Source of the DNA: Streptomyces puniciscabiei
GTDB taxonomy: Bacteria > Actinomycetota > Actinomycetes > Streptomycetales > Streptomycetaceae
Reading direction: 5' to 3'
Length of the DNA: 64,000 nt
Assembly (NCBI RefSeq): GCF_006715785.1
Contig: NZ_VFNX01000007.1
Location: 1 to 64,000, forward strand
The position numbers were made by a program, and so were the translations under genes. The notes beneath the pieces were generated by a model. The model worked only from the letters and a program-made list of their open reading frames with translations, had not been told where the DNA came from and did no database searches. Shown piece after piece: positions 1 through 64,000 of this stretch. Position 1 is the first letter of the stretch, and each line of letters starts with the position of its first letter.

Positions 1-783
1 ATCCACAACGAACGGCGCCGCCTGCTCCCACACCGCCGCGTGCAGCGCGCTCAGCGCCGTGATGACGCCCGGCCCCGAGAACTGCACCGCCCCGGCCCCG
101 GAGTCCTCCGGGTCCACCGGCAGCAGCGCGGCCCTGTCGTCGAACAGCACCATGCGGATCGGCAGCACGGGCGCGGTCCGCACCTGTCCACCCGACTCGG
201 TCAGCCACTGGGCGTACCGGAAGGTGTCCTGGTCGTTGCGCACCGAGTCCTGGTACAGCGTGCGCATCTCCACCCCGCGTGCCAGCAGCGCGGCATCCAG
301 CGGCCGGGACGCCGCGAGCTGGGCCGCCGGCTGGGCGCCACCCGGGTGGAAGGACAGCAGCCGCCGGATGCACGTACGGGCCAGCCGCTCCAGCCGGTCC
401 TGCACCTGCTCGATCGAGGACAGCTCCTCGTAGCGGTGCCCGGTGCCGGCCGCCGCGGCCTCGGCCTCCAGGATCTGCAGCGCGGCCGCCTGTCCGGCGG
501 CGAACTCCTCCTGGGCGCGACGGACCTCCTCCTCGCGGCGGGCCAGCAGGATTTGGACGCCGACATCGAGCCCCACCGGCCGCAGCACCGACGCATCGGA
601 GAACCTGGGACGCAGCAGCCCCAGTTCGGTCAGCCGGTCCAGTGCCGCGTGCACCTGCGAGTCCGTCCCGGCCACCTGAGCGGCGATCTCAGCCACGCCC
701 CAGTCCGGCTGATCGAGAAGGGCGCGGTAGACGGCCTCGGCCGTGACGTCGATACCAAGCGCGGACAGCACAGAATCCCCCAT
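1..783 (-). CDS. TrmB/LuxR-like transcriptional regulator, C-terminus cut by window edge
   Basis: The minus strand is open from an ATG at 783 to the window edge, giving 261 residues and no stop. It begins MGDSVLSALGIDVTAEAVYR. The first ~65 residues look like a winged-helix TrmB-type domain (AEIAAQVAGTDSQVHAALDR, then LTELGLLRP). A helical Ala/Glu-rich linker follows, then a sensor-like domain resembling TrmB C-terminal regions. In Streptomyces this layout usually ends in a LuxR-type helix-turn-helix, which would lie left of position 1, so the second DNA-binding domain is inferred. No ligand can be proposed. The product is presumably a cytoplasmic DNA-binding protein. Confidence 0.7.
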   Translation of the reverse strand, partial: MGDSVLSALGIDVTAEAVYRALLDQPDWGVAEIAAQVAGTDSQVHAALDRLTELGLLRPRFSDASVLRPVGLDVGVQILLARREEEVRRAQEEFAAGQAAALQILEAEAAAAGTGHRYEELSSIEQVQDRLERLARTCIRRLLSFHPGGAQPAAQLAASRPLDAALLARGVEMRTLYQDSVRNDQDTFRYAQWLTESGGQVRTAPVLPIRMVLFDDRAALLPVDPEDSGAGAVQFSGPGVITALSALHAAVWEQAAPFVVD

Positions 784-901
784 CTGTGGTGTACGTCGCG
801 CCCATCAGTGATCTTTTCACACCGTGCAGGTTGCTGCCCAGCCGATTCCTGCCAGGCGATGCCTCTACAGCCCGGTGGCAAAGGGGGACAGGGTGGCCGC
901 T

Positions 902-1168
902 ATGCGCATTCCCGTGGTCACCATCACCGACACGGACCGGGCCGGGGCGCCGCCGCTGGGCCTAACGGACATCCTGTGGGCCTCGGCCCGCCCCAGGGAC
1001 GGCATCGAGCACATCCATGTCTCCCCCGGCCCCGGAAACGCGGTGATCACCTACTTTCTACGGGCCGCCGACGACCGTTCGGCTGTCACCACGGCCCACC
1101 AGGTGACGGACCGGGCGCTCGGTCAGGCTCCGGCACTGCGGGGCTGGCGGCGGGAGCCGGGGCGTTGA
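902..1168 (+). CDS. small conserved-type hypothetical protein (88 aa)
   Basis: This 88-codon frame starts at ATG 902 (MRIPVVTITDTDRAGAPPL), with a purine-rich AAAGGGGGACAGG about 10 nt upstream. Longer upstream codons in the same frame lack such a site, so the internal ATG was chosen. The protein has a hydrophilic alpha/beta composition, no signal peptide, no membrane segment and no motif I recognise. It is divergent from the regulator at 1-783, with about 120 bp between the starts. No function is assigned. Confidence 0.5.
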   Translation: MRIPVVTITDTDRAGAPPLGLTDILWASARPRDGIEHIHVSPGPGNAVITYFLRAADDRSAVTTAHQVTDRALGQAPALRGWRREPGR

Positions 1169-1189
1169 CACCGGAGGCGCCGGGCGAGG

Positions 1190-1745
1190 CTCAGTGGCGG
1201 GAGAAGCCACCGTCGACGCAGGGGGCAAGCCCTGCGCGCACTCGCCGTCGCCTCCTACGACCCCCACCAGGCCGACGACGAAATCGACCTGGCCACCAGC
1301 TCCTCGCCAACCTTGACCTGCGCGCCACCACGATCAACGCGGCCATCGCGCTCTGATCCGCGACGCCGGCACTCCCGCGCTCGACGACCGCATTCACACC
1401 CTGCGCACCGAGCTCGACATCGCCGGCCTCACCTCCATGACCCCCACCCTCGAACGCGCCGCGGCGTTCCACCAGGCCGTCCTCGACGACCACGACGCAC
1501 TCGCCGCCACCCTTTCCCGGTTGCGCGAACAGACCCAGAACGGGGACTACGCCTACTACATCGACATCGTCTCCTTCATGGCCGGCCTCCCCCTCCCCGC
1601 CGACCACACGACGCTGCAATGGCTGGACAGCGAACAAGCCACCCGCACCCGATGGCGCACCCTCGTCACCAGCCCGCCCTCCAGCCTGCGGAGGCGCAGC
1701 TCGCCTCCACACGGTCGCGACGAACTCCCTGGTCATGGGCGATCT
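1190..1745 (+). pseudogene. frameshifted remnant of an unrecognised gene
   Basis: Protein-like sequence is split over three plus frames. Around 1240-1300 one frame reads RALAVASYDPHQADDEIDL. Around 1305-1353 a second reads LLANLDLRATTINAAIA. From about 1353 a third reads IRDAGTPALDDRIHTLRTEL and continues through AAFHQAVLDDHDALAATLSR to about 1680, where it turns into low-complexity arginine/serine text. Joining the segments gives one helical protein, so at least two frameshifts have occurred. I do not recognise the family. There is no obvious start codon with a ribosome site. Confidence 0.4.
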
Positions 1746-2408
1746 GGTGGTGCCAGCTTGAAGCCCGCAGCCATACGCCATCCTCACACCGAGCCAACCG
1801 ACGCCTGCGATCACAGTACGGGACGGGTCAGGGGGTTTCTTGGCATCGGCCTTTATGGAAACTTTACCCGGTTGGACTGTCTAGTATGTGACGCTCGGTG
1901 AGTATTTGACACACGTGAGCCCGAACAAAGGGTTCCGCTTGCGTCTGAAGATCCCTTTTGTAATTCATTGACGCGCACCTGATGCAGTGCCGTAGGGTCT
2001 GCTCGCTGATCATTGGCAGCACAGGGGGAGGGAAAAGTGTTCCGTGTCGTTTTTGTGCAGTGCTGGGCAATTCACACGTCGGCGCTGCGACGGGATCTGC
2101 TCAACTGGCCGTCAGATCTGGAACTGGGCTCAGTCTGCTGCTGAGTTTGAAGCCCGTACAGGCATCGGCACTTCGCGTTCATACATGAAGCGAGACGTGT
2201 CAGGAATTGCAGCCTGACCAGCGATCGGCGCGGACAGCTAAATTCTGATTCCGCGAGGCGGGAAGCAATCCTCAGTGTCTGGTGGAGAACCCCGTGTCTC
2301 GTTGCAAGGGCTTGCTCGGAGCAAGGCTGTTCTGGTTAATCGCACTGGTAAAACGATGTGCTGCGGTGGCCGCAGCCGCGTCGCTGCGTGAATAAGTAAG
2401 GGACAAGA
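1746..2408. other. gene-free stretch of lower GC content upstream of the lipoprotein operon
   Basis: No reading frame here has coding character. GC content is clearly lower than in the rest of the window (for example around 1850-2000 and 2150-2400), which fits horizontally acquired or non-coding DNA. It must contain the promoter of the operon starting at 2409, but no convincing -35/-10 pair could be picked out. Confidence 0.4.
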
Positions 2409-3362
2409 GTGATCAGTAAGGGAATGTACCGCTCGACTGCCGTGCTTGCGCTGGGTGTTGTGCTTTTGACCACGGTCAGCGGCTGTGGTTCGCCCGCCAC
2501 TTCGGAGCAGCGCCCAGGAGATAACCTGGCGGCACCCCATGTATCACCTAGTGTCATTCCCTCTCTTTCTTCAACAGCGTCGATTTCGCTGCCCATCGAG
2601 GACTACCTACTGAAGAACGACGAGCATTCGCAGATTCTCTACGCGTCAAAACTTCTCGTGCGGCAATGTATGGCACGTTTTGGTTTCGATTACGCTGTCG
2701 GCACGTCGTGGAAATCGCCCGCAGACCCCAAGGGTGACGCAGCAAACATGATCCGTCGTTATGGGGTATCCGAAAGCGAAACTGCTGCACGCTACGGTTA
2801 TCATCCCGCCGCCGGTACGATACCGGCGGCACCCGCAAACACGCAGCCGATGAGCGATGCCGAATCGAACGTGTTCCTTGGCGACACGTCGCGGCCCGGT
2901 AGCAGCGGTCCGGCTCCGAAAAGCTACAAGGGGCAGGAGATCCCCCCTCATGGGTGTTCCGGAGAGGCGGAGCGGAAACTTGGCAAGGGATTGCAGGAAC
3001 GGCTTCCCGAGAATATCAATGACGCCAGTTTCCAGCAGTCCATGTCCACGCCCCAGGTGACCGCGGCGTTCCATTCCTGGTCCACCTGCATGAAGAAGCA
3101 TGGCTACAGCTTTCAGACTCCTTTGGAGCCGCTCAGGGGCCGGTTGGCCGACTCACCTTCGGCCGCTGAGATCCAGATGGCGAAGACCGACGTGGCGTGC
3201 AAGCAGAAGACGAACCTCATCGGCACCTGGGTCGCGGTGGAGTCGGCCATCCAGAAAGAGTTGATTGAGAAGAACCAGGAAGCCCTCACTCAGATGCGTG
3301 CCACCGCGCAGAAAACCCTCGACCGATCCGCAAAGGTCATCGCCGGGAGCTCGGTCTCGTGA
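2409..3362 (+). CDS. exported lipoprotein of unknown function (317 aa)
   Basis: The start is GTG 2409, with AAGGGA five bases upstream; an internal ATG at 2424 has poorer spacing. The N-terminus is a lipoprotein signal: basic start, hydrophobic LALGVVLLTTVSG, then Cys in the lipobox VSGC followed by GSPATSEQ. The mature part is hydrophilic, with a few Cys (VRQCMARFGFDY, WSTCMKKHGYSF, DVACKQKT) that could form disulfides. The gene is first of four; its stop overlaps the next start (GTGA). Position and lipidation suggest a surface partner of the downstream MacAB-like efflux system, but this is inferred. GC content is lower than its neighbours. Confidence 0.75.
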   Translation: MISKGMYRSTAVLALGVVLLTTVSGCGSPATSEQRPGDNLAAPHVSPSVIPSLSSTASISLPIEDYLLKNDEHSQILYASKLLVRQCMARFGFDYAVGTSWKSPADPKGDAANMIRRYGVSESETAARYGYHPAAGTIPAAPANTQPMSDAESNVFLGDTSRPGSSGPAPKSYKGQEIPPHGCSGEAERKLGKGLQERLPENINDASFQQSMSTPQVTAAFHSWSTCMKKHGYSFQTPLEPLRGRLADSPSAAEIQMAKTDVACKQKTNLIGTWVAVESAIQKELIEKNQEALTQMRATAQKTLDRSAKVIAGSSVS

Positions 3363-4732
3363 AGCGCTCACGGACGCATTCCCGCGAGTCGGCGGACGAG
3401 TTGGCTGAGGTGACTGGCGGCTCTCGGCTGGACCGTCATCGCCGCTGGACTGTGGTGACCGCCTGTTGCGCGGCTGTGCTGTCGGCCGGCGGCATGTTTG
3501 CGGCTCAGTGGGTCCAGTCACCTGCGGAAGCTGCCGCGCGTACCCAGGCGCCCAGACCCAGCGTCATCACCGCCCCTGTCGTGCGCCAGGTCCTGCAGAA
3601 CACCGTGGTTTTCCGCGGAACCTTCTCCAACGGACGGACCATTTCTGTCACGCCCACGAGTGTCGCCGCCACTGGAAACGGATCGCAGCCTACCGCGCTG
3701 CTGGTGACCGGGGTCTTCGTCCACAGTGGCCAGAGCATCAAGGCGGGAAGGCCGCTCGTGGAGTACGACGAGCGGCCTGTCTTCGCACTGCCGGGGACGC
3801 TGCCGATGTACCGCGATCTGACCATCGGTGAGAAGGGGAAGGACGTTGCCCAGTTGCAGAAGGGACTTCGTTCTCTTGGCTGGCCGACGGGCTCCGACCC
3901 GTCCGGCACCTTCGGGTCCGGCACGGCAGCCGCGGTGCGGCACATGTATACCGCCATGGGCTACTCGGTGCCGCTGACCACCTCCGCCAACACCAGCACT
4001 GCCGACTCCACTTCCGGCGCATCCGGCACTGCCGATGCCGACGCGGCCGCGGTGCAGCCCAGTGGTGACATCCGGAAGAGCCGCTCATCGGACGCGCCCC
4101 GCCCCACCGTGCCGGAGCCGACGGTGATGCTGCCCGCTTCGGAAGCCGTCTTCGTGCCCTCCCTGCCGGCCAGGGTCGTCTCCGTACCCGTGCAAGTGGG
4201 TGACACGGTCAAGGGCCCAGTGATCACGCTGGCCCGCGGAGACATGACACTCACTGGCTTCCTCGACCCCTCCGAACGGCGCCTGATCGGAACCGGCATG
4301 AAGGCGGACGTCTTGGCTGAGGCGACCGGTGTCCAGGCCACGGGCGTTGTTGATTCCGTGGGCGCCGTCGTGGTTCCCGGATCCGGGGCCGATAAGACGA
4401 TGCCCGACAGCGGCACCACGACTCCGCAGAACGGCAGCGCGTACGTACCGGTGAGGATCAAAAGCAGCGGAAGGTGGGACAAGAAGTTCGCCGACCAGGA
4501 TGTCCGAATCACCATCACGGCTGCAGCGACGTCCGGCGCTGTGACCGCGGTGCCGGAGGCTGCGGTCTCGGCAGGGGCAGACGCTCGCACCACCGTGACG
4601 GTGGTAACCGCGTCGGGCACGCAGCTCGTGGTGCCGGTGACCGTGGGAGTCTCAGCTGACGGACTGGTGCAGGTCACACCCGTTGGCGGCCATACGCTCC
4701 GTGCTGGAGATCGTGTGGTGGTGGGAAGATGA
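3359..4732 (+). CDS. periplasmic-adaptor-like (membrane fusion) protein with peptidoglycan-binding domain
   Basis: Starts at GTG 3359 within a GTGA overlap. A basic N-terminus precedes one transmembrane anchor at about residues 28-50 (VVTACCAAVLSAGGMFAAQW). Next comes a beta-rich adaptor segment (GVFVHSGQSIKAGRPLVEYD, a lipoyl-like half motif). A peptidoglycan-binding domain of the PG_binding_1 type follows (LQKGLRSLGWPTGSDPSGTF). After a Ser/Ala/Thr-rich linker, a second beta-barrel block (VVSVPVQVGDTVKGPVITLA) completes the adaptor fold. Actinobacterial MacA-like adaptors with this layout pair with a MacB-type ATPase and permease, which are the next two genes. Substrate is unknown; peptides or cell-envelope stressors are typical for the family. 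Confidence 0.82.
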   Translation: MKRSRTHSRESADELAEVTGGSRLDRHRRWTVVTACCAAVLSAGGMFAAQWVQSPAEAAARTQAPRPSVITAPVVRQVLQNTVVFRGTFSNGRTISVTPTSVAATGNGSQPTALLVTGVFVHSGQSIKAGRPLVEYDERPVFALPGTLPMYRDLTIGEKGKDVAQLQKGLRSLGWPTGSDPSGTFGSGTAAAVRHMYTAMGYSVPLTTSANTSTADSTSGASGTADADAAAVQPSGDIRKSRSSDAPRPTVPEPTVMLPASEAVFVPSLPARVVSVPVQVGDTVKGPVITLARGDMTLTGFLDPSERRLIGTGMKADVLAEATGVQATGVVDSVGAVVVPGSGADKTMPDSGTTTPQNGSAYVPVRIKSSGRWDKKFADQDVRITITAAATSGAVTAVPEAAVSAGADARTTVTVVTASGTQLVVPVTVGVSADGLVQVTPVGGHTLRAGDRVVVGR

Positions 4733-5460
4733 CCTCCCCGCCGCCGGTTCCTGTCCTGGAGCTGCAGGGCGTCTCCAAGACATATCCCGGCTCGCCGCCC
4801 GTCACCGCCCTACTTCCGGCTGATCTACGTGTCGACAGCGGTGAGTTCTTGGCTGTGGTGGGCCCATCCGGGTCCGGCAAGTCGACCCTCCTCAACATCC
4901 TCGGAATGCTGGACCATCCCACCAGCGGCAACTACCAGCTCTCCGGGATCGACGTGGCGTCCCTGACCGAGCGCGAGCGTGCTGCCCTGCGCGGGCGCAG
5001 GGTGGGATTTGTCTTCCAGGCCTTCCACTTGCTGCCCCACCGCACAGCGTTGGAGAACGTCGCTCTCGCTCAGCTCTACGTCACCGGGCACGGCGAACCG
5101 CGTCGCGCGAACGCGGCGCGCGCCTTGCGCCGCGTAGGACTGGGCCATCGGCTGGACGTCATGCCGTCCCGCCTGTCGGGCGGCGAGAGGCAGCGGGTGG
5201 CCATCGCGCGTGCCGTCGTCAACTCGCCAGACATACTGCTGTGCGATGAGCCCACGGGGAACCTGGACTCGGCGACAGCCCGCTCCGTGATGGACCTCCT
5301 GGCGGAGCTCAATAGGGCCGGCGCCACCATCGTCATCATCACTCACGACCCCGCGGTGGCAGAGCGGGCTCGGCGCCAGGTCACCATCCGAGACGGCCAC
5401 CTGAGTGAGCTGGCGCCGGCCGGCGGGTCGGCGCCGGGAGCCGCGGGAGGCCTCTGGTGA
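4729..5460 (+). CDS. ABC transporter ATP-binding protein, MacB/LolD type
   Basis: 243 residues, a full-length ATPase subunit. Walker A is GPSGSGKS at residues 45-52, the Q-loop is [10 protein letters not shown], the signature is [15 protein letters not shown], Walker B with the D-loop is [12 protein letters not shown], and the switch His lies in IITHDP. The LSGGERQR and DEPTGNLDS wording is typical of the MacB/LolD/FtsE branch rather than importers. The start overlaps the adaptor stop (ATGA) and the stop overlaps the permease start (GTGA), so the genes are translationally coupled. It should power the mechanotransmission-type permease encoded next. Confidence 0.93.
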
Positions 5461-6725
5461 GCCGGCGCTCACCCCGCGAGGTGGCTCCCACCCGGTTCAC
5501 CTGGCGTGACCTCGCCGCAGAGGCTCTGGCGGGAATTGTGCAACGGCCGGTGCGCTCTGTGCTGACCATGCTCGGAACCGTCCTGGGCGTCGGTTCCTTC
5601 GTAGCTGTCCTGGGACTGACCTCCACCGCCGCCGGCCAGATCGGTGCCTCCTTCAGCATGCTGCAGAACACCACGGTGACTGTCGATGACACCGGACCCG
5701 GCACGGCCAGCTCCGGAACGCAGCAGGACCCCGTCATGGACTTCCCGCTCGACACCGACGTTCGCCTGAAGCGACTCAACGGCGTCGTGGACGGCGGAGT
5801 GTGGTGGAACGTTCCGCTGCGTAACCCGACCGTGTCCGCGCGCCCGGACGTCACGGCCTCCTCGTCCGAAGCCGCAGACGGAGCCCGCAGCGGCCTGCAC
5901 GTCCTCGCGGCCTCCCCTGGGGCGCTCCATGCCATGCAGCCGACGCTGTCTTCGGGAGTACTGTTCAACGACTTCCACCAGCAGCGTAAGGAACGCGTCT
6001 GTCTGCTCGGAAGCAGCGTTGCCCGACTGCTGAGGGTCACTCAGGTCGAGAACCGGCCGGCCGTGTTCATCAACGGAGCCGCGTACACCGTGCTGGGCGT
6101 GGTCGCTGACACGCAGCGTCTGCCCCAGAGCCTGCTCTCGGTCATCATCCCCGCGGACACGGCACTGGACGCCTACGGCGCTCCGGTGGACGACCCGGCC
6201 CAGGCACTCATCCGTACCCGGACCGGGGCGGCCGCGCTCATCGCCAAGCAGGCCCCCCTCGCCCTGCGGCCCGACCATCCCGGACTGCTCCGCGCCGTCC
6301 CGCCCGTCGATCCCCACGCACTACGCGACCAGGTCTCCACGGACATGTCCGGGCTCTTTCTGATCCTGGCCGCGATCTGCCTGGTCGTAGGGGCGGTCGG
6401 CATCGCCAACACCACACTCGTGGCTGTGCTGGAACGCACGGGAGAGATCGGTCTACGCAGGGCGCTGGGGGCCCGTCGCCGGCACATCACCGCCCAGTTC
6501 ATCACCGAGTCCACCGCATTGGGTGCGCTCGGCGGGCTGACGGGCACGGTGACTGGCGTCGCGGTCGTCGTCGGCACGTCTCTCGCCCGCAACTGGACGG
6601 CTGTCCTGGAGCCGTACACCGTCTTGCCCGCACCGCTCATCGGTGTGGTCATCGGGTTCCTCGCCGGTCTCTATCCCGCCCTGCGAGCCGCACGGATCGA
6701 ACCACTTGAGGCTCTCCGCCACTGA
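5457..6725 (+). CDS. MacB/FtsX-family ABC transporter permease
   Basis: 422 residues. A short basic N-terminus leads into TM1 (about residues 35-55, VLTMLGTVLGVGSFVAVLGL). A large extracellular MacB periplasmic-core domain follows (about 60-290). Three C-terminal helices complete it, with the FtsX-typical segment ANTTLVAVLERTGEIGLRRA followed by LGARRRHI, and the C-terminal tail GLYPALRAARIEPLEALRH that is diagnostic for the family. Together with the ATPase and adaptor it forms a MacAB-like complex in the cytoplasmic membrane. Last gene of the 2409-6725 operon. Confidence 0.93.
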   Translation: MSRRSPREVAPTRFTWRDLAAEALAGIVQRPVRSVLTMLGTVLGVGSFVAVLGLTSTAAGQIGASFSMLQNTTVTVDDTGPGTASSGTQQDPVMDFPLDTDVRLKRLNGVVDGGVWWNVPLRNPTVSARPDVTASSSEAADGARSGLHVLAASPGALHAMQPTLSSGVLFNDFHQQRKERVCLLGSSVARLLRVTQVENRPAVFINGAAYTVLGVVADTQRLPQSLLSVIIPADTALDAYGAPVDDPAQALIRTRTGAAALIAKQAPLALRPDHPGLLRAVPPVDPHALRDQVSTDMSGLFLILAAICLVVGAVGIANTTLVAVLERTGEIGLRRALGARRRHITAQFITESTALGALGGLTGTVTGVAVVVGTSLARNWTAVLEPYTVLPAPLIGVVIGFLAGLYPALRAARIEPLEALRH

Positions 6726-6785
6726 GCCGCCAGCACGCCACACCAGCCAACGACGAACACGGCAAGCGGGGGAGACATGGGGAAG

Positions 6786-7319
6786 CTACTTACCAGCCAG
6801 GCCCAGGTTGGCGCCGTCCCGCAGATCATCCAGCCCCTGGGCGATGACGGCCGCCGGGGCAAGGCACGCGTGACGGGTGCCCGCCGCGGTGGGACCGGTC
6901 GCACATCCCAGTTGGTCATATTGCTGAGCCGCCGTTTGAAGTCTTCGTGCGGTCGAAGTCAGGGTCGCAAAACCGGCGCGCCCGTCGATTTCACGCAGAG
7001 CCAGGCCTGCGGCACCGGACGTGGCGTCGGCCGCCGCCTGGCACTTGGCAGTGAACAGCTTGGACGACGACGTCGAGCAAGGGGAGTGCACACCGGACCC
7101 GAACTCCTCCTCCACCGCCGATATGCGGCGCTCGACGGCGCTCTTGACCTCCTCGGCAGCCAACGCCTTGGGGGATTGAGCCGGAACGGACTCCCGCGAC
7201 GACGTGGGCGAGGTGACCGAGGGGCGCGGAGAGGACCCGCCATCGGAATTATCACACCCCGTAATAATTGCTGTCGCAATGCCCATTACGGCAACCAGGC
7301 GCAGCGCGTCCCATTTCAT
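6786..7319 (-). CDS. putative lipoprotein (177 aa)
   Basis: The chosen start is ATG 7319, with GGAGG five bases upstream; the longer in-frame extension to 7439 lacks a ribosome site. The N-terminus MKWDALRLVAVMGIATAIIT ends in a Gly-Cys lipobox (TGCDNS). A Ser/Pro-rich linker follows, then a helical domain of about 110 residues with three further Cys (HSPCSTSS, TAKCQAAA, LGCATG) and a fourth in RHACLAP. Lipidated surface protein of unknown role. It converges on the MacAB-like operon and is about 180 bp from the next gene on the plus strand. Confidence 0.72.
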   Translation of the reverse strand: MKWDALRLVAVMGIATAIITGCDNSDGGSSPRPSVTSPTSSRESVPAQSPKALAAEEVKSAVERRISAVEEEFGSGVHSPCSTSSSKLFTAKCQAAADATSGAAGLALREIDGRAGFATLTSTARRLQTAAQQYDQLGCATGPTAAGTRHACLAPAAVIAQGLDDLRDGANLGLAGK

Positions 7320-7502
7320 GTTCGCCTCCGTCTCGAAGAGCCAGCTCACCAATGCCGAACTGTAACGCATCGTCGTTGCAGTGCCGAAAATCCGACCGGC
7401 ACTCTCATTGTGCCGGACGAAAACTCTTGACGTGCACATGCAAGTATGCCATTTTGTGTGCGTCGAGTGGACATGGAACGGAAAACCACGGAAAGGAATG
7501 CC

Positions 7503-7955
7503 TTGCGTACTCGAATTGCCTTCAGCGCGGTTGTCTTGGCCGCGTTTGCACTGCTTGGCGGAGCGCCATCAGCGCAGGCCCGGGGGAACGGGGACACGAC
7601 AACGTGCGCTCACTACGACGGCACACTCTGCCTTTTCTATAACTCGAACCTGGGAGGGTCTCGCATTGGGATCTATGGCCAGGTTCCGAATTATGCAGTA
7701 TGGGAACCCGCGTGCAGTTCGCAGGGGTGTCCGCAGTACTACTTTCTGACCAGCGGAAACGGCGAGTCGAAGCCCATGAAGAACGACGCCGCTTCTGTCT
7801 ACAACGAGGCCAGCTGGGTGTACTGGGTGTACTACAACAGCGGCTACAGCGGCCCGCGCGATCAGTGGGACCCAGAAGGATACGGGACGTTCTTCGGGAA
7901 CTTGAGCGCGACGTACAACCAAAACGCCTCACAGCTGGCGAACGCAGACCTGTGA
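7503..7955 (+). CDS. secreted peptidase-inhibitor-I36-like protein (150 aa)
   Basis: I place the start at TTG 7503, preceded by GGAAAGGA; this gives a clean signal peptide (basic start, then FSAVVLAAFALLGGAPSAQA). ATGs at 7446 and 7473 are possible but lengthen the n-region. The mature region carries the CLFYNSNLGGSRIGIYG pattern followed by aromatic-rich beta strands (WVYWVYYNSGYSG), characteristic of the gamma-crystallin-like I36 (SMPI-type) family common in Streptomyces. Family members inhibit metalloproteases, but many are uncharacterised. Monocistronic. It could equally be a cell-surface protein without inhibitor activity. Confidence 0.75.
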   Translation: MRTRIAFSAVVLAAFALLGGAPSAQARGNGDTTTCAHYDGTLCLFYNSNLGGSRIGIYGQVPNYAVWEPACSSQGCPQYYFLTSGNGESKPMKNDAASVYNEASWVYWVYYNSGYSGPRDQWDPEGYGTFFGNLSATYNQNASQLANADL

Positions 7956-8179
7956 CTTTCTGCGTGAATTAACAGTAGCGAATCGTGAGGGTCGGATTCG
8001 CCGCTGTTGCTGACGTGAGCCAGCTCCGGCCGCGGCTGATATGCGCCCACCCATGATGCGACCTGCGCACAGCGGAAGAGGCACCTGCAGCGGTGCCGTC
8101 CATGTCTATTCCCATTCCGCAGGCGCCGCAGATCGGCATCGGCCGGCTGGTATCCCCCGAAAGGACAAAACAACACATC

Positions 8180-11100
8180 ATGCGCTATCGGTCACGGCAG
8201 AGACGGAGGAGACGGTCATCCGCTGTGGTTGTCGCCGCAGCAACCGCGTTGATCGCTTCTACCTTCGCCACCAGCGCCGCAGAGGCGGCTATACCGAAAC
8301 CGCCCAAGAATTCGGCACCACATGAGAACACCGCACACAAGAAGAAGCCCACGTCTTCGGCTGTCCCGCTGAAGGACCGTGACACGGTTCTCGGGAAGGG
8401 ATGGAAGGCCTCCGCTGACCGGGCGGTGACTACGGCCGCCGACAGCGACGGATTCCATCTCCTTGTCGCCGACAGTACAACTGGCTACGCCTGGAAGACA
8501 GTTACGGTGCTGAGCGAACCTCAGCTTCCGGCCGACACATGGATCGGCAACAGCTGCGTCATGGATGACCACCACGCGGCCGTCGCCTACGCTCCCCGCA
8601 CCTTCACCAACAAGCCGGACCTGATGATGGGCGGCGGGTTTACGGCGATCGTGAACCTGGACGACGGCAGCGTCACCAAACTGCCGTTCACCGCGTCGCT
8701 GGCGTACTTCGACCCGACGTGCAACCCGGCCACGCACACCGCTGTCTTCACCGCGCTCCGCGACACCAAGACGCGTCTGGTCACGGTGAGCACGAAGGGC
8801 GCCACTGTCGCGGACACCACGGCGAAGGGCGAGATCACCTCTGCCGTGCCCACCAAGGACGGTGTGGTCGCCGCCGCCGGAAACCGGCTCGTCCACGTCG
8901 ACCGCAAGGGCAGGACGGCCAAGCTCACCGCCACGAAGCATGCTCCGTACGGCATCCGTGTGACAGGTGACGGCACGATCAGCTATGTCGACCGGACCGG
9001 TGACACCGACGCAAACGTACAGACGTACGCGCACGGCAAGAAGATGACCGTGGCGAGCGGCAGGCTCACCGCGATGAACCTGCGCCAGGGCACGGACGGT
9101 ACGGTCTACCTCACCGGCAAGGCCAGCCACGGCAAGGGCTTCGCGGCCAGCGGCATCAAGGCGCTGGACGTCTCACCCGACGCGGATGTCTCCACCCGCG
9201 GACGCCTGGCCGTCGACCCGGTCGTCTCCCCGGCCGTGCAGGCAGGTGTCGCCCGCATCGAAAACGCTGGGCGTGGCTTCACCAAGTCCACGAGCAAGGA
9301 ACCGGCAGCCGAGGTGACGCCCGGCCGCACCAGCCATGCGCTGACCATCACCAGCATGGTGCCGGGCACGGGCAAGCAAACGAAGCAGACGGCCGCCGAG
9401 CCCGGCAGCACCGCAGGCGGCAAGCCGTCGCCGGCGCTCACTGGCTCCTCGAAGCCACAGATGTCGACGATGAGCATGCTGACCACGTCCACCGACGATC
9501 CGCGGGCTCACGATCCGGTCGACACGGACGCCTGGTGCTCCGTTCCTCGTAACGACGTCGGCACCCAGGCCCTCCAGCCGACCCCGAACCAGGTCGAATG
9601 GGCCGTGGACATGGCCGTCAAGGGCAACCTGCGCTCCGGCTACCTCACCCAGGGCGGCTGGCGCTCGCAGACCGGGCTCGGCACCATCGACCCGCAGGGC
9701 CTGTTCAAGAAGCCCGACCTGATCACCGGCGGAAACATCCCGGCGCAGATCGAGTTGGGCATCCTGGCCCAGGAATCCAACCTGTGGCAGGCCGAATCCG
9801 GCTCCATCCCCGGGCAGATGGGCAGCCCGCTCGCGGCCGTCGACGGCTACTACGGACACCAGAGCGGCGGCACGCTCGCCGACTACTGGACCATCAACTG
9901 GAACAAGTCGGACTGCGGCTACGGTGTCGGCCAGGTCACCGACGGTATGCGCAAGGCCGGATACGAGAAGCCGGGCGAAACGTCCCTCCCGGTCAGCACG
10001 CAGCGCGCGATCGCTATCGACTACGCCACCAACATCGCCGCCTCGCTCTACATCCTCGCCGACAAGTGGAACGAGGTCCACCAGGCCGACCAGACGATCA
10101 CGGTGAATAACGACAACCCGGCGAAGCCCGAGAACTGGTTCACCGCCGTGTGGAACTACAACCTCGGCTTCAACAAGAAGGCGGACGCGGGAACCAACGG
10201 CAACTGGGGCCTTGGCTGGTACAACAACCCCGCCAACCCCGTCTATCCCGCCTCCCGCAACGCGTTCATGAACACCGACATCGACCCGCTCGCCGCCAAG
10301 GACGCTGCCAAGCCTCAGCAGTGGCCGTACGAGGAGAAGGTGATGGGCTGGTCCGCCTGGTCCATCGACACCGGCTTCTCCTACGCCACCTCCGGCCGGC
10401 AGGACTGGCCGGGCGAGTCCGGTTTCTCCTCCGCCGGCTTCCGCCCCGCCTACTGGAACGGAGCGGACCTGCCCTATTACGTTCAAGGCAGCGCGCGCTA
10501 CAACCGGGCCCACGTCTCGCCGCCGCTCGACACGTTCTGCAACACGAAGAACAACTGCGACACGGCCAACCCGCCCCACTGCCCCGACGCCGGCTGCTAC
10601 GCCCAGTACTGGTGGCACGAGTCCAACGCCACCTGGAAGTCCGACTGTGCCACCACCTGCGGCTTCGAGAACATCAAGTACCAGAGCCTGATCAACGAGC
10701 CTGGCCGCGGCTACCGGCTCCAGCACGGCACACCCGTCTGCTCCGGTGCACCCTCAGGTGCGAAGGTCGTCCCTTCCGTCCCGGCAGGCACCAACACCTG
10801 GAGCGACTGCGGCACCACCACATCAGACGGCTCGTTCCAGTTCACCTTCTACCCCGACCCGTACGCGACCGGCCCGGGCCTGGGACAGTACGACGCCAAG
10901 GCGGACCTGCACCAGATCGGCGGCGGCTACCAGGGACACTTCTGGTACACCCACGAACGCGACGCCGACCACCTGGGCGGCGACGGCGGGCGCATGACCA
11001 TCCTCGGTGACTGGAAGCTGAACTCGGCCATCCCCGGCAGCCAAGCCAAGGTCTACGTGCACATCCCCGACACTGGCGCGCAGACCTCCGACGCCACGTA

Positions 11101-12583
11101 CACGGTCATTACACCGTTCGGCCCCAAGACCGAGATCATCGACCAGAACTCCCAGAGCAACAGCTGGGTTCTCCTCGGCGCCTACAACTTCAAGGACCAA
11201 GCGCCGGAGGTGCAGCTGTCAAACTCCGGTCCTCCCCCGAACGGTGCCGACAAGGACGTGGCCTACGACGCTGTCGCGTTCGTTCCCGGCGACTACAGCG
11301 GTATGCCAACCGACCTGACCTTCCACGATCCCGACCTCAACGCCGCGCAGCCCCCGGACGTCACCACCCCCACCGACCTCAGCATGAGCGTCATCAACGG
11401 AACCGGACCGGCCGGACCCTCCGCCACCTCCGCCGCCTCGGTCAAGGCGATCTCCACGGAACGACCGGACGGCTTCGTCTCCTGGTGCAACGACGAGCCC
11501 TTCAACCTCAAGCAACAGTGGATCAATCGAACGGAAGCCTGCCTCAAGGACCACGTCACTGTACTCATCGTCAATCAGGACCAGGCCATCATCGGCACCA
11601 TGGAGTTCGACCTGCAGGCCGAAATCAAGGCCTACTACAACTCCGCGATATCAAACGCCCTGCTGAAACTCGTTCCTACGGCCGCCACCGGGGTGGGCGC
11701 CACAGCACCCGTCACCATCACCTCGTCCGGCACATGCTCCATCGACTGCACCACCACCAAGCAGATCTGGAACACGCCCGCGACCTGGGACTGGGCAGCG
11801 GGAGATCGACACGTCGGAGAAATCCAGATGGGTCTGACCTGGGGACAGTCCCGTTCAGTGGACGTCCTCGGCATGGCATGGGACCTCGGAGCCCTCGTTG
11901 CCGACGTTCCCTCCGACAACGCCGTCGCCATCAGCACCGACGGGTACTCCGAACTGCGCTGCGACACCACAGTCAGGACCACACCCGGCTGTATCTTCGA
12001 CCACTACAAGCCGACGTACGTCATGAATTCCCAGAAGTTTCCGGCGGCAGCAGCTCATGCATGGCTGGTCCAGCACATGCTTCCTGACCACTTCGGGCTC
12101 AAGGGTCAAGGTGATCCGCTGACCTATCTCGGCGACGACGTGATGTCTCCGGTGAGGCCGGATATGACACAGAGCGATTACAATCGAGATGTCATAATGT
12201 GTCCGACCTCCTTCGAGCGTAACCAGGACGCCACGCTTTCACCCGAACTCGCCTCCAGCGGGACCGATACATCGAGCTGTGACGAGTTCGCCTTTGCCAA
12301 GACGTACCAGAGTGCCGGCACGCCCCCGTCTCTGGGCGGCACCAATCCTGTCGGCTCCGGTGACGAATGCCTTCAGACCTACGCAAAGAAGGACGATGAC
12401 GGTCTGTGGCGACTCCATGTCGACCTGCGCTACCCCCTCCCAACGTGGAAGGAACACTGCGGTCGCTCCAGCATGTCCAACAATCAGAACACCCAGTCCA
12501 TGGCCTTGTTCCCTGACTTCCGACTGAAGAACCGGATCATTGACCATGACGACTACTGGCTTGATGTAGCCAAGCCGAACTGA
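8180..12583 (+). CDS. giant exported multidomain protein: transglycosylase-like, golvesin-C-like and NucA/NucB-like nuclease domains
   Basis: 1467 aa from ATG 8180, where a twin-basic signal peptide begins (MRYRSRQRRRRRSSAVVVAA, cleavage near AEAAIPK). Residues ~60-330 are repetitive beta strands resembling a propeller. Residues ~500-670 look like a lysozyme-fold lytic transglycosylase: Glu532 in ILAQESNLW, then CGYGVGQVTDG near 580, then WNYNLGFN near 660, matching the ES / GxxQ / AYN motifs. Residues ~920-1035 match a golvesin C-terminal-like domain (GDWKLNSAIPGSQAKVYVHI). The last ~130 residues resemble NucA/NucB DNases (SSCDEFAFAKTYQSAG, then IIDHDDYWLDV). I read it as a cell-wall-traversing secreted nuclease. 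A SUKH immunity gene lies convergently downstream. NocE-like proteins share parts of this layout. Confidence 0.72.
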   Translation: MRYRSRQRRRRRSSAVVVAAATALIASTFATSAAEAAIPKPPKNSAPHENTAHKKKPTSSAVPLKDRDTVLGKGWKASADRAVTTAADSDGFHLLVADSTTGYAWKTVTVLSEPQLPADTWIGNSCVMDDHHAAVAYAPRTFTNKPDLMMGGGFTAIVNLDDGSVTKLPFTASLAYFDPTCNPATHTAVFTALRDTKTRLVTVSTKGATVADTTAKGEITSAVPTKDGVVAAAGNRLVHVDRKGRTAKLTATKHAPYGIRVTGDGTISYVDRTGDTDANVQTYAHGKKMTVASGRLTAMNLRQGTDGTVYLTGKASHGKGFAASGIKALDVSPDADVSTRGRLAVDPVVSPAVQAGVARIENAGRGFTKSTSKEPAAEVTPGRTSHALTITSMVPGTGKQTKQTAAEPGSTAGGKPSPALTGSSKPQMSTMSMLTTSTDDPRAHDPVDTDAWCSVPRNDVGTQALQPTPNQVEWAVDMAVKGNLRSGYLTQGGWRSQTGLGTIDPQGLFKKPDLITGGNIPAQIELGILAQESNLWQAESGSIPGQMGSPLAAVDGYYGHQSGGTLADYWTINWNKSDCGYGVGQVTDGMRKAGYEKPGETSLPVSTQRAIAIDYATNIAASLYILADKWNEVHQADQTITVNNDNPAKPENWFTAVWNYNLGFNKKADAGTNGNWGLGWYNNPANPVYPASRNAFMNTDIDPLAAKDAAKPQQWPYEEKVMGWSAWSIDTGFSYATSGRQDWPGESGFSSAGFRPAYWNGADLPYYVQGSARYNRAHVSPPLDTFCNTKNNCDTANPPHCPDAGCYAQYWWHESNATWKSDCATTCGFENIKYQSLINEPGRGYRLQHGTPVCSGAPSGAKVVPSVPAGTNTWSDCGTTTSDGSFQFTFYPDPYATGPGLGQYDAKADLHQIGGGYQGHFWYTHERDADHLGGDGGRMTILGDWKLNSAIPGSQAKVYVHIPDTGAQTSDATYTVITPFGPKTEIIDQNSQSNSWVLLGAYNFKDQAPEVQLSNSGPPPNGADKDVAYDAVAFVPGDYSGMPTDLTFHDPDLNAAQPPDVTTPTDLSMSVINGTGPAGPSATSAASVKAISTERPDGFVSWCNDEPFNLKQQWINRTEACLKDHVTVLIVNQDQAIIGTMEFDLQAEIKAYYNSAISNALLKLVPTAATGVGATAPVTITSSGTCSIDCTTTKQIWNTPATWDWAAGDRHVGEIQMGLTWGQSRSVDVLGMAWDLGALVADVPSDNAVAISTDGYSELRCDTTVRTTPGCIFDHYKPTYVMNSQKFPAAAAHAWLVQHMLPDHFGLKGQGDPLTYLGDDVMSPVRPDMTQSDYNRDVIMCPTSFERNQDATLSPELASSGTDTSSCDEFAFAKTYQSAGTPPSLGGTNPVGSGDECLQTYAKKDDDGLWRLHVDLRYPLPTWKEHCGRSSMSNNQNTQSMALFPDFRLKNRIIDHDDYWLDVAKPN

Positions 12584-12597
12584 TCCTGACAGCGAAG

Positions 12598-12633
12598 AGA
12601 TCCGGTGAGGCCGCATTCCGCCTCACCGGATCT
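12598..12633. terminator. bidirectional hairpin terminator
   Basis: A perfect 14-bp inverted repeat (arms 12598-12611 and 12620-12633, AGATCCGGTGAGGC and its complement) encloses an 8-nt loop. It lies 14 bp after the stop of the 1467-aa gene and 13 bp before the end of the convergent SUKH gene. No strong T-tract, as is usual in Streptomyces. Confidence 0.8.
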
Positions 12634-12646
12634 ATCCTGTCGACCG

Positions 12647-13258
12647 TCAACTCGACCAGGCAATCCGTCCATCGGCGACGAAGAATCGCTTGTACTCCAT
12701 GGACGTACCGGGAGCCTCACCCCTCTCCAGCAAATCAGCAAAGGGACGGAGAAAATCAGTGAGCGACGGCAAGTAAGAGCTCGGGTAGTCGCCCTCTCTG
12801 AACTTCAGGAGAGGTGACGGATCATAAGAGGTCTGCGCATCCAAGATGATTCCGTAAGGCCCGTCACTTTTCGCCGCAACGGGGATCCACCACGGCTTCC
12901 AGTAGTCGTCATCCTGGATATCTCCAGCGATATGCAGGTAATCAGCATACTGATCAGCTATTTCCTGACAGCCAAGGAACCTCATTCCGTCGGGGAAGAT
13001 CACGGAGTCGCGGTGAGGACGGAGGGCGATTCCCCCGCCGGGAAGGGACTCCCGTACATCCTTTGCGGTGCTTCCGTTGTTCACACGTAGCCACGCCTCA
13101 AGAGCTTGCGGGATTTCGCATCTCAGACGCCGCTTCAGGGTCGCGATCTCCTCGTCCGAAGCCCCTGGCTGAAGCGCCTCCGCGCTGACCGGAGCGTGCT
13201 CCCGCAGCCACCCTGCGATGCGCCGCCACGCCGAAACGACTTCGTTCACTTCTGACAT
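12647..13258 (-). CDS. SMI1/KNR4 (SUKH) family protein, probable immunity protein
   Basis: 203 aa from ATG 13258, with AAAGGAG about 9 nt upstream; a longer in-frame start at 13297 has no site. The N-terminal half carries the SUKH signature: acidic/helical ASDEEIATLKRRLRCEIP, then ALEAWLRVNNGS (the fold's yyxxxNG-type turn). Later conserved strands include FLGCQEIADQY and WWIPVAAKSDGPYGIILDAQ, and the C-terminus is SSYLPSLTDFLRPFADLL. SUKH proteins are cytosolic immunity proteins against contact-dependent and secreted nuclease toxins. The convergent neighbour ends in a NucA/NucB-like domain, which makes it the obvious candidate partner, although toxin-immunity pairs are normally codirectional. 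Confidence 0.85.
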   Translation of the reverse strand: MSEVNEVVSAWRRIAGWLREHAPVSAEALQPGASDEEIATLKRRLRCEIPQALEAWLRVNNGSTAKDVRESLPGGGIALRPHRDSVIFPDGMRFLGCQEIADQYADYLHIAGDIQDDDYWKPWWIPVAAKSDGPYGIILDAQTSYDPSPLLKFREGDYPSSYLPSLTDFLRPFADLLERGEAPGTSMEYKRFFVADGRIAWSS

Positions 13259-13394
13259 AGCATCGAACTCCTTTCTGCTGCATTTTGCCGAAAACACCTA
13301 TTCTGTCGGGTGAAGCTTCGGCGCAGGAACTCTACGAGATTATTCGCAGCTTCGAATGTTCTACCACGAACCTTCCGCGTTCGCGGTTCCAACC

Positions 13395-13835
13395 TCATGG
13401 CGACCCTCCACAAAGGACTGCCGGCCGAGCCTTGACGTGTCGTCCGCACAGCGGAGAAGCCGGAAAGCCACCTCGGGTGCTGGGTCCGTCGCCCCGTTCA
13501 CGGAGCAGCCGAGTCCGGCCCGCGGTCATCCGCAGACGCCGGCACAGCCGGGCGGCCGGACGTCCGCCGAGCTCGATCGCGATCGACCGCAGCCAGCCCG
13601 GTGCTGGAGCGGCAGTGCCGCTCGGACAGGCCCGGAACCTGCTCAACGAACGTCTTGCGGGCACAGCTCTTCCGGTCGCAGACGTACCGGCGCACCCGCA
13701 GCCGGACTACGACCTGGCGAGGACCCAACGGCCGCTCGTCCAGGATGCGTTGGTACGTACTGTGTACGCGCCTCGCCTGCTTCCGGCAGTCCGGGCACCG
13801 GCCTCCACCGATTCCGGCACTGCGGATCTTGTCGG
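13395..13835 (-). pseudogene. truncated, frameshifted ISL3-family transposase
   Basis: On the minus strand the zinc-binding N-terminal part of an ISL3 transposase is visible: CPDC, then RRVHSTYQRILDERP, then VRRYVCDRKSCARKTFVEQ and VPGLSERH. The continuation (LRSIAIELGGRPAARLCRRL, then RMTAGRTRLLR) is in another frame, so a frameshift lies near 13600. The catalytic DDE domain is missing. No terminal inverted repeats or target duplications were found. It sits between two immunity genes and probably disrupted whatever stood there. Confidence 0.75.
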
Positions 13836-14400
13836 GAGCCATGGGGATGGCGATGTCCGCGAAGATCTGCGACAGGTGCTTCGCGGTCCGATGTCGGTGC
13901 TCCTGCGCGTCCCCTTCGGCGGCGGCCCACGCTTTCTCCGCGCTGTCAGCCCCCTGGGACGACGCCACCGCCTTCTTCTCCAGTTCGGCGATCTGAACGA
14001 GTTCCTGGCGCCGTGCCTTGACCGCTTCCAGCCTCGCCCGCGCCTCACTTTCGGCCGCACGGGCATGAGCTTGCGCTGCCTCGCGCGGAGCGATCTCCTG
14101 TGCCCTGTACGCGGAGGCCCGGCCGGCCAGCCGCTGCGCGTCCTGCTCGGCCTTGCGTCTGGCGTCGACCGCCTTCTGCGCGATGCGCTGGGCATCGCGC
14201 AGCTCTGAGTCCGCCGCCGTTGCGGCCTGACCACCACGCCCCTGTATGAGATCGAGCCCAGCGAGGGCGACGACGGCACCATGCACCCAGTCGAACAGCT
14301 GTGGACGCCCTGCGCCGATGGCGCGGCCGATGACGGGTTCATCGCCCACCGCGGCGCTGGGCCACGCTCGCCGGCGAGAACTGGTCCGAGTCCTTGTCAT
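13836..14400 (-). pseudogene. alanine/glutamate-rich coiled-coil remnant fused to the ISL3 fragment
   Basis: In the same minus frame upstream of the transposase zinc finger, an open stretch from ATG 14400 encodes FDWVHGAVVALAGLDLIQGR, then about 110 residues of strongly helical Ala/Glu/Arg/Gln sequence (SELRDAQRIAQKAVDARRKA, EARARLEAVKARRQELVQIA). The composition is that of a coiled coil, unlike an ISL3 transposase, so the ORF is a chimera made by insertion. The hydrophobic DWVHGAVVALAGLDLI segment recalls the region before the toxin domain in some polymorphic toxins, but that is a guess. Confidence 0.35.
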
Positions 14401-14613
14401 CGCTGACGTGACCGGACTGAGGCTCGGCGCCGTCGGGGCTACCGGGGTCGCAGGGCGTGGAGATCCGGCAGATGGCGTTCGCCGACGTGGGGCAGGGTGG
14501 TCTTCCGTCCTTGGCTATCGCACAGACGTACGCGCTGCCTCGGTGGGGACGAGTCCGTCTCCACGACGATGTCCTGGATGTCGGGCCAGACCCACTTCCG
14601 CACCCCGGGTGGT

Positions 14614-15606
14614 CTACTTGGCGGCCCAGCAGCCCAAATTGTTCCGGTTCCTCTCCGCCGCCCGGCGCGGCGCGTCCGGCGATCCCAGCAGACCGTACGG
14701 CAGATACCCGGACCGGACGCCGAGTTCCCACCCATGGACCTGGACGGCGAGGCAGGCCAGGGCGAGGGTGCCGAGGGGGAGGAGGGACCGGGGCGCGGGA
14801 TCACTCGTATCGGCCTCGACGCTCTCCCGGTACGCGACCAGCCGGGCGACGAGGGCGTCCTCGAAGGCGTGCTGGTCGTCGTCGAGGAGTACGCGGAGCA
14901 GCCGCTGGTCCGCGCTCAGCGCGTCGCCGACCTCGTCGAGCCGCCGGGCGGCCTCCGTGCGCTCCCCGGCGTCCGGCTTGCGCAGCGGAACCGTAGGCCA
15001 GTCGCGGGGCAGATGCCCGGCCTCCTCGGTGAGATAGGGGCACAGGGCGTCCATGGCGGCGAGGTCGGCGGGGTCGGAGACGGAGGTGTACCGGTTGTAG
15101 GGCACGCCGTCACGGATGGCGGGCGCGTAGTCGCCGCGCAGCAGCAGCCCGGTGACCCGCTCCCAGTCCCACACATGCCCGCTGACGACACACATCTCGA
15201 ACATGTCGAGCCAGGTCCGCGCGGTGGGCGCTTCCTTGACGACGTCCCGGAAGGTGATGGGCCCGTCCCCGAACTCGTCGTCGTCCGGGTCCGTGCTGAT
15301 CCGCTCCCCGATGAGGGGGAACCGGAGTTCCTGGTCCCCGTTCGGGAAGCACATGATGCTCAGCACTCCGTGCACACACTCCGCGGCAGTGACCGCGACC
15401 GTGCCGGTCGCAGCGTCGAGCCCCGGCTCCGTCACCGTTCGCGCGGCGAGATGGTCGAGCAGTTCGTCCGCCATGGCCCGGATCAGCGTCGGCGAGATGC
15501 TGCCGTACCGCAGCGAGTGCCACCGTCTGTAGGCCCGCCCGTCGATGTCGTCGAGCGCCTCGGCCAACCGCTGCTCGCCGACCTGATGGCATGTCACAGT
15601 CCGCAC
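14614..15606 (-). CDS. Imm49 family immunity protein
   Basis: 330 aa from GTG 15606, with GAAGGGGCGGGG upstream. It matches the all-alpha Imm49 architecture: N-terminal region containing AYRRWHSLRYGSISP and LIRAMADELLDHLA, central SIMCFPNGDQELRFP, and the family-typical C-terminal stretch LALACLAVQVHGWELGVRSG followed by YLPYGLL. Imm49 proteins are cytosolic antitoxins found beside polymorphic-toxin genes, including nuclease and deaminase types. No intact toxin gene adjoins it. The DNA on its 3' side is the coiled-coil/ISL3 wreckage, so the gene looks orphaned. Length is normal for the family. Confidence 0.82.
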   Translation of the reverse strand: MRTVTCHQVGEQRLAEALDDIDGRAYRRWHSLRYGSISPTLIRAMADELLDHLAARTVTEPGLDAATGTVAVTAAECVHGVLSIMCFPNGDQELRFPLIGERISTDPDDDEFGDGPITFRDVVKEAPTARTWLDMFEMCVVSGHVWDWERVTGLLLRGDYAPAIRDGVPYNRYTSVSDPADLAAMDALCPYLTEEAGHLPRDWPTVPLRKPDAGERTEAARRLDEVGDALSADQRLLRVLLDDDQHAFEDALVARLVAYRESVEADTSDPAPRSLLPLGTLALACLAVQVHGWELGVRSGYLPYGLLGSPDAPRRAAERNRNNLGCWAAK

Positions 15607-16219
15607 GTACCCCGCCCCTTCATGAACCCCATGACTGGACGAAGCACGTTATCAACGGGCACTGACAGCACTACTGGGGCCTCGGCGATCCCAAGCTGCT
15701 CGACGAGGTAGCCGGCGCTCGCGTGCATTGTTGAGGAACGCCGGCTACGGCATGCCCCCTGCGAGTGACGGTGCCGATCACCGCTGCCACCTGGGCTTCT
15801 GTCTCTGCCACCGTCATGAACGAGCGGGGCGGCGGCGCGCCAACCAGGCCGGCGTACCCGGCGGGGGCACCGCTGCTCGAGTGGTTCTCCTTTGCGGCGC
15901 CCGGCCGCAAGGTGTCGCCCGCGCGGGACCGTCCCGGGCGACCTCGTCCTCCGCGTCCACCAGCGGCCGTCAAGCCCAGGAATGGCGCAGGCCTGGAATG
16001 CTGCCCCTTCACCAGTGCCCGCACCGAGCCCGGCGCCGTACCGGTCACCGCGCTGCGACACCCCGCCGCACCGACGACTGCTGCTGCTGGTATCCCCAGC
16101 CCCGACGAAGGCGCTGCCGCGACCTGGGTGGCTCGACCCTCGCGCCGGTACATGCGATGGCCGGTGCCCCTGTGGGGGCACCGCACGAGGTTTGCCCGGC
16201 GCTTCAACTGAGTCGTGCC
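15607..16219. other. gene-free stretch between Imm49 and the NmrA-like gene
   Basis: Long open frames exist on both strands, but their arginine/proline-rich products have no motif, ribosome site or codon bias. One minus frame near 15600-15730 (YLVEQLGIAEAPVVLSVPVD) has protein-like texture and may be the decayed end of a gene. Nothing else is supported. Confidence 0.4.
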
Positions 16220-17059
16220 TCAGCGAAAAGCGGCGATGCTCCGGGCGACCCAGTCGTTGAAGGAGCGCGGGGCGCGGCCGACGACTCGTTCCACGTCCGG
16301 GCTGATCCGCAGTTCGGCGGGGTTCGGGGCGGCGATGATGTCCAGGGTGTCGTCGGCGAGCTCCGGCGGCACGAACTGGGTCATTGCGGCCTTGGCCTCC
16401 TCGCGGGTGAGTTCGTGGAACCGCACCGGCGAGCCGAGCGCGGCGGCGATGGCTTCCGTCTGCTGACGCGGCGTGATCACGTCGGGCCCGGTCAGCTCGA
16501 AGACTCCGCCGGTGTGCCGGTCGTCCAGCAGGCAGGCCGCCGCGACCTCGGCGATGTCCGCCGGGTCGACGATCGGAACCCCGACGTCGCCGAAGGGTGC
16601 GGCGACCGTCCCTTGCGTACGGACCGACTCCGCCCAGGCCAAGGCGTTGGAGGCGAAGCCGCCCGGTCGCAGGACGGCCCAGTCCAGGCCGGACTCCCTC
16701 AACGCTTCCTCCACCGCACGCATCGCGATCCGCGACGGGCCGAGCGGCCTGGTCGCCACGCCCTGCGAAGAGAGCAGGACGGCCCGGCGGACTCCGCTGG
16801 CCGCGGCCAGCTCGATGATGTCGGTCGGCCTGGCTTCAGGGGCGTGCAGGTCGCCGGACAGCAGAAGGAACAGCGCCTTCGCCCCGTCCAACGCGGGGGT
16901 GAGGCTCTGCGGCTCGGCCAGGTCAGCCGACACGTGCCGGACCCCGTCCGGCACCGCCGCCGCGTGCCGAGACACCGCTGTCACGTGCTCGCCCGCTTCG
17001 GCCAGGGCCTGTGTCAAAGGCCGGCCCACATTCCCGGTAGCCCCGGTCACCACGATCAT
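16220..17059 (-). CDS. NmrA/SDR-type NAD(P)-binding oxidoreductase
   Basis: 279 aa with an N-terminal Rossmann nucleotide-binding motif (MIVVTGATGNVGRPLTQALA, the GxxGxxG pattern). Atypical-SDR features follow (ALFLLLSGD, RRAVLLSSQGV, WAVLRPGGFASN). The catalytic Tyr-Lys pair of classical SDRs is absent, as in NmrA-like sensors and NAD(P)H:quinone reductase QorB-like enzymes. The C-terminal domain includes GGVFELTGPDVIT. It is divergent from the HxlR regulator at 17152, a very common arrangement in which an HxlR protein senses quinone, aldehyde or thiol stress and controls such a reductase. Confidence 0.85.
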   Translation of the reverse strand: MIVVTGATGNVGRPLTQALAEAGEHVTAVSRHAAAVPDGVRHVSADLAEPQSLTPALDGAKALFLLLSGDLHAPEARPTDIIELAAASGVRRAVLLSSQGVATRPLGPSRIAMRAVEEALRESGLDWAVLRPGGFASNALAWAESVRTQGTVAAPFGDVGVPIVDPADIAEVAAACLLDDRHTGGVFELTGPDVITPRQQTEAIAAALGSPVRFHELTREEAKAAMTQFVPPELADDTLDIIAAPNPAELRISPDVERVVGRAPRSFNDWVARSIAAFR

Positions 17060-17151
17060 GTTCAGCTCCTAGTCCCGTGTGCGCTGTGGCAGTTGACGCT
17101 AGGAGTCGGGCTTACTTTCCGTAAGAACATACCCAGAGGTAAGCTCCTGAC
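17060..17151. promoter_or_regulatory. divergent promoter/operator between NmrA-like gene and HxlR regulator
   Basis: The 92-bp divergent gap contains the inverted repeat CTTAC-N5-GTAAG at 17111-17125, followed by a related half site GGTAAG at about 17138-17143. HxlR regulators bind short imperfect palindromes of this kind in their own promoter, so this is the likely autoregulatory operator. Spacing relative to -10/-35 boxes could not be fixed. Confidence 0.5.
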
Positions 17152-17562
17152 ATGACGGAAGGCGCGCAGCCGACGCAGGTCGAGGCGAGCAAACCGTATG
17201 AGGTGTTTCACACCGACTGCCCTGCGCGCGACGTGGTCGACCACGTGACCAGCAGGTGGGGAATCTGGGTACTGATCTCCTTGCGGAGCAACGACCTTCG
17301 GTTTTACGAGCTGCGCGACAGCATCCGGGGCATCAGCGAGAAGATGCTCGCTCAGACACTGCGCGCACTGGTCCAGGACGGCCTGGTCTGGCGGGAGGTC
17401 GAGCCCACGACGCCGCCCCAAGTCACCTATGGGCTGACCGAGTTCGGTCAGGACGTCGGCAAGCCGCTGACGGACTTGTTCGACCGGATCACACAGCGGC
17501 TTCCACCCAGCGGAACGTCCGCCGAGGAGCGGCTGAGCGCAACAGGTCGAGCGAGCAGCTGA
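17152..17562 (+). CDS. HxlR-family winged-helix transcriptional regulator
   Basis: 136 aa. After a short acidic leader comes the HxlR redox-type Cys in FHTDCPARDVVDHVTSRWG, followed by IWVLISLRSNDLRFYELRDS and the recognition region GISEKMLAQTLRALVQDGLV. The wing is PPQVTYGLTEFGQ. The domain is complete. The single conserved Cys in the N-terminal helix is the position used for redox or electrophile sensing in several family members. It should repress or activate the divergent reductase at 16220-17059. Confidence 0.92.
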   Translation: MTEGAQPTQVEASKPYEVFHTDCPARDVVDHVTSRWGIWVLISLRSNDLRFYELRDSIRGISEKMLAQTLRALVQDGLVWREVEPTTPPQVTYGLTEFGQDVGKPLTDLFDRITQRLPPSGTSAEERLSATGRASS

Positions 17563-17720
17563 CCACCCCAGGCTCTCAACGCCTTCGGAGATCGACGGCG
17601 CGCTCGCCCTCATGGACACCATGACCGTGGACAAGCTGGAGGGCCCCGAGTTCCGAGACCGCGGCGAAGAAGACGACCGCGAGGAAGACGACGGGCCGCT
17701 CACCGCGCAGCGCCTGACAG

Positions 17721-17757
17721 CGTGTCCGGTGGATCGGTTCCTTGCCCACCGGACACG
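17721..17757. terminator. hairpin between convergent HxlR and chaplin genes
   Basis: A perfect 12-bp inverted repeat, CGTGTCCGGTGG (17721-17732) and its complement (17746-17757), has a 13-nt loop. It lies in the 327-bp gap between the ends of the HxlR gene and the chaplin gene and probably terminates both. The rest of the gap holds no supported gene. Confidence 0.6.
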
Positions 17758-17889
17758 CCCCGGCACTGCGGAGCCGGACGTGGTCCGGCTTGGCCGCCCC
17801 TTTGTCCGGCCTGTGTCCTGCATCCCCCGGCGGGCGGCCCCCGCCACGCCGGGAGGGCCCGCCGCGAGGCTACTCGGGGCGGTTTCGCG

Positions 17890-18126
17890 TCAGTCGTTGA
17901 CGCAGACGTTGCCGAACGTCGGGTTCAGCAGGCCGACGATGTCGATGCTGTTGCCGCACGCGTTGATCGGCACATGGACCGGCACCTGGATCACATTGCC
18001 GGAGACGACGCCGGGCGAGCCCACCGCTGCGCCTTCGGCGCCGGAGTCGGCGAAGGCGGCCCCGGAGCCCCCGAGGATGGCTGCCGCAGCCAGGGTGCAG
18101 GCGGCGACGGTGGTACGGATACGCAT
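17890..18126 (-). CDS. short chaplin (aerial hyphae surface protein)
   Basis: 78 aa from ATG 18126, preceded by GGGAGGG. A Sec signal peptide (TTVAACTLAAAAILGGSGAA, cleavage after AFA) is followed by one chaplin domain: GAAVGSPGVVSGNVIQVPVH, then VPINACGNSIDIVGLLNPTF and GNVCVND. The two Cys that form the domain disulfide and the GN motifs are present. Short chaplins are secreted, polymerise into amyloid fibrils at the air-water interface, and coat aerial hyphae and spores. No sortase signal, so this is a short form of the ChpD-H type. Its presence identifies a morphologically complex actinomycete. Confidence 0.95.
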   Translation of the reverse strand: MRIRTTVAACTLAAAAILGGSGAAFADSGAEGAAVGSPGVVSGNVIQVPVHVPINACGNSIDIVGLLNPTFGNVCVND

Positions 18127-18289
18127 GTTCCCTCCCATGGATGGTGGTCTCGAACCGGCGGTGCCAGTCGGCAGGACTGCCAAGGAGCGCCGGCCGCAGG
18201 GAAGAAGATCTCCGGGTCCGTCCCGTACAAACGGTTCAGGCACCTGGTTCCACCGAACCGGTGATGACCTCGACTCATGCTGTACAAAG

Positions 18290-18520
18290 GCTGTACGGCA
18301 ACGCGGCCGATCACCCCGATCGGGTACGCCGGTATCCGTCGGACATGACGGATGCGGAGTGGGCGGCGATCCGGCTGTTGCTGCCGGTGCCGGCCCTCCC
18401 AGGGGCGGGGCGGGCAGCCCGAGGGCCACTGCCACCGCCAGATGCTGGACGCGATCCGCTACCTGGTCGCATCAAGCGGACACAAGTCGTCGGCATGCCT
18501 CCCTCATCCCAGGCGAAACC
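18290..18520 (+). pseudogene. IS5-type transposase N-terminal remnant
   Basis: One plus frame reads RRYPSDMTDAEWAAIRLLLP, the standard opening of Streptomyces IS5/IS4-class transposases (DUF4096). The expected continuation (QMLDAIRYLVASSGHK) is in another frame, so there is a frameshift near 18405. The sequence stops before any catalytic residue. No inverted repeats were found. Confidence 0.7.
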
Positions 18521-18561
18521 ATGCCTGACCAGCGGAGAGCAAGGGATCACGTTCGGTTGGA

Positions 18562-19701
18562 CTACGGCTTCTGAGCTTGGTCATGTGCTGCCGGATGAAG
18601 ATGCGGGAGGAGAGCATCGGTTCCTTTCCGCAGCTTCGCCTCCGCCGTCGAGACCGGCGCACCTTCTACCGGGCGCGGTGACCGGGGGCCACGTGCGGTG
18701 GCAGGCGCCGTCACCGTGCCCCTTCCTTGCGAACCATCGCCCTGGCCCGCGGCATTGGTCAGGAGCTTGCCCAGTGCCGTGAGCTCGTGCCGGACCGCAC
18801 GGCCGTCACGCACCGTGTCGATCAGTCCGGCTTCGCGGAGGGCAGCCGCGTGGGTAGAGGCCGCGCCCGGGCTGACTGCAAGGTTGGCGGCCAGCTCGCT
18901 GGTGCTCAGTGGATCGCTCAGCAGGCGCAGTGTGCGCGCTCGGGTGCTGCCCAGGACCGGAGCGAGCGCGTCCTCACCCAGAGCGGCGGGCAGGAATGGT
19001 GTGCCCGGACCGGCCGGATAGACCACCAGCAGTGGCTGATCCTCGTTGTCGCCGACCAGAGTCGCACCGGTCCAATGGAACGTGGGCAGTAGAACCAGGC
19101 CACGACCGGCTGCCGCCACGTGCCGCGAATAGGGCGCGTCGACCTCCCAGCAACCGTCGACCAGCCGGGAGCCTGGACACAGTGTGGCCAGCGCGCCGAC
19201 GACCCCGCGCTCGGCCGCGTCGAGAGCGTAGCGAGCGAGCTCGGCCTTGTGGCCAGCCGTCACTTGGGGCCAGGTCGCGCCGAACGCAGCGTCAAAGGCA
19301 TCGTTCAGGCCCAGGCACAACCGCTCTCGGGAGGTGACGTCACCGTGGACCAGATCCCTCAGCCAAGGGGGCATGGGGCCCCTCCGCCTGGCCCAAGCTT
19401 GTTCGACACCTGCCCGCACCAGGGTGATGGGGGCGGCCCGGACCGCGTCCAGGCCGGTCGCCAGGTCCGTGCTCAGCGGGTCGAGGAATGCCGGACCCAT
19501 GTATGCGGAGATCAGGTCCCACAGCGGGCGGGTGGTGCCGGGCAGGCGCTGGCGTAATCCGCGCCGCCACCGCCCGAACACCTGCTCCGAATCCGGGCGC
19601 AGCAGCATCATCAGTGCGAGCTTGAGCTCGACGAGCGGCGCCGGCTGCGGTGCGAACCGGATCCGAGCCAGGTCTTGTGTCGTCAACTCAATGCGCAACA
19701 C
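18562..19701 (-). CDS. ArsR-like winged-helix regulator with large N-terminal domain (DUF5937-type)
   Basis: 379 aa. GTG 19701 is chosen because AGGGGG lies about 8 nt upstream; a TTG at 19707 would leave only 2 nt. The N-terminal ~230 residues resemble the DUF5937 domain (RIELTTQDLARIRFAPQPAP, WPQVTAGHKAELARYALDAA). The C-terminus is an ArsR-type helix-turn-helix: RARTLRLLSDPLSTSELAAN, then LAVSPGAASTHAAALREAGL and the wing VRDGRAVRHELTALG. No metal-binding Cys cluster is visible. Streptomyces carry many paralogues of unknown ligand. A basic/polar tail follows the HTH. Confidence 0.85.
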   Translation of the reverse strand: MLRIELTTQDLARIRFAPQPAPLVELKLALMMLLRPDSEQVFGRWRRGLRQRLPGTTRPLWDLISAYMGPAFLDPLSTDLATGLDAVRAAPITLVRAGVEQAWARRRGPMPPWLRDLVHGDVTSRERLCLGLNDAFDAAFGATWPQVTAGHKAELARYALDAAERGVVGALATLCPGSRLVDGCWEVDAPYSRHVAAAGRGLVLLPTFHWTGATLVGDNEDQPLLVVYPAGPGTPFLPAALGEDALAPVLGSTRARTLRLLSDPLSTSELAANLAVSPGAASTHAAALREAGLIDTVRDGRAVRHELTALGKLLTNAAGQGDGSQGRGTVTAPATARGPRSPRPVEGAPVSTAEAKLRKGTDALLPHLHPAAHDQAQKP

Positions 19702-19829
19702 GCCCAATTCCCCCTGTTTGCAAGCCTTTTAGTGAGAAGAGAAGACATGGCCGACGGGCTACGGACGCGCCATGGTGAGTGCGCGCCGTCATGGCGCACC
19801 ACTGACACCGCACCGTGAGGAGCACCCGC

Positions 19830-20219
19830 ATGAGGATCAGATTCGGACGTCGCACCGCGACTCTCGCGGCGGCCGCAGCCGTGAGCGCCTGCGCGCTCAT
19901 CACGTCAGCGGGGAGCGCCTCCGCCGACGACATCGTCCCGATCAACGTCGGCCACTGGGTCGGTCTCTACAACAACCCCAACACCACGGGCGGCAAGATC
20001 GGGTGGTCGGATGTCCCTCCGGGCGGCTCGGTCTACGCCCAGTGCTGGACCGTCGGCCAGAGCATCGGCAACTACGGCAACACCTGGTACCGGGTGAACG
20101 AGGTCAACTACAACGACGGCAGCGGGTGGTACTGGACCGGCAACGCCTACGTCTTCGCCGGATACGCCGACGGCAATGCCCGCTCCGTCAACCGGGACGC
20201 CAATATTCCTCGCTGCTGA
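19830..20219 (+). CDS. small secreted protein (129 aa)
   Basis: ATG 19830 has GAGGAG 7 nt upstream. A clear Sec signal (RRTATLAAAAAVSACALITS, cleavage near ASADD) is followed by about 95 residues rich in Gly, Asn, Trp and Tyr (WVGLYNNPNTTGG, YNDGSGWYWTGNAYVFAG). The pattern resembles an SH3-like or bacterial-lectin-like beta domain and includes two Cys (QCWTVG and the C-terminal RC). It is divergent from the ArsR-like regulator, about 130 bp apart, which may control it. No specific function is assigned. Confidence 0.72.
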   Translation: MRIRFGRRTATLAAAAAVSACALITSAGSASADDIVPINVGHWVGLYNNPNTTGGKIGWSDVPPGGSVYAQCWTVGQSIGNYGNTWYRVNEVNYNDGSGWYWTGNAYVFAGYADGNARSVNRDANIPRC

Positions 20220-20897
20220 TCCGTCACGCCGGGCCGGCCGGCAAACAGCGTCTGCCCCAGCGGAGCGACTCCGCAGGCGTCCACGGACATCCGCGAGGTG
20301 CTGGCAGGTGTGCCCCGCCGGGAAGGACAGCGGGGCAGCCTGTGGAGGGCGTCGAGTCGGTGCCGTCGGGGGACCGAGGCCGATCGGGCCGTCGCATTCC
20401 TGCTCCACCGGTCAGCGGCATGGGGCGACTGCACCGAGCCCATGGACATGACGCGGGTGGGCAGGGGAAATGCCGCAGCGGCGGCCTTGACTCTGTTACT
20501 GATCACCATGTCGGTTCTCCTACCGGAGCAGGGGCCCGGGGCGCTTTGCATCACGGCCTGGGCGCGTCAACGCACCGTGCAGAGTGGCTAGTTGCACTGC
20601 TGGCAGAAGGCGACGGGTGCCGGGATGGTCCCTGTTCTCGCCCTTGCGTTGCACCACATCCTCGATGCCCCGGAACGGCACCTCCATGACGGCAGGTTGA
20701 CGTTCGCCTGTCGTTCGGACCCGGGCGAGTACGGCTATGACGGGTCCACTCAGCCTGGACGCTGAGCGAGCGGGAGGCCCCGGTCGGACAAACCATGCCT
20801 CCGGGTTGGAAGAGGCCGTCCGGTGCTGAAGTCAGCATCGGCCTGGACTCCCCCGTCCGGCTGCTGCTCGCCGGACGCCGCCTACGCCGCGGCCCTC
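20220..20897. other. gene-poor stretch between secreted protein and XRE/NB-ARC regulator
   Basis: No supported gene. A 50-codon plus frame from about 20442 (AAAALTLLLITMSVLLP) could be a tiny membrane peptide but has no ribosome site. The minus frames are arginine-rich without motifs. Confidence 0.35.
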
Positions 20898-23645
20898 TCA
20901 GGATGGTCTTTCCGATCGCCCACGCGACATCGTAGTCAGGGGATTCGATCGCGTCGGCGTGCTGGTGGACCACTGCGGCGGCCCGGCCTCGGCTGCCGGA
21001 GAGGGATGGGTCCGCAGGGCGGAGAGCCAGTCAGCGGTGTCTGCGGCGGAGGGTGAGCCGAGCCGGCGGTAGAGGGCGACGGCGTCCTCCAGGTCGGCCA
21101 GGGCGGCGGCGCGGTCGCCGAGAGCGAGGGCGCAGCGGGCGGCGCCTTCCAGGGCGTGTGCCTCGTGCAACAGCCTGCGGGTGTCGCGGGCGAGTGCCAG
21201 GGCCTGCTGGTGGAGCGTCAGCGCCGAGCGTGGGTCCGCCGTCCGCTCGGTCAGGGCGGCGAGGTCGAGCAGGGCGCTGGTCTCGCCGAGACGGCTGCCG
21301 ATCTCCCGGTAGAGCGCCAGCGCCTGCTGGTACAGCGCGACGGCGTCGCGATCCTCACCCAGCGCGTCGCGAGCCCGGCCCAGGCCGAGCAGCGAGTCGG
21401 CCTCTCCGTGGCGGCTGCCCGCCTCCCGGCAGGCGTCCAGGGAGCGCTGGTGCAGCTCGGCTGCGCCGCGGTGGTCGCCGACGGCGTGCCGGACGCGGCC
21501 GAGCCCGCGCAGGGTGTTGGCCACGCCTTGCACGCTGTTGAGATCCTCGTAGATCGTCAGCGCCTCCTGGTAGAACTCCCCGGCGCTGTTCCGGTCGCCC
21601 GTCTCGTCCAGGATGTAGGCCAGGTCGTGCAGGGCGGCGGCCTCACCGCGGCGGTCTCCCATGGTCCGGTAGAGGGTGAGCACCTGCGAGGTCAGCTCGA
21701 TCGCGGCGGGGGAGTCGCCGGAGGAGTGCCGGGCCCGGCCCAGGTCGCACAGCGCGCGGGCCTCGCCGAGCCGGTCACCGAGGGCCCGGAAGGCTGCCAG
21801 GGCCCGTTCGTGCAGCCAGGCGGCCTCCCGGATCTCCCCGGTCAGCAGCCGGATGCGGCCGAGTTCGTGGAGGTCGTTGGCCTCGCCGTGCCGGTCGCCC
21901 AGCTCCTGGTGGATCGCGAGAGCCCTCTCGTACAGCTCCGCGGCGGCCCGGTAGTCGCCCGTCGCGTGCCGGGCTCGGCCCAGGTCGCACAGGGCGTCCG
22001 CCTCGCCGCGGCGGTCGCCGGCGGTTGCCGCCGCGGTCACTGCGGACTGGTGCAACGCGGCGGCTTGGCTCCAGCGCCCCTCCAGCAGAAGGAAGGCAGC
22101 CAGGTCAGCCGAGACCGACACGGTGAACGAGGGGAGGGCCGCGAGGGCGGGGTGACCGAGGAGTGCGAGCAGGTTCCGGTGCTCGCTGCGCATCCAGGCC
22201 AGGGCCTCGGCCCGGTCCGTCAGCGCGGGGAGGGCAGCCGGTGCCGCCGACTCGAGGCGCCGGCCGGGGCGGGTACGGCGTGCCAGGTGTTCGTTGGCCC
22301 GCGCGGCGGCGTGCTGGTAGTACCCGGCCAGCCTGGCCAGCGGGGCGTCGCGGTCCGTCTCCCCGGTCTGGTCCTCGGCCATCGACCGGGCGTAGAGCCC
22401 GACGAGGTCGTGGAAGAGGTAGCGCCCTGGGGTGCGCTGGACCAGCAGGTTGTGGTGGAGCAGGGATTCCAGCAGCCGTTCCGCTGTGCGGTGGTCGGTG
22501 CCGGCCAGGGCGGCGACGGCACAGGTGTCGACGTCGTAGCCGGGGAAGCGGCCCAGCAGCCGCAACAGGTCCTGTTCCTCGGGGGCGAGGGAGGCGAAGG
22601 AGGTTGCGAAGACGGCGGTCAGGCTGCGGTCCTCGTCCGTCAGATGGGCCAGGCGCTGGTGCTCGTCGCGGAGCCTGTCCACCAGGTCCTGAAGGCCCAG
22701 GCCGCGGTGGTGGCGCAGCCGCGCAGCGGCGATGCGGATCGCCAGCGGCAGGTGGCCGCAGAGCCGGACGAGCTCGGCGGCCGCCGGATGGCCGGCGGGG
22801 ACGCGACCGTGGCCCGCGCCCTCTCGCAGCAGCGCCACCGCGTCAGTGTCCGGGAGAAGGTCGACGGCCAGGCTGTGTGCGTCGTCGAGGCCGGTCAGCC
22901 GCTTGCGGCTGGTGATCAGGACCAGGCAGCCGGGAGTGCCTGGCAGGAGCGGGCGCACCTGCGCGCTGCTGGCAGCGTTGTCGAGGACGATCAGGGTGCG
23001 TGTGTCGGCGAGCCGTTCCCGGTACAGGGCGGCGCGGGTGCTCAGTTCCTCGGGTATCTGCTGCGGCGCCACGCCCAGCGAACGCAGCAGCCAGTCCAGG
23101 GCGTCGGCGGGGGTGACCGGGGCGGTCCCGGCCGTGTGGCCGTGGAGGTCCACGAAGAGCTGCCCGTCAGGGAACTGCGCACGCACCCGGTGCCCGGCGC
23201 GAATGGCCAGCGCGGACTTGCCCACACCGCCCATGCCGTCGATCGCCGAGATCACCACCATGCCAGAGGCGCTGCCCGCGGGCGCCGACCTGGCCAGCGC
23301 CAGCAGTTGATCGAGCTCCCGGGCCCGGCCAGTGAACAGCCGGGTGTCGTAGGGGAGCTGGCAGGGCGCCCCCGGGCGCGGCCGCCCCGTTTCGGAGGCG
23401 ACGGCCGCGCGGGCCGGGGCGGAGACGGTGCGCGCCGCCGCGAGCAACTCTTCCCGGCGGCGCGGATCGAGTGCGAGGGCCTCGGCGAGCCGGCTCACCG
23501 AGGAGAGCCGCGGCTGGCGCCGCCCCGCCTCCAACACACTGATCGAGTGGGCCGACACCCCTGACCGGTCGGCTAATTCGTCCTGCGTCCAGCCGGCCGA
23601 GAGCCGACAGTCACGCAGAAGCTCCCCAAAGGCACTACCGCCCAC
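20898..23645 (-). CDS. XRE-type HTH / NB-ARC ATPase / TPR regulator (STAND family)
   Basis: 915 aa from GTG 23645, with a G-rich site just upstream. Residues ~5-65 are an XRE helix-turn-helix (GWTQDELADRSGVSAHSISV, LEAGRRQPRLSSVSRLAEAL). Residues ~110-390 form an NB-ARC STAND ATPase: P-loop GMGGVGKSALAIRAG, Walker B TLIVLDNA, GLPL-like CGHLPLAIRIAA. From ~470 on there are at least ten tetratricopeptide repeats of the DALCDLGRARHATGDYRAAA type. The architecture parallels SARP/AfsR regulators with an XRE domain in place of the OmpR-like one. Such proteins are ATP-dependent switches that regulate secondary metabolism or development. The last ~25 residues run past the final TPR and may be read-through. 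Confidence 0.9.
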   Translation of the reverse strand: MGGSAFGELLRDCRLSAGWTQDELADRSGVSAHSISVLEAGRRQPRLSSVSRLAEALALDPRRREELLAAARTVSAPARAAVASETGRPRPGAPCQLPYDTRLFTGRARELDQLLALARSAPAGSASGMVVISAIDGMGGVGKSALAIRAGHRVRAQFPDGQLFVDLHGHTAGTAPVTPADALDWLLRSLGVAPQQIPEELSTRAALYRERLADTRTLIVLDNAASSAQVRPLLPGTPGCLVLITSRKRLTGLDDAHSLAVDLLPDTDAVALLREGAGHGRVPAGHPAAAELVRLCGHLPLAIRIAAARLRHHRGLGLQDLVDRLRDEHQRLAHLTDEDRSLTAVFATSFASLAPEEQDLLRLLGRFPGYDVDTCAVAALAGTDHRTAERLLESLLHHNLLVQRTPGRYLFHDLVGLYARSMAEDQTGETDRDAPLARLAGYYQHAAARANEHLARRTRPGRRLESAAPAALPALTDRAEALAWMRSEHRNLLALLGHPALAALPSFTVSVSADLAAFLLLEGRWSQAAALHQSAVTAAATAGDRRGEADALCDLGRARHATGDYRAAAELYERALAIHQELGDRHGEANDLHELGRIRLLTGEIREAAWLHERALAAFRALGDRLGEARALCDLGRARHSSGDSPAAIELTSQVLTLYRTMGDRRGEAAALHDLAYILDETGDRNSAGEFYQEALTIYEDLNSVQGVANTLRGLGRVRHAVGDHRGAAELHQRSLDACREAGSRHGEADSLLGLGRARDALGEDRDAVALYQQALALYREIGSRLGETSALLDLAALTERTADPRSALTLHQQALALARDTRRLLHEAHALEGAARCALALGDRAAALADLEDAVALYRRLGSPSAADTADWLSALRTHPSPAAEAGPPQWSTSTPTRSNPLTTMSRGRSERPS

Positions 23646-23988
23646 TTCCCCCCCAAGAAACGGTCAGCCGCCGAAACGACACAGGCCGGTCGGGCCATTC
23701 TCGGTCAGCGAGCTGGACGCGTTCAACTGCCGTTTTGGCCTTTGGGGAGGGCAGGTCGACCCGCGCATCCACGTCCGGCGCCATGAAAGCGCGCCATGAA
23801 AGCACCGGCAGCGCTCACCGTCCGGCAGTCACGGGACTGACGGGACCAAAAGACCAGCATCCGATTCCGCCGGAGCCGGGATGCTCCTTCGGCCGTGTGA
23901 TGGCCGGTACGTGTACACGAGGCCCTCGATGACCTGGCGCGCCGGGCCGCGCCGGGCGGCCTGAGGGCGTCGGCGTGGTCGCGTCGGC
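23646..23988. other. gene-free gap between two minus-strand regulators
   Basis: No coding frame is supported. There is a short direct repeat, CGCCATGAAAGCG / CGCCATGAAAGCA, near 23789-23814. The gap should contain the promoter of the 915-aa regulator; no boxes are identified. Confidence 0.35.
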
Positions 23989-24579
23989 TCAGGCAGGTGT
24001 GGCGGAGCGGACGAACCGGTCCACGAGGGCGGTGAGCCGCTCCTCCTGCAGCCCGGGCCGCAACCGCTCGCCCCGGGTGAGACTCGCCAGGCCGTGGCAG
24101 GCGCTCCAGACGACCTCGGTGTGGAGCTCGGCGTCCTGGTCCGCGACGAGGGGGCGCACCACCGACATGAGCTCCGTGAAGGCGTCGATCATCTCCTGCG
24201 GGGTCTGCTCCGTGGCGAACTCCAGGCCCGCCGAGAGCGTGAACATCGCCTGGTAGAGCATGGGATTGGCGGCGGCGAAGCCCAGGTAGGCGCGGGCGGC
24301 CAGCCGCAGGGCCACCACCGGGTCCTCGCCCCCTTCGAGCCGCGCCCGGCGCAGTGCGTCAGCCAGCTCTGCGAAGCCTTCGAGAGCCACCGCGTGGACG
24401 ATGGCGTCCTTGTTCTTGAAGTGCTGGTAGAGGACGGGCTGGCTGTACTCGATCTGATCGGCGAGCCGTCGGGTGGTCACCGCGTCCCACCCCTCGGCCT
24501 CGGCGAGTTCCCGTGCCGTGGAGAGGATCAGCTGCCGGCGTTCGGCCAGTTCACGCAAGCGACGCTCTCGAGGAGTCAT
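23989..24579 (-). CDS. TetR-family transcriptional regulator
   Basis: 196 aa. The N-terminal TetR helix-turn-helix is intact: RRQLILSTARELAEAEGWDA, then VTTRRLADQIEYSQPVLYQH and FKNKDAIVHAVALEGFAELA. The C-terminal domain resembles the TetR_C_13/WHG type (YLGFAAANPMLYQAMFTLSA). It is divergent from cydA with a 244-bp gap, so it may regulate the cydABDC operon and itself. Ligand unknown. Confidence 0.93.
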   Translation of the reverse strand: MTPRERRLRELAERRQLILSTARELAEAEGWDAVTTRRLADQIEYSQPVLYQHFKNKDAIVHAVALEGFAELADALRRARLEGGEDPVVALRLAARAYLGFAAANPMLYQAMFTLSAGLEFATEQTPQEMIDAFTELMSVVRPLVADQDAELHTEVVWSACHGLASLTRGERLRPGLQEERLTALVDRFVRSATPA

Positions 24580-24823
24580 GAATCGACGCTAGCACGTCTT
24601 TCGTTGATTGACTTTCTAGCAATGACTGACTCAAGGGAGGCTCGACCGCCCGCTGCTTCGATGAACGAAATTGCCGATGCTCCCGAAAGGGACGCTCATG
24701 CCGGTCACCCATGCCGCTGTCAATGACCGAATATCTAGCATCGATTGCAAAACGAGTGCTGATAACCTCCTTGTGTGCACGGGGCCTTGGCGGCCGAACC
24801 GATCTCTTTGGGGTGACTAGGAC
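24580..24823. promoter_or_regulatory. divergent regulatory region between tetR and cydA
   Basis: The AT-rich 24595-24640 segment next to the tetR start contains CTAGCAATGACTG (about 24615), echoed by CTAGCATCGATTGC near 24733. These paired related sites are candidates for TetR binding. I looked for a Rex site (TTGTGA-N-TCACAA), expected for cyd operons in Streptomyces, and saw only a weak half-match (TTGTGTGCAC near 24771). Confidence 0.4.
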
Positions 24824-26116
24824 ATGGGAACCGTCGGACTGGCACGCACCCAGTTCGCCTTAACGGTGGGGGTCCACTACCTGCTGGTCGCACTGACCCT
24901 CGGGCTCGTGGTCATGGTGGCGATCTGCCACACCCGCTGGGTCCGCACGGGCGACCCGGCGCTCCGGCAGGCGACGAAGTACTGGGGCACGCTCTACGTC
25001 ATCAACTACGCGGTCGGCATCGGCGCGGGCATCGCCATGGAGTACCAGCTCAGCGCCAACTGGTCGGGCCTGGAGAACATGGGCGCCGGAGTGTTCGGCG
25101 CGCCGCTCGCCGTGGAGACCGTGGTCGCGTTCTTCGTGGAGTCGACCTTTCTCGCGCTGTGGATCTTCGGCTGGCAGCGACTGCCCGCGAAGGTGCATCT
25201 GGCCTGCATCTGGATCGTCGCCGCGGCCGCGTACCTCTCCGTCGTCTGGGCCCTGCTGGCCAACGGCTTCATGAACAACCCCGTGGCGTACGAGATGCGC
25301 AACGGCACCCTCCAGCTGACCGACCCGCTCGCGCTGTTCACCAACCCCAACGCGTGGATCGCCATCCTGCACATCACCGGCGGGGCCGCCGCGGTCGGCG
25401 GATTCTTCATGCTCGGTGTCTCGGTGCTGCTGCGCGGGCGCGGCCGGGCCGACGACGCGTTCGTACGGCACTCGATGCGCATGGGCGCTCACGCGGGCTT
25501 CTGGGGCGCCTGGCTGGTCGGCCTCAGCGGTGCGGTGCAGATCGACCGGATCGGCGCGCAGCAGCCGATCAAGCAGGCGCTGCTGGACGGCGACAGTGAC
25601 CGGATCGCCGGGTTCCAGCGGGCGCTGGCGGAGCGTTTCGGGGACGCCGGGCTGCCGCCGGGGCCACTGGTGCAGTACAGCGCGTACGCGATGATGGCCG
25701 TCGGGTTCGTGCTGCTGATCGTCTCCACGTGGACGCTGATCGCACTGCGCGGCGACCGGATGCTCACGTCGAAGCCGCTGCACCGAGTGCTGCGGATCGC
25801 CATGGTGCTGCCCTTCGTGGCGAACATCGCCGGCTGGCTGCTACGCGAGATCGGCCGGCAGCCGTTCGTCATCGACGACATCCTCACCACCCGGCAGGCC
25901 CTCACTCCCTCGCTCACCGCCACCCAGCTGACCGTCTCCCTGGTGGTGTTGGGCGGGATCGTCACGACCCTGCTGGTCCTCGACTGGTGGCTGCTCGGCA
26001 AAGCGGCGATGCGCGGCCCCGCGCAGGCCGATCTGTGGGCACAGGAGTCCGGCTCCGGCGAACGCCCCGATCCCGGCGGCACACTCGACGACGAGCGCGA
26101 CAGCGTCCTGCTCTAG
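24824..26116 (+). CDS. cydA: cytochrome bd-type terminal oxidase subunit I, divergent short form
   Basis: 430 aa, shorter than E. coli CydA (about 522) because the long Q-loop insert is absent. About nine hydrophobic helices are visible. Heme-ligand candidates are His18 in FALTVGVHYLLVALTLG and the His in AWIAILHITGGAAAVGGFF. The quinol-site motif usually written GRQPW appears as GRQPF in LREIGRQPFVID. The enzyme would oxidise menaquinol and reduce O2 in the cytoplasmic membrane without pumping protons. First gene of cydABDC; start ATG 24824 has a weak AGGA site. Identity as a bd-family subunit is firm; its exact oxidase subtype is not. Confidence 0.88.
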   Translation: MGTVGLARTQFALTVGVHYLLVALTLGLVVMVAICHTRWVRTGDPALRQATKYWGTLYVINYAVGIGAGIAMEYQLSANWSGLENMGAGVFGAPLAVETVVAFFVESTFLALWIFGWQRLPAKVHLACIWIVAAAAYLSVVWALLANGFMNNPVAYEMRNGTLQLTDPLALFTNPNAWIAILHITGGAAAVGGFFMLGVSVLLRGRGRADDAFVRHSMRMGAHAGFWGAWLVGLSGAVQIDRIGAQQPIKQALLDGDSDRIAGFQRALAERFGDAGLPPGPLVQYSAYAMMAVGFVLLIVSTWTLIALRGDRMLTSKPLHRVLRIAMVLPFVANIAGWLLREIGRQPFVIDDILTTRQALTPSLTATQLTVSLVVLGGIVTTLLVLDWWLLGKAAMRGPAQADLWAQESGSGERPDPGGTLDDERDSVLL

Positions 26117-26317
26117 GGCCTGTCCGGCGGATCGGGTCGCACCATGGCGGCCCGCGTCTTGCGACCGCGCTGGAGCTGTACCGCCTGCTGCCGCGTCCGC
26201 CCGCCCTGGAGCCCCTGGAGGAGGAGCCCCGGCGCGCCCCCGGCCCGGCCGGCGCTCGCCGACTCGTCCCGGCTCGTCCCGTCCCGCATCTCACGCTGCA
26301 AAAGGAGCACACCGGCC

Positions 26318-27340
26318 ATGAGTTACCCGACCTTGTGGACCATCGGGTTCATCGCCTTGTTCGCCGGCTATCTGACGCTCGCCGGAACCAACTACGGAGT
26401 GGGCTCGACCCTGTTGTTCACGGCTCGTGGCGACCGGGAGCGCCGTCAGGTGCTCGGCGGCCTCGGCCCGTTCCTGCTCGTCAACGAGTCCTGGCTGCTG
26501 GTCTCCCTCGGCATCCTGGTGGGCACCGTGCCGGGCCTGGAGAGCCAACTCCTGGTCGGTGCCGCGCCGTTCGCCCTGCTGGCCATGACCGGCTCACTGG
26601 TCCTCATCAGCGCCGTGATGCTCCGCAGCCGGCACCCCGAGACCGGCGTGCGCAGGCGGTGGGACGGCGTGATCTGCGCGGCCGGCGTGGCGGCGGCGTT
26701 CGGCTGGGGAGCGTTCCTGGTCGCCGTCGCGGGGTCGCTCGACCTCGACGGCAGCGGCCATGTCCTGGGCAGCGGCGCCGCGTTCACCCCGTACGCCCTG
26801 CTCGGCGGGGTGAGTGCCGTCGCGCTGCTCGGTGCGCACGGCTGCGCCTTCACCGCCGCCCGCACCACCGGGGCGGTCGCCGCCCGCGCCACCGTGCTCG
26901 CCCGGCGGCTGTGCGGCGTCGGCTGCCTGCTCGTCGTCCTGACCGGCCTCGCCTCCTGGGCCGGCGGGCACACCGGCGGGGCGGCGCTGCACCGGCCGGC
27001 CCTCGCGCTGCTGCTGCTCGCCCTCGCCGTGCTCGCCCTGCCGACGGCCGTCCGCGCGCTGTCCGCCGGACAGCCCTGGCGGGCGTACGCGGCCACGGCC
27101 GTCGCGGTGGGGCTCGCGCCGGTCGCCGTGTTCGCGGCCAAGTACCCGTATCTGGCGACCCCCGCGCGGTCCGGAGTGCGCGCCGTCGCGGTCCAGGACC
27201 TCGCCGCGGACAGCACCGCACTGGCACTGATCACATGGACCGCGGGCCCGGTCCTGGTGCTGGTGATCGCCGTACAACTGCGGATGTGGTGGCTGCTGCG
27301 CGCTCCCGCGGCCCGGTCCACGGCACCTGCCTTCCACTGA
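26318..27340 (+). CDS. cydB: cytochrome bd-type oxidase subunit II, divergent
   Basis: 340 aa from ATG 26318, with AAAGGAG 11 nt upstream; the open frame extends to 26144 but lacks a site there. At least eight transmembrane helices. The family-typical first helix motif (GFDLGVG) is changed to AGTNYGVGSTLLF, and the GNEVW-type motif appears as LLVNESWLLVSLG. The family fold and position after cydA support the call, but loss of the acidic residue in the first motif marks an unusual lineage. It would form the heterodimer with the preceding CydA. Confidence 0.85.
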   Translation: MSYPTLWTIGFIALFAGYLTLAGTNYGVGSTLLFTARGDRERRQVLGGLGPFLLVNESWLLVSLGILVGTVPGLESQLLVGAAPFALLAMTGSLVLISAVMLRSRHPETGVRRRWDGVICAAGVAAAFGWGAFLVAVAGSLDLDGSGHVLGSGAAFTPYALLGGVSAVALLGAHGCAFTAARTTGAVAARATVLARRLCGVGCLLVVLTGLASWAGGHTGGAALHRPALALLLLALAVLALPTAVRALSAGQPWRAYAATAVAVGLAPVAVFAAKYPYLATPARSGVRAVAVQDLAADSTALALITWTAGPVLVLVIAVQLRMWWLLRAPAARSTAPAFH

Positions 27341-27355
27341 CGCCCCGGGGGACGC

Positions 27356-29068
27356 ATGAAGCACGGACCGCTCGACCCCGAACTGGTGCGGATCCATCCA
27401 CGCGTGAAGGTGTTCCTGCTGGTGTGTACGGTCGGTGCGGCGCTCGGCGGCGCGCTGGTCGTCGCCCAGGCGCTGCTGCTCGCCCAGGTACTCGCCGCCC
27501 TCTTCCACGGCAGCTCCCGCGAGGCCTTCGCCACGGTGTCGATGCCCCTGATCGCCGGGGTCGTCGCGGCCCGGTGCGGGCTGGTCTGGTGGGAGCGCTG
27601 GTATCCGGCGCGGGAGGCGACGCGGGTGCAGCAGGCGTTGCGCGGAGAGCTGGTCGAGGCCGCGGGCCGGGGCCGGATCCGGGGCGCGGGGCCGCCGCCC
27701 GCCGCCGTGGTGGCCGTGCTGACGCGCGGCGCGGACGCGCTGGAGGGCTACGTCTCGGGCGCCGTGGCCGTGCTGCCGCACGCCGTCGTGGTGCCGCCCG
27801 CCGTCGTGTGCGCGCTGCTGTTCCTCGATGTGCCCTCCGGGCTCACCGTGCTGGTCACCCTCCCCTTCGTCCCGCTGGTGCTCGCCGTCGTCGGCCTGCA
27901 CACCAAGGCGCGTACCGAACGGCACTGGAAGGTACTGCTGCGCCTGGGCGAGCGCTTCCGTCAGGCGGTCAGCGGACTCACCACCCTGCGGGTGTTCGGG
28001 CGGCAGGACGACGCGGCCCGGCGGATCCGCGCGGCCTGTACCGAGCACCGGGTGGTCACGATGGCCACCCTGCGGCAGGCGTTCCTGTCGTCCTTCGTCC
28101 TGGAGACCATGACCACCCTGGCCGTCGCCCTGATCGCGGTGCCGGTCGGCTTCCGGCTGCTCGCCGGGGACATGTCGCTCACCGCGGGCCTCGCCGTGCT
28201 GCTGCTCACACCGGAGGCGTACCGCCCGCTGCGCTCCCTGGCGCTGCGCTTCCATGCGAGCCAGGAGGGCCGGGCCGTACTCGACCAGGCCCGCCGGATC
28301 AGGGCGGCCGCCCCCGCCCCGATGCGGCCCGCCGCGTCGGGGCCGCACCCGGTGACCGTGCCCAGCCCGGCCCGGACCCCTGTCGTCCTGGACCGGCTGA
28401 CGGTCGGCTTCCCGGGCGGCCCTCCCGCGCTGACCGAGGTGTCGCTGACGCTCGAACCCGGCCGCTGCCATGCGCTGACCGGGCCCAGCGGCGCGGGCAA
28501 GAGCACGCTGCTGCGCACCCTCGCCGGCCAGCTCCCACCGCTCGGCGGCGAGATCCGCATCGGGTCCCGGACGCTGCCGTACGTCCCCGGCGCCGCTTGG
28601 ACCGACGCGCTCGGGGTGGTGCCGCAGCGGCCGCACCTGTTCGCCATGTCCCTCGCGGACAACGTCCGCCTCGGCCGCCCCGACGCCGGCCCCGAGGAGG
28701 TGTGGCAGGCGCTGGCCGCGGCGGGGGCCGCCGACTTCGTGGCGGCACTGCCCGACGGCCCGGCGACCCCGCTCGGCGACGGCGGCGCCGTGCTCAGCGC
28801 CGGTGAACGGCAACGGATCGCGCTGGCCCGCGCCCTGCTGCGCAAGCCGGCGCTGCTGCTGCTCGACGAGCCGACCGCGCGTCTCGACGGGGAGACGGAG
28901 CAGCGGGTGCTCGACGCCCTGCGCGCCCTGACCGGGGACGAGCGCACCACCGTGCTGGTGGTCACCCATCGCCCCCGGGTCATGGAACACGCGGACACGG
29001 TGTTCCACGCCGCTCACGGCTCGGTCGACGTCCAGCCGCGCCTGCTGGAAGGACAGCCGACATGGTGA
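27356..29068 (+). CDS. cydD: CydD-like ABC transporter (membrane domain fused to ATPase)
   Basis: 570 aa. Residues ~25-300 are a six-helix exporter domain (VFLLVCTVGAALGGALVVAQ, RTERHWKVLLRLGERFRQAV). The C-terminal ATPase has Walker A GPSGAGKSTLL, a signature in the form VLSAGERQRIALARALL, and Walker B LLLLDEPTARLDGET. CydDC exports glutathione or cysteine in enteric bacteria, or supplies heme/redox balance, and is needed to assemble cytochrome bd. Immediately follows cydB (15-bp gap) and overlaps the next gene by 7 bp. The SAGE signature replaces the usual SGGE/SGGQ. Confidence 0.9.
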   Translation: MKHGPLDPELVRIHPRVKVFLLVCTVGAALGGALVVAQALLLAQVLAALFHGSSREAFATVSMPLIAGVVAARCGLVWWERWYPAREATRVQQALRGELVEAAGRGRIRGAGPPPAAVVAVLTRGADALEGYVSGAVAVLPHAVVVPPAVVCALLFLDVPSGLTVLVTLPFVPLVLAVVGLHTKARTERHWKVLLRLGERFRQAVSGLTTLRVFGRQDDAARRIRAACTEHRVVTMATLRQAFLSSFVLETMTTLAVALIAVPVGFRLLAGDMSLTAGLAVLLLTPEAYRPLRSLALRFHASQEGRAVLDQARRIRAAAPAPMRPAASGPHPVTVPSPARTPVVLDRLTVGFPGGPPALTEVSLTLEPGRCHALTGPSGAGKSTLLRTLAGQLPPLGGEIRIGSRTLPYVPGAAWTDALGVVPQRPHLFAMSLADNVRLGRPDAGPEEVWQALAAAGAADFVAALPDGPATPLGDGGAVLSAGERQRIALARALLRKPALLLLDEPTARLDGETEQRVLDALRALTGDERTTVLVVTHRPRVMEHADTVFHAAHGSVDVQPRLLEGQPTW

Positions 29069-30813
29069 GGCGTTCAGCCCCCGCACTGCTACGGACCCGC
29101 CTGGTCCTCGCGGCCCTCGCGACGGCACTGTGCGAGGTGTCGGCGGTGGCCCTGACCGCCACCGCTGCCTGGCTCATCTGCCGGGCCTTCGAGCAACCCC
29201 CGCTCGCCGCCCTGTCGTTGGCGGTGGTCGCGGTCCGCGCCCTGGCGATCGTGCGCGGCACGCTGCGCTACGGCGAGCGGCTGGCCGGGCATGACGCGGC
29301 GCTGCGGATCATGGAGCGGGTGCGCGGCCGGTTCTTCGGCGCGCTGGAGCCGCTGGCCCCGTCCGGGCAGCCCGCGTTCCGCCGTGGCGACCTGCTCACC
29401 CGGCTGCTCGCGGACGTGGAGGCGGTGCAGGACCTGGTGATCCGGGTGATACTGCCCGGACTCGCGGCGCTCACGGTCGGCGTCGGTGTCACCGCCTGGG
29501 TCTGGCTGCAACTGCCCGCGGCCGGTGCCGCGTTGGGCGGCGGCCTGCTGGTGGGCTCGGTGCTGCTGCCGGTGGCGTCGGCTGTCGCCCTGGACCAGGC
29601 GCGGGTACGCCTGGTGCGGGCCCGCGGCACGCTGGCGGTGCGCAGCGTGGACATCATCGAGGGGGCCGAGGACCTCGCGGTCTGCGGGGCGTCGGCCGCC
29701 GCCACCGAGCGCGAGCGTGCCGCCGCGCGGACCGTCGCCCGGCTGGAACGCTCCGTGGCGCTGCGCGGGGCCACCGCCGGCGCCGCGGGGCTCCTGGTCC
29801 GGCTGGTGACGACCGGCGCGGTGGCGGTGCTCGCCGCGAGGGCCCAGGACGCCGGGCGGCTCGGCCCGGTCACCGTCGCCGTCCTCACCCTGACCGCGCT
29901 CGCCGCCGTGGAGACGAGCGCTCCCGTGCAGGCTGCGGCGGAGCGGTTCGGTGAGCTGGGCCATGGGCTGCGGCGGTTGCGGGAAGTACTGCGCGCCCGC
30001 CCGCCCGTGCCCGAACCCGCGCACCCGCTCCCGGTGCCCGCGGGTCCTCTCACCCTGGAGTTCGACGATGTCACCGTGGTGCCCCCGGGAGCGTCCCGGG
30101 CGGCGCTGAGCGGATTCGGCCTGTCACTGCCCCCGGGGCGCAAGGTCGCCCTGGTCGGGCCGAGCGGCGCGGGCAAGAGCACCGTGCTCGCCGCCGCGCT
30201 GGGGTTCGTCCGCCCCAGCGCGGGACAGGTGACGCTGAACGGTGTGCCGGTCGAGCGGACAGCGGGCCGGCAGCTGCGGCCCCGTCTCGTGTGCGGGCTC
30301 ACACAGGAGCACTACGTCTTCGCCGGCACGGTCCGCTCCGTGCTCAGGATCGGCCGACCGGACGCCGGGGACGCGGAGCTGTGGTCCGCCCTCGAGCAGG
30401 CGGGTGCCGCCGCGTGGGTCCGTGGCCTGCCGGGTGGCCTGGACACCGAAGTACGGGACGACGCGGCGGAGTTGGCGGGTGGCCAGCGTCAGCGGCTGGC
30501 GCTCGCGGCGGCCCTGCTCGCCGATCCCCGCGTCCTCGTTCTGGACGAACCCACCGAGTCCGTCGATCCCCGGGCGGCCGACGCCCTGCTCCGTGACGCC
30601 CTGGCCGCGGCGGGCGACCGGTCCCTCCTCCTGGTCAGCCACCGCCTGTGCGGCCTCGAGTCCGCAGACGAGATCGTGGTGCTGCGCGCGGGGCACGTCG
30701 TCCAGCGCGGCAGCCACGCCGAACTCCTCGCTCAGGAGGGCTACTACCGCGACCAGTACACCGCGGAACGCGAGGCCGAGCAGCGCTCGGTGCCCGGGCT
30801 CACCGTGCGGTGA
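29062..30813 (+). CDS. cydC: CydC-like ABC transporter (membrane domain fused to ATPase)
   Basis: 583 aa from ATG 29062, inside the end of cydD, with GGAAGGA upstream. N-terminal exporter domain starts at RLVLAALATALCEVSAVALT and includes AAWLICRAFEQPPLAALSLA, typical for CydC. ATPase: Walker A GPSGAGKSTV, signature ELAGGQRQRLALAAALL (AGGQ in place of SGGQ), Walker B VLVLDEPTESVDP, switch His in LLVSHRL. It pairs with CydD to form the heterodimeric transporter for bd oxidase maturation. Last gene of the operon; a hairpin overlaps its stop. Confidence 0.9.
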   Translation: MVRRSAPALLRTRLVLAALATALCEVSAVALTATAAWLICRAFEQPPLAALSLAVVAVRALAIVRGTLRYGERLAGHDAALRIMERVRGRFFGALEPLAPSGQPAFRRGDLLTRLLADVEAVQDLVIRVILPGLAALTVGVGVTAWVWLQLPAAGAALGGGLLVGSVLLPVASAVALDQARVRLVRARGTLAVRSVDIIEGAEDLAVCGASAAATERERAAARTVARLERSVALRGATAGAAGLLVRLVTTGAVAVLAARAQDAGRLGPVTVAVLTLTALAAVETSAPVQAAAERFGELGHGLRRLREVLRARPPVPEPAHPLPVPAGPLTLEFDDVTVVPPGASRAALSGFGLSLPPGRKVALVGPSGAGKSTVLAAALGFVRPSAGQVTLNGVPVERTAGRQLRPRLVCGLTQEHYVFAGTVRSVLRIGRPDAGDAELWSALEQAGAAAWVRGLPGGLDTEVRDDAAELAGGQRQRLALAAALLADPRVLVLDEPTESVDPRAADALLRDALAAAGDRSLLLVSHRLCGLESADEIVVLRAGHVVQRGSHAELLAQEGYYRDQYTAEREAEQRSVPGLTVR

Positions 30814-30818
30814 GCCCG
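30795..30818 (+). terminator. hairpin terminator overlapping the cydC stop codon
   Basis: A perfect 10-bp stem (CGGGCTCACC, 4-nt loop GTGC, complement) spans the last cydC codons and the TGA at 30811-30813. A second weaker repeat (GCGCCTC / GAGGCGC, 30821-30848) follows. Likely end of the cydABDC transcript. Confidence 0.65.
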
Positions 30819-31072
30819 CGGCGCCTCTCAGCCCGTGTCGGTGAGGCGCGGGGGATTCTACGCATCTCCTGCCGGACCGCCGCTCTAGCCCGCTTCTAGG
30901 CCGAGCTGGTCAACTTGGGGCAATGCATGGGAGGAACGAGGACCGGTTCCCTTCGCGGTAAGAGCAAAAACCGGCAGAAGCCTCACGCTGATCCAGGAGA
31001 CGAATTCGACCTACCGTCGCATCGGTACTGATAGTCCAGTTCCAATTAATTCACACAGGCGAGAGTCGGGCG

Positions 31073-32875
31073 ATGTGTCGGATATTTGGTCACTTTAATG
31101 GCGTGGTGACTCCACGTGAACTGCAGACGGTCGGCGCACTTCAGCGGCACGGTGGCCCCGATGGCCAAGGCAGCGTGCACGACGCGATGTGGTCCATCGG
31201 GAACAACCGGTTGGCCATTGTGGATCTGGACGGCGGCCAGCAGCCGTACGAGCTTCTGGACGGTCGAATAAAAATCGTCTTCAACGGAGAGATTTACAAC
31301 CACGAGGAGCTTCGACAGCGGCTGCGCGCGCGGGGTTACACCTTTCCCGACCGCTGCGACGGCTCGATCCTCCCGGCGCTGTACGACGTGTACGGCGACG
31401 GCTTCACCGAGCACCTGGACGGCATGTACGCGATCGCCGTTCTCGACCAGCGGGCCGAGCCACGGCTCGTGCTCGCCACCGATCACGTCGGCATGAAGCC
31501 GTTGTACTACCGGTGGGATCCGGCATCGGGAGCGCTTCATTTCTCCTCGGAGATCCCCGCCCTGCTCGCGTTCGACGCGGTGTCGGGCACCGCCTGGACG
31601 CCGGGTCTGGAGGCATACCTCGCGACCAAGACGCCCTTCGGCGAGCAGACGATGTTCGCCGACATCAAGGTGCTGCCGCCGGCGACCACCGCGGTCTGCG
31701 ACCGGGCCTCGGGGTTGCGTATGTTGCGCCGGAACCCGCCCCGGCCCGGCCCGTTGCCCGGCGACGACACACCCGGCCGGCTGCGCGCGATGCTTCGCAC
31801 AGAGGTGCGCCGGCTGCGGATGGCCGACGTCCCGCTCGCCTCGATCACCTCCGGCGGGCTCGACTCCGGCCTGGTCACGGCATTCGCCGCAGAGGACGGC
31901 CGCGATCTTCACACCTTCAATCTCTCCTACAAGGGCTCCTGGCCCGGGGACGAGCGGCGGTACGCGCGCCAGATCGCGGAGCGGACCGGGGCGGTCTACC
32001 ACCAAGTGGAAATCGATCCGGCCACCTTCCCCGACCTGGTGGCGGACGTCGTGTGGCACCTGGGCCAGCCGAACGCCGACCCGATCACGCTCAGCACCTA
32101 CGCCCTGTTCCGCGCCGTACGGGACGCCGGCTTCAAGGTCGCGCTGACCGGCGACGGCGCGGACGAGGTCTTCGGCGGCTACGACCGGATGCGCGCGGCG
32201 GCACAGGCCCCCGGTCCGTGGCGTGCGGCGTACGCGGATGCCCTCGCCGTCGCCCCCGCGCGGCTGAGAGGCCTGCTCTACACCAAGGACTACGCCGCCG
32301 AGATGGGCCTGGCGGCACCGCTTCCCGAGAGGGCGAGCCGTCTCCTTCGCGACGACGGCGCCGACCGGTTGGGACGGATCACCGCATTCGAGATGGAATA
32401 CCGCCTGCCCGCGTATCACCTGCGCCGCGTGGATCACCTGAGCATGGCGCACTCGGTCGAGGTGCGGCTGCCGTACTGCCAACGCGACATCGTCGCCTTC
32501 GGGCGGGCGCTGCCCGACCACATGCGCATCAGCGGCGGGCGGGTCAAGCGGGCGCTGTACGCCGCCGCCTCCGGACTGCTGCCCAAGGACGTCCTCAACC
32601 GCCCGAAGCAGCCCTTCACCCTGCCTCTCACCGCGATGCTCGCCCCTGGGCAGCCGCTGTGGGACTTCGCCCAGGACATGCTCGGCGCGAGCCGGCTGCG
32701 CTCTGCGGGCCAGATCGAGCCCGGCGCCGTACGGAATCTCTTCCAAGCCCAGGCCGACCGTCCGGACGACACCGCGGCGCTGACGATATGGGCCCTGCTG
32801 GTGCACGAAGTCTGGCGGGAGCAGTTCCGGCCGGGCGCACGGGCGGGAGCCGCGATGGGAGCGATGGTCGCGTGA
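31073..32875 (+). CDS. glutamine-hydrolysing asparagine synthetase-like amidotransferase (AsnB type)
   Basis: 600 aa with both AsnB domains. The N-terminal class II glutaminase has the Cys2 nucleophile (MCRIFGHFNG) and NGEIYNHEELR. RHGGPDGQG replaces the usual RGPD. The C-terminal synthetase domain has the pyrophosphate loop in SITSGGLDSGLV and the acceptor-side GDGADEVFGGYDRMR. It converts a carboxylate to an amide, or to an intramolecular amide as in beta-lactam synthetases, via an adenylate. First gene of a four-gene operon whose stop overlaps the next start (GTGA). Position suggests a dedicated biosynthetic step rather than primary asparagine synthesis. Confidence 0.9.
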   Translation: MCRIFGHFNGVVTPRELQTVGALQRHGGPDGQGSVHDAMWSIGNNRLAIVDLDGGQQPYELLDGRIKIVFNGEIYNHEELRQRLRARGYTFPDRCDGSILPALYDVYGDGFTEHLDGMYAIAVLDQRAEPRLVLATDHVGMKPLYYRWDPASGALHFSSEIPALLAFDAVSGTAWTPGLEAYLATKTPFGEQTMFADIKVLPPATTAVCDRASGLRMLRRNPPRPGPLPGDDTPGRLRAMLRTEVRRLRMADVPLASITSGGLDSGLVTAFAAEDGRDLHTFNLSYKGSWPGDERRYARQIAERTGAVYHQVEIDPATFPDLVADVVWHLGQPNADPITLSTYALFRAVRDAGFKVALTGDGADEVFGGYDRMRAAAQAPGPWRAAYADALAVAPARLRGLLYTKDYAAEMGLAAPLPERASRLLRDDGADRLGRITAFEMEYRLPAYHLRRVDHLSMAHSVEVRLPYCQRDIVAFGRALPDHMRISGGRVKRALYAAASGLLPKDVLNRPKQPFTLPLTAMLAPGQPLWDFAQDMLGASRLRSAGQIEPGAVRNLFQAQADRPDDTAALTIWALLVHEVWREQFRPGARAGAAMGAMVA

Positions 32876-33918
32876 TCGGTCACATCGCTTATGCGTCCGG
32901 GAGTCCCTGCCCCACACTCGTCCTGGACGCGCGGCAGTTTCCGAGCGAGAGGGGGCCGCTCCTCGAGGCCCTCACCGAGGTCCGCCGGCGGCTGGTTCTG
33001 GCCGGCGGGGCGCACATACTCAAGATCGCGCTGATCGAGCCTTCGTCGCATCCGCTGTTCGATCTCGACTACCGCTTCATCCAGGCGCTGCCGGACGGTG
33101 TGGCGCGGTTCGATCTGCGTGGCTCGTGCGGGCACTCCGTGCTGTGCTCCGTGATGGCGGCCGGGCGGTCGGGGATGCTTCCCCGGCAGGGCCCCGGGGA
33201 CCGGGTGCGGGTGCACGTCCTCAACAACGGCGATCACCTCGTGTGCGAGACCGAGGAGGCCGACCGAGAGACCGCCAGATGCACGATGTACTTCCTGCAC
33301 ACGCCCCCGGTCCCGGTGACAGGTCTGCTGCTGCGGGACGAGCCGCAGACGACTCTCGACCTGCAGGACGAGAAGGTGACCGTCTCCATGGTCTCCTCCG
33401 GCAACCCGTACGTCTTCGTCGGGGCGCGGGAGGCCGGGGTGGCCGACGCCGCGGAACTGTTCGCCGGGGGGCCCGCCCTGTTCGACCGGCTGGAACGGAT
33501 TCGCGGGGCGGCGGCCCGGTTGCTCGACTGGTCGCCCGACGGCGCCTTCCCCAAGATCGCCGTTGTCGTCCCCGACGGAGCCGGCCGGATAGCGGCTCGG
33601 GCCGTGACCGTGCCCGGCTGGCATCCCACGCTGGCGCTGACCGGCGCGGTCTGCCTGGGGGCGGCGAGTTGCATTCCGGAGACGATTCCCTGGCTCGCGG
33701 CCCGGGACGTGGGATGTCTCGGCGGGCAGGTGGACATCCGGACCACCGGCGGAAGCACGGCGGTCACCGCCACCACCCGGACCGGCGATGGCCGGACCGA
33801 ACTCGCCTGGGTCGCCGTGGGCAACAAGACCGTCCGGTACCACGGCCCGTTCTTCCCCGAGCCGCTCGCCCGTTTCCAACCCAGGGAGTTCGGAGAATGT
33901 CTGTCGCTTCCCGCCTGA
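32872..33918 (+). CDS. PrpF/DAP-epimerase-fold isomerase
   Basis: 348 aa from GTG 32872 in a GTGA overlap. The pseudo-symmetric PrpF-like fold is indicated by the Cys86 loop DLRGSCGHSVLCSV (family C-G-H/N motif), by MVSSGNPYVFVGAREAGV, and by the second-half GAVCLGAASCIPETIP. PrpF proteins shift double bonds or epimerise alpha-carbons of substrates with an acidic C-H, such as 2-methylaconitate or 4-oxalomesaconate, and are distant relatives of diaminopimelate epimerase. In this cluster it may isomerise or racemise an amino-acid or unsaturated diacid precursor. Coupled to AsnB upstream and overlapping the next gene by 22 bp. Confidence 0.82.
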   Translation: MIGHIAYASGSPCPTLVLDARQFPSERGPLLEALTEVRRRLVLAGGAHILKIALIEPSSHPLFDLDYRFIQALPDGVARFDLRGSCGHSVLCSVMAAGRSGMLPRQGPGDRVRVHVLNNGDHLVCETEEADRETARCTMYFLHTPPVPVTGLLLRDEPQTTLDLQDEKVTVSMVSSGNPYVFVGAREAGVADAAELFAGGPALFDRLERIRGAAARLLDWSPDGAFPKIAVVVPDGAGRIAARAVTVPGWHPTLALTGAVCLGAASCIPETIPWLAARDVGCLGGQVDIRTTGGSTAVTATTRTGDGRTELAWVAVGNKTVRYHGPFFPEPLARFQPREFGECLSLPA

Positions 33919-35048
33919 TTCGCACAGAGGACGTCGTCCGCACGGTCGGGCCGACCCTCGCGCCGCCGACCCTGGACATGTTGCGCGAGTCCGATGCGCA
34001 CACCGCCGTCACCGGCAAGCCCGACACGTCGGTGCTGTCGAGACTGCGGGCTTCGGGACTGCTCGCGACCGCCGTCCCGGAGGCCTACGGAGGCGCCGGG
34101 GGTGACGCCGCGGCCGTCAACCGGGTGGTGGAGCAGGTGGCGACGGTGAACCCGTCCGTGGCGATCATCCTGTTCCAGCATTTCGCGGTGTGCGCGCGCA
34201 TCGACGAATGGGGCACCGACGAGCAGAAGGCGAGGTACCTGCCGGCATTGGCCTCGGGCGAGTTCCTCGCCGCTTCGGCGTGGAGCGAGACAGGGGCGGG
34301 TGCCGCCAAGAAGCGGCTGGCTTCCACCGCCGAGCGGCTCCCGGGCGATCGATGGCTGCTGAGCGGCGCGAAGGCGTTCACCACCGGCGCCGGTGTCGCG
34401 GACCTCTACCTCGTGCTCGTGCAGACGTCACAGGCACAGGACGACCCGCGCAGCAGCTACGGCTCGGCCGGCCAGACCTTCTTCCTCGTGCGGGGCGACA
34501 ACCCCGGGCTGATCCCCGACCTGAGCCTGGACCTGGTGGGCATGCGCGGATCCGCGACGGGCTTCGTCCAGCTCAGCAACTGCGAAGTCACCGACGACGA
34601 TCGCTTGGGACCGCTCGGACACGCGACGGCCATCATTGCCGGCGTGCGGGAGAGCGGCGCGACGCTCGGCGCGGTGTCGATCGGCATCGCCCAGGCGGTG
34701 TACGACCTCGCCGCCCAGCACCGCGGCCGCCTCGACGGGGCACGGGCCCAGACCGTCCGGCACCAGATGGTCGCGCTCAGCACGCTGCTGGAGTCGGCGC
34801 GTGCCTTCGTCGTGCGCGCGGGCCACCGATCGTCGGACGATCCGGGCCGGACCACGCTGCAGGCCAAGCTGCACGCCTCCGCCGCCGCCGAGGAGATATG
34901 CCTCGAGGTCTCCCGCATGCTCGGGTCTGCCGGGTACGTCGTCGATCACCGGCTGAACCGGTTGATCGCCGATGCCCGGGCGGTCGCTCTGATGGGTCCG
35001 ACCAATGAGCTGTGCCGAGAGTTGGTGGCGGAGTCATGGGAGAGCTGA
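33897..35048 (+). CDS. acyl-CoA dehydrogenase-fold flavoprotein lacking the usual catalytic Glu
   Basis: 383 aa from ATG 33897, preceded by GGAG. N-terminal helical domain (LLATAVPEAYGGAGGDAAAV), central beta domain (ASAWSETGAGA, LLSGAKAFTTGAGVADLYLV) and C-terminal helical FAD domain are all present. The C-terminal YEGT-type motif that carries the catalytic Glu of short-chain dehydrogenases is replaced by ALMGPTNELCRELV. This is typical of the DszC/monooxygenase-like branch, so it may be a flavin monooxygenase or oxidise a non-CoA substrate such as an N-OH or C-N bond. Overlaps the amidohydrolase start. Confidence 0.85.
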   Translation: MSVASRLIRTEDVVRTVGPTLAPPTLDMLRESDAHTAVTGKPDTSVLSRLRASGLLATAVPEAYGGAGGDAAAVNRVVEQVATVNPSVAIILFQHFAVCARIDEWGTDEQKARYLPALASGEFLAASAWSETGAGAAKKRLASTAERLPGDRWLLSGAKAFTTGAGVADLYLVLVQTSQAQDDPRSSYGSAGQTFFLVRGDNPGLIPDLSLDLVGMRGSATGFVQLSNCEVTDDDRLGPLGHATAIIAGVRESGATLGAVSIGIAQAVYDLAAQHRGRLDGARAQTVRHQMVALSTLLESARAFVVRAGHRSSDDPGRTTLQAKLHASAAAEEICLEVSRMLGSAGYVVDHRLNRLIADARAVALMGPTNELCRELVAESWES

Positions 35049-36445
35049 GCCGGGAACGTGCCGATCTCGTGGTGACCGGGCGCCTCGTCACGCCAACGGG
35101 CGTGCGGCCGGGCGCGGTTGTTGTGTCCGCGGGCCGCATCGGCGCCATCACCGACATCGATGAGGCCCCCCCGGGAGTGCCACGGCTCGATGCCGGTGAC
35201 GCCTACGTCCTGCCCGGGCTGATCGACTCACATGTGCATTTCCGCACGCCGGGCCTGGAGCACAAGGAGGACTGGGAGCACGCCGGCCGGGCCGCCGTGG
35301 CGGGCGGCGTCACCACTGTCATCGACATGCCGAACACGAGGCCTCCGGGCTTGACGCCGGACGCGATAGCGGCGAAGGCCGCGTTGGTGGCGGGGTCATC
35401 GCTGGTCGACTACCGGTTCCATCTGGGTGCCGACCCGGATCGACCCGAACTGCTCGCCGACCTCGACCCCGCGATCGCCACCAGCGCCAAGGTCTTCATG
35501 GCCGGGCATCAGACCGCGCCGACGGTCGTACGGGACCGGGACCAGCTGGAGAGGATCTTCGCCGCCGCCGCTGCCGGCGGCGTGCGGCTGGTGCTGCACG
35601 CCGAGCGGGACACCCTGTTCACGCTGCTCGACGACGCGCGCGGGCGGCTTCGGGACTACGCCGCCTACGAACGCTCACGGCCGCGCAGCGGTGGAATCGC
35701 GGCCGTGGCCGATGTCATCGGGCTTGTGCGCCGGTACGGAACGCAGGCGCACATCCTGCACGTGTCCAGCGCGGAGGAGGTCGACCTGCTCGCGGCCGCG
35801 CACGCCGACGGGCTGCCGCTCACCTTCGAGGTGACCGCGCACCACCTGTCGTTCACCGACCGCGACACGCTGCGGACCGGAGCGCGTACCCGTCTGGCGC
35901 CGGCCATCCGCTCCGCGGCCGACCAGGACCGGCTCTGGGCGGCCTTGCGCTGCGGTGAGGTCGCCACACTGGGCAGTGACCACGCCCCGCACACCATGGC
36001 GGAGAAGCTCCTGCCGATACCGGACGCTCCGCCCGGGATTCCCGGCGTGCAGGAACTCGCCGTCGCCGTCTGGACCGGGATGCGCCGACGGTGGCTCGAC
36101 GAATCCTCCGACGTGGCGATCATGCGACTCGTTGATCACCTGGCGGCCAGGCCGGCAGAGCTTTTCCGCCTGCCGGGGAAGGGCCGCCTGGAGCCGGGCG
36201 CCGACGCGGACATGGCGATCTTCGGCCCGGATGATCAGTGGATGCTTTCCGCGCACGACGTACACGCCAAGTGCGGCTGGTCGGCATATGAGGGATGGAC
36301 GATGGCCGGCAAGGTGCTGACCACGATCAGGGCGGGAGAGGTGGTCTGGAACGCGGGCGACCGGAGCTTCGGCAGCCCCACCGGACGCTGGCTTCCGGCC
36401 GGGATGTCGCGGCGACCGCTCACGACGGAGGGCGCGCGGCCGTGA
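35036..36445 (+). CDS. dihydroorotase/allantoinase-fold amidohydrolase
   Basis: 469 aa from ATG 35036; a start at 35012 lies deep in the upstream gene and has no site. Zinc ligands are recognisable: DSHVHFR (His66, His68), the carboxylatable Lys in ATSAKVFMAG, His in LVLHAERD, His in AHILHVSS, and the catalytic Asp in LGSDHAPH. PGLIDSHVHFRTPG and VIDMPNT are textbook cyclic-amidohydrolase motifs. Family members open or close ureide and imide rings (dihydroorotate, hydantoin, allantoin). As last gene of the operon it likely acts on a ureido, cyclic imide or N-carbamoyl intermediate. Confidence 0.9.
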   Translation: MGELSRERADLVVTGRLVTPTGVRPGAVVVSAGRIGAITDIDEAPPGVPRLDAGDAYVLPGLIDSHVHFRTPGLEHKEDWEHAGRAAVAGGVTTVIDMPNTRPPGLTPDAIAAKAALVAGSSLVDYRFHLGADPDRPELLADLDPAIATSAKVFMAGHQTAPTVVRDRDQLERIFAAAAAGGVRLVLHAERDTLFTLLDDARGRLRDYAAYERSRPRSGGIAAVADVIGLVRRYGTQAHILHVSSAEEVDLLAAAHADGLPLTFEVTAHHLSFTDRDTLRTGARTRLAPAIRSAADQDRLWAALRCGEVATLGSDHAPHTMAEKLLPIPDAPPGIPGVQELAVAVWTGMRRRWLDESSDVAIMRLVDHLAARPAELFRLPGKGRLEPGADADMAIFGPDDQWMLSAHDVHAKCGWSAYEGWTMAGKVLTTIRAGEVVWNAGDRSFGSPTGRWLPAGMSRRPLTTEGARP

Positions 36446-36559
36446 CGCGCACCGTCGAAACCTAGGACGCGGGTCGGCGGTGCGGGACGTGCCCTTGTCC
36501 AGGGGCGGGCTCGGGTGCGCCGCCAGCCCTCCTGCAGGCTGAGCCGGCAGGCCCCGACG

Positions 36560-37400
36560 GGATGAAGACGTGCCGGATTCCTGGACGGTGTTCCAGGCCG
36601 GCGCGGAGGGAAAGGCTGTTGCGGGCGGAGGCGGGCATGGTGATCTCCTGTCCGTCTCCCACCGGCAGCGCGCCGTGGCTCCAGGTCGTCTCCGGCGTCT
36701 TTCCCCGAACTCACGGTCGTTCGAGCGGGTCCAGGACCGGGTGCTCCGGCGGCGCACCCCTTCGGCCGGCAGCATCCTGCGGGACCTGGCTGCGGCCGGC
36801 TCCGATCCCAGCCGCTGTGCCTGAGCAGCCAGTGCGTCCAGGGCCCGCTGCGGCTGACTGGCAGACGACGGCCGTGAGCAGGGCGGCGGCGACGCGGCGG
36901 ACGCGTCCGAACCGGCCGGTCGTCGCGCGAGGTCCCGGGGCACGACGGACCTGCCGGGGTGGCATCAGGACCGTCCGGGACGTGCCTGCGTATCCCACGC
37001 AGGTCATGGTCGCGCCGACACGGCGGTCGCGCACCTCGGTGGGCGGTCGCCTGCCGAGGGCGCGGGTCGGCGACGCACCCCCCGCGAGCGGCTCCTGGGC
37101 GGACTCATCCGCCGCGGCCGACTCGCCGTCCGCCTGCAGCGTGAGCCGGCCCGGTGGTGGCAGTTCGACCAGGCCGGCTGACCCCGGAGCGTTCGGCTTC
37201 GGCGATCCGACGCGTGCGGCCCTGCCGGCCCAGGTCCCCCAAGCCGGCCGGGCCCCAACGGTTGAACCGGTGGAGTCGGCGGCGGACCGTCTTGCGGCTG
37301 CGCCTCAGCTGATCCGCGACGGCAGGCACTCGGTGTCCGGGGTGACGGCAGAACCTGGTGCGGGGTGCGGGATTCCTCTTTCGCCGGGGTGATGTCCTGG
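36560..37400 (-). pseudogene. decayed IS630-family transposase
   Basis: The gap 36446-37558 has no intact gene. On the minus strand the helix-turn-helix of an IS630 transposase is clear at about 37330-37180 (VPAVADQLRRSRKTVRRRLH, then RFNRWGPAGLGDLGRQGRTR). Its continuation is broken over several frames (PPPGRLTLQADGES, GRSQV, RRMLPAEGVRRRSTRSW, DREFGE). The DDE catalytic part is not recognisable. No terminal repeats found. Confidence 0.7.
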
Positions 37401-37558
37401 TGGGGTGGGGGTGGTCCGGCTGCTCGGGGGCGGGTGCTGGCCGTGGTGTTGCGGGCACGGATGATCGAGCCGCTGCCGCCGACAGCAGTGCTCTGGGTGC
37501 CCCCGGCCGACGGCCGGGGAGGGAGTTCGACGACAGGGCCCGGGGTCGCGGGGTGTTC

Positions 37559-38779
37559 CTAGCAGGGGTCCGACGGGCCGGGGGCCGTCGTGGCGCGCAA
37601 CAGGTCGCGTACGAGGGCGATCCGGTGGTCCGCTTCCTGCTCGGACGCGGCGTCGATCACGACATGGCCGTGCCGGCTTCCGGAGTTCCTGATCTCCGGG
37701 ACCGTGTCGCCCGGCGTGAAGGGGAACTTCAGCTCGTGCACGAAGGGAAGCGCGCGGATGTCGTCCAGCCCCTCCACGGACACGAGGCGTCCGGGACGGA
37801 GCTGGAAGAAGGAGACGCACCCCACCCGGTGGGCGGTGTCGACCTGGACCGGTTTGCCGTTGAGCGCGCGGAAGATGGCCGCCTCGATGTCGAACCCGGA
37901 GGCGAGCGCGATGGCCCGATGGATCCGGTCGCCCGGGGCGCGGGTCTGCGACTCGACGATCCTTGGACCGTCCGGCGTCAGGATGACCTCCGTGTGTGCC
38001 GGGCCGAACCGGTAGCCGGTCTCGCCCAGGAACCGGATGACCAGGTCGGCGACCGCCGCCCGATCGGGTTCGGCCAGGGACGCGGGGTGCACGTGCCCGA
38101 TCTCGGTGAAGCCGGGCGGCGGCGTCTTCCGCTTGGCCGTGACGCCCACGAGGTGGTGGGAACCCTGCACGGTCAGCGTCTCGACGCTGAACTCGGGCCC
38201 GCGCAGATACTCCTCGATCAGCACCGGACCCGTATAGCGCTGGCCGGCGAGCTGCTCCTCCCAGTCGTCCATGTCCGGCTCCTCGTGGATGAGCCGTACC
38301 CCGCGGCTGCCGGAGAGAAGGGCCGGCTTGGCCACGACGGGCAGCTCGAACGTCGGCAACAGCGCCCGGGCCTGCCGCGCCGATTCGGCCACGGTGGCCC
38401 GCACCGGCGAGAGACCGCGCTCGCGCAGCAGCTGCCGCATCGCCGTCTTGTCGTTGATGACGCGCAGCGCCTGCGGTGGGTTCGGGGCGAGCCCCAGCGC
38501 GTGCGCCTCCTCGCAGACGGGGAGCTGGGTGTCCTCGTTACCCAGGTGCAGGACATGCGAGACGCCCAGCCGCGTGGCCGTCTCGGCCACCAGCCGGCGC
38601 AGCCCGGCGACGTCCCGGAAGTCGGTGTACAGCAGTTCCTCGGAGTACCGCGCGACCTCGTCCCGGTGGTCCTGCGGGATGCGGTCCGGGTCCCAGATGG
38701 AGAAGACCCGAAAGCCCTCCTCGGTGGCCTTGCGCACGTACGCCCGCCACGGCATCACCATGAGGATCTTGTCTGTCAT
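37559..38779 (-). CDS. ATP-grasp carboxylate-amine ligase (L-amino acid ligase-like), no. 1
   Basis: 406 aa from ATG 38779, with AAGGGAG 9 nt upstream; the frame is open further upstream but that part shadows the MFS gene. The pre-ATP-grasp domain begins MTDKILMVMPWRAYV. ATP-grasp features: VVAKPALLSGSRGVRLI (P-loop-like), LIEEYLRGPEFSVETL (adenine region), AHTEVILTPDGPRIVESQTR (metal ligands). The canonical ExNxR motif reads ESQTR, as in BacD-type dipeptide ligases, where Asn is also replaced. It forms an amide between an acyl phosphate and an amine. Third gene of the minus-strand operon with the regulator and exporter. Confidence 0.88.
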   Translation of the reverse strand: MTDKILMVMPWRAYVRKATEEGFRVFSIWDPDRIPQDHRDEVARYSEELLYTDFRDVAGLRRLVAETATRLGVSHVLHLGNEDTQLPVCEEAHALGLAPNPPQALRVINDKTAMRQLLRERGLSPVRATVAESARQARALLPTFELPVVAKPALLSGSRGVRLIHEEPDMDDWEEQLAGQRYTGPVLIEEYLRGPEFSVETLTVQGSHHLVGVTAKRKTPPPGFTEIGHVHPASLAEPDRAAVADLVIRFLGETGYRFGPAHTEVILTPDGPRIVESQTRAPGDRIHRAIALASGFDIEAAIFRALNGKPVQVDTAHRVGCVSFFQLRPGRLVSVEGLDDIRALPFVHELKFPFTPGDTVPEIRNSGSRHGHVVIDAASEQEADHRIALVRDLLRATTAPGPSDPC

Positions 38780-38826
38780 CGGTGCGCTCCCTTCACTCGT
38801 ACGGCCTGCGGTGGTCCTCATGGCTG

Positions 38827-40110
38827 CTACGCGCTTTCCCGGGCGACGACGGCCTGCGGGGCGGCCGCTGCGCGCGCGTCGCGCTCGCGGAAGAGCGACC
38901 AGTACAGGGCCATCGCGCCGACTCCGAAGAGGCCGAACAGCACGCTCATCCCGACCGCCGGGACCAGTACGCCGACGGCCAGGCAGAGCGAGGCGACGAT
39001 CATCCCCAGTTGTACGTTGATCTGGTACACGGCCATGTACCTGCTCCGGTCCTCGGCGGGCACCAGATCGGCCAGCAGGACCTGACGGATCGGCACCGAC
39101 ATGATCTCGCCGACGGTGAGCACCACCGCGGCCACGAGCAGGAGCCAGGGGGCGTTGCTCGCCCCCCACACCATGTAGCCGGCCGTGAAGAGTGCGATGC
39201 CGCCGAAGATGCGCTGCCGGTCGGACAGGCGGCCGAACAGCCACGCGGCGAACAGCGCCAGGCAGACCACGATGAGGGTGTTCGCCGCCCGCAGGATGCC
39301 CAGCATCTCGACGCCGTTGACGGTCGGCCGCCACGGGCCGGTGTCAAGCAGCTGTTGCCGCCCGAACTCCTTGCTGAGGCGCACGGCGATGTAGTACGAG
39401 ATCTGGATCTCAACGCTGCGGATCAGGAGGGCGGACAGGACCAGCCGGGCGAGGACGCTGTCGCGCAGCGCCGTCATGTAGCCGCCCAGCAGTGTCTTCA
39501 GCCATCCACGGCCCTGCACCTCACCGGCGCGGCCGCGCGGCGCGGTCTCGCTGATCGCGACCAGGGTGACGAGTGCGATGAGGCTCGCCAGCACAGCGGC
39601 GCCGGCAAGGAGGTAGAAGAAGTACCCGCCGAAGGCGAAGCCGCCCGTGAGGGAACCCAGGAGGAACGCCACGTTGATCGACCAGTAGTTGATCGTGTAG
39701 ATCTGCGCACGCGTCTCCGGGGTGGATATGTCCACCATCATCGCGTCGTTGGCGGGTACCGCGATGCCGAAGAGGCTGGTGCTGAGCAGATAGCAGCAGA
39801 AGGTCACGGTTCCCGAGTGCCACCATGGGGAGTTCGCCAGCGCGAGCAGCACGAGGGCCGCGGCGCTGCCGATCTCGCCGAGCAGGAGGGTGGGGCGCCG
39901 GCCGAGGGTGTCGGACATGTGGCCGCCGACGAACGCGCACCCGACGACGGCGACGGCGATCGCGAGGGTCATGAGTCCCGCCGTCGCCGCGCCGTACAGG
40001 TGCGAGAAGTGGATCACCATCAGCGGGGCGAGCATGATGTCCAGGAATTTCCGGACGAACCCGACTCCGATGCGCAGCTTCAAGTTCCGGTGTACGTCGG
40101 CGGTGATCAT
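38827..40110 (-). CDS. MFS transporter, probable product exporter
   Basis: 427 aa from ATG 40110, with GAGG 5 nt upstream. About eleven to twelve hydrophobic helices. Motif A between TM2 and TM3 is GGHMSDTLGRRPTLLLGE, and its second-half copy is FGRLSDRQR. Located between the AraC-type regulator (76 bp upstream) and an ATP-grasp ligase (47 bp downstream) on the same strand. This position suggests export of, and self-protection against, the cluster product. Cytoplasmic membrane. Confidence 0.9.
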   Translation of the reverse strand: MITADVHRNLKLRIGVGFVRKFLDIMLAPLMVIHFSHLYGAATAGLMTLAIAVAVVGCAFVGGHMSDTLGRRPTLLLGEIGSAAALVLLALANSPWWHSGTVTFCCYLLSTSLFGIAVPANDAMMVDISTPETRAQIYTINYWSINVAFLLGSLTGGFAFGGYFFYLLAGAAVLASLIALVTLVAISETAPRGRAGEVQGRGWLKTLLGGYMTALRDSVLARLVLSALLIRSVEIQISYYIAVRLSKEFGRQQLLDTGPWRPTVNGVEMLGILRAANTLIVVCLALFAAWLFGRLSDRQRIFGGIALFTAGYMVWGASNAPWLLLVAAVVLTVGEIMSVPIRQVLLADLVPAEDRSRYMAVYQINVQLGMIVASLCLAVGVLVPAVGMSVLFGLFGVGAMALYWSLFRERDARAAAAPQAVVARESA

Positions 40111-40186
40111 GTATGCCTCGAAATCCTGGGGGGACGGCGAAGGGAGCCGGCATCCGGCTCCGAGGTCGGCCGACCGGACATGCCGT

Positions 40187-41011
40187 TCAGCCGGCCTGGC
40201 CCGCGGCCGGACGGGGAGTGGGAAGCGCACGCAGATCCGGTAGCGCGAGCAGGATCGGGGGATCGGTCGGCCTGCTGGGCCGCAGGCGCATCGATACGCG
40301 AAGTGCCGTAGGGGCGCCGACCCTTACCGCATCGCGCCGGTCCACGAACAGCAGCCGGCGGGTGCGTTGGTCCAGGCCGGTGGCGCGCGCGGCCGCGACG
40401 GCGTGGATGAACCACGTGCCGTGCGGGACGTTCGGCAACACGCAGCGCAACGGGCGGTCGTCGGCCGCCTCGACAATCCTCGCGGCGACTGGCGGGCTCT
40501 GGAGGATGGGGGACGGGAAGATCCCCACGTACACCCGCAGGGCCGGGCACCCGCTGGGAAAGGAAATCGTCACGGCCGCCGTGCCGCGTGGCGAACGCGC
40601 GTTGTTCTTCGGCGGGGCGGGATTGAGTACGGCGCCCTCCCCGAGGTGACGGAACTGGCTCGGTGGCATGCCGACGCTCTGCGTGAAGTAATTCGTGAAC
40701 GACCCCAGGCTCTGATATCCCACCGCGGATGAGATGTCCGTGATCGTCCTCGAGGTGTTGATCAGCAGACGTTTTGCCTGATGGATGCGTACCGCAGAAA
40801 GAAACCGGCCAGGAGTGATGCCGGTGACGTCCCGAAATGTTCGAGCGAAGTGGAAGCGGCTGAGCAGGGCGCACTTGGAGAGCTCGTCCAGCGAGACCGG
40901 CTCGCTGTACCTCTCCCAGATGTACTCGATGGCACGCTCTATGCATTCACGGGTGGCGCCGTCGTGGGCCTCGGGCACTGCTTGGCGTCCGTCTGCTGTC
41001 ACGACCAGCAT
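40187..41011 (-). CDS. AraC-type regulator with N-terminal DNA-binding domain
   Basis: 274 aa; I take ATG 41011 (MLVVTADGRQ), though it lacks a strong ribosome site and in-frame GTGs follow within 36 bases. The two AraC helix-turn-helices are complete near residues 25-125: EPVSLDELSKCALLSRFHFA, RTFRDVTGITPGRFLSAVRI, then TITDISSAVGYQSLGSFTNY. About 150 residues follow, including VRVYVGIFPSP-like beta strands, instead of the usual preceding sensor domain. It is divergent from the CysK-like gene at 41216 and heads the operon with the exporter, so it is the likely cluster-situated regulator. Confidence 0.88.
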   Translation of the reverse strand: MLVVTADGRQAVPEAHDGATRECIERAIEYIWERYSEPVSLDELSKCALLSRFHFARTFRDVTGITPGRFLSAVRIHQAKRLLINTSRTITDISSAVGYQSLGSFTNYFTQSVGMPPSQFRHLGEGAVLNPAPPKNNARSPRGTAAVTISFPSGCPALRVYVGIFPSPILQSPPVAARIVEAADDRPLRCVLPNVPHGTWFIHAVAAARATGLDQRTRRLLFVDRRDAVRVGAPTALRVSMRLRPSRPTDPPILLALPDLRALPTPRPAAGQAG

Positions 41012-41215
41012 TCTGCGCGGCCGTCGTATCGCCCCGGTCGAGCACGGCTCGAGCAGCGCTCGAACCGGGGTGGAACGGCTGCCGCAATCCGGGGTCAGCA
41101 ATATGGGATATGGCTTGGACTTTCCGCCCCGCGCATGCTGTGAACCAATGCGAGGGCCCGTCATCCCCGCTAGCGGAAGCTGCCAGCGTGAACGAGACGG
41201 CGGAGAGGAATTCCA
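41012..41215. promoter_or_regulatory. divergent promoter region of the ATP-grasp cluster
   Basis: The 204-bp gap separates the AraC-type regulator (minus) from the six-gene biosynthetic operon (plus). No gene fits here. AraC binding sites are usually direct repeats, and none could be picked out with confidence. Confidence 0.4.
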
Positions 41216-42262
41216 ATGGACGAGGTCCGGAAGATTTTGGCTCCGGTGGTGGATCAACTGCTGAAGCCTTTCAGCCATGTCGCCGAAGCCGAGCTGCCGA
41301 GCGTGACCGCCATCCATGAACGGTATCCGGGGCTGGCCAGATTTCGTGAGCGTCTCGGGGATACGCCGCTCATCGAGGTCCCGTCGAAGCCCGGCGGCGC
41401 GACCATTCTCGCGAAGTGCGAATGGGGAAACCCGGCGGGCTCGGTCAAGGACCGCGTAGCCTACGCGCTGGTGTGCGAGGCCATCAGACGCCACGGGAAC
41501 CGGCCGGCGGAGGATCTTCGGCTGGTCGAGTACTCGGGTGGGAACCTGGGTCTGGCGCTGTCCTATCTGTGCGCGGAAGCGGAAATCCCCCTGCGTCTGG
41601 TCGTGGCGTCGTTCACGTCGGAGAGCGTGTTGGACACATTGCGGTCCCGCGGGACCGCGGTGGACATCGCTCCGCAGGAGGAGGGCTTCCTCGGCACGAT
41701 CAGGCAGGCGATGCGGATCGCGGACGGAGACGGCTCCTGGCAGCTTCTGTTCCAGCACCTCAACCCCGCCAACCTGACCATGCATCAGGCGACCACGGGC
41801 ACGGAGATCGTACGGCAGCTGAACGGCCGCAAGCCGCACACCTGGGTCGCCGCCATCGGTACGGGCGGGACCCTCATCGGAGTTCTGAACATGCTGCGCA
41901 CCGTCAATCCCGGTGTGCGGGCGGTGGGCGTGACGCCGGCGGAATCCCCGTACGGGCACGGCGGGGCTCCGGCGACTCCCCGGGGACTGTGCGGCACCGG
42001 TGGACTCGGATACGGCCTCAAACAGCCGTTCGTGAAGGCGTACGAGAACGACGTCGCCGCGCACCGCCAGGTCTCCTATCCGGAAGCACTTGAGGGTGCC
42101 GCGGAGTTCTTCAGCCTGACCGGCACGCGCATCGGTACGTCCGCCTCGGCGAACTGGCTGGTCGCGCGCGAGATCGCCGCACAGCTGCCCCCCGACGAGG
42201 TGGTGGTCACCCTGTTCGCCGACGCCGGGAATCCCGAGCAGTGGGAGGCGGTGGGCACATGA
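41216..42262 (+). CDS. PLP-dependent CysK-like enzyme, no. 1 (SbnA-like motif)
   Basis: 348 aa from ATG 41216 (GAGAGGAA upstream). Fold type II PLP enzyme: LGDTPLIEVPS, Schiff-base Lys in NPAGSVKDRVAY, phosphate-cup GTGGTL, C-terminal FADAGN. The substrate loop, TSGNTG in ordinary O-acetylserine sulfhydrylases, is YSGGNLGLALS, closer to the loop of beta-replacement enzymes that use amino-acid nucleophiles, such as SbnA. An extra N-terminal helix region of ~45 residues precedes the fold. It probably joins an activated serine to a non-sulfur nucleophile. First gene of the 41216-47343 operon; its stop overlaps the next start. Confidence 0.87.
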   Translation: MDEVRKILAPVVDQLLKPFSHVAEAELPSVTAIHERYPGLARFRERLGDTPLIEVPSKPGGATILAKCEWGNPAGSVKDRVAYALVCEAIRRHGNRPAEDLRLVEYSGGNLGLALSYLCAEAEIPLRLVVASFTSESVLDTLRSRGTAVDIAPQEEGFLGTIRQAMRIADGDGSWQLLFQHLNPANLTMHQATTGTEIVRQLNGRKPHTWVAAIGTGGTLIGVLNMLRTVNPGVRAVGVTPAESPYGHGGAPATPRGLCGTGGLGYGLKQPFVKAYENDVAAHRQVSYPEALEGAAEFFSLTGTRIGTSASANWLVAREIAAQLPPDEVVVTLFADAGNPEQWEAVGT

Positions 42263-43353
42263 CCACGACACCCACGGGACCACTGGCGAGGCCCGAGCAC
42301 GTCCTGGAGCAGTTCCGGGATCTTGCGGTCGGCCCGACCAGGTTCATGACCGTGTACGCCTGCTACGAGCTCGGGGTCCTGGACCATCTCCGGAAGAACG
42401 ACGGTACCGGGGTGTCGGCCGCGCAGATGGCCGCGGTGGCCGGCATCCGGCCGGACGCCGTCGAGCAACTGCTGCACCTGCTCGTCAAGGAGGACTTCGT
42501 CGTCTACGACGAGAGCACCGGCGGCTACCGGGCCGGCGGCCTCGCCCGCCTCTCCGACGACGAGTTCGCCCGGGCCATGCGCCTGATGACCATGATCAAG
42601 GAGGTCTGCCTCCGGCAGCTCTACCACCTGGCCGACAGCGTGCGGACGGGAACGGTGGTGGGCCTGGAAAAGATCTTCGGGTTCCATGGCAACCTCTACG
42701 AGGCGTGTGCCGAACACGATGAGCTCCGTACCGCATGGTCCGCGATGATGGATCAGACGACGTCCCTCATCGACCCATGGTTCTTCGAGAACGTCGACAT
42801 CGAGCACGGCAGCAGGGTGCTGGACCTGGCGGGGCATACCGGACTGGGCGCGATCCTGACGTGCAAGTACAATCCGGAAAAGAATCTGCAGGTAGCCTGC
42901 TTCGATTTCCCGGAGAAGCGGGATGACGCGCTGGAGAATTTCCGCGCGCACGGTGTCGAGGAATCCTGCTCCTTCATCGGCGGCGATGTGTTCGACGGCC
43001 TCCCCGAAGGCTTCGGAGTTGTCCTGGTGAAGCATTTCCTGGATCAGCTCGGCAAGGAAAACGTATTCCGGGTGCTGCGCGCCGTGTACGAGTGCCTGGA
43101 ACCCGGCGGCCGGATCTACGCCCTGGTCCCGACCTACCCGGAGGACGTGAAGGACTCGAGCCAGGCAGATTTCTTCCCGGCGTATTTCCTCGGCTGCAGC
43201 ACGGCCGAGGGCGGTCCGCAGAAGGTCTCCACCTACAAGCAGTGGATGGAGGAATGCGGTTTCACCGCCATAGAGACGATCACTCACGAGTCGGACCTGC
43301 GGCCGCCCGAGATGATCCATGTGCATAGCATTCTCTGCGGAGTAAAGGAATAG
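42259..43353 (+). CDS. SAM-dependent methyltransferase with dimerisation domain
   Basis: 364 aa from ATG 42259 (ATGA overlap). An N-terminal winged-helix dimerisation domain (FMTVYACYELGVLDHLRKND, IRPDAVEQLLHLLVKEDFVV) is followed by a class I methyltransferase fold. The SAM loop normally reading DxGGGxG is VLDLAGHTGLGAILT; the acidic strand end is FDFPEK; a later region is LEPGGRIYALVP. The family includes acetylserotonin-type O-methyltransferases and C/N-methyltransferases. The catalytic His-Glu pair of O-methyltransferases is not obvious (KHFLDQL is in the expected place). Acceptor unknown. Confidence 0.87.
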   Translation: MTTTPTGPLARPEHVLEQFRDLAVGPTRFMTVYACYELGVLDHLRKNDGTGVSAAQMAAVAGIRPDAVEQLLHLLVKEDFVVYDESTGGYRAGGLARLSDDEFARAMRLMTMIKEVCLRQLYHLADSVRTGTVVGLEKIFGFHGNLYEACAEHDELRTAWSAMMDQTTSLIDPWFFENVDIEHGSRVLDLAGHTGLGAILTCKYNPEKNLQVACFDFPEKRDDALENFRAHGVEESCSFIGGDVFDGLPEGFGVVLVKHFLDQLGKENVFRVLRAVYECLEPGGRIYALVPTYPEDVKDSSQADFFPAYFLGCSTAEGGPQKVSTYKQWMEECGFTAIETITHESDLRPPEMIHVHSILCGVKE

Positions 43354-43356
43354 TCG

Positions 43357-44763
43357 GTGAAAAAGCGCATCCTGCTGGTGCACAGCCGGTCCGGTCCGCC
43401 CCTTGATTTCGCGCTGCCCCGGCTGGCCGCCCGGGCGGAGATCCACGTGCTCGCGTTCCAGCCGCTGCCGGCCGGGACGGAGGAGTACTGCGCCTCGGTC
43501 ATCCCCGCCCACGAGCGGCGGCTGAAGGGGGACGAGCTGGTCGACGCGATCGTGGAGGCGGCCGGCCAGGTCGGTGCGGACGCGCTGTGCGGCCTGTCGG
43601 AGTACACGGTGGTTCCGGTGGCCCTGGCGGCCGACCGGCTGGGCCTTCCCGGCCCGGGTCGGGGGGCGGCGTCATCGCGCGACAAGCGACTGATGCGGGC
43701 CGCGTGGGCGAAGGCCGGGGTGCCGCAACCGGCGTACCGGACGGTGGCTTCGGCGGCGGACCTGCGCCAGGCGTTCCGCGAGTTGCGGCCGCCGCTGTTG
43801 CTGAAGTCGGCGTGGGGCGCCGGCTCGACCGCGCAGCTCGTCATCTCCTCCGAGGAGCAGATCGGGCCGGCGTGGGAGGAGGCGACGTCGGTGATGAGGA
43901 CGGCGGATGCGACGAACGTCCTGATGCTGGAGGTGCCGGGCGCGGAGAACGACTTCCTCGCCGAGGAGATCATCCCGGGGACGACGCGGTCCTGGTGGGA
44001 GGACGGAAGCGGCTACGGTGACTATCTGAGCGTGGAGGGAATAGTCGTCGAGGGTGTGTATCACCCGGTCTGCATCACGTCGAGGCTGCCGACGATCCCG
44101 CCCTTCATGGAGCTGTGCAACATAGCGCCGTGCGAACTCCCGGTACGGCTGCAGCGTGCGATCGAATCGGTGGCTCGCGCCGCGGTCGATGCTCTCGGGC
44201 TGCGGACGTGTGGTACGCACACGGAGATCAAGCTGATGGAGGACGGGGGCCTCGCGCTGGTCGAGTCCGCCGCGCGGTTCGGCGGCGCCACGATCCTCGC
44301 GCAAATAGAGCATGTCTACGGCCTCGATCTGGTCGGGATGCTGGCGGATGCGCTGCTCGGGCTCCCGGCCGGCCCGCCGGATTCCATGCTGACCCAGCAT
44401 GACGCGAAGGGGGCCGCAAGCACGCTGTCCCTCCTCGCCACGAACGCCGCGGGGGACCCGTGGTCGAAGGACCTGGTCTGGGACAGTCGCGTGGTCGATT
44501 GGCAGTCCTTGGTGACTCCCGGCACGAGCATCGAGACCGCGCCGGGACTGACGATCCCGGACGGGACGCCCATGCCGAAATACGAGCCCAGCGGCGGGAA
44601 GATGGGGCTCGGCGGAGTCCTCTACATGACGTCGGCGGATTCCGGGACGCTCGTGCACGACGCGTACGCGGTTCTGAACGGCCTGGAGGATGCGCTGGCG
44701 CAAGGCTGGCATGAGCGGACCGCACCCGTGATTCCGGAAGGAAATGGGGGGTTGAGCACATGA
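43357..44763 (+). CDS. BacD-like ATP-grasp L-amino acid ligase, no. 2
   Basis: 468 aa from GTG 43357, 3 bp after the methyltransferase. ATP-grasp domain includes LLLKSAWGAGSTAQLVIS, LAEEIIPGTTRSWWEDG and the metal-binding region THTEIKLMEDGGLALVESAA followed by RFGG. From memory this closely parallels the bacilysin dipeptide ligase BacD (THTEIKLM ... ESAARFAG), and a C-terminal PGTSIETAPGL also has a BacD counterpart. It should ligate two amino acids through an aminoacyl phosphate. This is the best candidate for the central condensation step. Overlaps the dioxygenase start (ATGA). Confidence 0.9.
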   Translation: MKKRILLVHSRSGPPLDFALPRLAARAEIHVLAFQPLPAGTEEYCASVIPAHERRLKGDELVDAIVEAAGQVGADALCGLSEYTVVPVALAADRLGLPGPGRGAASSRDKRLMRAAWAKAGVPQPAYRTVASAADLRQAFRELRPPLLLKSAWGAGSTAQLVISSEEQIGPAWEEATSVMRTADATNVLMLEVPGAENDFLAEEIIPGTTRSWWEDGSGYGDYLSVEGIVVEGVYHPVCITSRLPTIPPFMELCNIAPCELPVRLQRAIESVARAAVDALGLRTCGTHTEIKLMEDGGLALVESAARFGGATILAQIEHVYGLDLVGMLADALLGLPAGPPDSMLTQHDAKGAASTLSLLATNAAGDPWSKDLVWDSRVVDWQSLVTPGTSIETAPGLTIPDGTPMPKYEPSGGKMGLGGVLYMTSADSGTLVHDAYAVLNGLEDALAQGWHERTAPVIPEGNGGLST

Positions 44764-45638
44764 GCGGCATCGACATCCGGCGCATCGGCGGCCGAATAGG
44801 GGCCGAGATCACCGGTATCGACCTGGGCGCCACGATCTCGGATCAGCTGTTCTCCGAGATCAAGAAGGCATTCCTCGACTACAAGGTGCTGTTCTTCCGT
44901 GACCAGGACATCAGTGACGAACAGCAGTTGGCCTTCGCCGGCCGGTTCGGCCCGCTCACCCACCGGCATCCGCTGATGCGGACCGCCGAGCAGAGCCCGC
45001 AGGTCCTCGTCGTGGACGGGGAGGATCAACGCGCCAACCACTGGCACTGCGACATCAGCTTCACCGAGACGCCGTCCCTGGGAACCTCGCTGCGGAGTGT
45101 GGTGCTGCCGCCCTACGGCGGAGACACGCTGGTGGCAAGTGGCGAGGCCGGCTACCGGGATCTCCCCGCCGAGTTGCGGGAGATCGCCGATCGGCTGTGG
45201 GCGGTGCACACCAACCGGGCGGAACAGCCGCGCCTGGGCACCAGGCGTGGTGACGAAGTGCGCCGGGCGTTCCTGGCCAAGCGGTTCGAGACCGCGCACC
45301 CGGTCGTCCGGGTCCACCCGGAGACGGGCGAACCGTCCCTGTTCCTCGGCGGCTTCGCACAGCGACTGGTGGGAATGAGTCTGCGGGAATCGCGGCCGAT
45401 CATCGATGTGCTGCAATCCTACGCACTGCGTCCGGAAAACCAGGTGCGCTGGAACTGGCGGCCGGGGGACGTGCTCATTTTCGACAATCGCTGCACGCAG
45501 CATTACGGCGTCGACGACTACGACGGCCACCGGCGGCTGCTGCACCGGGTCTCGGTCACCGGCGATGTGCCTGTCGGCCTGGACGGCAAACGCAGCTACG
45601 TGATCCATGCCGGCGACGGGGACGAGGAAGGGCAATAG
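44760..45638 (+). CDS. TauD/TfdA-type Fe(II)/2-oxoglutarate dioxygenase
   Basis: 292 aa. The iron site is complete: HxD at His96-Cys-Asp98 in NHWHCDISF, and the distal His in CTQHYGVDDY. The 2-oxoglutarate-binding Arg is in HRRLLHRVSV. The N-terminus (IRRIGGRIGAEITGIDL) is typical of TauD enzymes. It probably hydroxylates, desaturates or epoxidises an amino-acid side chain, the usual role of family members in such clusters. Coupled to the ligase upstream and 2 bp from the aldolase downstream. Confidence 0.92.
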   Translation: MSGIDIRRIGGRIGAEITGIDLGATISDQLFSEIKKAFLDYKVLFFRDQDISDEQQLAFAGRFGPLTHRHPLMRTAEQSPQVLVVDGEDQRANHWHCDISFTETPSLGTSLRSVVLPPYGGDTLVASGEAGYRDLPAELREIADRLWAVHTNRAEQPRLGTRRGDEVRRAFLAKRFETAHPVVRVHPETGEPSLFLGGFAQRLVGMSLRESRPIIDVLQSYALRPENQVRWNWRPGDVLIFDNRCTQHYGVDDYDGHRRLLHRVSVTGDVPVGLDGKRSYVIHAGDGDEEGQ

Positions 45639-45640
45639 AC

Positions 45641-46420
45641 ATGGCGACACCGGATTCGTTCGCCCGGCGGCTTCGCGCCCGCGAGCAGCTTGCCGGTTAC
45701 TGGATCGCGTGTGACAACCCGGTCGCGGTCGAACGCATCGCCCGGCTCGGCTATGACTACATCGGGGTCGACGGGCAGCACGGGGTGCTGTCGCAGCCGG
45801 GCTGGAGCGCCGCGATGATGGCGGTGGACGCGGGACAACGCGCGGCGGGCCTCATCCGGGTTCCCTCCGTGGATCCTGTGGCCATCGGCGCCGCTCTGGA
45901 CACCGGTGCGCGTGGCGTGATCGTGCCCATGGTCGAAACACCGGAGCAGGCCGCGGCGGCGGTGCGGGCCACCAGGCACTGGCCTGCCGGAAGCCGCAGT
46001 CTGGCCGGCCCCGTGCGGGCACAGTTCCGGCTCGGTGACGTCCCGGCCGAGATCGACGAGGGCGTGGTCTGCATCGTCATGATCGAGACGAAGGCCGCCC
46101 TGGACAACCTGGAGAAGATCTGCGCGACTCCGGGCCTGGACGCCGTCTACCTGGGACCGGCCGACCTGTCCGTGGCTCTGGGCGGACGGTACTTCGGTGA
46201 TCCCGCGGTGCAGCCGGCGCTGCTGGAAGCGACGACCGCCATCGCCGAAGCCGCACGACACGCGGGTATCGCAAGCGGCATCCACTGCCTGGACGGGGAG
46301 AGCGCGGCCCGCTGGCTGTCGGACGGTTACACCTTCGCCACCATTTCCAGCGATATCACCCACCTGGAACAGGTCGCGGCCGCGCACCTGGCAGCGGCCC
46401 GGGGGGCGGGAGTCTCATGA
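45641..46420 (+). CDS. HpcH/HpaI-family aldolase
   Basis: 259 aa, a complete class II (metal-dependent) HpcH aldolase fold. General-base region YIGVDGQHGVLS; substrate Arg in AAGLIRVPS; GARGVIVPMVETPEQA; metal ligands in VMIETKAALDN and AVYLGPADLS. The family cleaves or forms C-C bonds of 2-keto-acid aldols, such as pyruvate plus an aldehyde. In a biosynthetic operon, aldol formation that builds or removes a carbon fragment is plausible. Its stop overlaps the start of the next gene (ATGA). Confidence 0.9.
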   Translation: MATPDSFARRLRAREQLAGYWIACDNPVAVERIARLGYDYIGVDGQHGVLSQPGWSAAMMAVDAGQRAAGLIRVPSVDPVAIGAALDTGARGVIVPMVETPEQAAAAVRATRHWPAGSRSLAGPVRAQFRLGDVPAEIDEGVVCIVMIETKAALDNLEKICATPGLDAVYLGPADLSVALGGRYFGDPAVQPALLEATTAIAEAARHAGIASGIHCLDGESAARWLSDGYTFATISSDITHLEQVAAAHLAAARGAGVS

Positions 46421-47343
46421 GCCCGGAAGGCCGGATCTACCAGTCCATGGAGGAACTGGTCGGCGGCACTCCCCTGCTGCGGTATCGGCTGCCGGGTGTC
46501 CCGGCCGGTGCGCGGACCCTGGCGAAGCTCGAGATGCTGAACCCGCTCGCCAACGTCAAGGACCGGGCGGTGCTCTACATGTTCCGTGCCGCCCAGCAGT
46601 CGGGGGAGCTGCCGCCAGGGGGGACGGTCATCGAGTGCTCGTCCGGGAGCACCGGCATCTCCCTTGCCGCGCTGTGCCTCCTGCATGGCCACCGCTGCAT
46701 CATCGTCATGCCGGACAACGCCACGGTGGAACGGCAGCTGATCCTGCGCAAGCTGGGGGCTGAGATCAAGTTCGTGCCCCATGGCGACGGATTGCCGGCC
46801 GCATGGGAATACGCGGAGCGGCTGCAGAAGTCCATACCCGGCTCCTGGCTGCCGCACCAGGACACCAACCCCGCCAATGTGCTGGCGCATTATGAGACCA
46901 CCGGCCCCGAGCTGTGGCGGGATACCGCGGGCGACATTGATGTGCTGGTCTGCGGCGTCGGCACGGGCGGGACGCTGACCGGGGTCGCACGTTTCCTCAA
47001 GGAACGACGCGATGTCCATGTGGTCGCGGTCGAGCCCACCAGGTCCGCCGTCCTTTCGGGAGGCGAAGCGGGACCCCATTGCATCCCCGGAATCGGGGCG
47101 GGGTACGTCTCGGAAATCATGGACGTTTCGCTCATCGACGAGGTGATCGCGGTGTCGGACGACGACGCGGCCACCACGAGCCGGGAGATCACCCAGGCCA
47201 CCGGACTGCTCGCCGGCATATCGTCGGGGGCGGCGGCACATGCCGCCCGTATCGTGTCCAGGCAGCCGCAATGGTCTGAGGCGACGATCGTCTCGGTGTT
47301 TCCCGATTCCGGTGAACGCTATCTCTCGGTCGGGGCGGATTAG
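46417..47343 (+). CDS. PLP-dependent CysK-like enzyme, no. 2
   Basis: 308 aa. LVGGTPLLRYRL, Schiff-base Lys in NPLANVKDRAVLYM, substrate loop CSSGSTGISLA, phosphate cup GVGTGGTL, C-terminal ISSGAAAHAA and FPDSGERYLS. This is nearer to cysteine synthase/cystathionine beta-synthase than enzyme no. 1, with SSGSTG in place of TSGNTG. The nucleophile could be sulfide, a thiol or a nitrogen nucleophile. Having two such enzymes in one operon, plus a serine acetyltransferase nearby, argues for a beta-substituted alanine building block. Last gene of the operon. Confidence 0.9.
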   Translation: MSPEGRIYQSMEELVGGTPLLRYRLPGVPAGARTLAKLEMLNPLANVKDRAVLYMFRAAQQSGELPPGGTVIECSSGSTGISLAALCLLHGHRCIIVMPDNATVERQLILRKLGAEIKFVPHGDGLPAAWEYAERLQKSIPGSWLPHQDTNPANVLAHYETTGPELWRDTAGDIDVLVCGVGTGGTLTGVARFLKERRDVHVVAVEPTRSAVLSGGEAGPHCIPGIGAGYVSEIMDVSLIDEVIAVSDDDAATTSREITQATGLLAGISSGAAAHAARIVSRQPQWSEATIVSVFPDSGERYLSVGAD

Positions 47344-47867
47344 GACGGGTGCAGTTCCCTTGCGGTGAAGGCCGGGGGAACGCTGCGGTGGCGTGAGGGG
47401 AATCGAGTCCGCCCTCTCCGAGAGCGTCCGGGCCCGTTTCGTTGGTCCTGTCCGGCACCCACAGCCGGCCGATCACCTGGCCGCCCGCCGGTCACCGCGG
47501 CCGGCAGGCGCGCGGCATACCGGCCGGCCCACCGGGGCAGACGCGCCGAACAACCCGGCGGATCGTCGCTGTCCCCGGCGCGGTCCGCACGGCGAACGCC
47601 GGGGCGGTGCGGGGCCCGGGCCGGGTGCGGATCCGGCGGGCCGAGCGGCCGGTTCCTCCAGCCCCAGCCGGTCTCGGCCCTCCGATCGCGGCGACTTGAT
47701 CAGGCAGACGACGGCGGGCCGGCGGCACTTCGAAGCTCCGGTGCTCCGGGGCGACTTGTCGAGGTCACCCGGTCACCGGAGCTTCATTGCGCTGGTGCCG
47801 AGACGCCGCTGTGACCAGGGTCAGGAGGTGGGCGGTCCCGGGTCTGCGCGTCCGGTGGTCGCCTGCA
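47344..47867. other. gene-free convergent gap with an inverted repeat
   Basis: No supported gene. The perfect 12-bp inverted repeat GAAGCTCCGGTG (47732-47743) and its complement (47774-47785), with a 30-nt loop, lies between convergent operons and may act as a bidirectional terminator, or may be the scar of a lost element. Confidence 0.45.
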
Positions 47868-49208
47868 TCAGTCCGCTGTGGCCATGGCGACGGCGGACTC
47901 ACCGTGGGCCGGATGACGCTGAGGACGGTCCGGGAGGGCAATACGTGCGGGCCGCACCACGCCGTCCTCACCTCGCACCTGGATCCGGATGGTGTCCCGC
48001 AGGACCTCCTCGGCACGGCGGACCGCCATGTCGCCGGTAGCCGCAGCAGCGGCCACCAGCCCCAGACGGTCCCAGGAATCCTCGACCGCGCGGACCGTGT
48101 CGCCCGGCTTCACCCACATCTGGGCCGCCAGGACACCCGGCTCCGCTCGCGCATCCTCTACCCCTGTTATCGATTCCACCTGTCCCGGGCCGCTGACCAG
48201 GAATCGAACGGCGGCGGCGCCACGCGCCCGCGGCGGCCGGGAAATTTCGGGCACCAGCCTGAACGGCCAGCCGAGCGCGTAGGTTTCCAGATCGATTCCG
48301 TAGGCACCGCGCACGAGTTGGTTGATGGCGCCGCCACCGAAACGGTTGTGCGACTCTATGACCACCGGCCCCCGCTCACCGAGCCTGAACTCGGTGTGCG
48401 CGGGCCCGTCCCGCAGCTCCATGGCATCGAGGAAACGACTCACGGCGTCCAGCACGCCGGCCTGGGCGGCGTCATCCAGCCGGGTGGGCATGACGTGGGA
48501 GAAAGCCGCGAAACTGTCGGCGGCGAGCTGCGTCTCGGTGATTCCGATCAGCACATGACGGCCGTCGAAGCTGAAGGATTCCGCGCTGAATTGAGGTCCG
48601 TCGACATATTCTTCCATCATGAAGCCATCAACGGAGAACGGCATGGTCGTACGGGCCATGGGATGCCCGCTCAGCGCACTCACCGTGTGCCATGCCGTGT
48701 CCGCCGCTTCAGGGCCGGTGACCAGGGACACCCCGTAACTTCCCGTGCCGTTCGTCGGCTTGATGACGAACGGATAGCCGTGTTCGTCGGCGAACTCGTC
48801 GAGGTCACGTCGCTTCGCCAGCGGCGCCGCGGCGGCGGTGGCCGCTCCGTTGCCGGCCGCGACCAGGCGACGGCGCATGGCCAGTTTGTCCCTGAAGCGC
48901 CTGGCCGCCTCGAGCCCCGTGCCGCCCAGGCCGAAGAGATCATTGAGCAGGCCCGCGCCTTCCAGGCCGGGCTCCGTGAGGGAGACAACGGCGGTGAATC
49001 CCGTTGTCTTCCACAGCTCACGGGCCGCTGTTTCCAGCGCGGTCAGATCCGTGTAGTCCACGGCCCGGACGACGTCGGCCAGTTCGCACGGCGCCTCCGC
49101 AAGTTTCTGGGGATGCTGGAGCACGAGGACGCGCAGGCCCAGGTCCTTCGCCTTTCTCACCGTACCTTCAGTGGCGCCGACGAGGAGCACCGTCGAATCC
49201 GCTTGCAC
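47868..49208 (-). CDS. ATP-grasp carboxylate-amine ligase, no. 3
   Basis: 446 aa from GTG 49208 (GGAGG four bases upstream). N-terminal pre-ATP-grasp fold (STVLLVGATEGTVRKAKDLG), FVIKPTNGTGSYGVSLV, MMEEYVDGPQFSAESFSF, and AHTEFRLGERGPVVIESHNR followed by FGGGAINQLV. The family ExNxR motif reads ESHNR. Distinct in sequence from the other two ligases, so probably a different substrate pair. Last gene of the minus-strand operon after the acetyltransferase and monooxygenase. The product would be an amide, peptide or, by intramolecular attack, a lactam or isoxazolidinone-like ring. Confidence 0.88.
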   Translation of the reverse strand: MQADSTVLLVGATEGTVRKAKDLGLRVLVLQHPQKLAEAPCELADVVRAVDYTDLTALETAARELWKTTGFTAVVSLTEPGLEGAGLLNDLFGLGGTGLEAARRFRDKLAMRRRLVAAGNGAATAAAAPLAKRRDLDEFADEHGYPFVIKPTNGTGSYGVSLVTGPEAADTAWHTVSALSGHPMARTTMPFSVDGFMMEEYVDGPQFSAESFSFDGRHVLIGITETQLAADSFAAFSHVMPTRLDDAAQAGVLDAVSRFLDAMELRDGPAHTEFRLGERGPVVIESHNRFGGGAINQLVRGAYGIDLETYALGWPFRLVPEISRPPRARGAAAVRFLVSGPGQVESITGVEDARAEPGVLAAQMWVKPGDTVRAVEDSWDRLGLVAAAAATGDMAVRRAEEVLRDTIRIQVRGEDGVVRPARIALPDRPQRHPAHGESAVAMATAD

Positions 49209-49263
49209 GCTTCCTCCGCTTTTTCCGGGGCGAGGACGAGATGGCGAGGGACAGGCCGGCCGA

Positions 49264-49977
49264 TCAGGGCATCCACGCTATTTTGGGCAGTGCGTCATGC
49301 GATGTGCGTAATGCTTTTTCAGGTAGCACATGGGTGTCATCGGGTATGTCCGTGAGGACGACGGCTTGTGCCCCGATGACCGCTCTGTGGCCGATGTTCA
49401 CCGGTCCGAGTACGGTGGCGCCGGCACCGAGCACGCAACCGCTGCCGACCACCGGGTGCCGCCGTTCTCCGGGCAGCCTGCGGTTGTCCCGCCGCCAGCC
49501 GACCGCTCCGAGGGTGACCTGGTGATAGATGGTGACGTCATCGCCCACCACTGCTGTCTCGCCGATGACAACGGCCGCACCGTGATCGATGAATACTCTG
49601 CGGCCCAGCGTGGCACCCGGATGGATCTCCGTACCGGTGAGCGCCCGGGCACCTGCCATCAGGGCACGCGCGGTCAGCCGGGAGCCTCGCTTGTGGAGCA
49701 GGTGCGCCACGCGGTGGACGCACAGGGCGGGCAGTGCCGGATGCAGCAGGGCTTCCGCGACCGTTCGTATGGACGGGTCACGCTCGACAATGGTGCGGAT
49801 GTCCTCGATGAAAAGCCGGATCAGGTCCGCCGGTCCGTACCGCTCCGGCGGGTCGGGCTCCCGGGTCGGTTCCTGCCGCCCGCGTTCGGCCAGGAGCCTG
49901 GTGGACAGGACATTCCCCGCCGGTGAGTCGGCATCGTGCCGGGACGGATCTCGGCTGGATCGTCGTCGCCTGTTCAT
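49264..49977 (-). CDS. serine O-acetyltransferase (CysE/EpsC type)
   Basis: 237 aa from ATG 49977 (GGGAGGAC upstream). The left-handed parallel beta-helix is clear: TGTEIHPGATLGRRVFIDHG, VVIGETAVVGDDVTIYHQVT, then GSGCVLGAGATVLGPVNIGH. The catalytic Asp-His (FIDHG) and second His (YHQVTLG) of CysE are present. An extra ~45-residue polar N-terminus precedes the helical domain (RLFIEDIRTIVERDPS). It makes O-acetyl-L-serine from serine and acetyl-CoA, the usual donor for CysK-type enzymes. A cluster-located copy implies a dedicated supply for the two CysK-like enzymes. Confidence 0.92.
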   Translation of the reverse strand: MNRRRRSSRDPSRHDADSPAGNVLSTRLLAERGRQEPTREPDPPERYGPADLIRLFIEDIRTIVERDPSIRTVAEALLHPALPALCVHRVAHLLHKRGSRLTARALMAGARALTGTEIHPGATLGRRVFIDHGAAVVIGETAVVGDDVTIYHQVTLGAVGWRRDNRRLPGERRHPVVGSGCVLGAGATVLGPVNIGHRAVIGAQAVVLTDIPDDTHVLPEKALRTSHDALPKIAWMP

Positions 49978-50016
49978 CGTGTCCTCCCGGCCGTGTGTCT
50001 GGAAACGTCGACGGGG

Positions 50017-51222
50017 TTACGCCGCAAGAGCGGGGACGGCCCACCGAGTGACCTCGTGGAGCGCTGCGTCCTTGCGCCCGCGCAGGCTCATGGCGGTATT
50101 GCGTACGAGCGACCGGACCGTGCCCGTTCCCTGGTCCAGCAGACCCTGGCGGCGGGAGAGGAGCACCACCCGAGTGGTGCGTTCCACGCGCTGCCGCTGG
50201 TACGCGCGAAGCGCGGTACCGAAGTCGCCGCGACCGCCGTTCACGACGTGCGTGCGCAGTTCCGAGGCGAGGACGACGGCGTCTTCGAGCGCCATGTTCG
50301 CCGCTTGTCCGAGGGCCGGGGCCATGGGATGCGCCGCGTCGCCGAGCAGGACCACGCGGCCGTCCACCCACCGCGATACGGGGTCACGGTCGTGGACGTC
50401 CGTGACCGCGACATCGGCGGGGTCGCTGCCGGTGATCAGCCGCACGATCGGGTCGGGCCATCCGGCGATCAGCTCCGCCAACCGTCGTTGCGCCGCCTCC
50501 GGGCCGAGCTGCCGCCAGGTTCCGGGAGGAGCGGTGATCTTGGCCGTCCAGTACAGCGTGCCATCGGCGACCGGAGCGGCGAATATCTGCACGCCGTTGC
50601 CGTTGGCCACGAAGCCCTGGGGCCATGGCCAGTTGCCCGGCGTGTGGCTGCGTACCGATGTGTAGCCGCAGTACCGGGGCGGTCCGTCCGCGAGCATCCG
50701 CTCGCGCACCGACGACCAGATCCCGTCCGCGGCCACCAGCAGGTCCGCGGTGTGGGTGCTGCCGTCGGACAGGTGCACGGAGATCGGGCCGCGATCCGTC
50801 GTCGTGTAGTCGGACACCACCGTGCCCATCCGGACCTCGGCACCGGCGGAGGAGACGGCGGCGATCAGCGATTCCTGTGCGGCCGTGCGCAGGATGGAGA
50901 TCGGCGGGGTTCCGTCGGGCCAGCCCAGTCGGCCGATCTTCTCTCGCGCGAGGATCCGGCCGGAGGCGCTGAGCAGCAGCCGCTCCTCCTCCGGCCCTAT
51001 CACGTGCCCGGATTCGCGGATGCGCCGGCCGAGCCGACGGCTGATGGCGTCCGCGGCGGCAACGCCGTTCGGGTAGAGCATCAGGCCCGAGCCCGCGGGC
51101 TCGAAGCTCTGTGCGCGTTCGACGACCGTCACCTCGAGGCCACAACGTGCGAGTGCGGCCGCTGCGGCCAGGCCGCCGATGCCGCCACCCACGACGGTCG
51201 CGGTGAATCGCTTGGCCGTCAT
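50017..51222 (-). CDS. FAD-dependent monooxygenase (aromatic-hydroxylase fold)
   Basis: 401 aa. Dinucleotide-binding motif VVGGGIGGLAAAAALARCG, the DG motif LLVAADGIWSSVR, and the GD/FAD-ribityl motif GRVVLLGDAAHPMAPALGQA followed by ANMALEDAVVLA. Class A flavoprotein monooxygenase of the PHBH/salicylate-hydroxylase type, NAD(P)H-dependent and soluble. Substrates in this family are usually aromatic or enolic. First gene of the minus operon; 39 bp separate it from the acetyltransferase. Confidence 0.92.
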   Translation of the reverse strand: MTAKRFTATVVGGGIGGLAAAAALARCGLEVTVVERAQSFEPAGSGLMLYPNGVAAADAISRRLGRRIRESGHVIGPEEERLLLSASGRILAREKIGRLGWPDGTPPISILRTAAQESLIAAVSSAGAEVRMGTVVSDYTTTDRGPISVHLSDGSTHTADLLVAADGIWSSVRERMLADGPPRYCGYTSVRSHTPGNWPWPQGFVANGNGVQIFAAPVADGTLYWTAKITAPPGTWRQLGPEAAQRRLAELIAGWPDPIVRLITGSDPADVAVTDVHDRDPVSRWVDGRVVLLGDAAHPMAPALGQAANMALEDAVVLASELRTHVVNGGRGDFGTALRAYQRQRVERTTRVVLLSRRQGLLDQGTGTVRSLVRNTAMSLRGRKDAALHEVTRWAVPALAA

Positions 51223-51704
51223 GGCCGCACCGCCAGGCCCGCCGGATTGTCGGTGCTCCTGTAAGACATGACTACAAGGGTGTTCGATCCGGGCCGTTCA
51301 TCCATCTCTGATATTGCTCAGCCGCATGGCGCACGCGAGGTGGCGGAGACACGCGCCTTCCGCAAGCGCGATCGTCGAGCCAACTCAGCGGCGCGGGCTG
51401 CGACGTCGGCGACGAGCAGGTCCCCGAGGACGGTCGCCGCCGACCGTGCCGGTACGGGGGCCTTGAGTGCCGGGCCGGACCAGCGCGGCCGGGGCCCGCG
51501 GCTCCTCCGCCTCGGCGAGCGCCCAGAACTCGCACGTCCCCACGCCTCCCTCCGCCCCCGCCCCGCGCCCTGCGCCGAGTCCAGGAGGAAGGTGATCGGG
51601 GGGCGGGATCAGGCCCACGGTCAGCAGGGCGCCGGTGGCCGGCCGAACCGGACGAGGCCCGGCAGGCCTTGTGGGCGTTGCCGGACCCGGGCGCCGGGAA
51701 GTAC
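51223..51704. other. gap between the two biosynthetic blocks
   Basis: No supported gene. Minus frames read through from the ketosynthase region with arginine/proline-rich products (a short VGTCEFWALAEAEEP segment near 51530 is the only protein-like text). It must hold the promoter of the monooxygenase operon. No hairpin was recognised. Confidence 0.35.
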
Positions 51705-52943
51705 TCAGGCGGGCTCGGGTGCGCTGAACACCGCGACGCAGTTCTGGCCGCCGAACCCGAAGGCGTTCGCCATCGCCGTCCGCACGGGCATCCGCCGGGC
51801 GACGTTGGCCACATGGTCCAGGTCGCACTCGGGGTCGGGCGAGTCCAGATTGATCGTGGGCGGCACGACGCCGTCACGGATGGCCATGGCGCACACCATC
51901 GCGCCCAGGGCGCCCGCGCCGCCGAGCAGATGGCCGACGCTCGACTTCGGGCTGCTCACGGCCACCCGGTCCGCCGCCGCGCCGAGCGCCGCGCGGATGG
52001 CCGCGGACTCGGTGCGGTCGTTGGCCTTGGTGGACGTGCCGTGGGCGCAGATGTAATCGAGGTCCTCGGGCGCGATCCCGGCCCGCTGGACGGCGGTGCT
52101 GATCGCGGCCGAGGCGTACTCGCCCTCCGGGTGCGGGGCGGTGACGTGGAAGGCGTCGCAGGTCAACGCGCCACCGCTGACGGCGGCGTACGGGGTGGCC
52201 CCGCGTCGGCGGGCGTGCTCGGCGGACTCCAGGACCATGATCACCGCCCCCTCGCCCAGCACGAAGCCCTCCCGGTCGACGTCGAAGGGACGGCTCGCCC
52301 GGGTGGGGTCGTCGTTGCGCCGGGAGAGCGCACCCAGGGTGGACAGACCGTTCATGAACGACCGTGTGATCTGCGCGTCGGTGCCGCCGCAGACCACCAC
52401 GTCCGCCTCACCGGACAGGATCAGGCGCCGCGCGTCCAGCAGCGCGTACAGGCCGCTCGCACAGGCCAGCGCGTTGGCGTTGACGGGGCCGTGGATGCCG
52501 AGGTCGATCGCCACCTCGCAACTGGGCATGTTCGTCAGCGAGTAGGGCACGAAGTAGGAGCTCGGCTCCCGGCCGTCGACCAGCAGCCGGGTGGCCGCCT
52601 CGATGGTGTCGAAGCCCGCCGCCCCGGCGTTCACCACGACCGACACCCGGTCCCGGTTGTCGTCGTCGATGTCGAGCTTCGCGTCGGCCACCGCCTCGCG
52701 CGCCGCCACGACGGCGAACGCCGTGAACCGGGAGATGCGCCGGGTGCGTTTGGCGTCAAAATGCTCGGAAGGCCGGAACGACTTCACTTCGCCGGCGATC
52801 CGGGTGTCCAGTCCCGTGGGATCGAAAACGGTGATGGGCGCGATGCCCGACCGGCCCGCCACGATCGCTTCCCAGCTGCTCTCCCGGTCATTTCCGACCG
52901 GCGTCAGCGCGCCTATGCCTGTGATTACGACGTCATCATGCAT
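51705..52943 (-). CDS. beta-ketoacyl-ACP synthase II (FabF-like) ketosynthase
   Basis: 412 aa from ATG 52943 (MHDDVVITGIGALTPVGNDR); no strong ribosome site is visible. The Cys-His-His triad is intact: Cys161 in NALACASGLYALL, His in ICAHGTSTKAND, His in SSVGHLLGGAGALG. It is a full decarboxylating condensing enzyme, not a chain-length factor. It is divergent from the ACP gene at 53376 with a 432-bp gap. With the second ketosynthase at 63007 it brackets the fatty-acid/polyketide block. Confidence 0.92.
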   Translation of the reverse strand: MHDDVVITGIGALTPVGNDRESSWEAIVAGRSGIAPITVFDPTGLDTRIAGEVKSFRPSEHFDAKRTRRISRFTAFAVVAAREAVADAKLDIDDDNRDRVSVVVNAGAAGFDTIEAATRLLVDGREPSSYFVPYSLTNMPSCEVAIDLGIHGPVNANALACASGLYALLDARRLILSGEADVVVCGGTDAQITRSFMNGLSTLGALSRRNDDPTRASRPFDVDREGFVLGEGAVIMVLESAEHARRRGATPYAAVSGGALTCDAFHVTAPHPEGEYASAAISTAVQRAGIAPEDLDYICAHGTSTKANDRTESAAIRAALGAAADRVAVSSPKSSVGHLLGGAGALGAMVCAMAIRDGVVPPTINLDSPDPECDLDHVANVARRMPVRTAMANAFGFGGQNCVAVFSAPEPA

Positions 52944-53375
52944 TGCACCGACAATACGCGGGCCGATCGACGCGGGCAATACTCTTCCAACGGGCATCCT
53001 CCGGGCCGCAGGACCGAATCTGGACACCGTGGCGAGCCGGTGCGACAGTGGGAAATCGCACAGATCAAGAAAAGACCTGCGCCTTGCCACAACCGCCGCC
53101 TTCCGGGCCTTTCTCGATGCCCGTCAGGGCCTGCCCGAACCCTGGACACGGCGATGTTGATGCAGGTCAGAGCCTCCTTCAACGGCTACGGAACGGAATC
53201 GGCTCCACGCGTTTCCACCCCTCCGACCGTCAGCGAAATTCCAGTTTTCTTTGCGAATTCATCAAGGATGCTTCCAGTACCTTTCAAGGATTTATCGAGT
53301 GCGACTGCAGAGAGTGTGAAAGCGCACCCACATCGCCTGCGGCTCGCTTTCCGCGCAACCCTGAGGAGTAACTCC
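52944..53375. promoter_or_regulatory. 432-bp divergent regulatory gap between ketosynthase and ACP
   Basis: No gene is supported here. GC content is lower than in the neighbours (AT-rich text around 53220-53300), which fits a promoter region serving both directions. SARP sites (paired TCGAG-like heptamers) were looked for and not clearly found. Confidence 0.4.
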
Positions 53376-53633
53376 ATGTCCCAGTCCACTGAGGTGACCG
53401 CGGAGTCCGTGCACGGGCTGATCCGCACCGAACTCATCGCCCTCGGAATTCCGGAGGAGGACACCTCCGCGGAGACCGTCATCGACACGCTGGAGATCGA
53501 CTCGCTCGACCTCGCCGACCTGCTGGTCACGGTGCAACGTGAGTACGGCGTGAACATCCGGCGCGCCGACCTGGCCGGGGTCACCGTCGGCGGGCTGGTG
53601 GACCGCGTCCTCGCCGGCGCCGACGGCCGCTGA
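53376..53633 (+). CDS. acyl carrier protein, no. 1
   Basis: 85 aa from ATG 53376, with GAGGAG upstream. Four-helix carrier fold with phosphopantetheine Ser43 in LEIDSLDLADLLVTVQ. The rest is standard: acidic helix II, EYGVNIRRADLAGVTVGGLV helix IV. The E-I-D-S-L motif is typical of type II FAS/PKS carriers. Followed 20 bp later by a PPTase gene that should activate it. Confidence 0.92.
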   Translation: MSQSTEVTAESVHGLIRTELIALGIPEEDTSAETVIDTLEIDSLDLADLLVTVQREYGVNIRRADLAGVTVGGLVDRVLAGADGR

Positions 53634-53653
53634 CGGCGACCCGCGCCGCGAAG

Positions 53654-54385
53654 ATGGCTGACACGGACGTCACGGTGGCCGTGGCCGCGGGCACCGACGA
53701 GGTGCTGCGGCATCCGGCGGCGGGGACGCACCTGCTGAACGACCGGGAACGGGGGCGCCTCGCGCGGTTCCGCCGGGAGCCGGCCCGCCGGGACTTCCTC
53801 GCCGCGCACGTCCTGGTCCGGTTCTGCGCGGGGTGGCTGCTGGGCGTCGCCCCGGCCGAGGTGCCCTTCGGCCAGCGCTGCCCGACGTGCCGGCGGACCG
53901 ACCACGGCAGGCCGCTGCTCGCGGGCCGTCCTGACGTGCATCTGAGCCTCTCCCACACCGACGGCGTGGTGGCCGCGGCCGCCGGTCGTGTCCCGGTGGG
54001 CATCGACGTGGAGCGGCTGGGGCGCGCCTACGACCCCGGGGTCGTGGACCGTGCGCTCACCGCCGCCGAGCGTGCCCTGGTGAGCGCGGACGCGGACCCC
54101 GGCCGCGCCTTCCTGCGTCAATGGGTGCGCAAGGAGGCGCTGATCAAGATCGGCAGGACGGACATGGACGCGCTCGGCCGTCTCGACCTCTCGGAGCTTC
54201 CGCTCGACGGCCGGGCCGACGGGGCGCCTGTGCGCTTCGAGGACCTCTACGTCACGGACCTGACGGACACCCGCCTGGGCGCCCTGGTCTCGGCGGTGGC
54301 CACCGAACCGGTGCGCCTGGACGCCGCGTTGCCGTCGGCCGCGTTGCCGTCGGCCGCGTTGTCGCTGCCCGGACCGGTCTTCTAG
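53654..54385 (+). CDS. Sfp-type 4'-phosphopantetheinyl transferase
   Basis: 243 aa. Core motifs are present: VHLSLSHTDGVVAAAAG, VGIDVERLG (Mg-binding Asp/Glu), and RQWVRKEALIKIGR (W-x-x-KEA). A CxxC pair lies in RCPTCRRT. It transfers phosphopantetheine from CoA to carrier-protein serines. The C-terminus ends in three copies of a 15-bp unit (54326-54364) giving PSAAL repeats. It sits beside an ACP, while a separate AcpS gene is located at 62333, so the block has two activating enzymes. Confidence 0.92.
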   Translation: MADTDVTVAVAAGTDEVLRHPAAGTHLLNDRERGRLARFRREPARRDFLAAHVLVRFCAGWLLGVAPAEVPFGQRCPTCRRTDHGRPLLAGRPDVHLSLSHTDGVVAAAAGRVPVGIDVERLGRAYDPGVVDRALTAAERALVSADADPGRAFLRQWVRKEALIKIGRTDMDALGRLDLSELPLDGRADGAPVRFEDLYVTDLTDTRLGALVSAVATEPVRLDAALPSAALPSAALSLPGPVF

Positions 54386-54751
54386 CCCGGTTCGGGGTGA
54401 CGGGGCTGTCGACCGGGCTCGGGCCCGGTGCCCGCAAAGCCCTCGTCGACCGGTTCGGGCCACGGCCCAGGGGATTGCCGGCGCCGGTCGCCGCGTCGAG
54501 CGGGGCGACGCCGGCGTTGCGGTGGTCGGCGGTGTTCCGGTCGCCGCTGCGCCGGCGGTCGTAGAAGTCGATGCTGGGCCGGCGCGTCCGGGGCGGTATC
54601 TGCGGATCGAGCGCACCCTTTCACGGCGCAACGGCAGACCTCACTCGATCGTGCCGTCCGGGTGGTCGAGGAAGTCCACGTCCCGCACCCCGACCGCGGG
54701 GCGCACCTGCTCCTCGCTGCACATCACGGCGGTGGCCTCCGGGTCCACGGT

Positions 54752-55266
54752 GACGCTCCCGGCCCCGCCGCGGCCCACCGGGCTGTGGGCGACACACCTG
54801 CCCCGCACGGTCCACCCCGCGACCGCGCTCACGGGCCCTGCTCCAGGCCGCCGGGGTACGCGTTCATGTCTGCGCGCCGGCCTGCTGGCGCTCCTCGAAG
54901 AACTGGCGCTCCCGGCCCCGCCCCGGCTCACCAGGGTGAACGCGCCCGCGGGCCCCTCCTCCAGGCCGCCGGGATGCGCCGCAACACACAGCACGCGCTG
55001 CGTACGGCTCGCTCATGTCACCTCTTCGGGACACGCGCCCGCGTTCATGTCTCCGCGCCGGCCTGCAGCCACTCCTCGAAGAACTGGCGCTCCCGGCCCC
55101 GCCGGCGGCCCACCGGAGTGTGGGCGAGCACCTGCCCCGCGCGGTCCATCGGGGTACGCGGCGACCCACAGCACGCGCTACCAGGCCTCCCGCACCGGTG
55201 CGTACGGCTCGGACACGCGCCCGGGTTCATGTCTCCGCGGCGGCCTGCAGGCACTCCTCGAAGAAG
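54752..55266. repeat. imperfect ~181-bp tandem repeats containing copies of the downstream hydrolase 3' end
   Basis: The gene-free gap 54386-55226 carries imperfect tandem copies. A core (GTTCATGTCTSCGC, then CTCCTCGAAGAA) starts at 54862, 55043 and 55225, spacings of 181 and 182 bp. A second piece (CGGCCCACCGGRSTGTGGGCG) occurs near 54770 and 55107. CACAGCACGCGCT recurs near 54987 and 55166. Read on the minus strand, each core ends in FFEExxQAxAxT plus a stop, like the last codons of the hydrolase at 55227-56120. This suggests repeated duplication of that gene's 3' end. Confidence 0.75.
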
Positions 55267-56120
55267 GCGAACGCGCTCAGGTGGTAGGAGCGTGCGGCCA
55301 GGCCGAGGCTGATGTTGTGGCCCGCGCGGGGCTGGTGTCCGATCCGCAGCACGGGTGCCTTGGCCAGCCGGGAGGCCAGATGGGCGAGGTCCTGCTCCTC
55401 GTGCACCCACCAGCCCTCGTGCTCGGCGAAGGTCAGCCGCAGCGGGATGTCGATCCGGGGGGCCAGGTCCTCGAACATCTCCGGCCACAGGTCCACTTCG
55501 CAGGCCTCACGCTCGGGCATGGGCGCGACCAGGGCCTCGGCCGCGCGGAAGGTCCCCTCCGGATACAGGCTCAGCGGGCCCCAGTTGCGCTCCCAGTCGA
55601 GGTTGCGGCGAAGCCGGCGGCCGGTGGGGGCGACGCTGAAACGGTGGCCGACACCGGAGGCGTCGAGGGCGAGCAGACCGGGGGTGTCCGCGACGGTCGT
55701 GAGGGCGAGCTTGCCGCCGTAGGAGTGGGCGAGCAGCAGATAGCCCCGCCCGACGGCATGCCGTGCGGCGAAGGCGTCGAGCGCCGCGGAGAGCACGGCG
55801 GACTGCTCGCCGAGGGTCATGCCGGCGGGTATCTGCTGAGCGGACCTGCCGTAGCCGGGCCGGTCGAGGGCCAGCACGGTGAAGCCGAGGCGGGCGCCGA
55901 GGGTGAGCAGGGACAGGTCGGAGTGGACCTGCCCGTCGAAGTAGCCCGCGAGCATGCCGCCGCCGTGCACGGCGACGACGGTGGCCCGCGGCGGGCCGTC
56001 GGGCGGCTCGGCCAGCAGGCCGGACAGAGTGAGGCCCGCGGCCTCGAGGAGGATCGGGCGTACCCCGGCCGAGTGGGTCGGCAGCGGCTTCGTCTTCCGG
56101 TCCGTGCTGGACACGCTCAT
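55227..56120 (-). CDS. alpha/beta hydrolase
   Basis: 297 aa from ATG 56120. Oxyanion-hole segment AVHGGGMLAGYFDG, strand LALDRPGYGRSAQ, nucleophile elbow LLAHSYGGKLALT (A-H-S-Y-G in place of G-x-S-x-G), and C-terminal catalytic His in IGHQPRAGHNISLG. Soluble esterase, lipase or thioesterase-like enzyme, possibly a product-release or editing hydrolase for the acyl chain made here. Its last codons (FFEECLQAAAET) are repeated downstream. 76 bp from the NTF2-like gene on the same strand. Confidence 0.88.
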   Translation of the reverse strand: MSVSSTDRKTKPLPTHSAGVRPILLEAAGLTLSGLLAEPPDGPPRATVVAVHGGGMLAGYFDGQVHSDLSLLTLGARLGFTVLALDRPGYGRSAQQIPAGMTLGEQSAVLSAALDAFAARHAVGRGYLLLAHSYGGKLALTTVADTPGLLALDASGVGHRFSVAPTGRRLRRNLDWERNWGPLSLYPEGTFRAAEALVAPMPEREACEVDLWPEMFEDLAPRIDIPLRLTFAEHEGWWVHEEQDLAHLASRLAKAPVLRIGHQPRAGHNISLGLAARSYHLSAFAFFEECLQAAAET

Positions 56121-56196
56121 GGGTGGTCCTTGTCGGTCGGCGGTGGGCGGGGCCCGGGCCTCCGGGGCGCCGGCGCAGGCGCCCCGGCGGGAGGGG

Positions 56197-56667
56197 TCAG
56201 GCGAGCTGACGGGCGAAGGTGGCCATGTCGAAGTAGAGCGTCTCGTCGATCAGCACGTCGCCGTCGAAGTGGAAGAAGATCGCCACAGGGGCGTCGACGG
56301 TCTTGCCGCGGTTGGGGATGCCGCGCCAGTCCGCCTCCTGCTTGGCGCGGAACTGCGCCTCCACGATCACGGCGGTCGGCGTGTGGTGGACGTGGAACAG
56401 GCTGTGGTCGGCGACCGGGAAGGCCTTCTGCAGTTCGGCGAAGTAGCCCTTCTTGATGGCCTCTTCACCGATCAGCGGGGACTCCTCGAACGGGATGACC
56501 CGGTAGACGCCGCCGCGCGGGAACGTCGCGATCACTCCGTCGATGTCCCAGGCGCCCTCGGCGACGGTGTGCTCGATGACGACCGCCTCGCGCCGCTTGC
56601 GCAGCTCCTCGTCGGGCTGCGGCAGGTCCGCGCCGGGCAGAGTGAACTCGTGCTCCTCGGTGGCCAT
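56197..56667 (-). CDS. NTF2-like/SnoaL-type small protein
   Basis: 156 aa from ATG 56667, preceded by AAGGAGTC. The cone-shaped alpha+beta NTF2 pattern is visible: GAWDIDGVIATFPRGGVYRV, IGEEAIKKGYFAELQKAFPV, VIVEAQFRAKQ, and VAIFFHFDGDVLIDETLYFD. SnoaL-like members act as cyclases, isomerases or hydroxylases in polyketide pathways, or as ester hydrolases. It sits at the start of a two-gene minus operon with the hydrolase and is divergent from the SARP gene. Confidence 0.83.
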   Translation of the reverse strand: MATEEHEFTLPGADLPQPDEELRKRREAVVIEHTVAEGAWDIDGVIATFPRGGVYRVIPFEESPLIGEEAIKKGYFAELQKAFPVADHSLFHVHHTPTAVIVEAQFRAKQEADWRGIPNRGKTVDAPVAIFFHFDGDVLIDETLYFDMATFARQLA

Positions 56668-56914
56668 GGGGACTCCTTGAGACAGTGGCTGGTTCGGTTC
56701 GGAAGGTGACGCTAGGCCGCTCCCCTCGCCTGTCCCTCGCGCTCCGCTGGAGCGCGAGCGCCGCTCGTGCGCGGCCCGTGATCGGCGCAGGTCCGACGGC
56801 TCCGGACCGGAGGAGAAGCGGAATGAACCGTTCCGACGGGGCAGAGCAGGAATCGAGGGGCGCTGCACCGGCCGGAGTTAGTTTTCCGGCCACGGAAGGG
56901 ACGGGTGGTCTTCG

Positions 56915-58783
56915 ATGGAGATCCGGATACTGGGATCGATAGAACTGTGGACGGGCAGCGCCCTGGCCGACCTCGGCCCCGCACGGCAACGCAGCATCCT
57001 CGGCGCCCTGCTGGTCGATCCCGAGCGGCCGGTGCCGCTGGAGTCCCTCGTCGACCGCGTGTGGGGGGACCGGCCGCCCGCCGGGGTCCGCAACGTCGTC
57101 CACACCTACGTCACCCGGCTGCGCCGTGCGCTCGCCCGTGCCTCGGCGGAACTGCCCGAGCCGATCAGCCTGGTCAGGTCGCCGGCCGGCTACCTGGTCT
57201 CGACCGATCCCGGCGTGGTGGACCTGGTGCGGTTCCGCCGCCTGCTCAAGGACGCCCAGCAGGAGACCCTCGGCGACCTGGAACGCAGCGTGCTGCTCCA
57301 GCAGGCCCTGGCCCTGTGGCGGGGCGATGCCCTGGGCGGCATGCACAGCGACTGGGCGGCCCGGGTCCGGGAGACGCTGCGTCAGCTGCACCACGAGGCA
57401 CTCAGCCAATGGGCGGACACCGAGATCCGGCTGGAGCGCCCCGCCGCCGTCCTCGCGGAGCTGCGCGCCGCCCTGCTGACCGACCCGCTCTCCGAGCAGC
57501 TCGGCGAACGCCTGATGCTCGCCCTGTATCTGGAGGGGCGCAGCGTCGACGCCCTCGAGCACTACCAGTCGATGCGCGAGCTGATCGCCAAGGAACTCGG
57601 CACCGATCCCTCGCCGCGAGTGCAGCAGCTCTACGAGACGATCCTGCGCGGCGAGACCGCCGCTCCCGCCCCGATGCCCGAGCGGAGCGCGGAACCGCAC
57701 GGCGGTGGGACGCCTTCCGTCCCCGCCCGGCCCCCGTCCGCCGTACCGCACATGCTGCCGCTGGACCTCCCCGACTTCACCGGCCGCGAGCGCGAACTCG
57801 AGCTGGCCCAGCGGACCCTGACGCACCCCTCGGCCACCCAGCCGCCCGCCGTGCTGGTCGTCGGCGGCGGCGGGGTCGGCAAGACCGCGCTGGCCGTGCG
57901 CCTGGGGCACCGGCTCCGGTCCGCCTTCCCGGAGGGGCAGTTGTACGCGGCGCTGCGCGGCAGCGGCGCACGGCCCGCGGATCCGCACGCGGTACTGGGA
58001 CGGCTGCTGCGCGCGCTCGGGACGGACCCGGACGAGATCCCGGCCGATCCCGACGAGCGCGCCGAGGTCTACCGGCTCGCCCTCACCGGGCGCCGGCTGC
58101 TGATCACGCTCGACGACGCCTTCGACGACGAGCAGGTGCAGCCGCTGCTGCCGGGCAGCGGGGACTGTGCGGTGCTGCTCACCAGCAGAGGCCGGCTCAG
58201 CACGCCGCTCGGTGCCCGCGTCCTGCACCTGGCCGAACTGCCGCACGGGCACAGTGTGCGGCTCCTGGCCCGGCTGCTGGGCAACGAGCGGATCACCCAG
58301 GAGCCGGCCGCGGCCGCCGCGATCGCCCGGTACTGCGGCGGGCTGCCGCTCGCCCTGCGCGCCGCCGCGGTACGGCTCAACGCCCGGCCCCACTGGTCGC
58401 TGCGCCGCTACGCGGACCGGCTGAGCGACGAGGGGCGGCGGCTCGACGAGCTGGCGCACAGCTCGCTGAGCGTGCGCGCCAGCTTCACCGCGTCCTACAA
58501 CGCGCTGCCCGAGGACGCCCGCGAGGTGCTGCGCTGCCTGGCCGACCTGACGGTGTCCGAGTTCGACGCCCGTCTGGCGTGCCCGGTGCTGGGCAAGGAC
58601 TTCGCCACGATCGAGGACGCCTGCGAGCAGCTGGTGGAGGCCCACTTCCTGACCGTGGCCGAGCCCGCCGTGGCCGACCTGCCCACCCGCTACCGGCTGG
58701 ACGGCCTGCAGCGCAGCTTCGCGGCCGGACTCAGGACGGGCCGCCCCGAGGAGGCGCCCGAGGCCGTCCAGCCCTCCGCCTAG
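56915..58783 (+). CDS. SARP-family regulator with NB-ARC ATPase domain (AfsR-like)
   Basis: 622 aa from ATG 56915. Residues ~1-95: OmpR-like winged helix (IRILGSIELWTGSALADLGP, RQRSILGALLVDPERPVPLE). Residues ~95-245: bacterial transcriptional activation domain (LERPAAVLAELRAALLTDPL, HYQSMRELIAKELGTDPSPR). From ~290: NB-ARC ATPase with P-loop VVGGGGVGKTALAVRLG and CGGLPLALRAAAVRL. There is no TPR tail, so it is shorter than AfsR. SARPs activate adjacent biosynthetic operons by binding direct heptamer repeats. Probable pathway-specific activator of the 52-64 kb block. Confidence 0.94.
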   Translation: MEIRILGSIELWTGSALADLGPARQRSILGALLVDPERPVPLESLVDRVWGDRPPAGVRNVVHTYVTRLRRALARASAELPEPISLVRSPAGYLVSTDPGVVDLVRFRRLLKDAQQETLGDLERSVLLQQALALWRGDALGGMHSDWAARVRETLRQLHHEALSQWADTEIRLERPAAVLAELRAALLTDPLSEQLGERLMLALYLEGRSVDALEHYQSMRELIAKELGTDPSPRVQQLYETILRGETAAPAPMPERSAEPHGGGTPSVPARPPSAVPHMLPLDLPDFTGRERELELAQRTLTHPSATQPPAVLVVGGGGVGKTALAVRLGHRLRSAFPEGQLYAALRGSGARPADPHAVLGRLLRALGTDPDEIPADPDERAEVYRLALTGRRLLITLDDAFDDEQVQPLLPGSGDCAVLLTSRGRLSTPLGARVLHLAELPHGHSVRLLARLLGNERITQEPAAAAAIARYCGGLPLALRAAAVRLNARPHWSLRRYADRLSDEGRRLDELAHSSLSVRASFTASYNALPEDAREVLRCLADLTVSEFDARLACPVLGKDFATIEDACEQLVEAHFLTVAEPAVADLPTRYRLDGLQRSFAAGLRTGRPEEAPEAVQPSA

Positions 58784-58992
58784 GTCCTTGCGGGGGCGTC
58801 CGTCCAGGGCTCGTCGCGCACCGCCCGGGACCCGTCACCACGCCCGGTTCATGGGCGTCGGCCTGGGATTACACCCCCGGTCAAGAGCCGCTCCAGTCCC
58901 GTCAAGACGCGCTCAAGGCCTGCGCCCATCCCCGTGTCCGAGGGTTGCTGCGAAGGCCCCGAAGCGACAGGGCAGGACAGAGAGGGACCGCA

Positions 58993-60633
58993 ATGGCTCT
59001 TCCGGACGCTCCCCAGGCCGTGCTGCCTGACGACGAGATCGCCCCTGGGATCACGACGAAGGCACCGGTACGCACCGCGACGCTGACGGATCTGACCGAC
59101 GAGCTCACCGCCCGCCGGGCCGAGGCCCACTTCGGTCACGACCCGGAGGCCGACGCGCGCCATCTCTCCAAGGGCAAGCTGCTGGCCCGTCAGCGCATCG
59201 ACATGCTGCTCGACCCGGGCACGTTCACCGAACTCGGCCTGTTCGCCGAGCACCGGGCGACGGGCTTCGGCATGGAGGACTCCCACCCCGAGGGCGACGG
59301 AGTGATCACGGGCTGGGGCGAGGTCGACGGCCGTACGGTCTTCGTCTTCGCCCATGACGCCCGGGTACGCGGCGGCGCGCTGGGCGCGACGTTCGCCGCG
59401 AAGATCCACCAGCTCCTCGACCTCGCCGACTCCGTCGGCGCCCCGGTCATCGGACTCAACGACGGCGGCGGCGCCCGCATCCAGGAGGGCATCGACGCCC
59501 TGGCGGGCTTCGGCAAGCTCTTCGCCCGCAACGTCCGCGCCTCGGGCGTGGTGCCGCAGATCAGCGTCGTGCTCGGTTCCTGCGCGGGTGGCGCGGTCTA
59601 CTCCCCCGCGCTCACCGACTACACGTTCATGGTCGAGGGCATGGCCAACATGTTCATCACCGGGCCCGACGTGGTGCAGGCCGTGACCGGCGAGAAGATC
59701 ACGCAGGAGGAGCTCGGCGGCGCCTACACGCACGGCACGCGAACCGGCGTGGCGAGCTTCGTGGCCCCGGACGAGGAGTCCTGCTTCGAGGGCGTCAGGG
59801 AACTGCTCTCCTACCTGCCGTCGAACAACGCCGAGATGCCGCCGTACACGAGGCCCCTGGACGAACCGGACCGGCGCTGCGAGGAGCTGCTGCGCCTGGT
59901 GCCGGTCGACGACCGCACGCCGTACGACATCAGGACGGTCATCGGCCACATCGTCGACGACGGCGACTACCTGGAGGTCCAGGAGAGCTGGGCGCCGAAC
60001 ATCGTGTGCGCCCTGGCCCGCCTGGACGGCCACACGGTGGGCATCGTCGGCAACCAGCCCGCCGCCATGGCGGGGGTGCTCGACATCGACTCCTCGGAGA
60101 AGGCCGCACGGTTCGTGCGCACCTGCGACGCGTTCAACATCCCGCTCGTGACGCTGGTCGACGTGCCGGGGTTCATGCCGGGGACCGACCAGGAGCACAA
60201 CGCGATCATCCGGCGCGGCGCGAAGCTGCTGTACGCGTACTGCGAGGCGACGGTGCCGCGCGTGCAGGTCATCCTGCGCAAGGCGTTCGGCGGCGCGTAC
60301 ATCGTCATGGACTCCAAGTCGATCGGCTCCGACCTGTCGTTCGCCTGGCCGTCCAACCAGACGGCCGTGATGGGCGCCGACGGCGCGGCCAACATCATCT
60401 TCCGCCGGCAGATCAACGCGGCGGCGGAATCGGACAAGGAGAAGGTGCGCCGCGATCTGGTCGCCGAGTACACCGAGCAGCTGATGAACCCCTTCGTCGC
60501 CGCCCGGCGCGGTCATGTGGACGACGTCATCGACCCGGCGGACACCCGGCGGGTGCTGATCAAGTCCCTGGACATGCTGCGCACCAAGCGGGCCAGGCAG
60601 CCGCTGCGCAAGCACGGAAACGAGCCGCTGTGA
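58993..60633 (+). CDS. acyl-CoA carboxylase beta subunit (carboxyltransferase)
   Basis: 546 aa from ATG 58993; 210 bp separate it from the SARP gene. Both crotonase-like halves are complete, with oxyanion-forming Gly pairs in VVLGSCAGGAVYSPALTDYT and LRKAFGGAYIVMDSKSIGSD, and the acyl-CoA-binding LNDGGGARIQEG. VDVPGFMPGTDQEHN is characteristic of acetyl/propionyl-CoA carboxylase AccB/PccB enzymes. It makes malonyl- or methylmalonyl-CoA together with a biotinylated alpha subunit that is not in the window. A cluster-specific extender-unit supply is implied. Confidence 0.95.
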   Translation: MALPDAPQAVLPDDEIAPGITTKAPVRTATLTDLTDELTARRAEAHFGHDPEADARHLSKGKLLARQRIDMLLDPGTFTELGLFAEHRATGFGMEDSHPEGDGVITGWGEVDGRTVFVFAHDARVRGGALGATFAAKIHQLLDLADSVGAPVIGLNDGGGARIQEGIDALAGFGKLFARNVRASGVVPQISVVLGSCAGGAVYSPALTDYTFMVEGMANMFITGPDVVQAVTGEKITQEELGGAYTHGTRTGVASFVAPDEESCFEGVRELLSYLPSNNAEMPPYTRPLDEPDRRCEELLRLVPVDDRTPYDIRTVIGHIVDDGDYLEVQESWAPNIVCALARLDGHTVGIVGNQPAAMAGVLDIDSSEKAARFVRTCDAFNIPLVTLVDVPGFMPGTDQEHNAIIRRGAKLLYAYCEATVPRVQVILRKAFGGAYIVMDSKSIGSDLSFAWPSNQTAVMGADGAANIIFRRQINAAAESDKEKVRRDLVAEYTEQLMNPFVAARRGHVDDVIDPADTRRVLIKSLDMLRTKRARQPLRKHGNEPL

Positions 60634-60872
60634 GCACGCCACCGGCCACCCCGCTGTCGGTGCTGCGGGGCAACCCGACACCGGAGGAACTGGCCGCGCT
60701 GCTGGTCGTGCTCACCGCGGTGCTCCGTGCCCCCGACCCGCAGCAGACGCCGCAGGCCGCCCGTCGCGGCTGGGGCGGGCCCACCGCCTGGAACCGTCCC
60801 GAGCCGGCCACCGCACCCGACGCGGCCGGCTGGCAGCGCACCCCCGCACCGACCCACGGAAGGAGTACCTGA
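60630..60872 (+). CDS. acyl-CoA carboxylase epsilon subunit
   Basis: 80 aa from GTG 60630 in a GTGA overlap with the beta subunit. It has the short helical epsilon motif LSVLRGNPTPEELAALLVVL and the C-terminal W-containing tail (RRGWGGPTAWNRP). Epsilon subunits are an actinobacterial feature that tightens the alpha-beta complex. Its stop overlaps the next start by one base. Confidence 0.9.
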   Translation: MSTPPATPLSVLRGNPTPEELAALLVVLTAVLRAPDPQQTPQAARRGWGGPTAWNRPEPATAPDAAGWQRTPAPTHGRST

Positions 60873-61870
60873 TGACCGGTCGGACCGGCTTCGACAGCCA
60901 CGGCACGCAGCCCGGCTGCCTGGCCATGTTCCCCGGACAGGGCTCGCAACGGCCCGGCATGGCCGCGCACCTGCTGGAGACCTACCCCTCGGCCCGGCGG
61001 CTGTTCGCCCGTGCCGACGAGATCCTGGGCCTGCCGCTGTCGCAGATCTGCGTGAGCGGAAGCGCCGCGGAACTCGCCCGCACCGAGATCACCCAGCCCG
61101 CGATCGCCACGACCAGCCTCGCCGTGTGGGAAGTGCTGCGGACGGCCGGCTACCGGCCCGAGGCGACCGCGGGCCACAGCCTGGGCGAGTACCCGGCTCT
61201 GGTGGCCGCGGGGGTGCTGTCCCTGGAATCGGCCCTGGAACTGGTGCAGTTGCGGGGCCGGCTGATGGGCGAGGTCGCCGACGAGGTGCCCGGCGCGATG
61301 GCGGCCGTCCTCGGCCTGCCCGCGGACAAGGTGCTGGCCGCCTGCGAGAGCGCCGACGGCTTCGGCCTGGTCCAGGTCGCGAACTACAACGAGCCGCTGC
61401 AGACCGTCATCTCGGGACACGTCCGCGCCGTCGAGGAGGCCGGCCGGGTCGCGCTGGACGCCGGCGCCGAGCGGGTCGTGCCGCTGAAGGTGAGCGCCCC
61501 CTTCCACTGCTCGCTGATGCAGGCGGTGGAGGAGGAGTTCACCGAGGCGCTCGCCGCCCGGCCGTTCGCCGATCCCCTCCTGCCGGTGATCAGCTCGGTC
61601 TCCGGCACCTACGTCCGCTCGGGCGAGGAGGCCAGGCAACTGCTGCGGCGCCAGCTCACCGGTCCCGTCCGCTGGGTCGAGGTGCTGCGCACGGCCGCAC
61701 GGCACCCGGTGAGCGCGTACACCGAGATCGGCCCCGGCCGGGTGCTCAGCGGGCTCGCCCGCCAGACGCTCGACGAGGTCCACACCCGCTCCAGCGGGGA
61801 TCCGCGCCGCCTGACGGCGCTCCACTCCTCCCTGACCTCGGACGCCTGGCAGGAGCCGTTGGCGTCCTGA
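60872..61870 (+). CDS. malonyl-CoA:ACP acyltransferase (FabD-like)
   Basis: 332 aa. CLAMFPGQGSQRPGMAAHLL, nucleophile Ser103 in TAGHSLGEYPALVAAG, substrate Arg in LVQLRGRLMGE, catalytic His in VSAPFHCSLMQ. The NYNEPLQTVISG motif is typical of malonyl-specific enzymes. It loads extender units onto the ACP encoded 77 bp downstream. Start at ATG 60872 follows AGGAG. Confidence 0.95.
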   Translation: MTGRTGFDSHGTQPGCLAMFPGQGSQRPGMAAHLLETYPSARRLFARADEILGLPLSQICVSGSAAELARTEITQPAIATTSLAVWEVLRTAGYRPEATAGHSLGEYPALVAAGVLSLESALELVQLRGRLMGEVADEVPGAMAAVLGLPADKVLAACESADGFGLVQVANYNEPLQTVISGHVRAVEEAGRVALDAGAERVVPLKVSAPFHCSLMQAVEEEFTEALAARPFADPLLPVISSVSGTYVRSGEEARQLLRRQLTGPVRWVEVLRTAARHPVSAYTEIGPGRVLSGLARQTLDEVHTRSSGDPRRLTALHSSLTSDAWQEPLAS

Positions 61871-61947
61871 CGCCCCGGCAGCCGCCGGCCGGCCGCACCA
61901 TCCCGGACCGTCCATCAGCAACAACTGTTCACGAAGGGTAAGAACAC

Positions 61948-62361
61948 ATGTCGTACCAGGAGAAAGACTTCTCCGCCATCGTCCAGGACGCCGTCGCCGA
62001 CGCGCTGGGCATCGACATCGAGGAGGTCGTGCCCGAGGCCACCCTGCTGGGCGACCTGGACGCCGAGTCCATAGACCTGCTCGACGTCCTGTTCCGCATC
62101 GAGCGGGCCTCGGACGTGAAGATCAAGGTCGCGGACATCGCCGAACTGCTCCAGGGCGGCATCCCCGACGAGGAGTTCGCCGACGAGGACGACATCATCA
62201 ACGAGGTCGGCCTGGCGCAGCTGAAGAAGTCCCTGCCGCAGATCGACGTGCAGGAACTGGCCGGCAAGCTCACGGCGGACGAGGTACTGACCCTGTTCAC
62301 CGTGCAGAACCTGACGGACCTGGTGGCCGAGCGTGCCTCACTCGCAGCAGCCGCTGCGTGA
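61948..62361 (+). CDS. acyl carrier protein, no. 2, with a ~50-residue insertion
   Basis: 137 aa from ATG 61948 (AAGGG upstream). The phosphopantetheine Ser41 is in DLDAESIDLLDVLF. After the helix II/III region (DVKIKVADIAELLQGG) come about 50 extra, acidic residues (IPDEEFADEDDIINEVG, LAQLKKSLPQIDVQELAGKL) before a normal helix IV (LTLFTVQNLTDLVAERA). Ordinary ACPs are 75-90 aa. The arrangement suggests an insertion in the carrier fold, perhaps for docking, or a specialised carrier like long-chain ACPs. The next gene overlaps its end. Confidence 0.88.
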   Translation: MSYQEKDFSAIVQDAVADALGIDIEEVVPEATLLGDLDAESIDLLDVLFRIERASDVKIKVADIAELLQGGIPDEEFADEDDIINEVGLAQLKKSLPQIDVQELAGKLTADEVLTLFTVQNLTDLVAERASLAAAAA

Positions 62362-62890
62362 GCCGGGCGCGGGGCGGTCACCCGGCCCCCCGGACCCACC
62401 GCAGCTGCGGGTGCGGACCGGCGTGGACCTGGCCGAGGTGGGCCGGGTCGAGGAGCTGATGGCCTCGCAACCCGGGCTGCGCGAGCGGGTGTTCACCCCC
62501 CGCGAGCTGGCCTACTGCGACCGCCGCAGACGGACCGGGGAACACCTCGCGGGCCGCTGGGCCGTCAAGGAGGCCGTCATCAAATGCCTCGGGACCGGGA
62601 TGACCCCGCACATGGAGTGGACGGACATCGAGGTCGTCAACGACCGCGGTGGACGCCCCCGGGTACGGCTGCACGGCGAGGTGGAGGCCGTCGCCCAGGA
62701 CCTCGGCATGCACCACATCGACATCTCCCTGAGCCACAGCGGAGGTCTCGCCGTGGCCCAGGCCGTCCTGGTGTGCCTGGCCGACCCGCCCGGCACGGCC
62801 CCCGGCTCCGGGCCGCCCACCCGCACGACGCCGGACACGGCACCCCACAGCACACACACGGCAGAAGGAGACGATCCGCATGAGGCTTGA
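62333..62890 (+). CDS. holo-ACP synthase (AcpS type)
   Basis: 185 aa from GTG 62333, overlapping the ACP by 29 bp. AcpS motifs are VRTGVDLAEVGRVEEL (Mg-binding Asp), YCDRRRRTGEHLAGRWAVKE followed by AVIKCLGTG, and the C-terminal IDISLSHSGGLAVAQAVL. Long polar extensions flank the ~125-aa core on both ends. It converts apo- to holo-ACP and is probably dedicated to the unusual ACP next door, complementing the Sfp-type enzyme at 53654. Confidence 0.92.
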   Translation: MPHSQQPLREPGAGRSPGPPDPPQLRVRTGVDLAEVGRVEELMASQPGLRERVFTPRELAYCDRRRRTGEHLAGRWAVKEAVIKCLGTGMTPHMEWTDIEVVNDRGGRPRVRLHGEVEAVAQDLGMHHIDISLSHSGGLAVAQAVLVCLADPPGTAPGSGPPTRTTPDTAPHSTHTAEGDDPHEA

Positions 62891-62945
62891 CGGCCGGACC
62901 CCGCAGCTCGGCCTGGGGCGGTCCACGACCGAGGGAGGCCGATGA
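62880..62945 (+). CDS. mini-ORF 1 (21 codons), translationally coupled
   Basis: ATG 62880 has GAAGGAG 9 nt upstream and lies inside the end of the AcpS gene. It encodes 21 residues starting MRLDGRTPQLGLGRS. Its stop overlaps the next ATG (ATGA). No family recognised; may be a leader-like coupling ORF rather than a stable protein. Confidence 0.35.
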   Translation: MRLDGRTPQLGLGRSTTEGGR

Positions 62946-63010
62946 TGCGGTCCCACCTGACCGACCGCACCGGCAGCCGGCGGGTGCCGGGGACGGAGGC
63001 GCTGCGATGA
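62942..63010 (+). CDS. mini-ORF 2 (22 codons), translationally coupled to the ketosynthase
   Basis: ATG 62942, with GAGGGAGG just upstream, encodes 22 basic residues starting MMRSHLTDRTGSRR. Its TGA overlaps the ketosynthase ATG at 63007 (ATGA). GGAGG upstream of 63007 lies inside it. No known family; a coupling function is inferred. Confidence 0.35.
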   Translation: MMRSHLTDRTGSRRVPGTEALR

Positions 63011-64000
63011 ACCGCAGAGTGGTCGTCACCGGCATGGGCGCCGTCACGCCGCTCGGCAACGACGCCGAGAGCACCTGGCAGGGCCTGGCCGAAGGACGCA
63101 GCGGGGTCGGGCAGTTGACCTCGATCGACACCACCGGACACGACGTGACCATCGCCGGCGAGGTCAAGGACTTCGACCTCGCCGACGCCGTGCCCGCCTG
63201 GGTCGGCCTGCGCCGTCTGCTGCGGCCGGGCACCTTCGGCGTGGGCGCGGCCTGGGAGGCGCTGCGCAACGCGGGTGTCGGCAAGGACACCTACGACGGC
63301 GCGGACATGGGCGTGTCCATGGGTGGCAGCGTGGACCGCCCGGACCTGCAGTGGCTGGTGGACGTCGGGGCGCTGCGCGAGGAGACCGGCCGCAGCGACG
63401 CGTTCTTCCCGTACGCGCCCTCGGACTCGCTGTCCTACAGCCAGAGCATCCCCACCGCCGCGATGGCCAGGATGCTGGACGCGACCGGCCCGATGCTGGG
63501 CGTGTCCACCGCCTGCTCGGGCTCGGCGCACGCCATCGGAGAGGCCTTCCGCACCCTTCAGGAGGGTGACGCGCAGCTCATGCTCGCGGGCGGCTACGAC
63601 TCGCTGACGTCCTGGCTCGACCTGGTGGGCTTCAGCCTGCTGGGGGCGCTCACCAAGGAGTACAACGACGACCCGACCCGGGCCAGCCGCCCCTTCGACG
63701 GCAAGCGGTCCGGGTTCGTCCTCGGGGAGGGCGGCGTCGCCTTCGTCCTGGAGGACCTGGAGGCGGCCCGCGCCCGCGGGGCGCACATCTTCGCCGAGAT
63801 CCTGGGCTACGGCACCAGCCTCAACGCCTGGCGGGTCACCGACTCGCCGCCGGACGGCAGCGGGGCCATCGAGTCCATGCAGGCCGCGATCGCGGACGCC
63901 GGTCTCGAACCGTCCGACATCGACTACGTCGCGGCACACGGCACCAGCACCCACGGGAACGACCTGTCGGAGACCACGGCGATCAAGAAGGTGTTCGGCG
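63007..64000 (+). CDS. beta-ketoacyl synthase (type II PKS/FAS ketosynthase), cut by window edge
   Basis: 331 residues are visible, open to the edge. Active-site Cys170 is in GVSTACSGSAHAIGEA and the first active-site His in AAHGTSTHGND; the second His lies beyond the window. The N-terminus RRVVVTGMGAVTPLGNDAES is standard. The region normally reading DRFTQFALAA is RPGTFGVGAAWEALRNAG, which may alter the acyl pocket. It is an active condensing enzyme by motif. Further genes of this operon, such as a chain-length factor, reductase or dehydratase, are expected to the right. Confidence 0.93.
   Translation, partial: MNRRVVVTGMGAVTPLGNDAESTWQGLAEGRSGVGQLTSIDTTGHDVTIAGEVKDFDLADAVPAWVGLRRLLRPGTFGVGAAWEALRNAGVGKDTYDGADMGVSMGGSVDRPDLQWLVDVGALREETGRSDAFFPYAPSDSLSYSQSIPTAAMARMLDATGPMLGVSTACSGSAHAIGEAFRTLQEGDAQLMLAGGYDSLTSWLDLVGFSLLGALTKEYNDDPTRASRPFDGKRSGFVLGEGGVAFVLEDLEAARARGAHIFAEILGYGTSLNAWRVTDSPPDGSGAIESMQAAIADAGLEPSDIDYVAAHGTSTHGNDLSETTAIKKVFG

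Follow-up and report, generated by a model that had tools for sequence, protein, structure and literature searches.

The window analysed here, a stretch of 64,000 nucleotides from Streptomyces puniciscabiei (contig NZ_VFNX01000007.1, positions 1 to 64,000), carries 16 genes with open reading frames between positions 31073 and 51222 (Table 1), two more than the fourteen counted in an earlier note made from the sequence alone. They lie in four divergent blocks (plus strand, 31073-36445; minus strand, 37559-41011; plus strand, 41216-47343; minus strand, 47868-51222), and in both plus-strand blocks adjacent genes overlap or are at most 3 bases apart. The four coupled blocks and the enzyme, transporter and regulator genes named in that note are present with open frames; those it left unnamed, namely PrpF, ACAD, the dihydroorotase-like protein, two cysteine-synthase homologues and CysE, are the most informative about the product. 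As the note had proposed, there is no NRPS: Pfam found no adenylation, condensation or carrier domain in the 16 proteins (the AraC-family regulator being scanned as a 160-residue part). A carrier protein is encoded outside the cluster at 53370-53633. The FabF, carrier protein and PPTase genes (51705-54385) were rejected as members because they fall outside the conserved DNA in L060 and L008, the comparisons that reach beyond the right border, and a PADLOC scan of five flank proteins returned nothing relevant to the cluster.

Table 1. Features of the gene cluster, with positions numbered within the 64,000-nucleotide window.
Feature	Position	Strand	Basis
AsnB-type glutamine-dependent amidotransferase, 600 aa	31073..32875	+	Pfam Asn_synthase 242 bits; asn_synth_AEB 333 bits
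PrpF-family isomerase, 348 aa	32872..33918	+	Pfam PrpF 53 bits; predicted fold
ACAD-like: flavoprotein of acyl-CoA-dehydrogenase fold that lacks the catalytic Glu and is probably a monooxygenase	33897..35048	+	Pfam; Gly for Glu
Dihydroorotase-like cyclic amidohydrolase (DHO)	35036..36445 (frame opens 35012)	+	Pfam Amidohydro_1; PRK02382; active-site residues
Unconserved stretch	36446..37538		blastn gap in L007, L060 and L109
Winged-HTH remnant within the unconserved stretch	37105..37458	-	HTH_29 34.6 bits
ATP-grasp ligase 1, L-amino-acid-ligase type (LAL_C2), ESQTR	37559..38779	-	Pfam; relatives' alignment
MFS exporter	38827..40110 (frame opens 40230)	-	Pfam MFS_1 100 bits
AraC-family regulator	40187..41011	-	HTH_18 81.5 bits
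PALP1, divergent cysteine-synthase homologue	41216..42262	+	PALP 146 bits; CysE nearby in relatives
SAM-dependent methyltransferase, Fur6-like	42241..43353	+	8har_A (Fur6) 419 bits over 351 residues
ATP-grasp ligase 2, BacD-like, ESAAR	43357..44763	+	PDB sequence match; alignment; Foldseek
TauD-like Fe/2-oxoglutarate dioxygenase	44760..45638	+	Pfam TauD 219.5 bits; HxD and distal His motifs kept
HpcH/HpaI-type aldolase	45641..46420	+	Pfam 117.5 bits; nearest PDB entry 1dxe
PALP2, cysteine-synthase homologue, SSGSTG for TSGNTG	46417..47343	+	PALP 227 bits
ATP-grasp ligase 3, L-amino-acid-ligase type (LAL_C2), ESHNR	47868..49208	-	Pfam; relatives' alignment
CysE-type serine O-acetyltransferase	49264..49977	-	cysE 170 bits (cut-off 211); EpsC 168 bits (cut-off 150)
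FMO, Group A FAD monooxygenase	50017..51222	-	FAD_binding_3 82 bits; HpxO 204 bits (cut-off 500); 3rp8 141 bits

All 16 genes recur in Streptomyces NRRL S-340 (L007; 81-95% amino acid identity), where the order of the blocks is shuffled, and on a plasmid of NBC_01383 (L060; 69-94% identity), where the order is unchanged. DNA homology detected by blastn ends near 31.0 and 51.3 kb, and dN/dS values of 0.10-0.41 against the first relative and 0.11-0.34 against the second leave every gene below 0.42, as under purifying selection. The recurrence of the whole set, the conserved DNA borders and the dN/dS values together indicate more than chance association, and the stretch 31073-51222 is, with near certainty, an NRPS-free biosynthetic gene cluster. 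The synteny of 16 genes in both relatives, with reshuffled blocks in one of them, bears out the proposal that these genes travel together.

The first four genes recur as a cassette, AsnB-PrpF-ACAD-DHO, which is a unit since it is complete in 55 of the 67 PrpF loci examined, across at least four settings, one of them of C-nucleoside type. Streptacidiphilus pinicola has a 10-gene block of the cluster without the adjoining cassette, and cassette-like genes on other contigs (AsnB 64%, DHO 71%). A flavin reductase gene or fusion accompanies the cassette in class B (15/20 loci), class C (12/13) and class D (5/7); none is found among the 16 genes of the window (class A) or at the other five class B loci. 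In class B the cassette follows HpcH, TauD and PALP2, and the copy in Priestia carries a DHODH gene. Class D loci encode a pseudouridine-phosphate-glycosidase homologue (7/7) and mostly a HAD phosphatase homologue (6/7); section 4 of PMC8724604 describes such enzymes C-glycosylating small rings in C-nucleoside pathways. Seven of the 67 loci have AsnB, PrpF and DHO without an adjacent ACAD. Four of these have a distant ACAD homologue (31-33%) about 6 kb away, and the stretch lacks one in L173 (at a contig end), L174 and L181, where the trio lies beside xanthine-dehydrogenase-type genes, a multicopper oxidase, and a histidinol dehydrogenase with a permease, respectively.

Within the cassette, AsnB exceeds the asn_synth_AEB cut-off of 267 bits, and its N-terminal Cys and SGGLDS motif are kept in most relatives. 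The predicted fold of PrpF is nearest to Mii (methylitaconate isomerase), PrpF (including the trans-aconitate structure 2pw0) and LigU, ahead of DapF. Its K51 and C86, invariant in 37 aligned rows, match by motif K73 and C107 of Shewanella oneidensis PrpF (PMC5690661), and a PrpF-family enzyme is reported to form trans-aconitate in Ustilago maydis (PMC4720413). Its modelled fold and catalytic Lys/Cys pair thus place the protein among PrpF polycarboxylate isomerases, with a putative aconitate isomerase activity. In DHO, HVHFR, MPNT, the metal Lys and three His are conserved in 46/46 rows and DHAPH in 45/46, so that the metal ligands and the orotate-carboxylate Arg and Asn are retained; the match to the PRK02382 dihydroorotase (311 bits) lies below the dihydroorotase equivalog cut-off of 452. 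It should be noted that the relatives of DHO, like those of AsnB, act on many different substrates. The ACAD-like protein has Gly, in an MGP motif, at the position of the Glu of the YEGT-type motif in 47/48 rows (the remaining row is frame-broken). This Glu is the catalytic one of acyl-CoA dehydrogenases, and its loss rules out a canonical enzyme of that kind.

The earlier note had described the cluster as built around its three ATP-grasp ligases, with an altered metal motif in each. The motifs ESQTR, ESAAR and ESHNR are as it gave them, but they are common to relatives in the alignments and are nothing special: ESHNR occurs in 15 of the 16 rows for ATP-grasp 3 (the other row is an ATP-grasp 1 match). 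For ATP-grasp 1, at least 11 of the 25 rows among the matches listed read ESQTR or ESQAR, while relatives of class C differ. The likeness of ATP-grasp 2 to BacD holds well. It matches 3wo1 with an E value of 1e-51, the three best Foldseek matches of its AlphaFold2 model (pLDDT 93) are all BacD (3vmm, TM 0.82), and E290, E303 and R307 are invariant in 24 rows. Both its sequence and its predicted fold therefore make ATP-grasp 2 BacD-like, the ATP-grasp fold being shared with the L-amino acid ligases BacD, BL00235 and RizA. Identity to BacD is 28%, the score is below the alanine-anticapsin ligase equivalog cut-off (176 vs 850 bits), and the Trp332 site named in 3wo1 appears to be Ala. Unlike in the bacilysin cluster, Pfam found none of the bacABC-type anticapsin families among the 16 proteins. 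The ligases are also not the centre of the set: 51 of 53 BacD-like-ligase loci (up to 10 kb examined per side) lack it, and ATP-grasps 1 and 3, which both carry LAL_C2, recur in other clusters with a wider core of TauD-HpcH-PALP2-AsnB-PrpF-ACAD-DHO plus FMO and CysE.

Among the other enzymes, PALP1 has relatives that, at 8/8 loci, are separated from CysE by no more than about 3 kb. The methyltransferase matches Fur6, the furaquinocin C-methyltransferase, far above its next PDB match (57.5 bits), whereas the naphthalene polyketide genes of the Fur6 system are absent from the 16; furanomycin, which the Fur6 match might suggest, was set aside, as the literature matches listed include no such cluster and point to furaquinocin instead. 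Among hydroxylases, the FMO resembles those of urate, salicylate and 6-hydroxynicotinate more closely than that of 2,6-dihydroxypyridine (40 bits). For HpcH the nearest structure is a 2-dehydro-3-deoxygalactarate aldolase, and a staphyloferrin-type citrate synthase was rejected because pyruvate aldolases score higher (123 bits, against 74 bits for 4tv5, which is SbnG).

We tentatively favor the reading, possible rather than probable as a whole, that the cluster makes an NRPS-independent small peptide carrying a heteroaromatic amino acid. It draws on the conserved 16-gene set and its borders, the residues of the cassette proteins, the class D and Priestia settings, the pairing of PALP1 relatives with CysE and the BacD fold. 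A peptide product is likely, and the identity of the ring, like the substrates, the sequence of reactions and the exact product, is something that we infer. Dihydroorotase closes a ring next to a carboxylate. By analogy, PrpF would isomerise an unsaturated polycarboxylate of TCA-cycle type, the best candidate being cis- to trans-aconitate, AsnB would amidate one carboxylate with nitrogen from glutamine, and DHO, run in the ring-closing direction, would give a six-membered cyclic imide with its carboxylate placed as in dihydroorotate. The monoamide of trans-aconitate would thereby lead to 2,6-dihydroxypyridine-4-carboxylate (citrazinate), a 1-deaza-orotate. The ACAD-fold flavoenzyme, having no dehydrogenase base, and the FMO could then hydroxylate the ring, and the Fur6-like enzyme could C-methylate it. 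CysE would make O-acetylserine, from which PALP1 (perhaps PALP2) would join the electron-rich ring and aminoacrylate into a heteroaryl-alanine that TauD may hydroxylate. ATP-grasps 1-3 would form amide bonds, the BacD-like ligase perhaps the final dipeptide-type one, with export by the MFS protein and regulation by AraC. HpcH, TauD and PALP2 are poorly explained by the proposed route, and the aconitate steps have no need of them. Three ligases are many for one dipeptide. The lack of a flavin reductase gene in class A, the closer relationship of the FMO to other hydroxylases, the S. pinicola block without an adjoining cassette and the enediyne-type surroundings in class B also speak against this reading. 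The ACAD-free trios fit a division of labor in which the three enzymes form the ring and ACAD modifies it. However, only three of the seven trios are fully without an ACAD homologue and their neighbors look metabolic, which weakens the favored reading and strengthens a catabolic one.

The heteroaryl peptide reading may be compared with two known ways of making related rings. De novo pyrimidine synthesis shares the dihydroorotase-type active site; in contrast, nitrogen would enter here through amidation by AsnB, with a PrpF isomerase added and the part of DHODH taken by a flavoenzyme of ACAD fold. In the YeiN-like C-nucleoside clusters of minimycin and showdomycin, the ring is built from glutamine by an NRPS-type system. 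Class D relatives carry a homologous C-glycosynthase family, 6/7 together with the HAD phosphatase homologue, whereas here a free-standing cassette would build the ring and no C-glycosynthase occurs among the 16 genes of the window. It is conceivable, though rather unlikely, that AsnB-PrpF-DHO is a hitherto undescribed 'deaza-pyrimidine' pathway from aconitate to 2,6-dihydroxypyridine-4-carboxylate that mimics pyrimidine synthesis and is plugged into peptides with a heteroaryl-alanine (window), C-nucleosides that would resemble orotidine phosphate (class D) and, in class B, units whose genes neighbor those for enediynes. The term citrazinic acid is absent from the best literature matches listed.

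Four alternatives have to be weighed. The one that survives best, rather unlikely in our view, is a dapdiamide-like product, in which PALP and CysE give 2,3-diaminopropionate or a different beta-substituted alanine, while an acid of fumarate or aconitate type is amidated by AsnB, has its geometry set by PrpF and is epoxidised by TauD, after which the ATP-grasps join the parts to an amino acid; no aromatic ring would arise, and DHO would hydrolyse or close an imide only in passing. The families AsnB, TauD, PALP and ATP-grasp belong to the dapdiamide set and occur together here, and the profile for dapdiamide A synthase gives 24 bits with ATP-grasp 3 and 19 bits with ATP-grasp 1, far below its cut-off of 840 bits. 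PALP1 (123 bits) and PALP2 (216 bits) fall short of the 350-bit SbnA cut-off, there is no SbnB-type partner, adenylating or NRPS gene among the 16, and PrpF, DHO, ACAD, HpcH, the methyltransferase and CysE are extra here. The C-nucleoside setting of class D, the DHO active site, the aromatic-type FMO and the C-methyltransferase would also go unexplained. Less probable again is a true pyrimidine, an orotate- or uracil-like ring from the cassette that PALP and CysE turn into a willardiine-like uracilyl-alanine for peptidylation. The dihydroorotase residues, the DHODH gene in Priestia and the class D glycosidase homologue agree with it; no carbamoyl-phosphate synthase or aspartate carbamoyltransferase is among the 16, and AsnB and PrpF would have no role.

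The enediyne-type surroundings of several class B cores, with a chromoprotein and tyrosine aminomutase nearby in L062/L064 and L061/L065 and a condensation protein and related genes in L066 and L068, suggest that such a core may supply a building block there. Kedarcidin contains an aza-tyrosine unit, and these surroundings would suit a core making an aza-tyrosine-like or other aryl amino acid, with the window cluster peptidylating the alpha-amino acid. We consider this improbable, as dropping two imide ring oxygens needs reductases and none is seen; the literature matches listed had nothing on topic for azatyrosine or kedarcidin. Weakest, and most improbable, is an island of genes for catabolism or primary metabolism (breaking down a polycarboxylate, purine or pyrimidine) beside an unrelated ligase operon: PrpF, DHO, HpcH and TauD belong to families often found in catabolic pathways and three trio copies have metabolic-looking neighbors, yet all blocks of the window remain together even where their order has changed, the conserved borders enclose three ligases, MFS and AraC, and a PrpF relative (E<=1e-60) occurs in only 39 of 392 Streptomyces genomes.

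A small modified peptide or amide, as first suggested for this locus, is likely, with the ring cassette rather than the ligases as the informative part. Among the matches listed from openly licensed literature, none had the same gene set with a known product, and we know of no record of a ring route through this cassette. If the heteroaryl peptide reading is true, a PrpF-marked cassette present in roughly one in ten of the 392 Streptomyces genomes would make a pyrimidine-like aromatic ring and feed both peptides and C-nucleosides, through a three-enzyme reaction open to direct test. It would also offer a genome-mining handle for antimetabolite antibiotics, and a way to read clusters that may escape searches relying on NRPS and PKS genes.

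The 16 genes with open frames at 31073-51222 form a real gene cluster in four blocks, and their grouping is not a coincidence. The earlier note had placed these coordinates correctly but had listed fourteen genes; its claim that NRPS genes are absent holds, since no NRPS domain is found in the 16 proteins. The window covers the opening 64 kb of a contig of 148,558 bases in a 9.15 Mb genome; this contig is near in size to 138 and 140 kb plasmids bearing the same cluster. Contigs of other genomes were scanned with the ATP-grasp 2 family, yielding 53 loci, and the gene set is absent from 51 of these within the ≤10 kb examined on each side. All 16 genes recur in Streptomyces NRRL S-340 (L007; 81-95% identity, different block order) and, in the same order as the window, on a plasmid of Streptomyces NBC_01383 (L060). 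Ten of the cluster's genes are present in Streptacidiphilus pinicola (L008), and the left ten in the 20 kb compared at a further locus, L109. Counting blastn pieces of at least 150 bases, conserved DNA has its left limit at 30.9-31.0 kb of the window in L060, L108 and L109 and its right limit at 51.3 kb in L060 and L008. The L007 borders agree, with sequence there running 250 bases past the right end and stopping at the left end. Inside the cluster, no blastn match was obtained for 36.4-37.5 kb or for the intergenic DNA that starts at 47.3 kb and reaches 47.8-48.0 kb. Across the 16 genes, dN/dS is 0.10-0.41 against L007 and 0.11-0.34 against L060.

Blocks of the cluster and other features of the window (ACAD, acyl-CoA-dehydrogenase-fold flavoprotein; PALP, cysteine-synthase homologue)
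Feature	Coordinates	Strand	Content
Block 1		+	AsnB, PrpF, ACAD-like, dihydroorotase-like (DHO)
Block 2		-	ATP-grasp 1 (37559), MFS exporter, AraC regulator
Block 3		+	PALP1, methyltransferase, ATP-grasp 2 (43357), TauD, HpcH, PALP2
Block 4		-	ATP-grasp 3 (47868), CysE, FAD monooxygenase
Stretch missing in relatives	36446-37538		Winged helix-turn-helix remnant resembling a transposase piece
Directly upstream of cluster	24824-30813		Cytochrome bd oxidase subunits I and II, then two ABC transporter-like reading frames; probably cydABCD
Probably a separate polyketide cluster, beside and beyond the conserved block	51705-62361		FabF-type ketosynthase, carrier protein, PPTase, SnoaL-like protein, SARP-type regulator, acyltransferase, second carrier protein
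Immunity gene	14614-15606		Imm49-family immunity protein
Golvesin-domain gene	8093-12583		Golvesin C-terminal domain in a 1496-aa protein

Block 1 also occurs as a cassette in other settings. PrpF relatives (E≤1e-60) were found in 39/392 Streptomyces genomes and in 44/391 genomes sampled from the order, all 44 in Streptomyces; the window's own genome is counted each time, and the two samples overlap. The 67 PrpF loci examined comprise 38 of the 41 non-window places of the first survey, 16 further ones from part of the second survey's list, two weaker places, two S. pinicola places and nine annotated plasmid loci. By tblastn, AsnB, ACAD and DHO all adjoin PrpF in 55 loci, AsnB and DHO but no neighbouring ACAD in 7, AsnB alone in 2, and none of the three in 3. 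From best tblastn hits over 12-41 kb, some calls being provisional, the 55 complete cassettes were sorted as class A (window type; 3), class B (TauD-HpcH-PALP2 ahead of the cassette; 20), class C (cupin and PALP3-CysE; 13), class C' (cupin only; 7) and class D (pseudouridine-phosphate glycosidase; 7), with 5 given no class. Several class B loci are annotated among enediyne-type genes. L061, L062, L064, L065, L066 and L068, found on several Streptomyces plasmids, carry a TauD-HpcH-PALP2-AsnB-PrpF-ACAD-DHO-FAD monooxygenase core in such surroundings. At another locus (L187, 3300-13400), AsnB-PrpF-DHO relatives adjoin an MbnB/TglH/ChrH-type protein, a nitroreductase and an ACAD homologue, which suggests a peptide-modification setting.

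On chemical grounds, we infer that the cassette may make a carboxylated six-membered imide. AsnB would supply an amide nitrogen, PrpF would perform an allylic isomerisation of the aconitate type, and DHO would close a six-membered imide bearing a carboxylate in a dihydroorotase-type reaction; from trans-aconitate, the candidate ring would be citrazinate. Citrazinate is isosteric with orotate. The closest PDB entries to DHO are dihydroorotase, L-hydantoinase and allantoinase. HVHFR, MPNT and the metal-site Lys and His are retained in 46/46 rows and DHAPH in 45/46; HVHFR and MPNT bind the orotate carboxylate in dihydroorotases, and the HFR and MPNT patterns are absent from the aligned PDB allantoinase and hydantoinase. 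In most rows, AsnB retains the N-terminal Cys and the SGGLDS motif. In fold, the best matches to the PrpF model (pLDDT 92) are methylitaconate isomerase, LigU and known PrpF structures, among them the trans-aconitate complex 2pw0; DapF and O-ureidoserine racemase rank below these. Its K51 and C86 are invariant in 37 sequences, and motif comparison equates them with K73 and C107 in the S. oneidensis enzyme, whose K73 variants are reported to fail in vivo and whose C107 variants function weakly there, with activity undetectable in every purified variant (PMC5690661). Conversion of cis- to trans-aconitate by a PrpF-family protein is described for Ustilago (PMC4720413).

The window ACAD has M-G-P-T where aligned acyl-CoA dehydrogenases have Y-E-G-T, and M-G-P is kept in 47/48 rows, the remaining row being frame-broken. 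A flavin reductase gene or fusion accompanies the cassette in classes B (15/20), C (12/13; the one locus without it ends with its contig) and D (5/7), so the likelier role of this protein is that of a reduced-flavin monooxygenase; no such reductase gene was found among the window cluster's 16 genes. Oxidation seems not to be needed to reach the ring, because no ACAD homologue accompanies AsnB-PrpF-DHO in the sequence compared at L174, L181 or the contig-end locus L173, and at four more loci the sole homologue is distant and lies ~6 kb off. The ACAD-free trios adjoin histidinol dehydrogenase and permease, multicopper oxidase, or xanthine-dehydrogenase-type genes, neighbours that would also suit metabolism. 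At L173 (S. pinicola, 5800-19800), xanthine-dehydrogenase-type subunits, XdhC and a carbamoyltransferase lie nearby.

Two further findings bear on the proposed ring. Class D loci encode a YeiN-like C-glycosynthase homologue (7/7) and a HAD phosphatase homologue (6/7); such enzymes attach ribose to small rings in minimycin and showdomycin (PMC8724604). The cassette copy on a Priestia aryabhattai plasmid (L070, 10000-24000) lies with a pseudouridine-phosphate glycosidase homologue, CysK, CysE, ATP-grasp and a quinone-dependent dihydroorotate dehydrogenase, which could be a pathway enzyme or confer self-resistance.

Several observations run against the imide. TauD, HpcH and PALP2 are linked with the cassette in class A and class B loci and are superfluous for an aconitate route, the S. 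pinicola block lacks an adjacent cassette (related genes lie on separate contigs; AsnB 64%, DHO 71%), and the FAD monooxygenase, a member of the aromatic-hydroxylase group, has closer relatives than 2,6-dihydroxypyridine hydroxylase. An open-chain, dapdiamide-like product is a possible alternative to the carboxylated imide.

The remaining genes would take the imide ring on to a peptide. A PALP1 relative (E≤1e-70) is present in 11/392 Streptomyces genomes, the window's own counted. PALP1 is likely an O-acetylserine-using enzyme, since a CysE homologue lies within ~3 kb in 8/8 loci compared beyond the window type, 5 of which also have an ATP-grasp homologue; the window's PALP1 and CysE belong to one cluster. 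Units of PALP1 homologue, ATP-grasp and CysE occur at L191-L195 in other Streptomyces, with an FMN-reductase-like protein inside 3/5 and the ring cassette absent from the 20 kb compared. PALP2 has SSGSTG in 19/35 rows (window and class A and B relatives) in place of the TSGNTG of the others, so its substrate probably differs from that of cysteine synthase. The methyltransferase has Fur6 as its best PDB match (419 bits; other entries ≤57.5 bits); Fur6 and furaquinocin are named together in a study of an aromatic C-methyltransferase (PMC12670698).

The likeness of ATP-grasp 2 to BacD, proposed in the earlier note, is borne out by its sequence and its AlphaFold2 model (pLDDT 93; Foldseek match to 3vmm, TM 0.82, 28% identity), and the L-amino-acid-ligase domain LAL_C2 is present in ATP-grasps 1 and 3. 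The metal motifs that had been called altered are common to relatives, except for the ATP-grasp 1 relatives in class C. In five of these (L127, L128, L130-L132) the metal-motif Glu is lost, with RSR or RSQ for ESQ, and such proteins may therefore be inactive or changed ligases. The same gene set was not found in the openly licensed papers searched, and we thus place the cluster, as an apparently new variant, with the NRPS-independent ATP-grasp peptide clusters; the ring pathway within it may be new.
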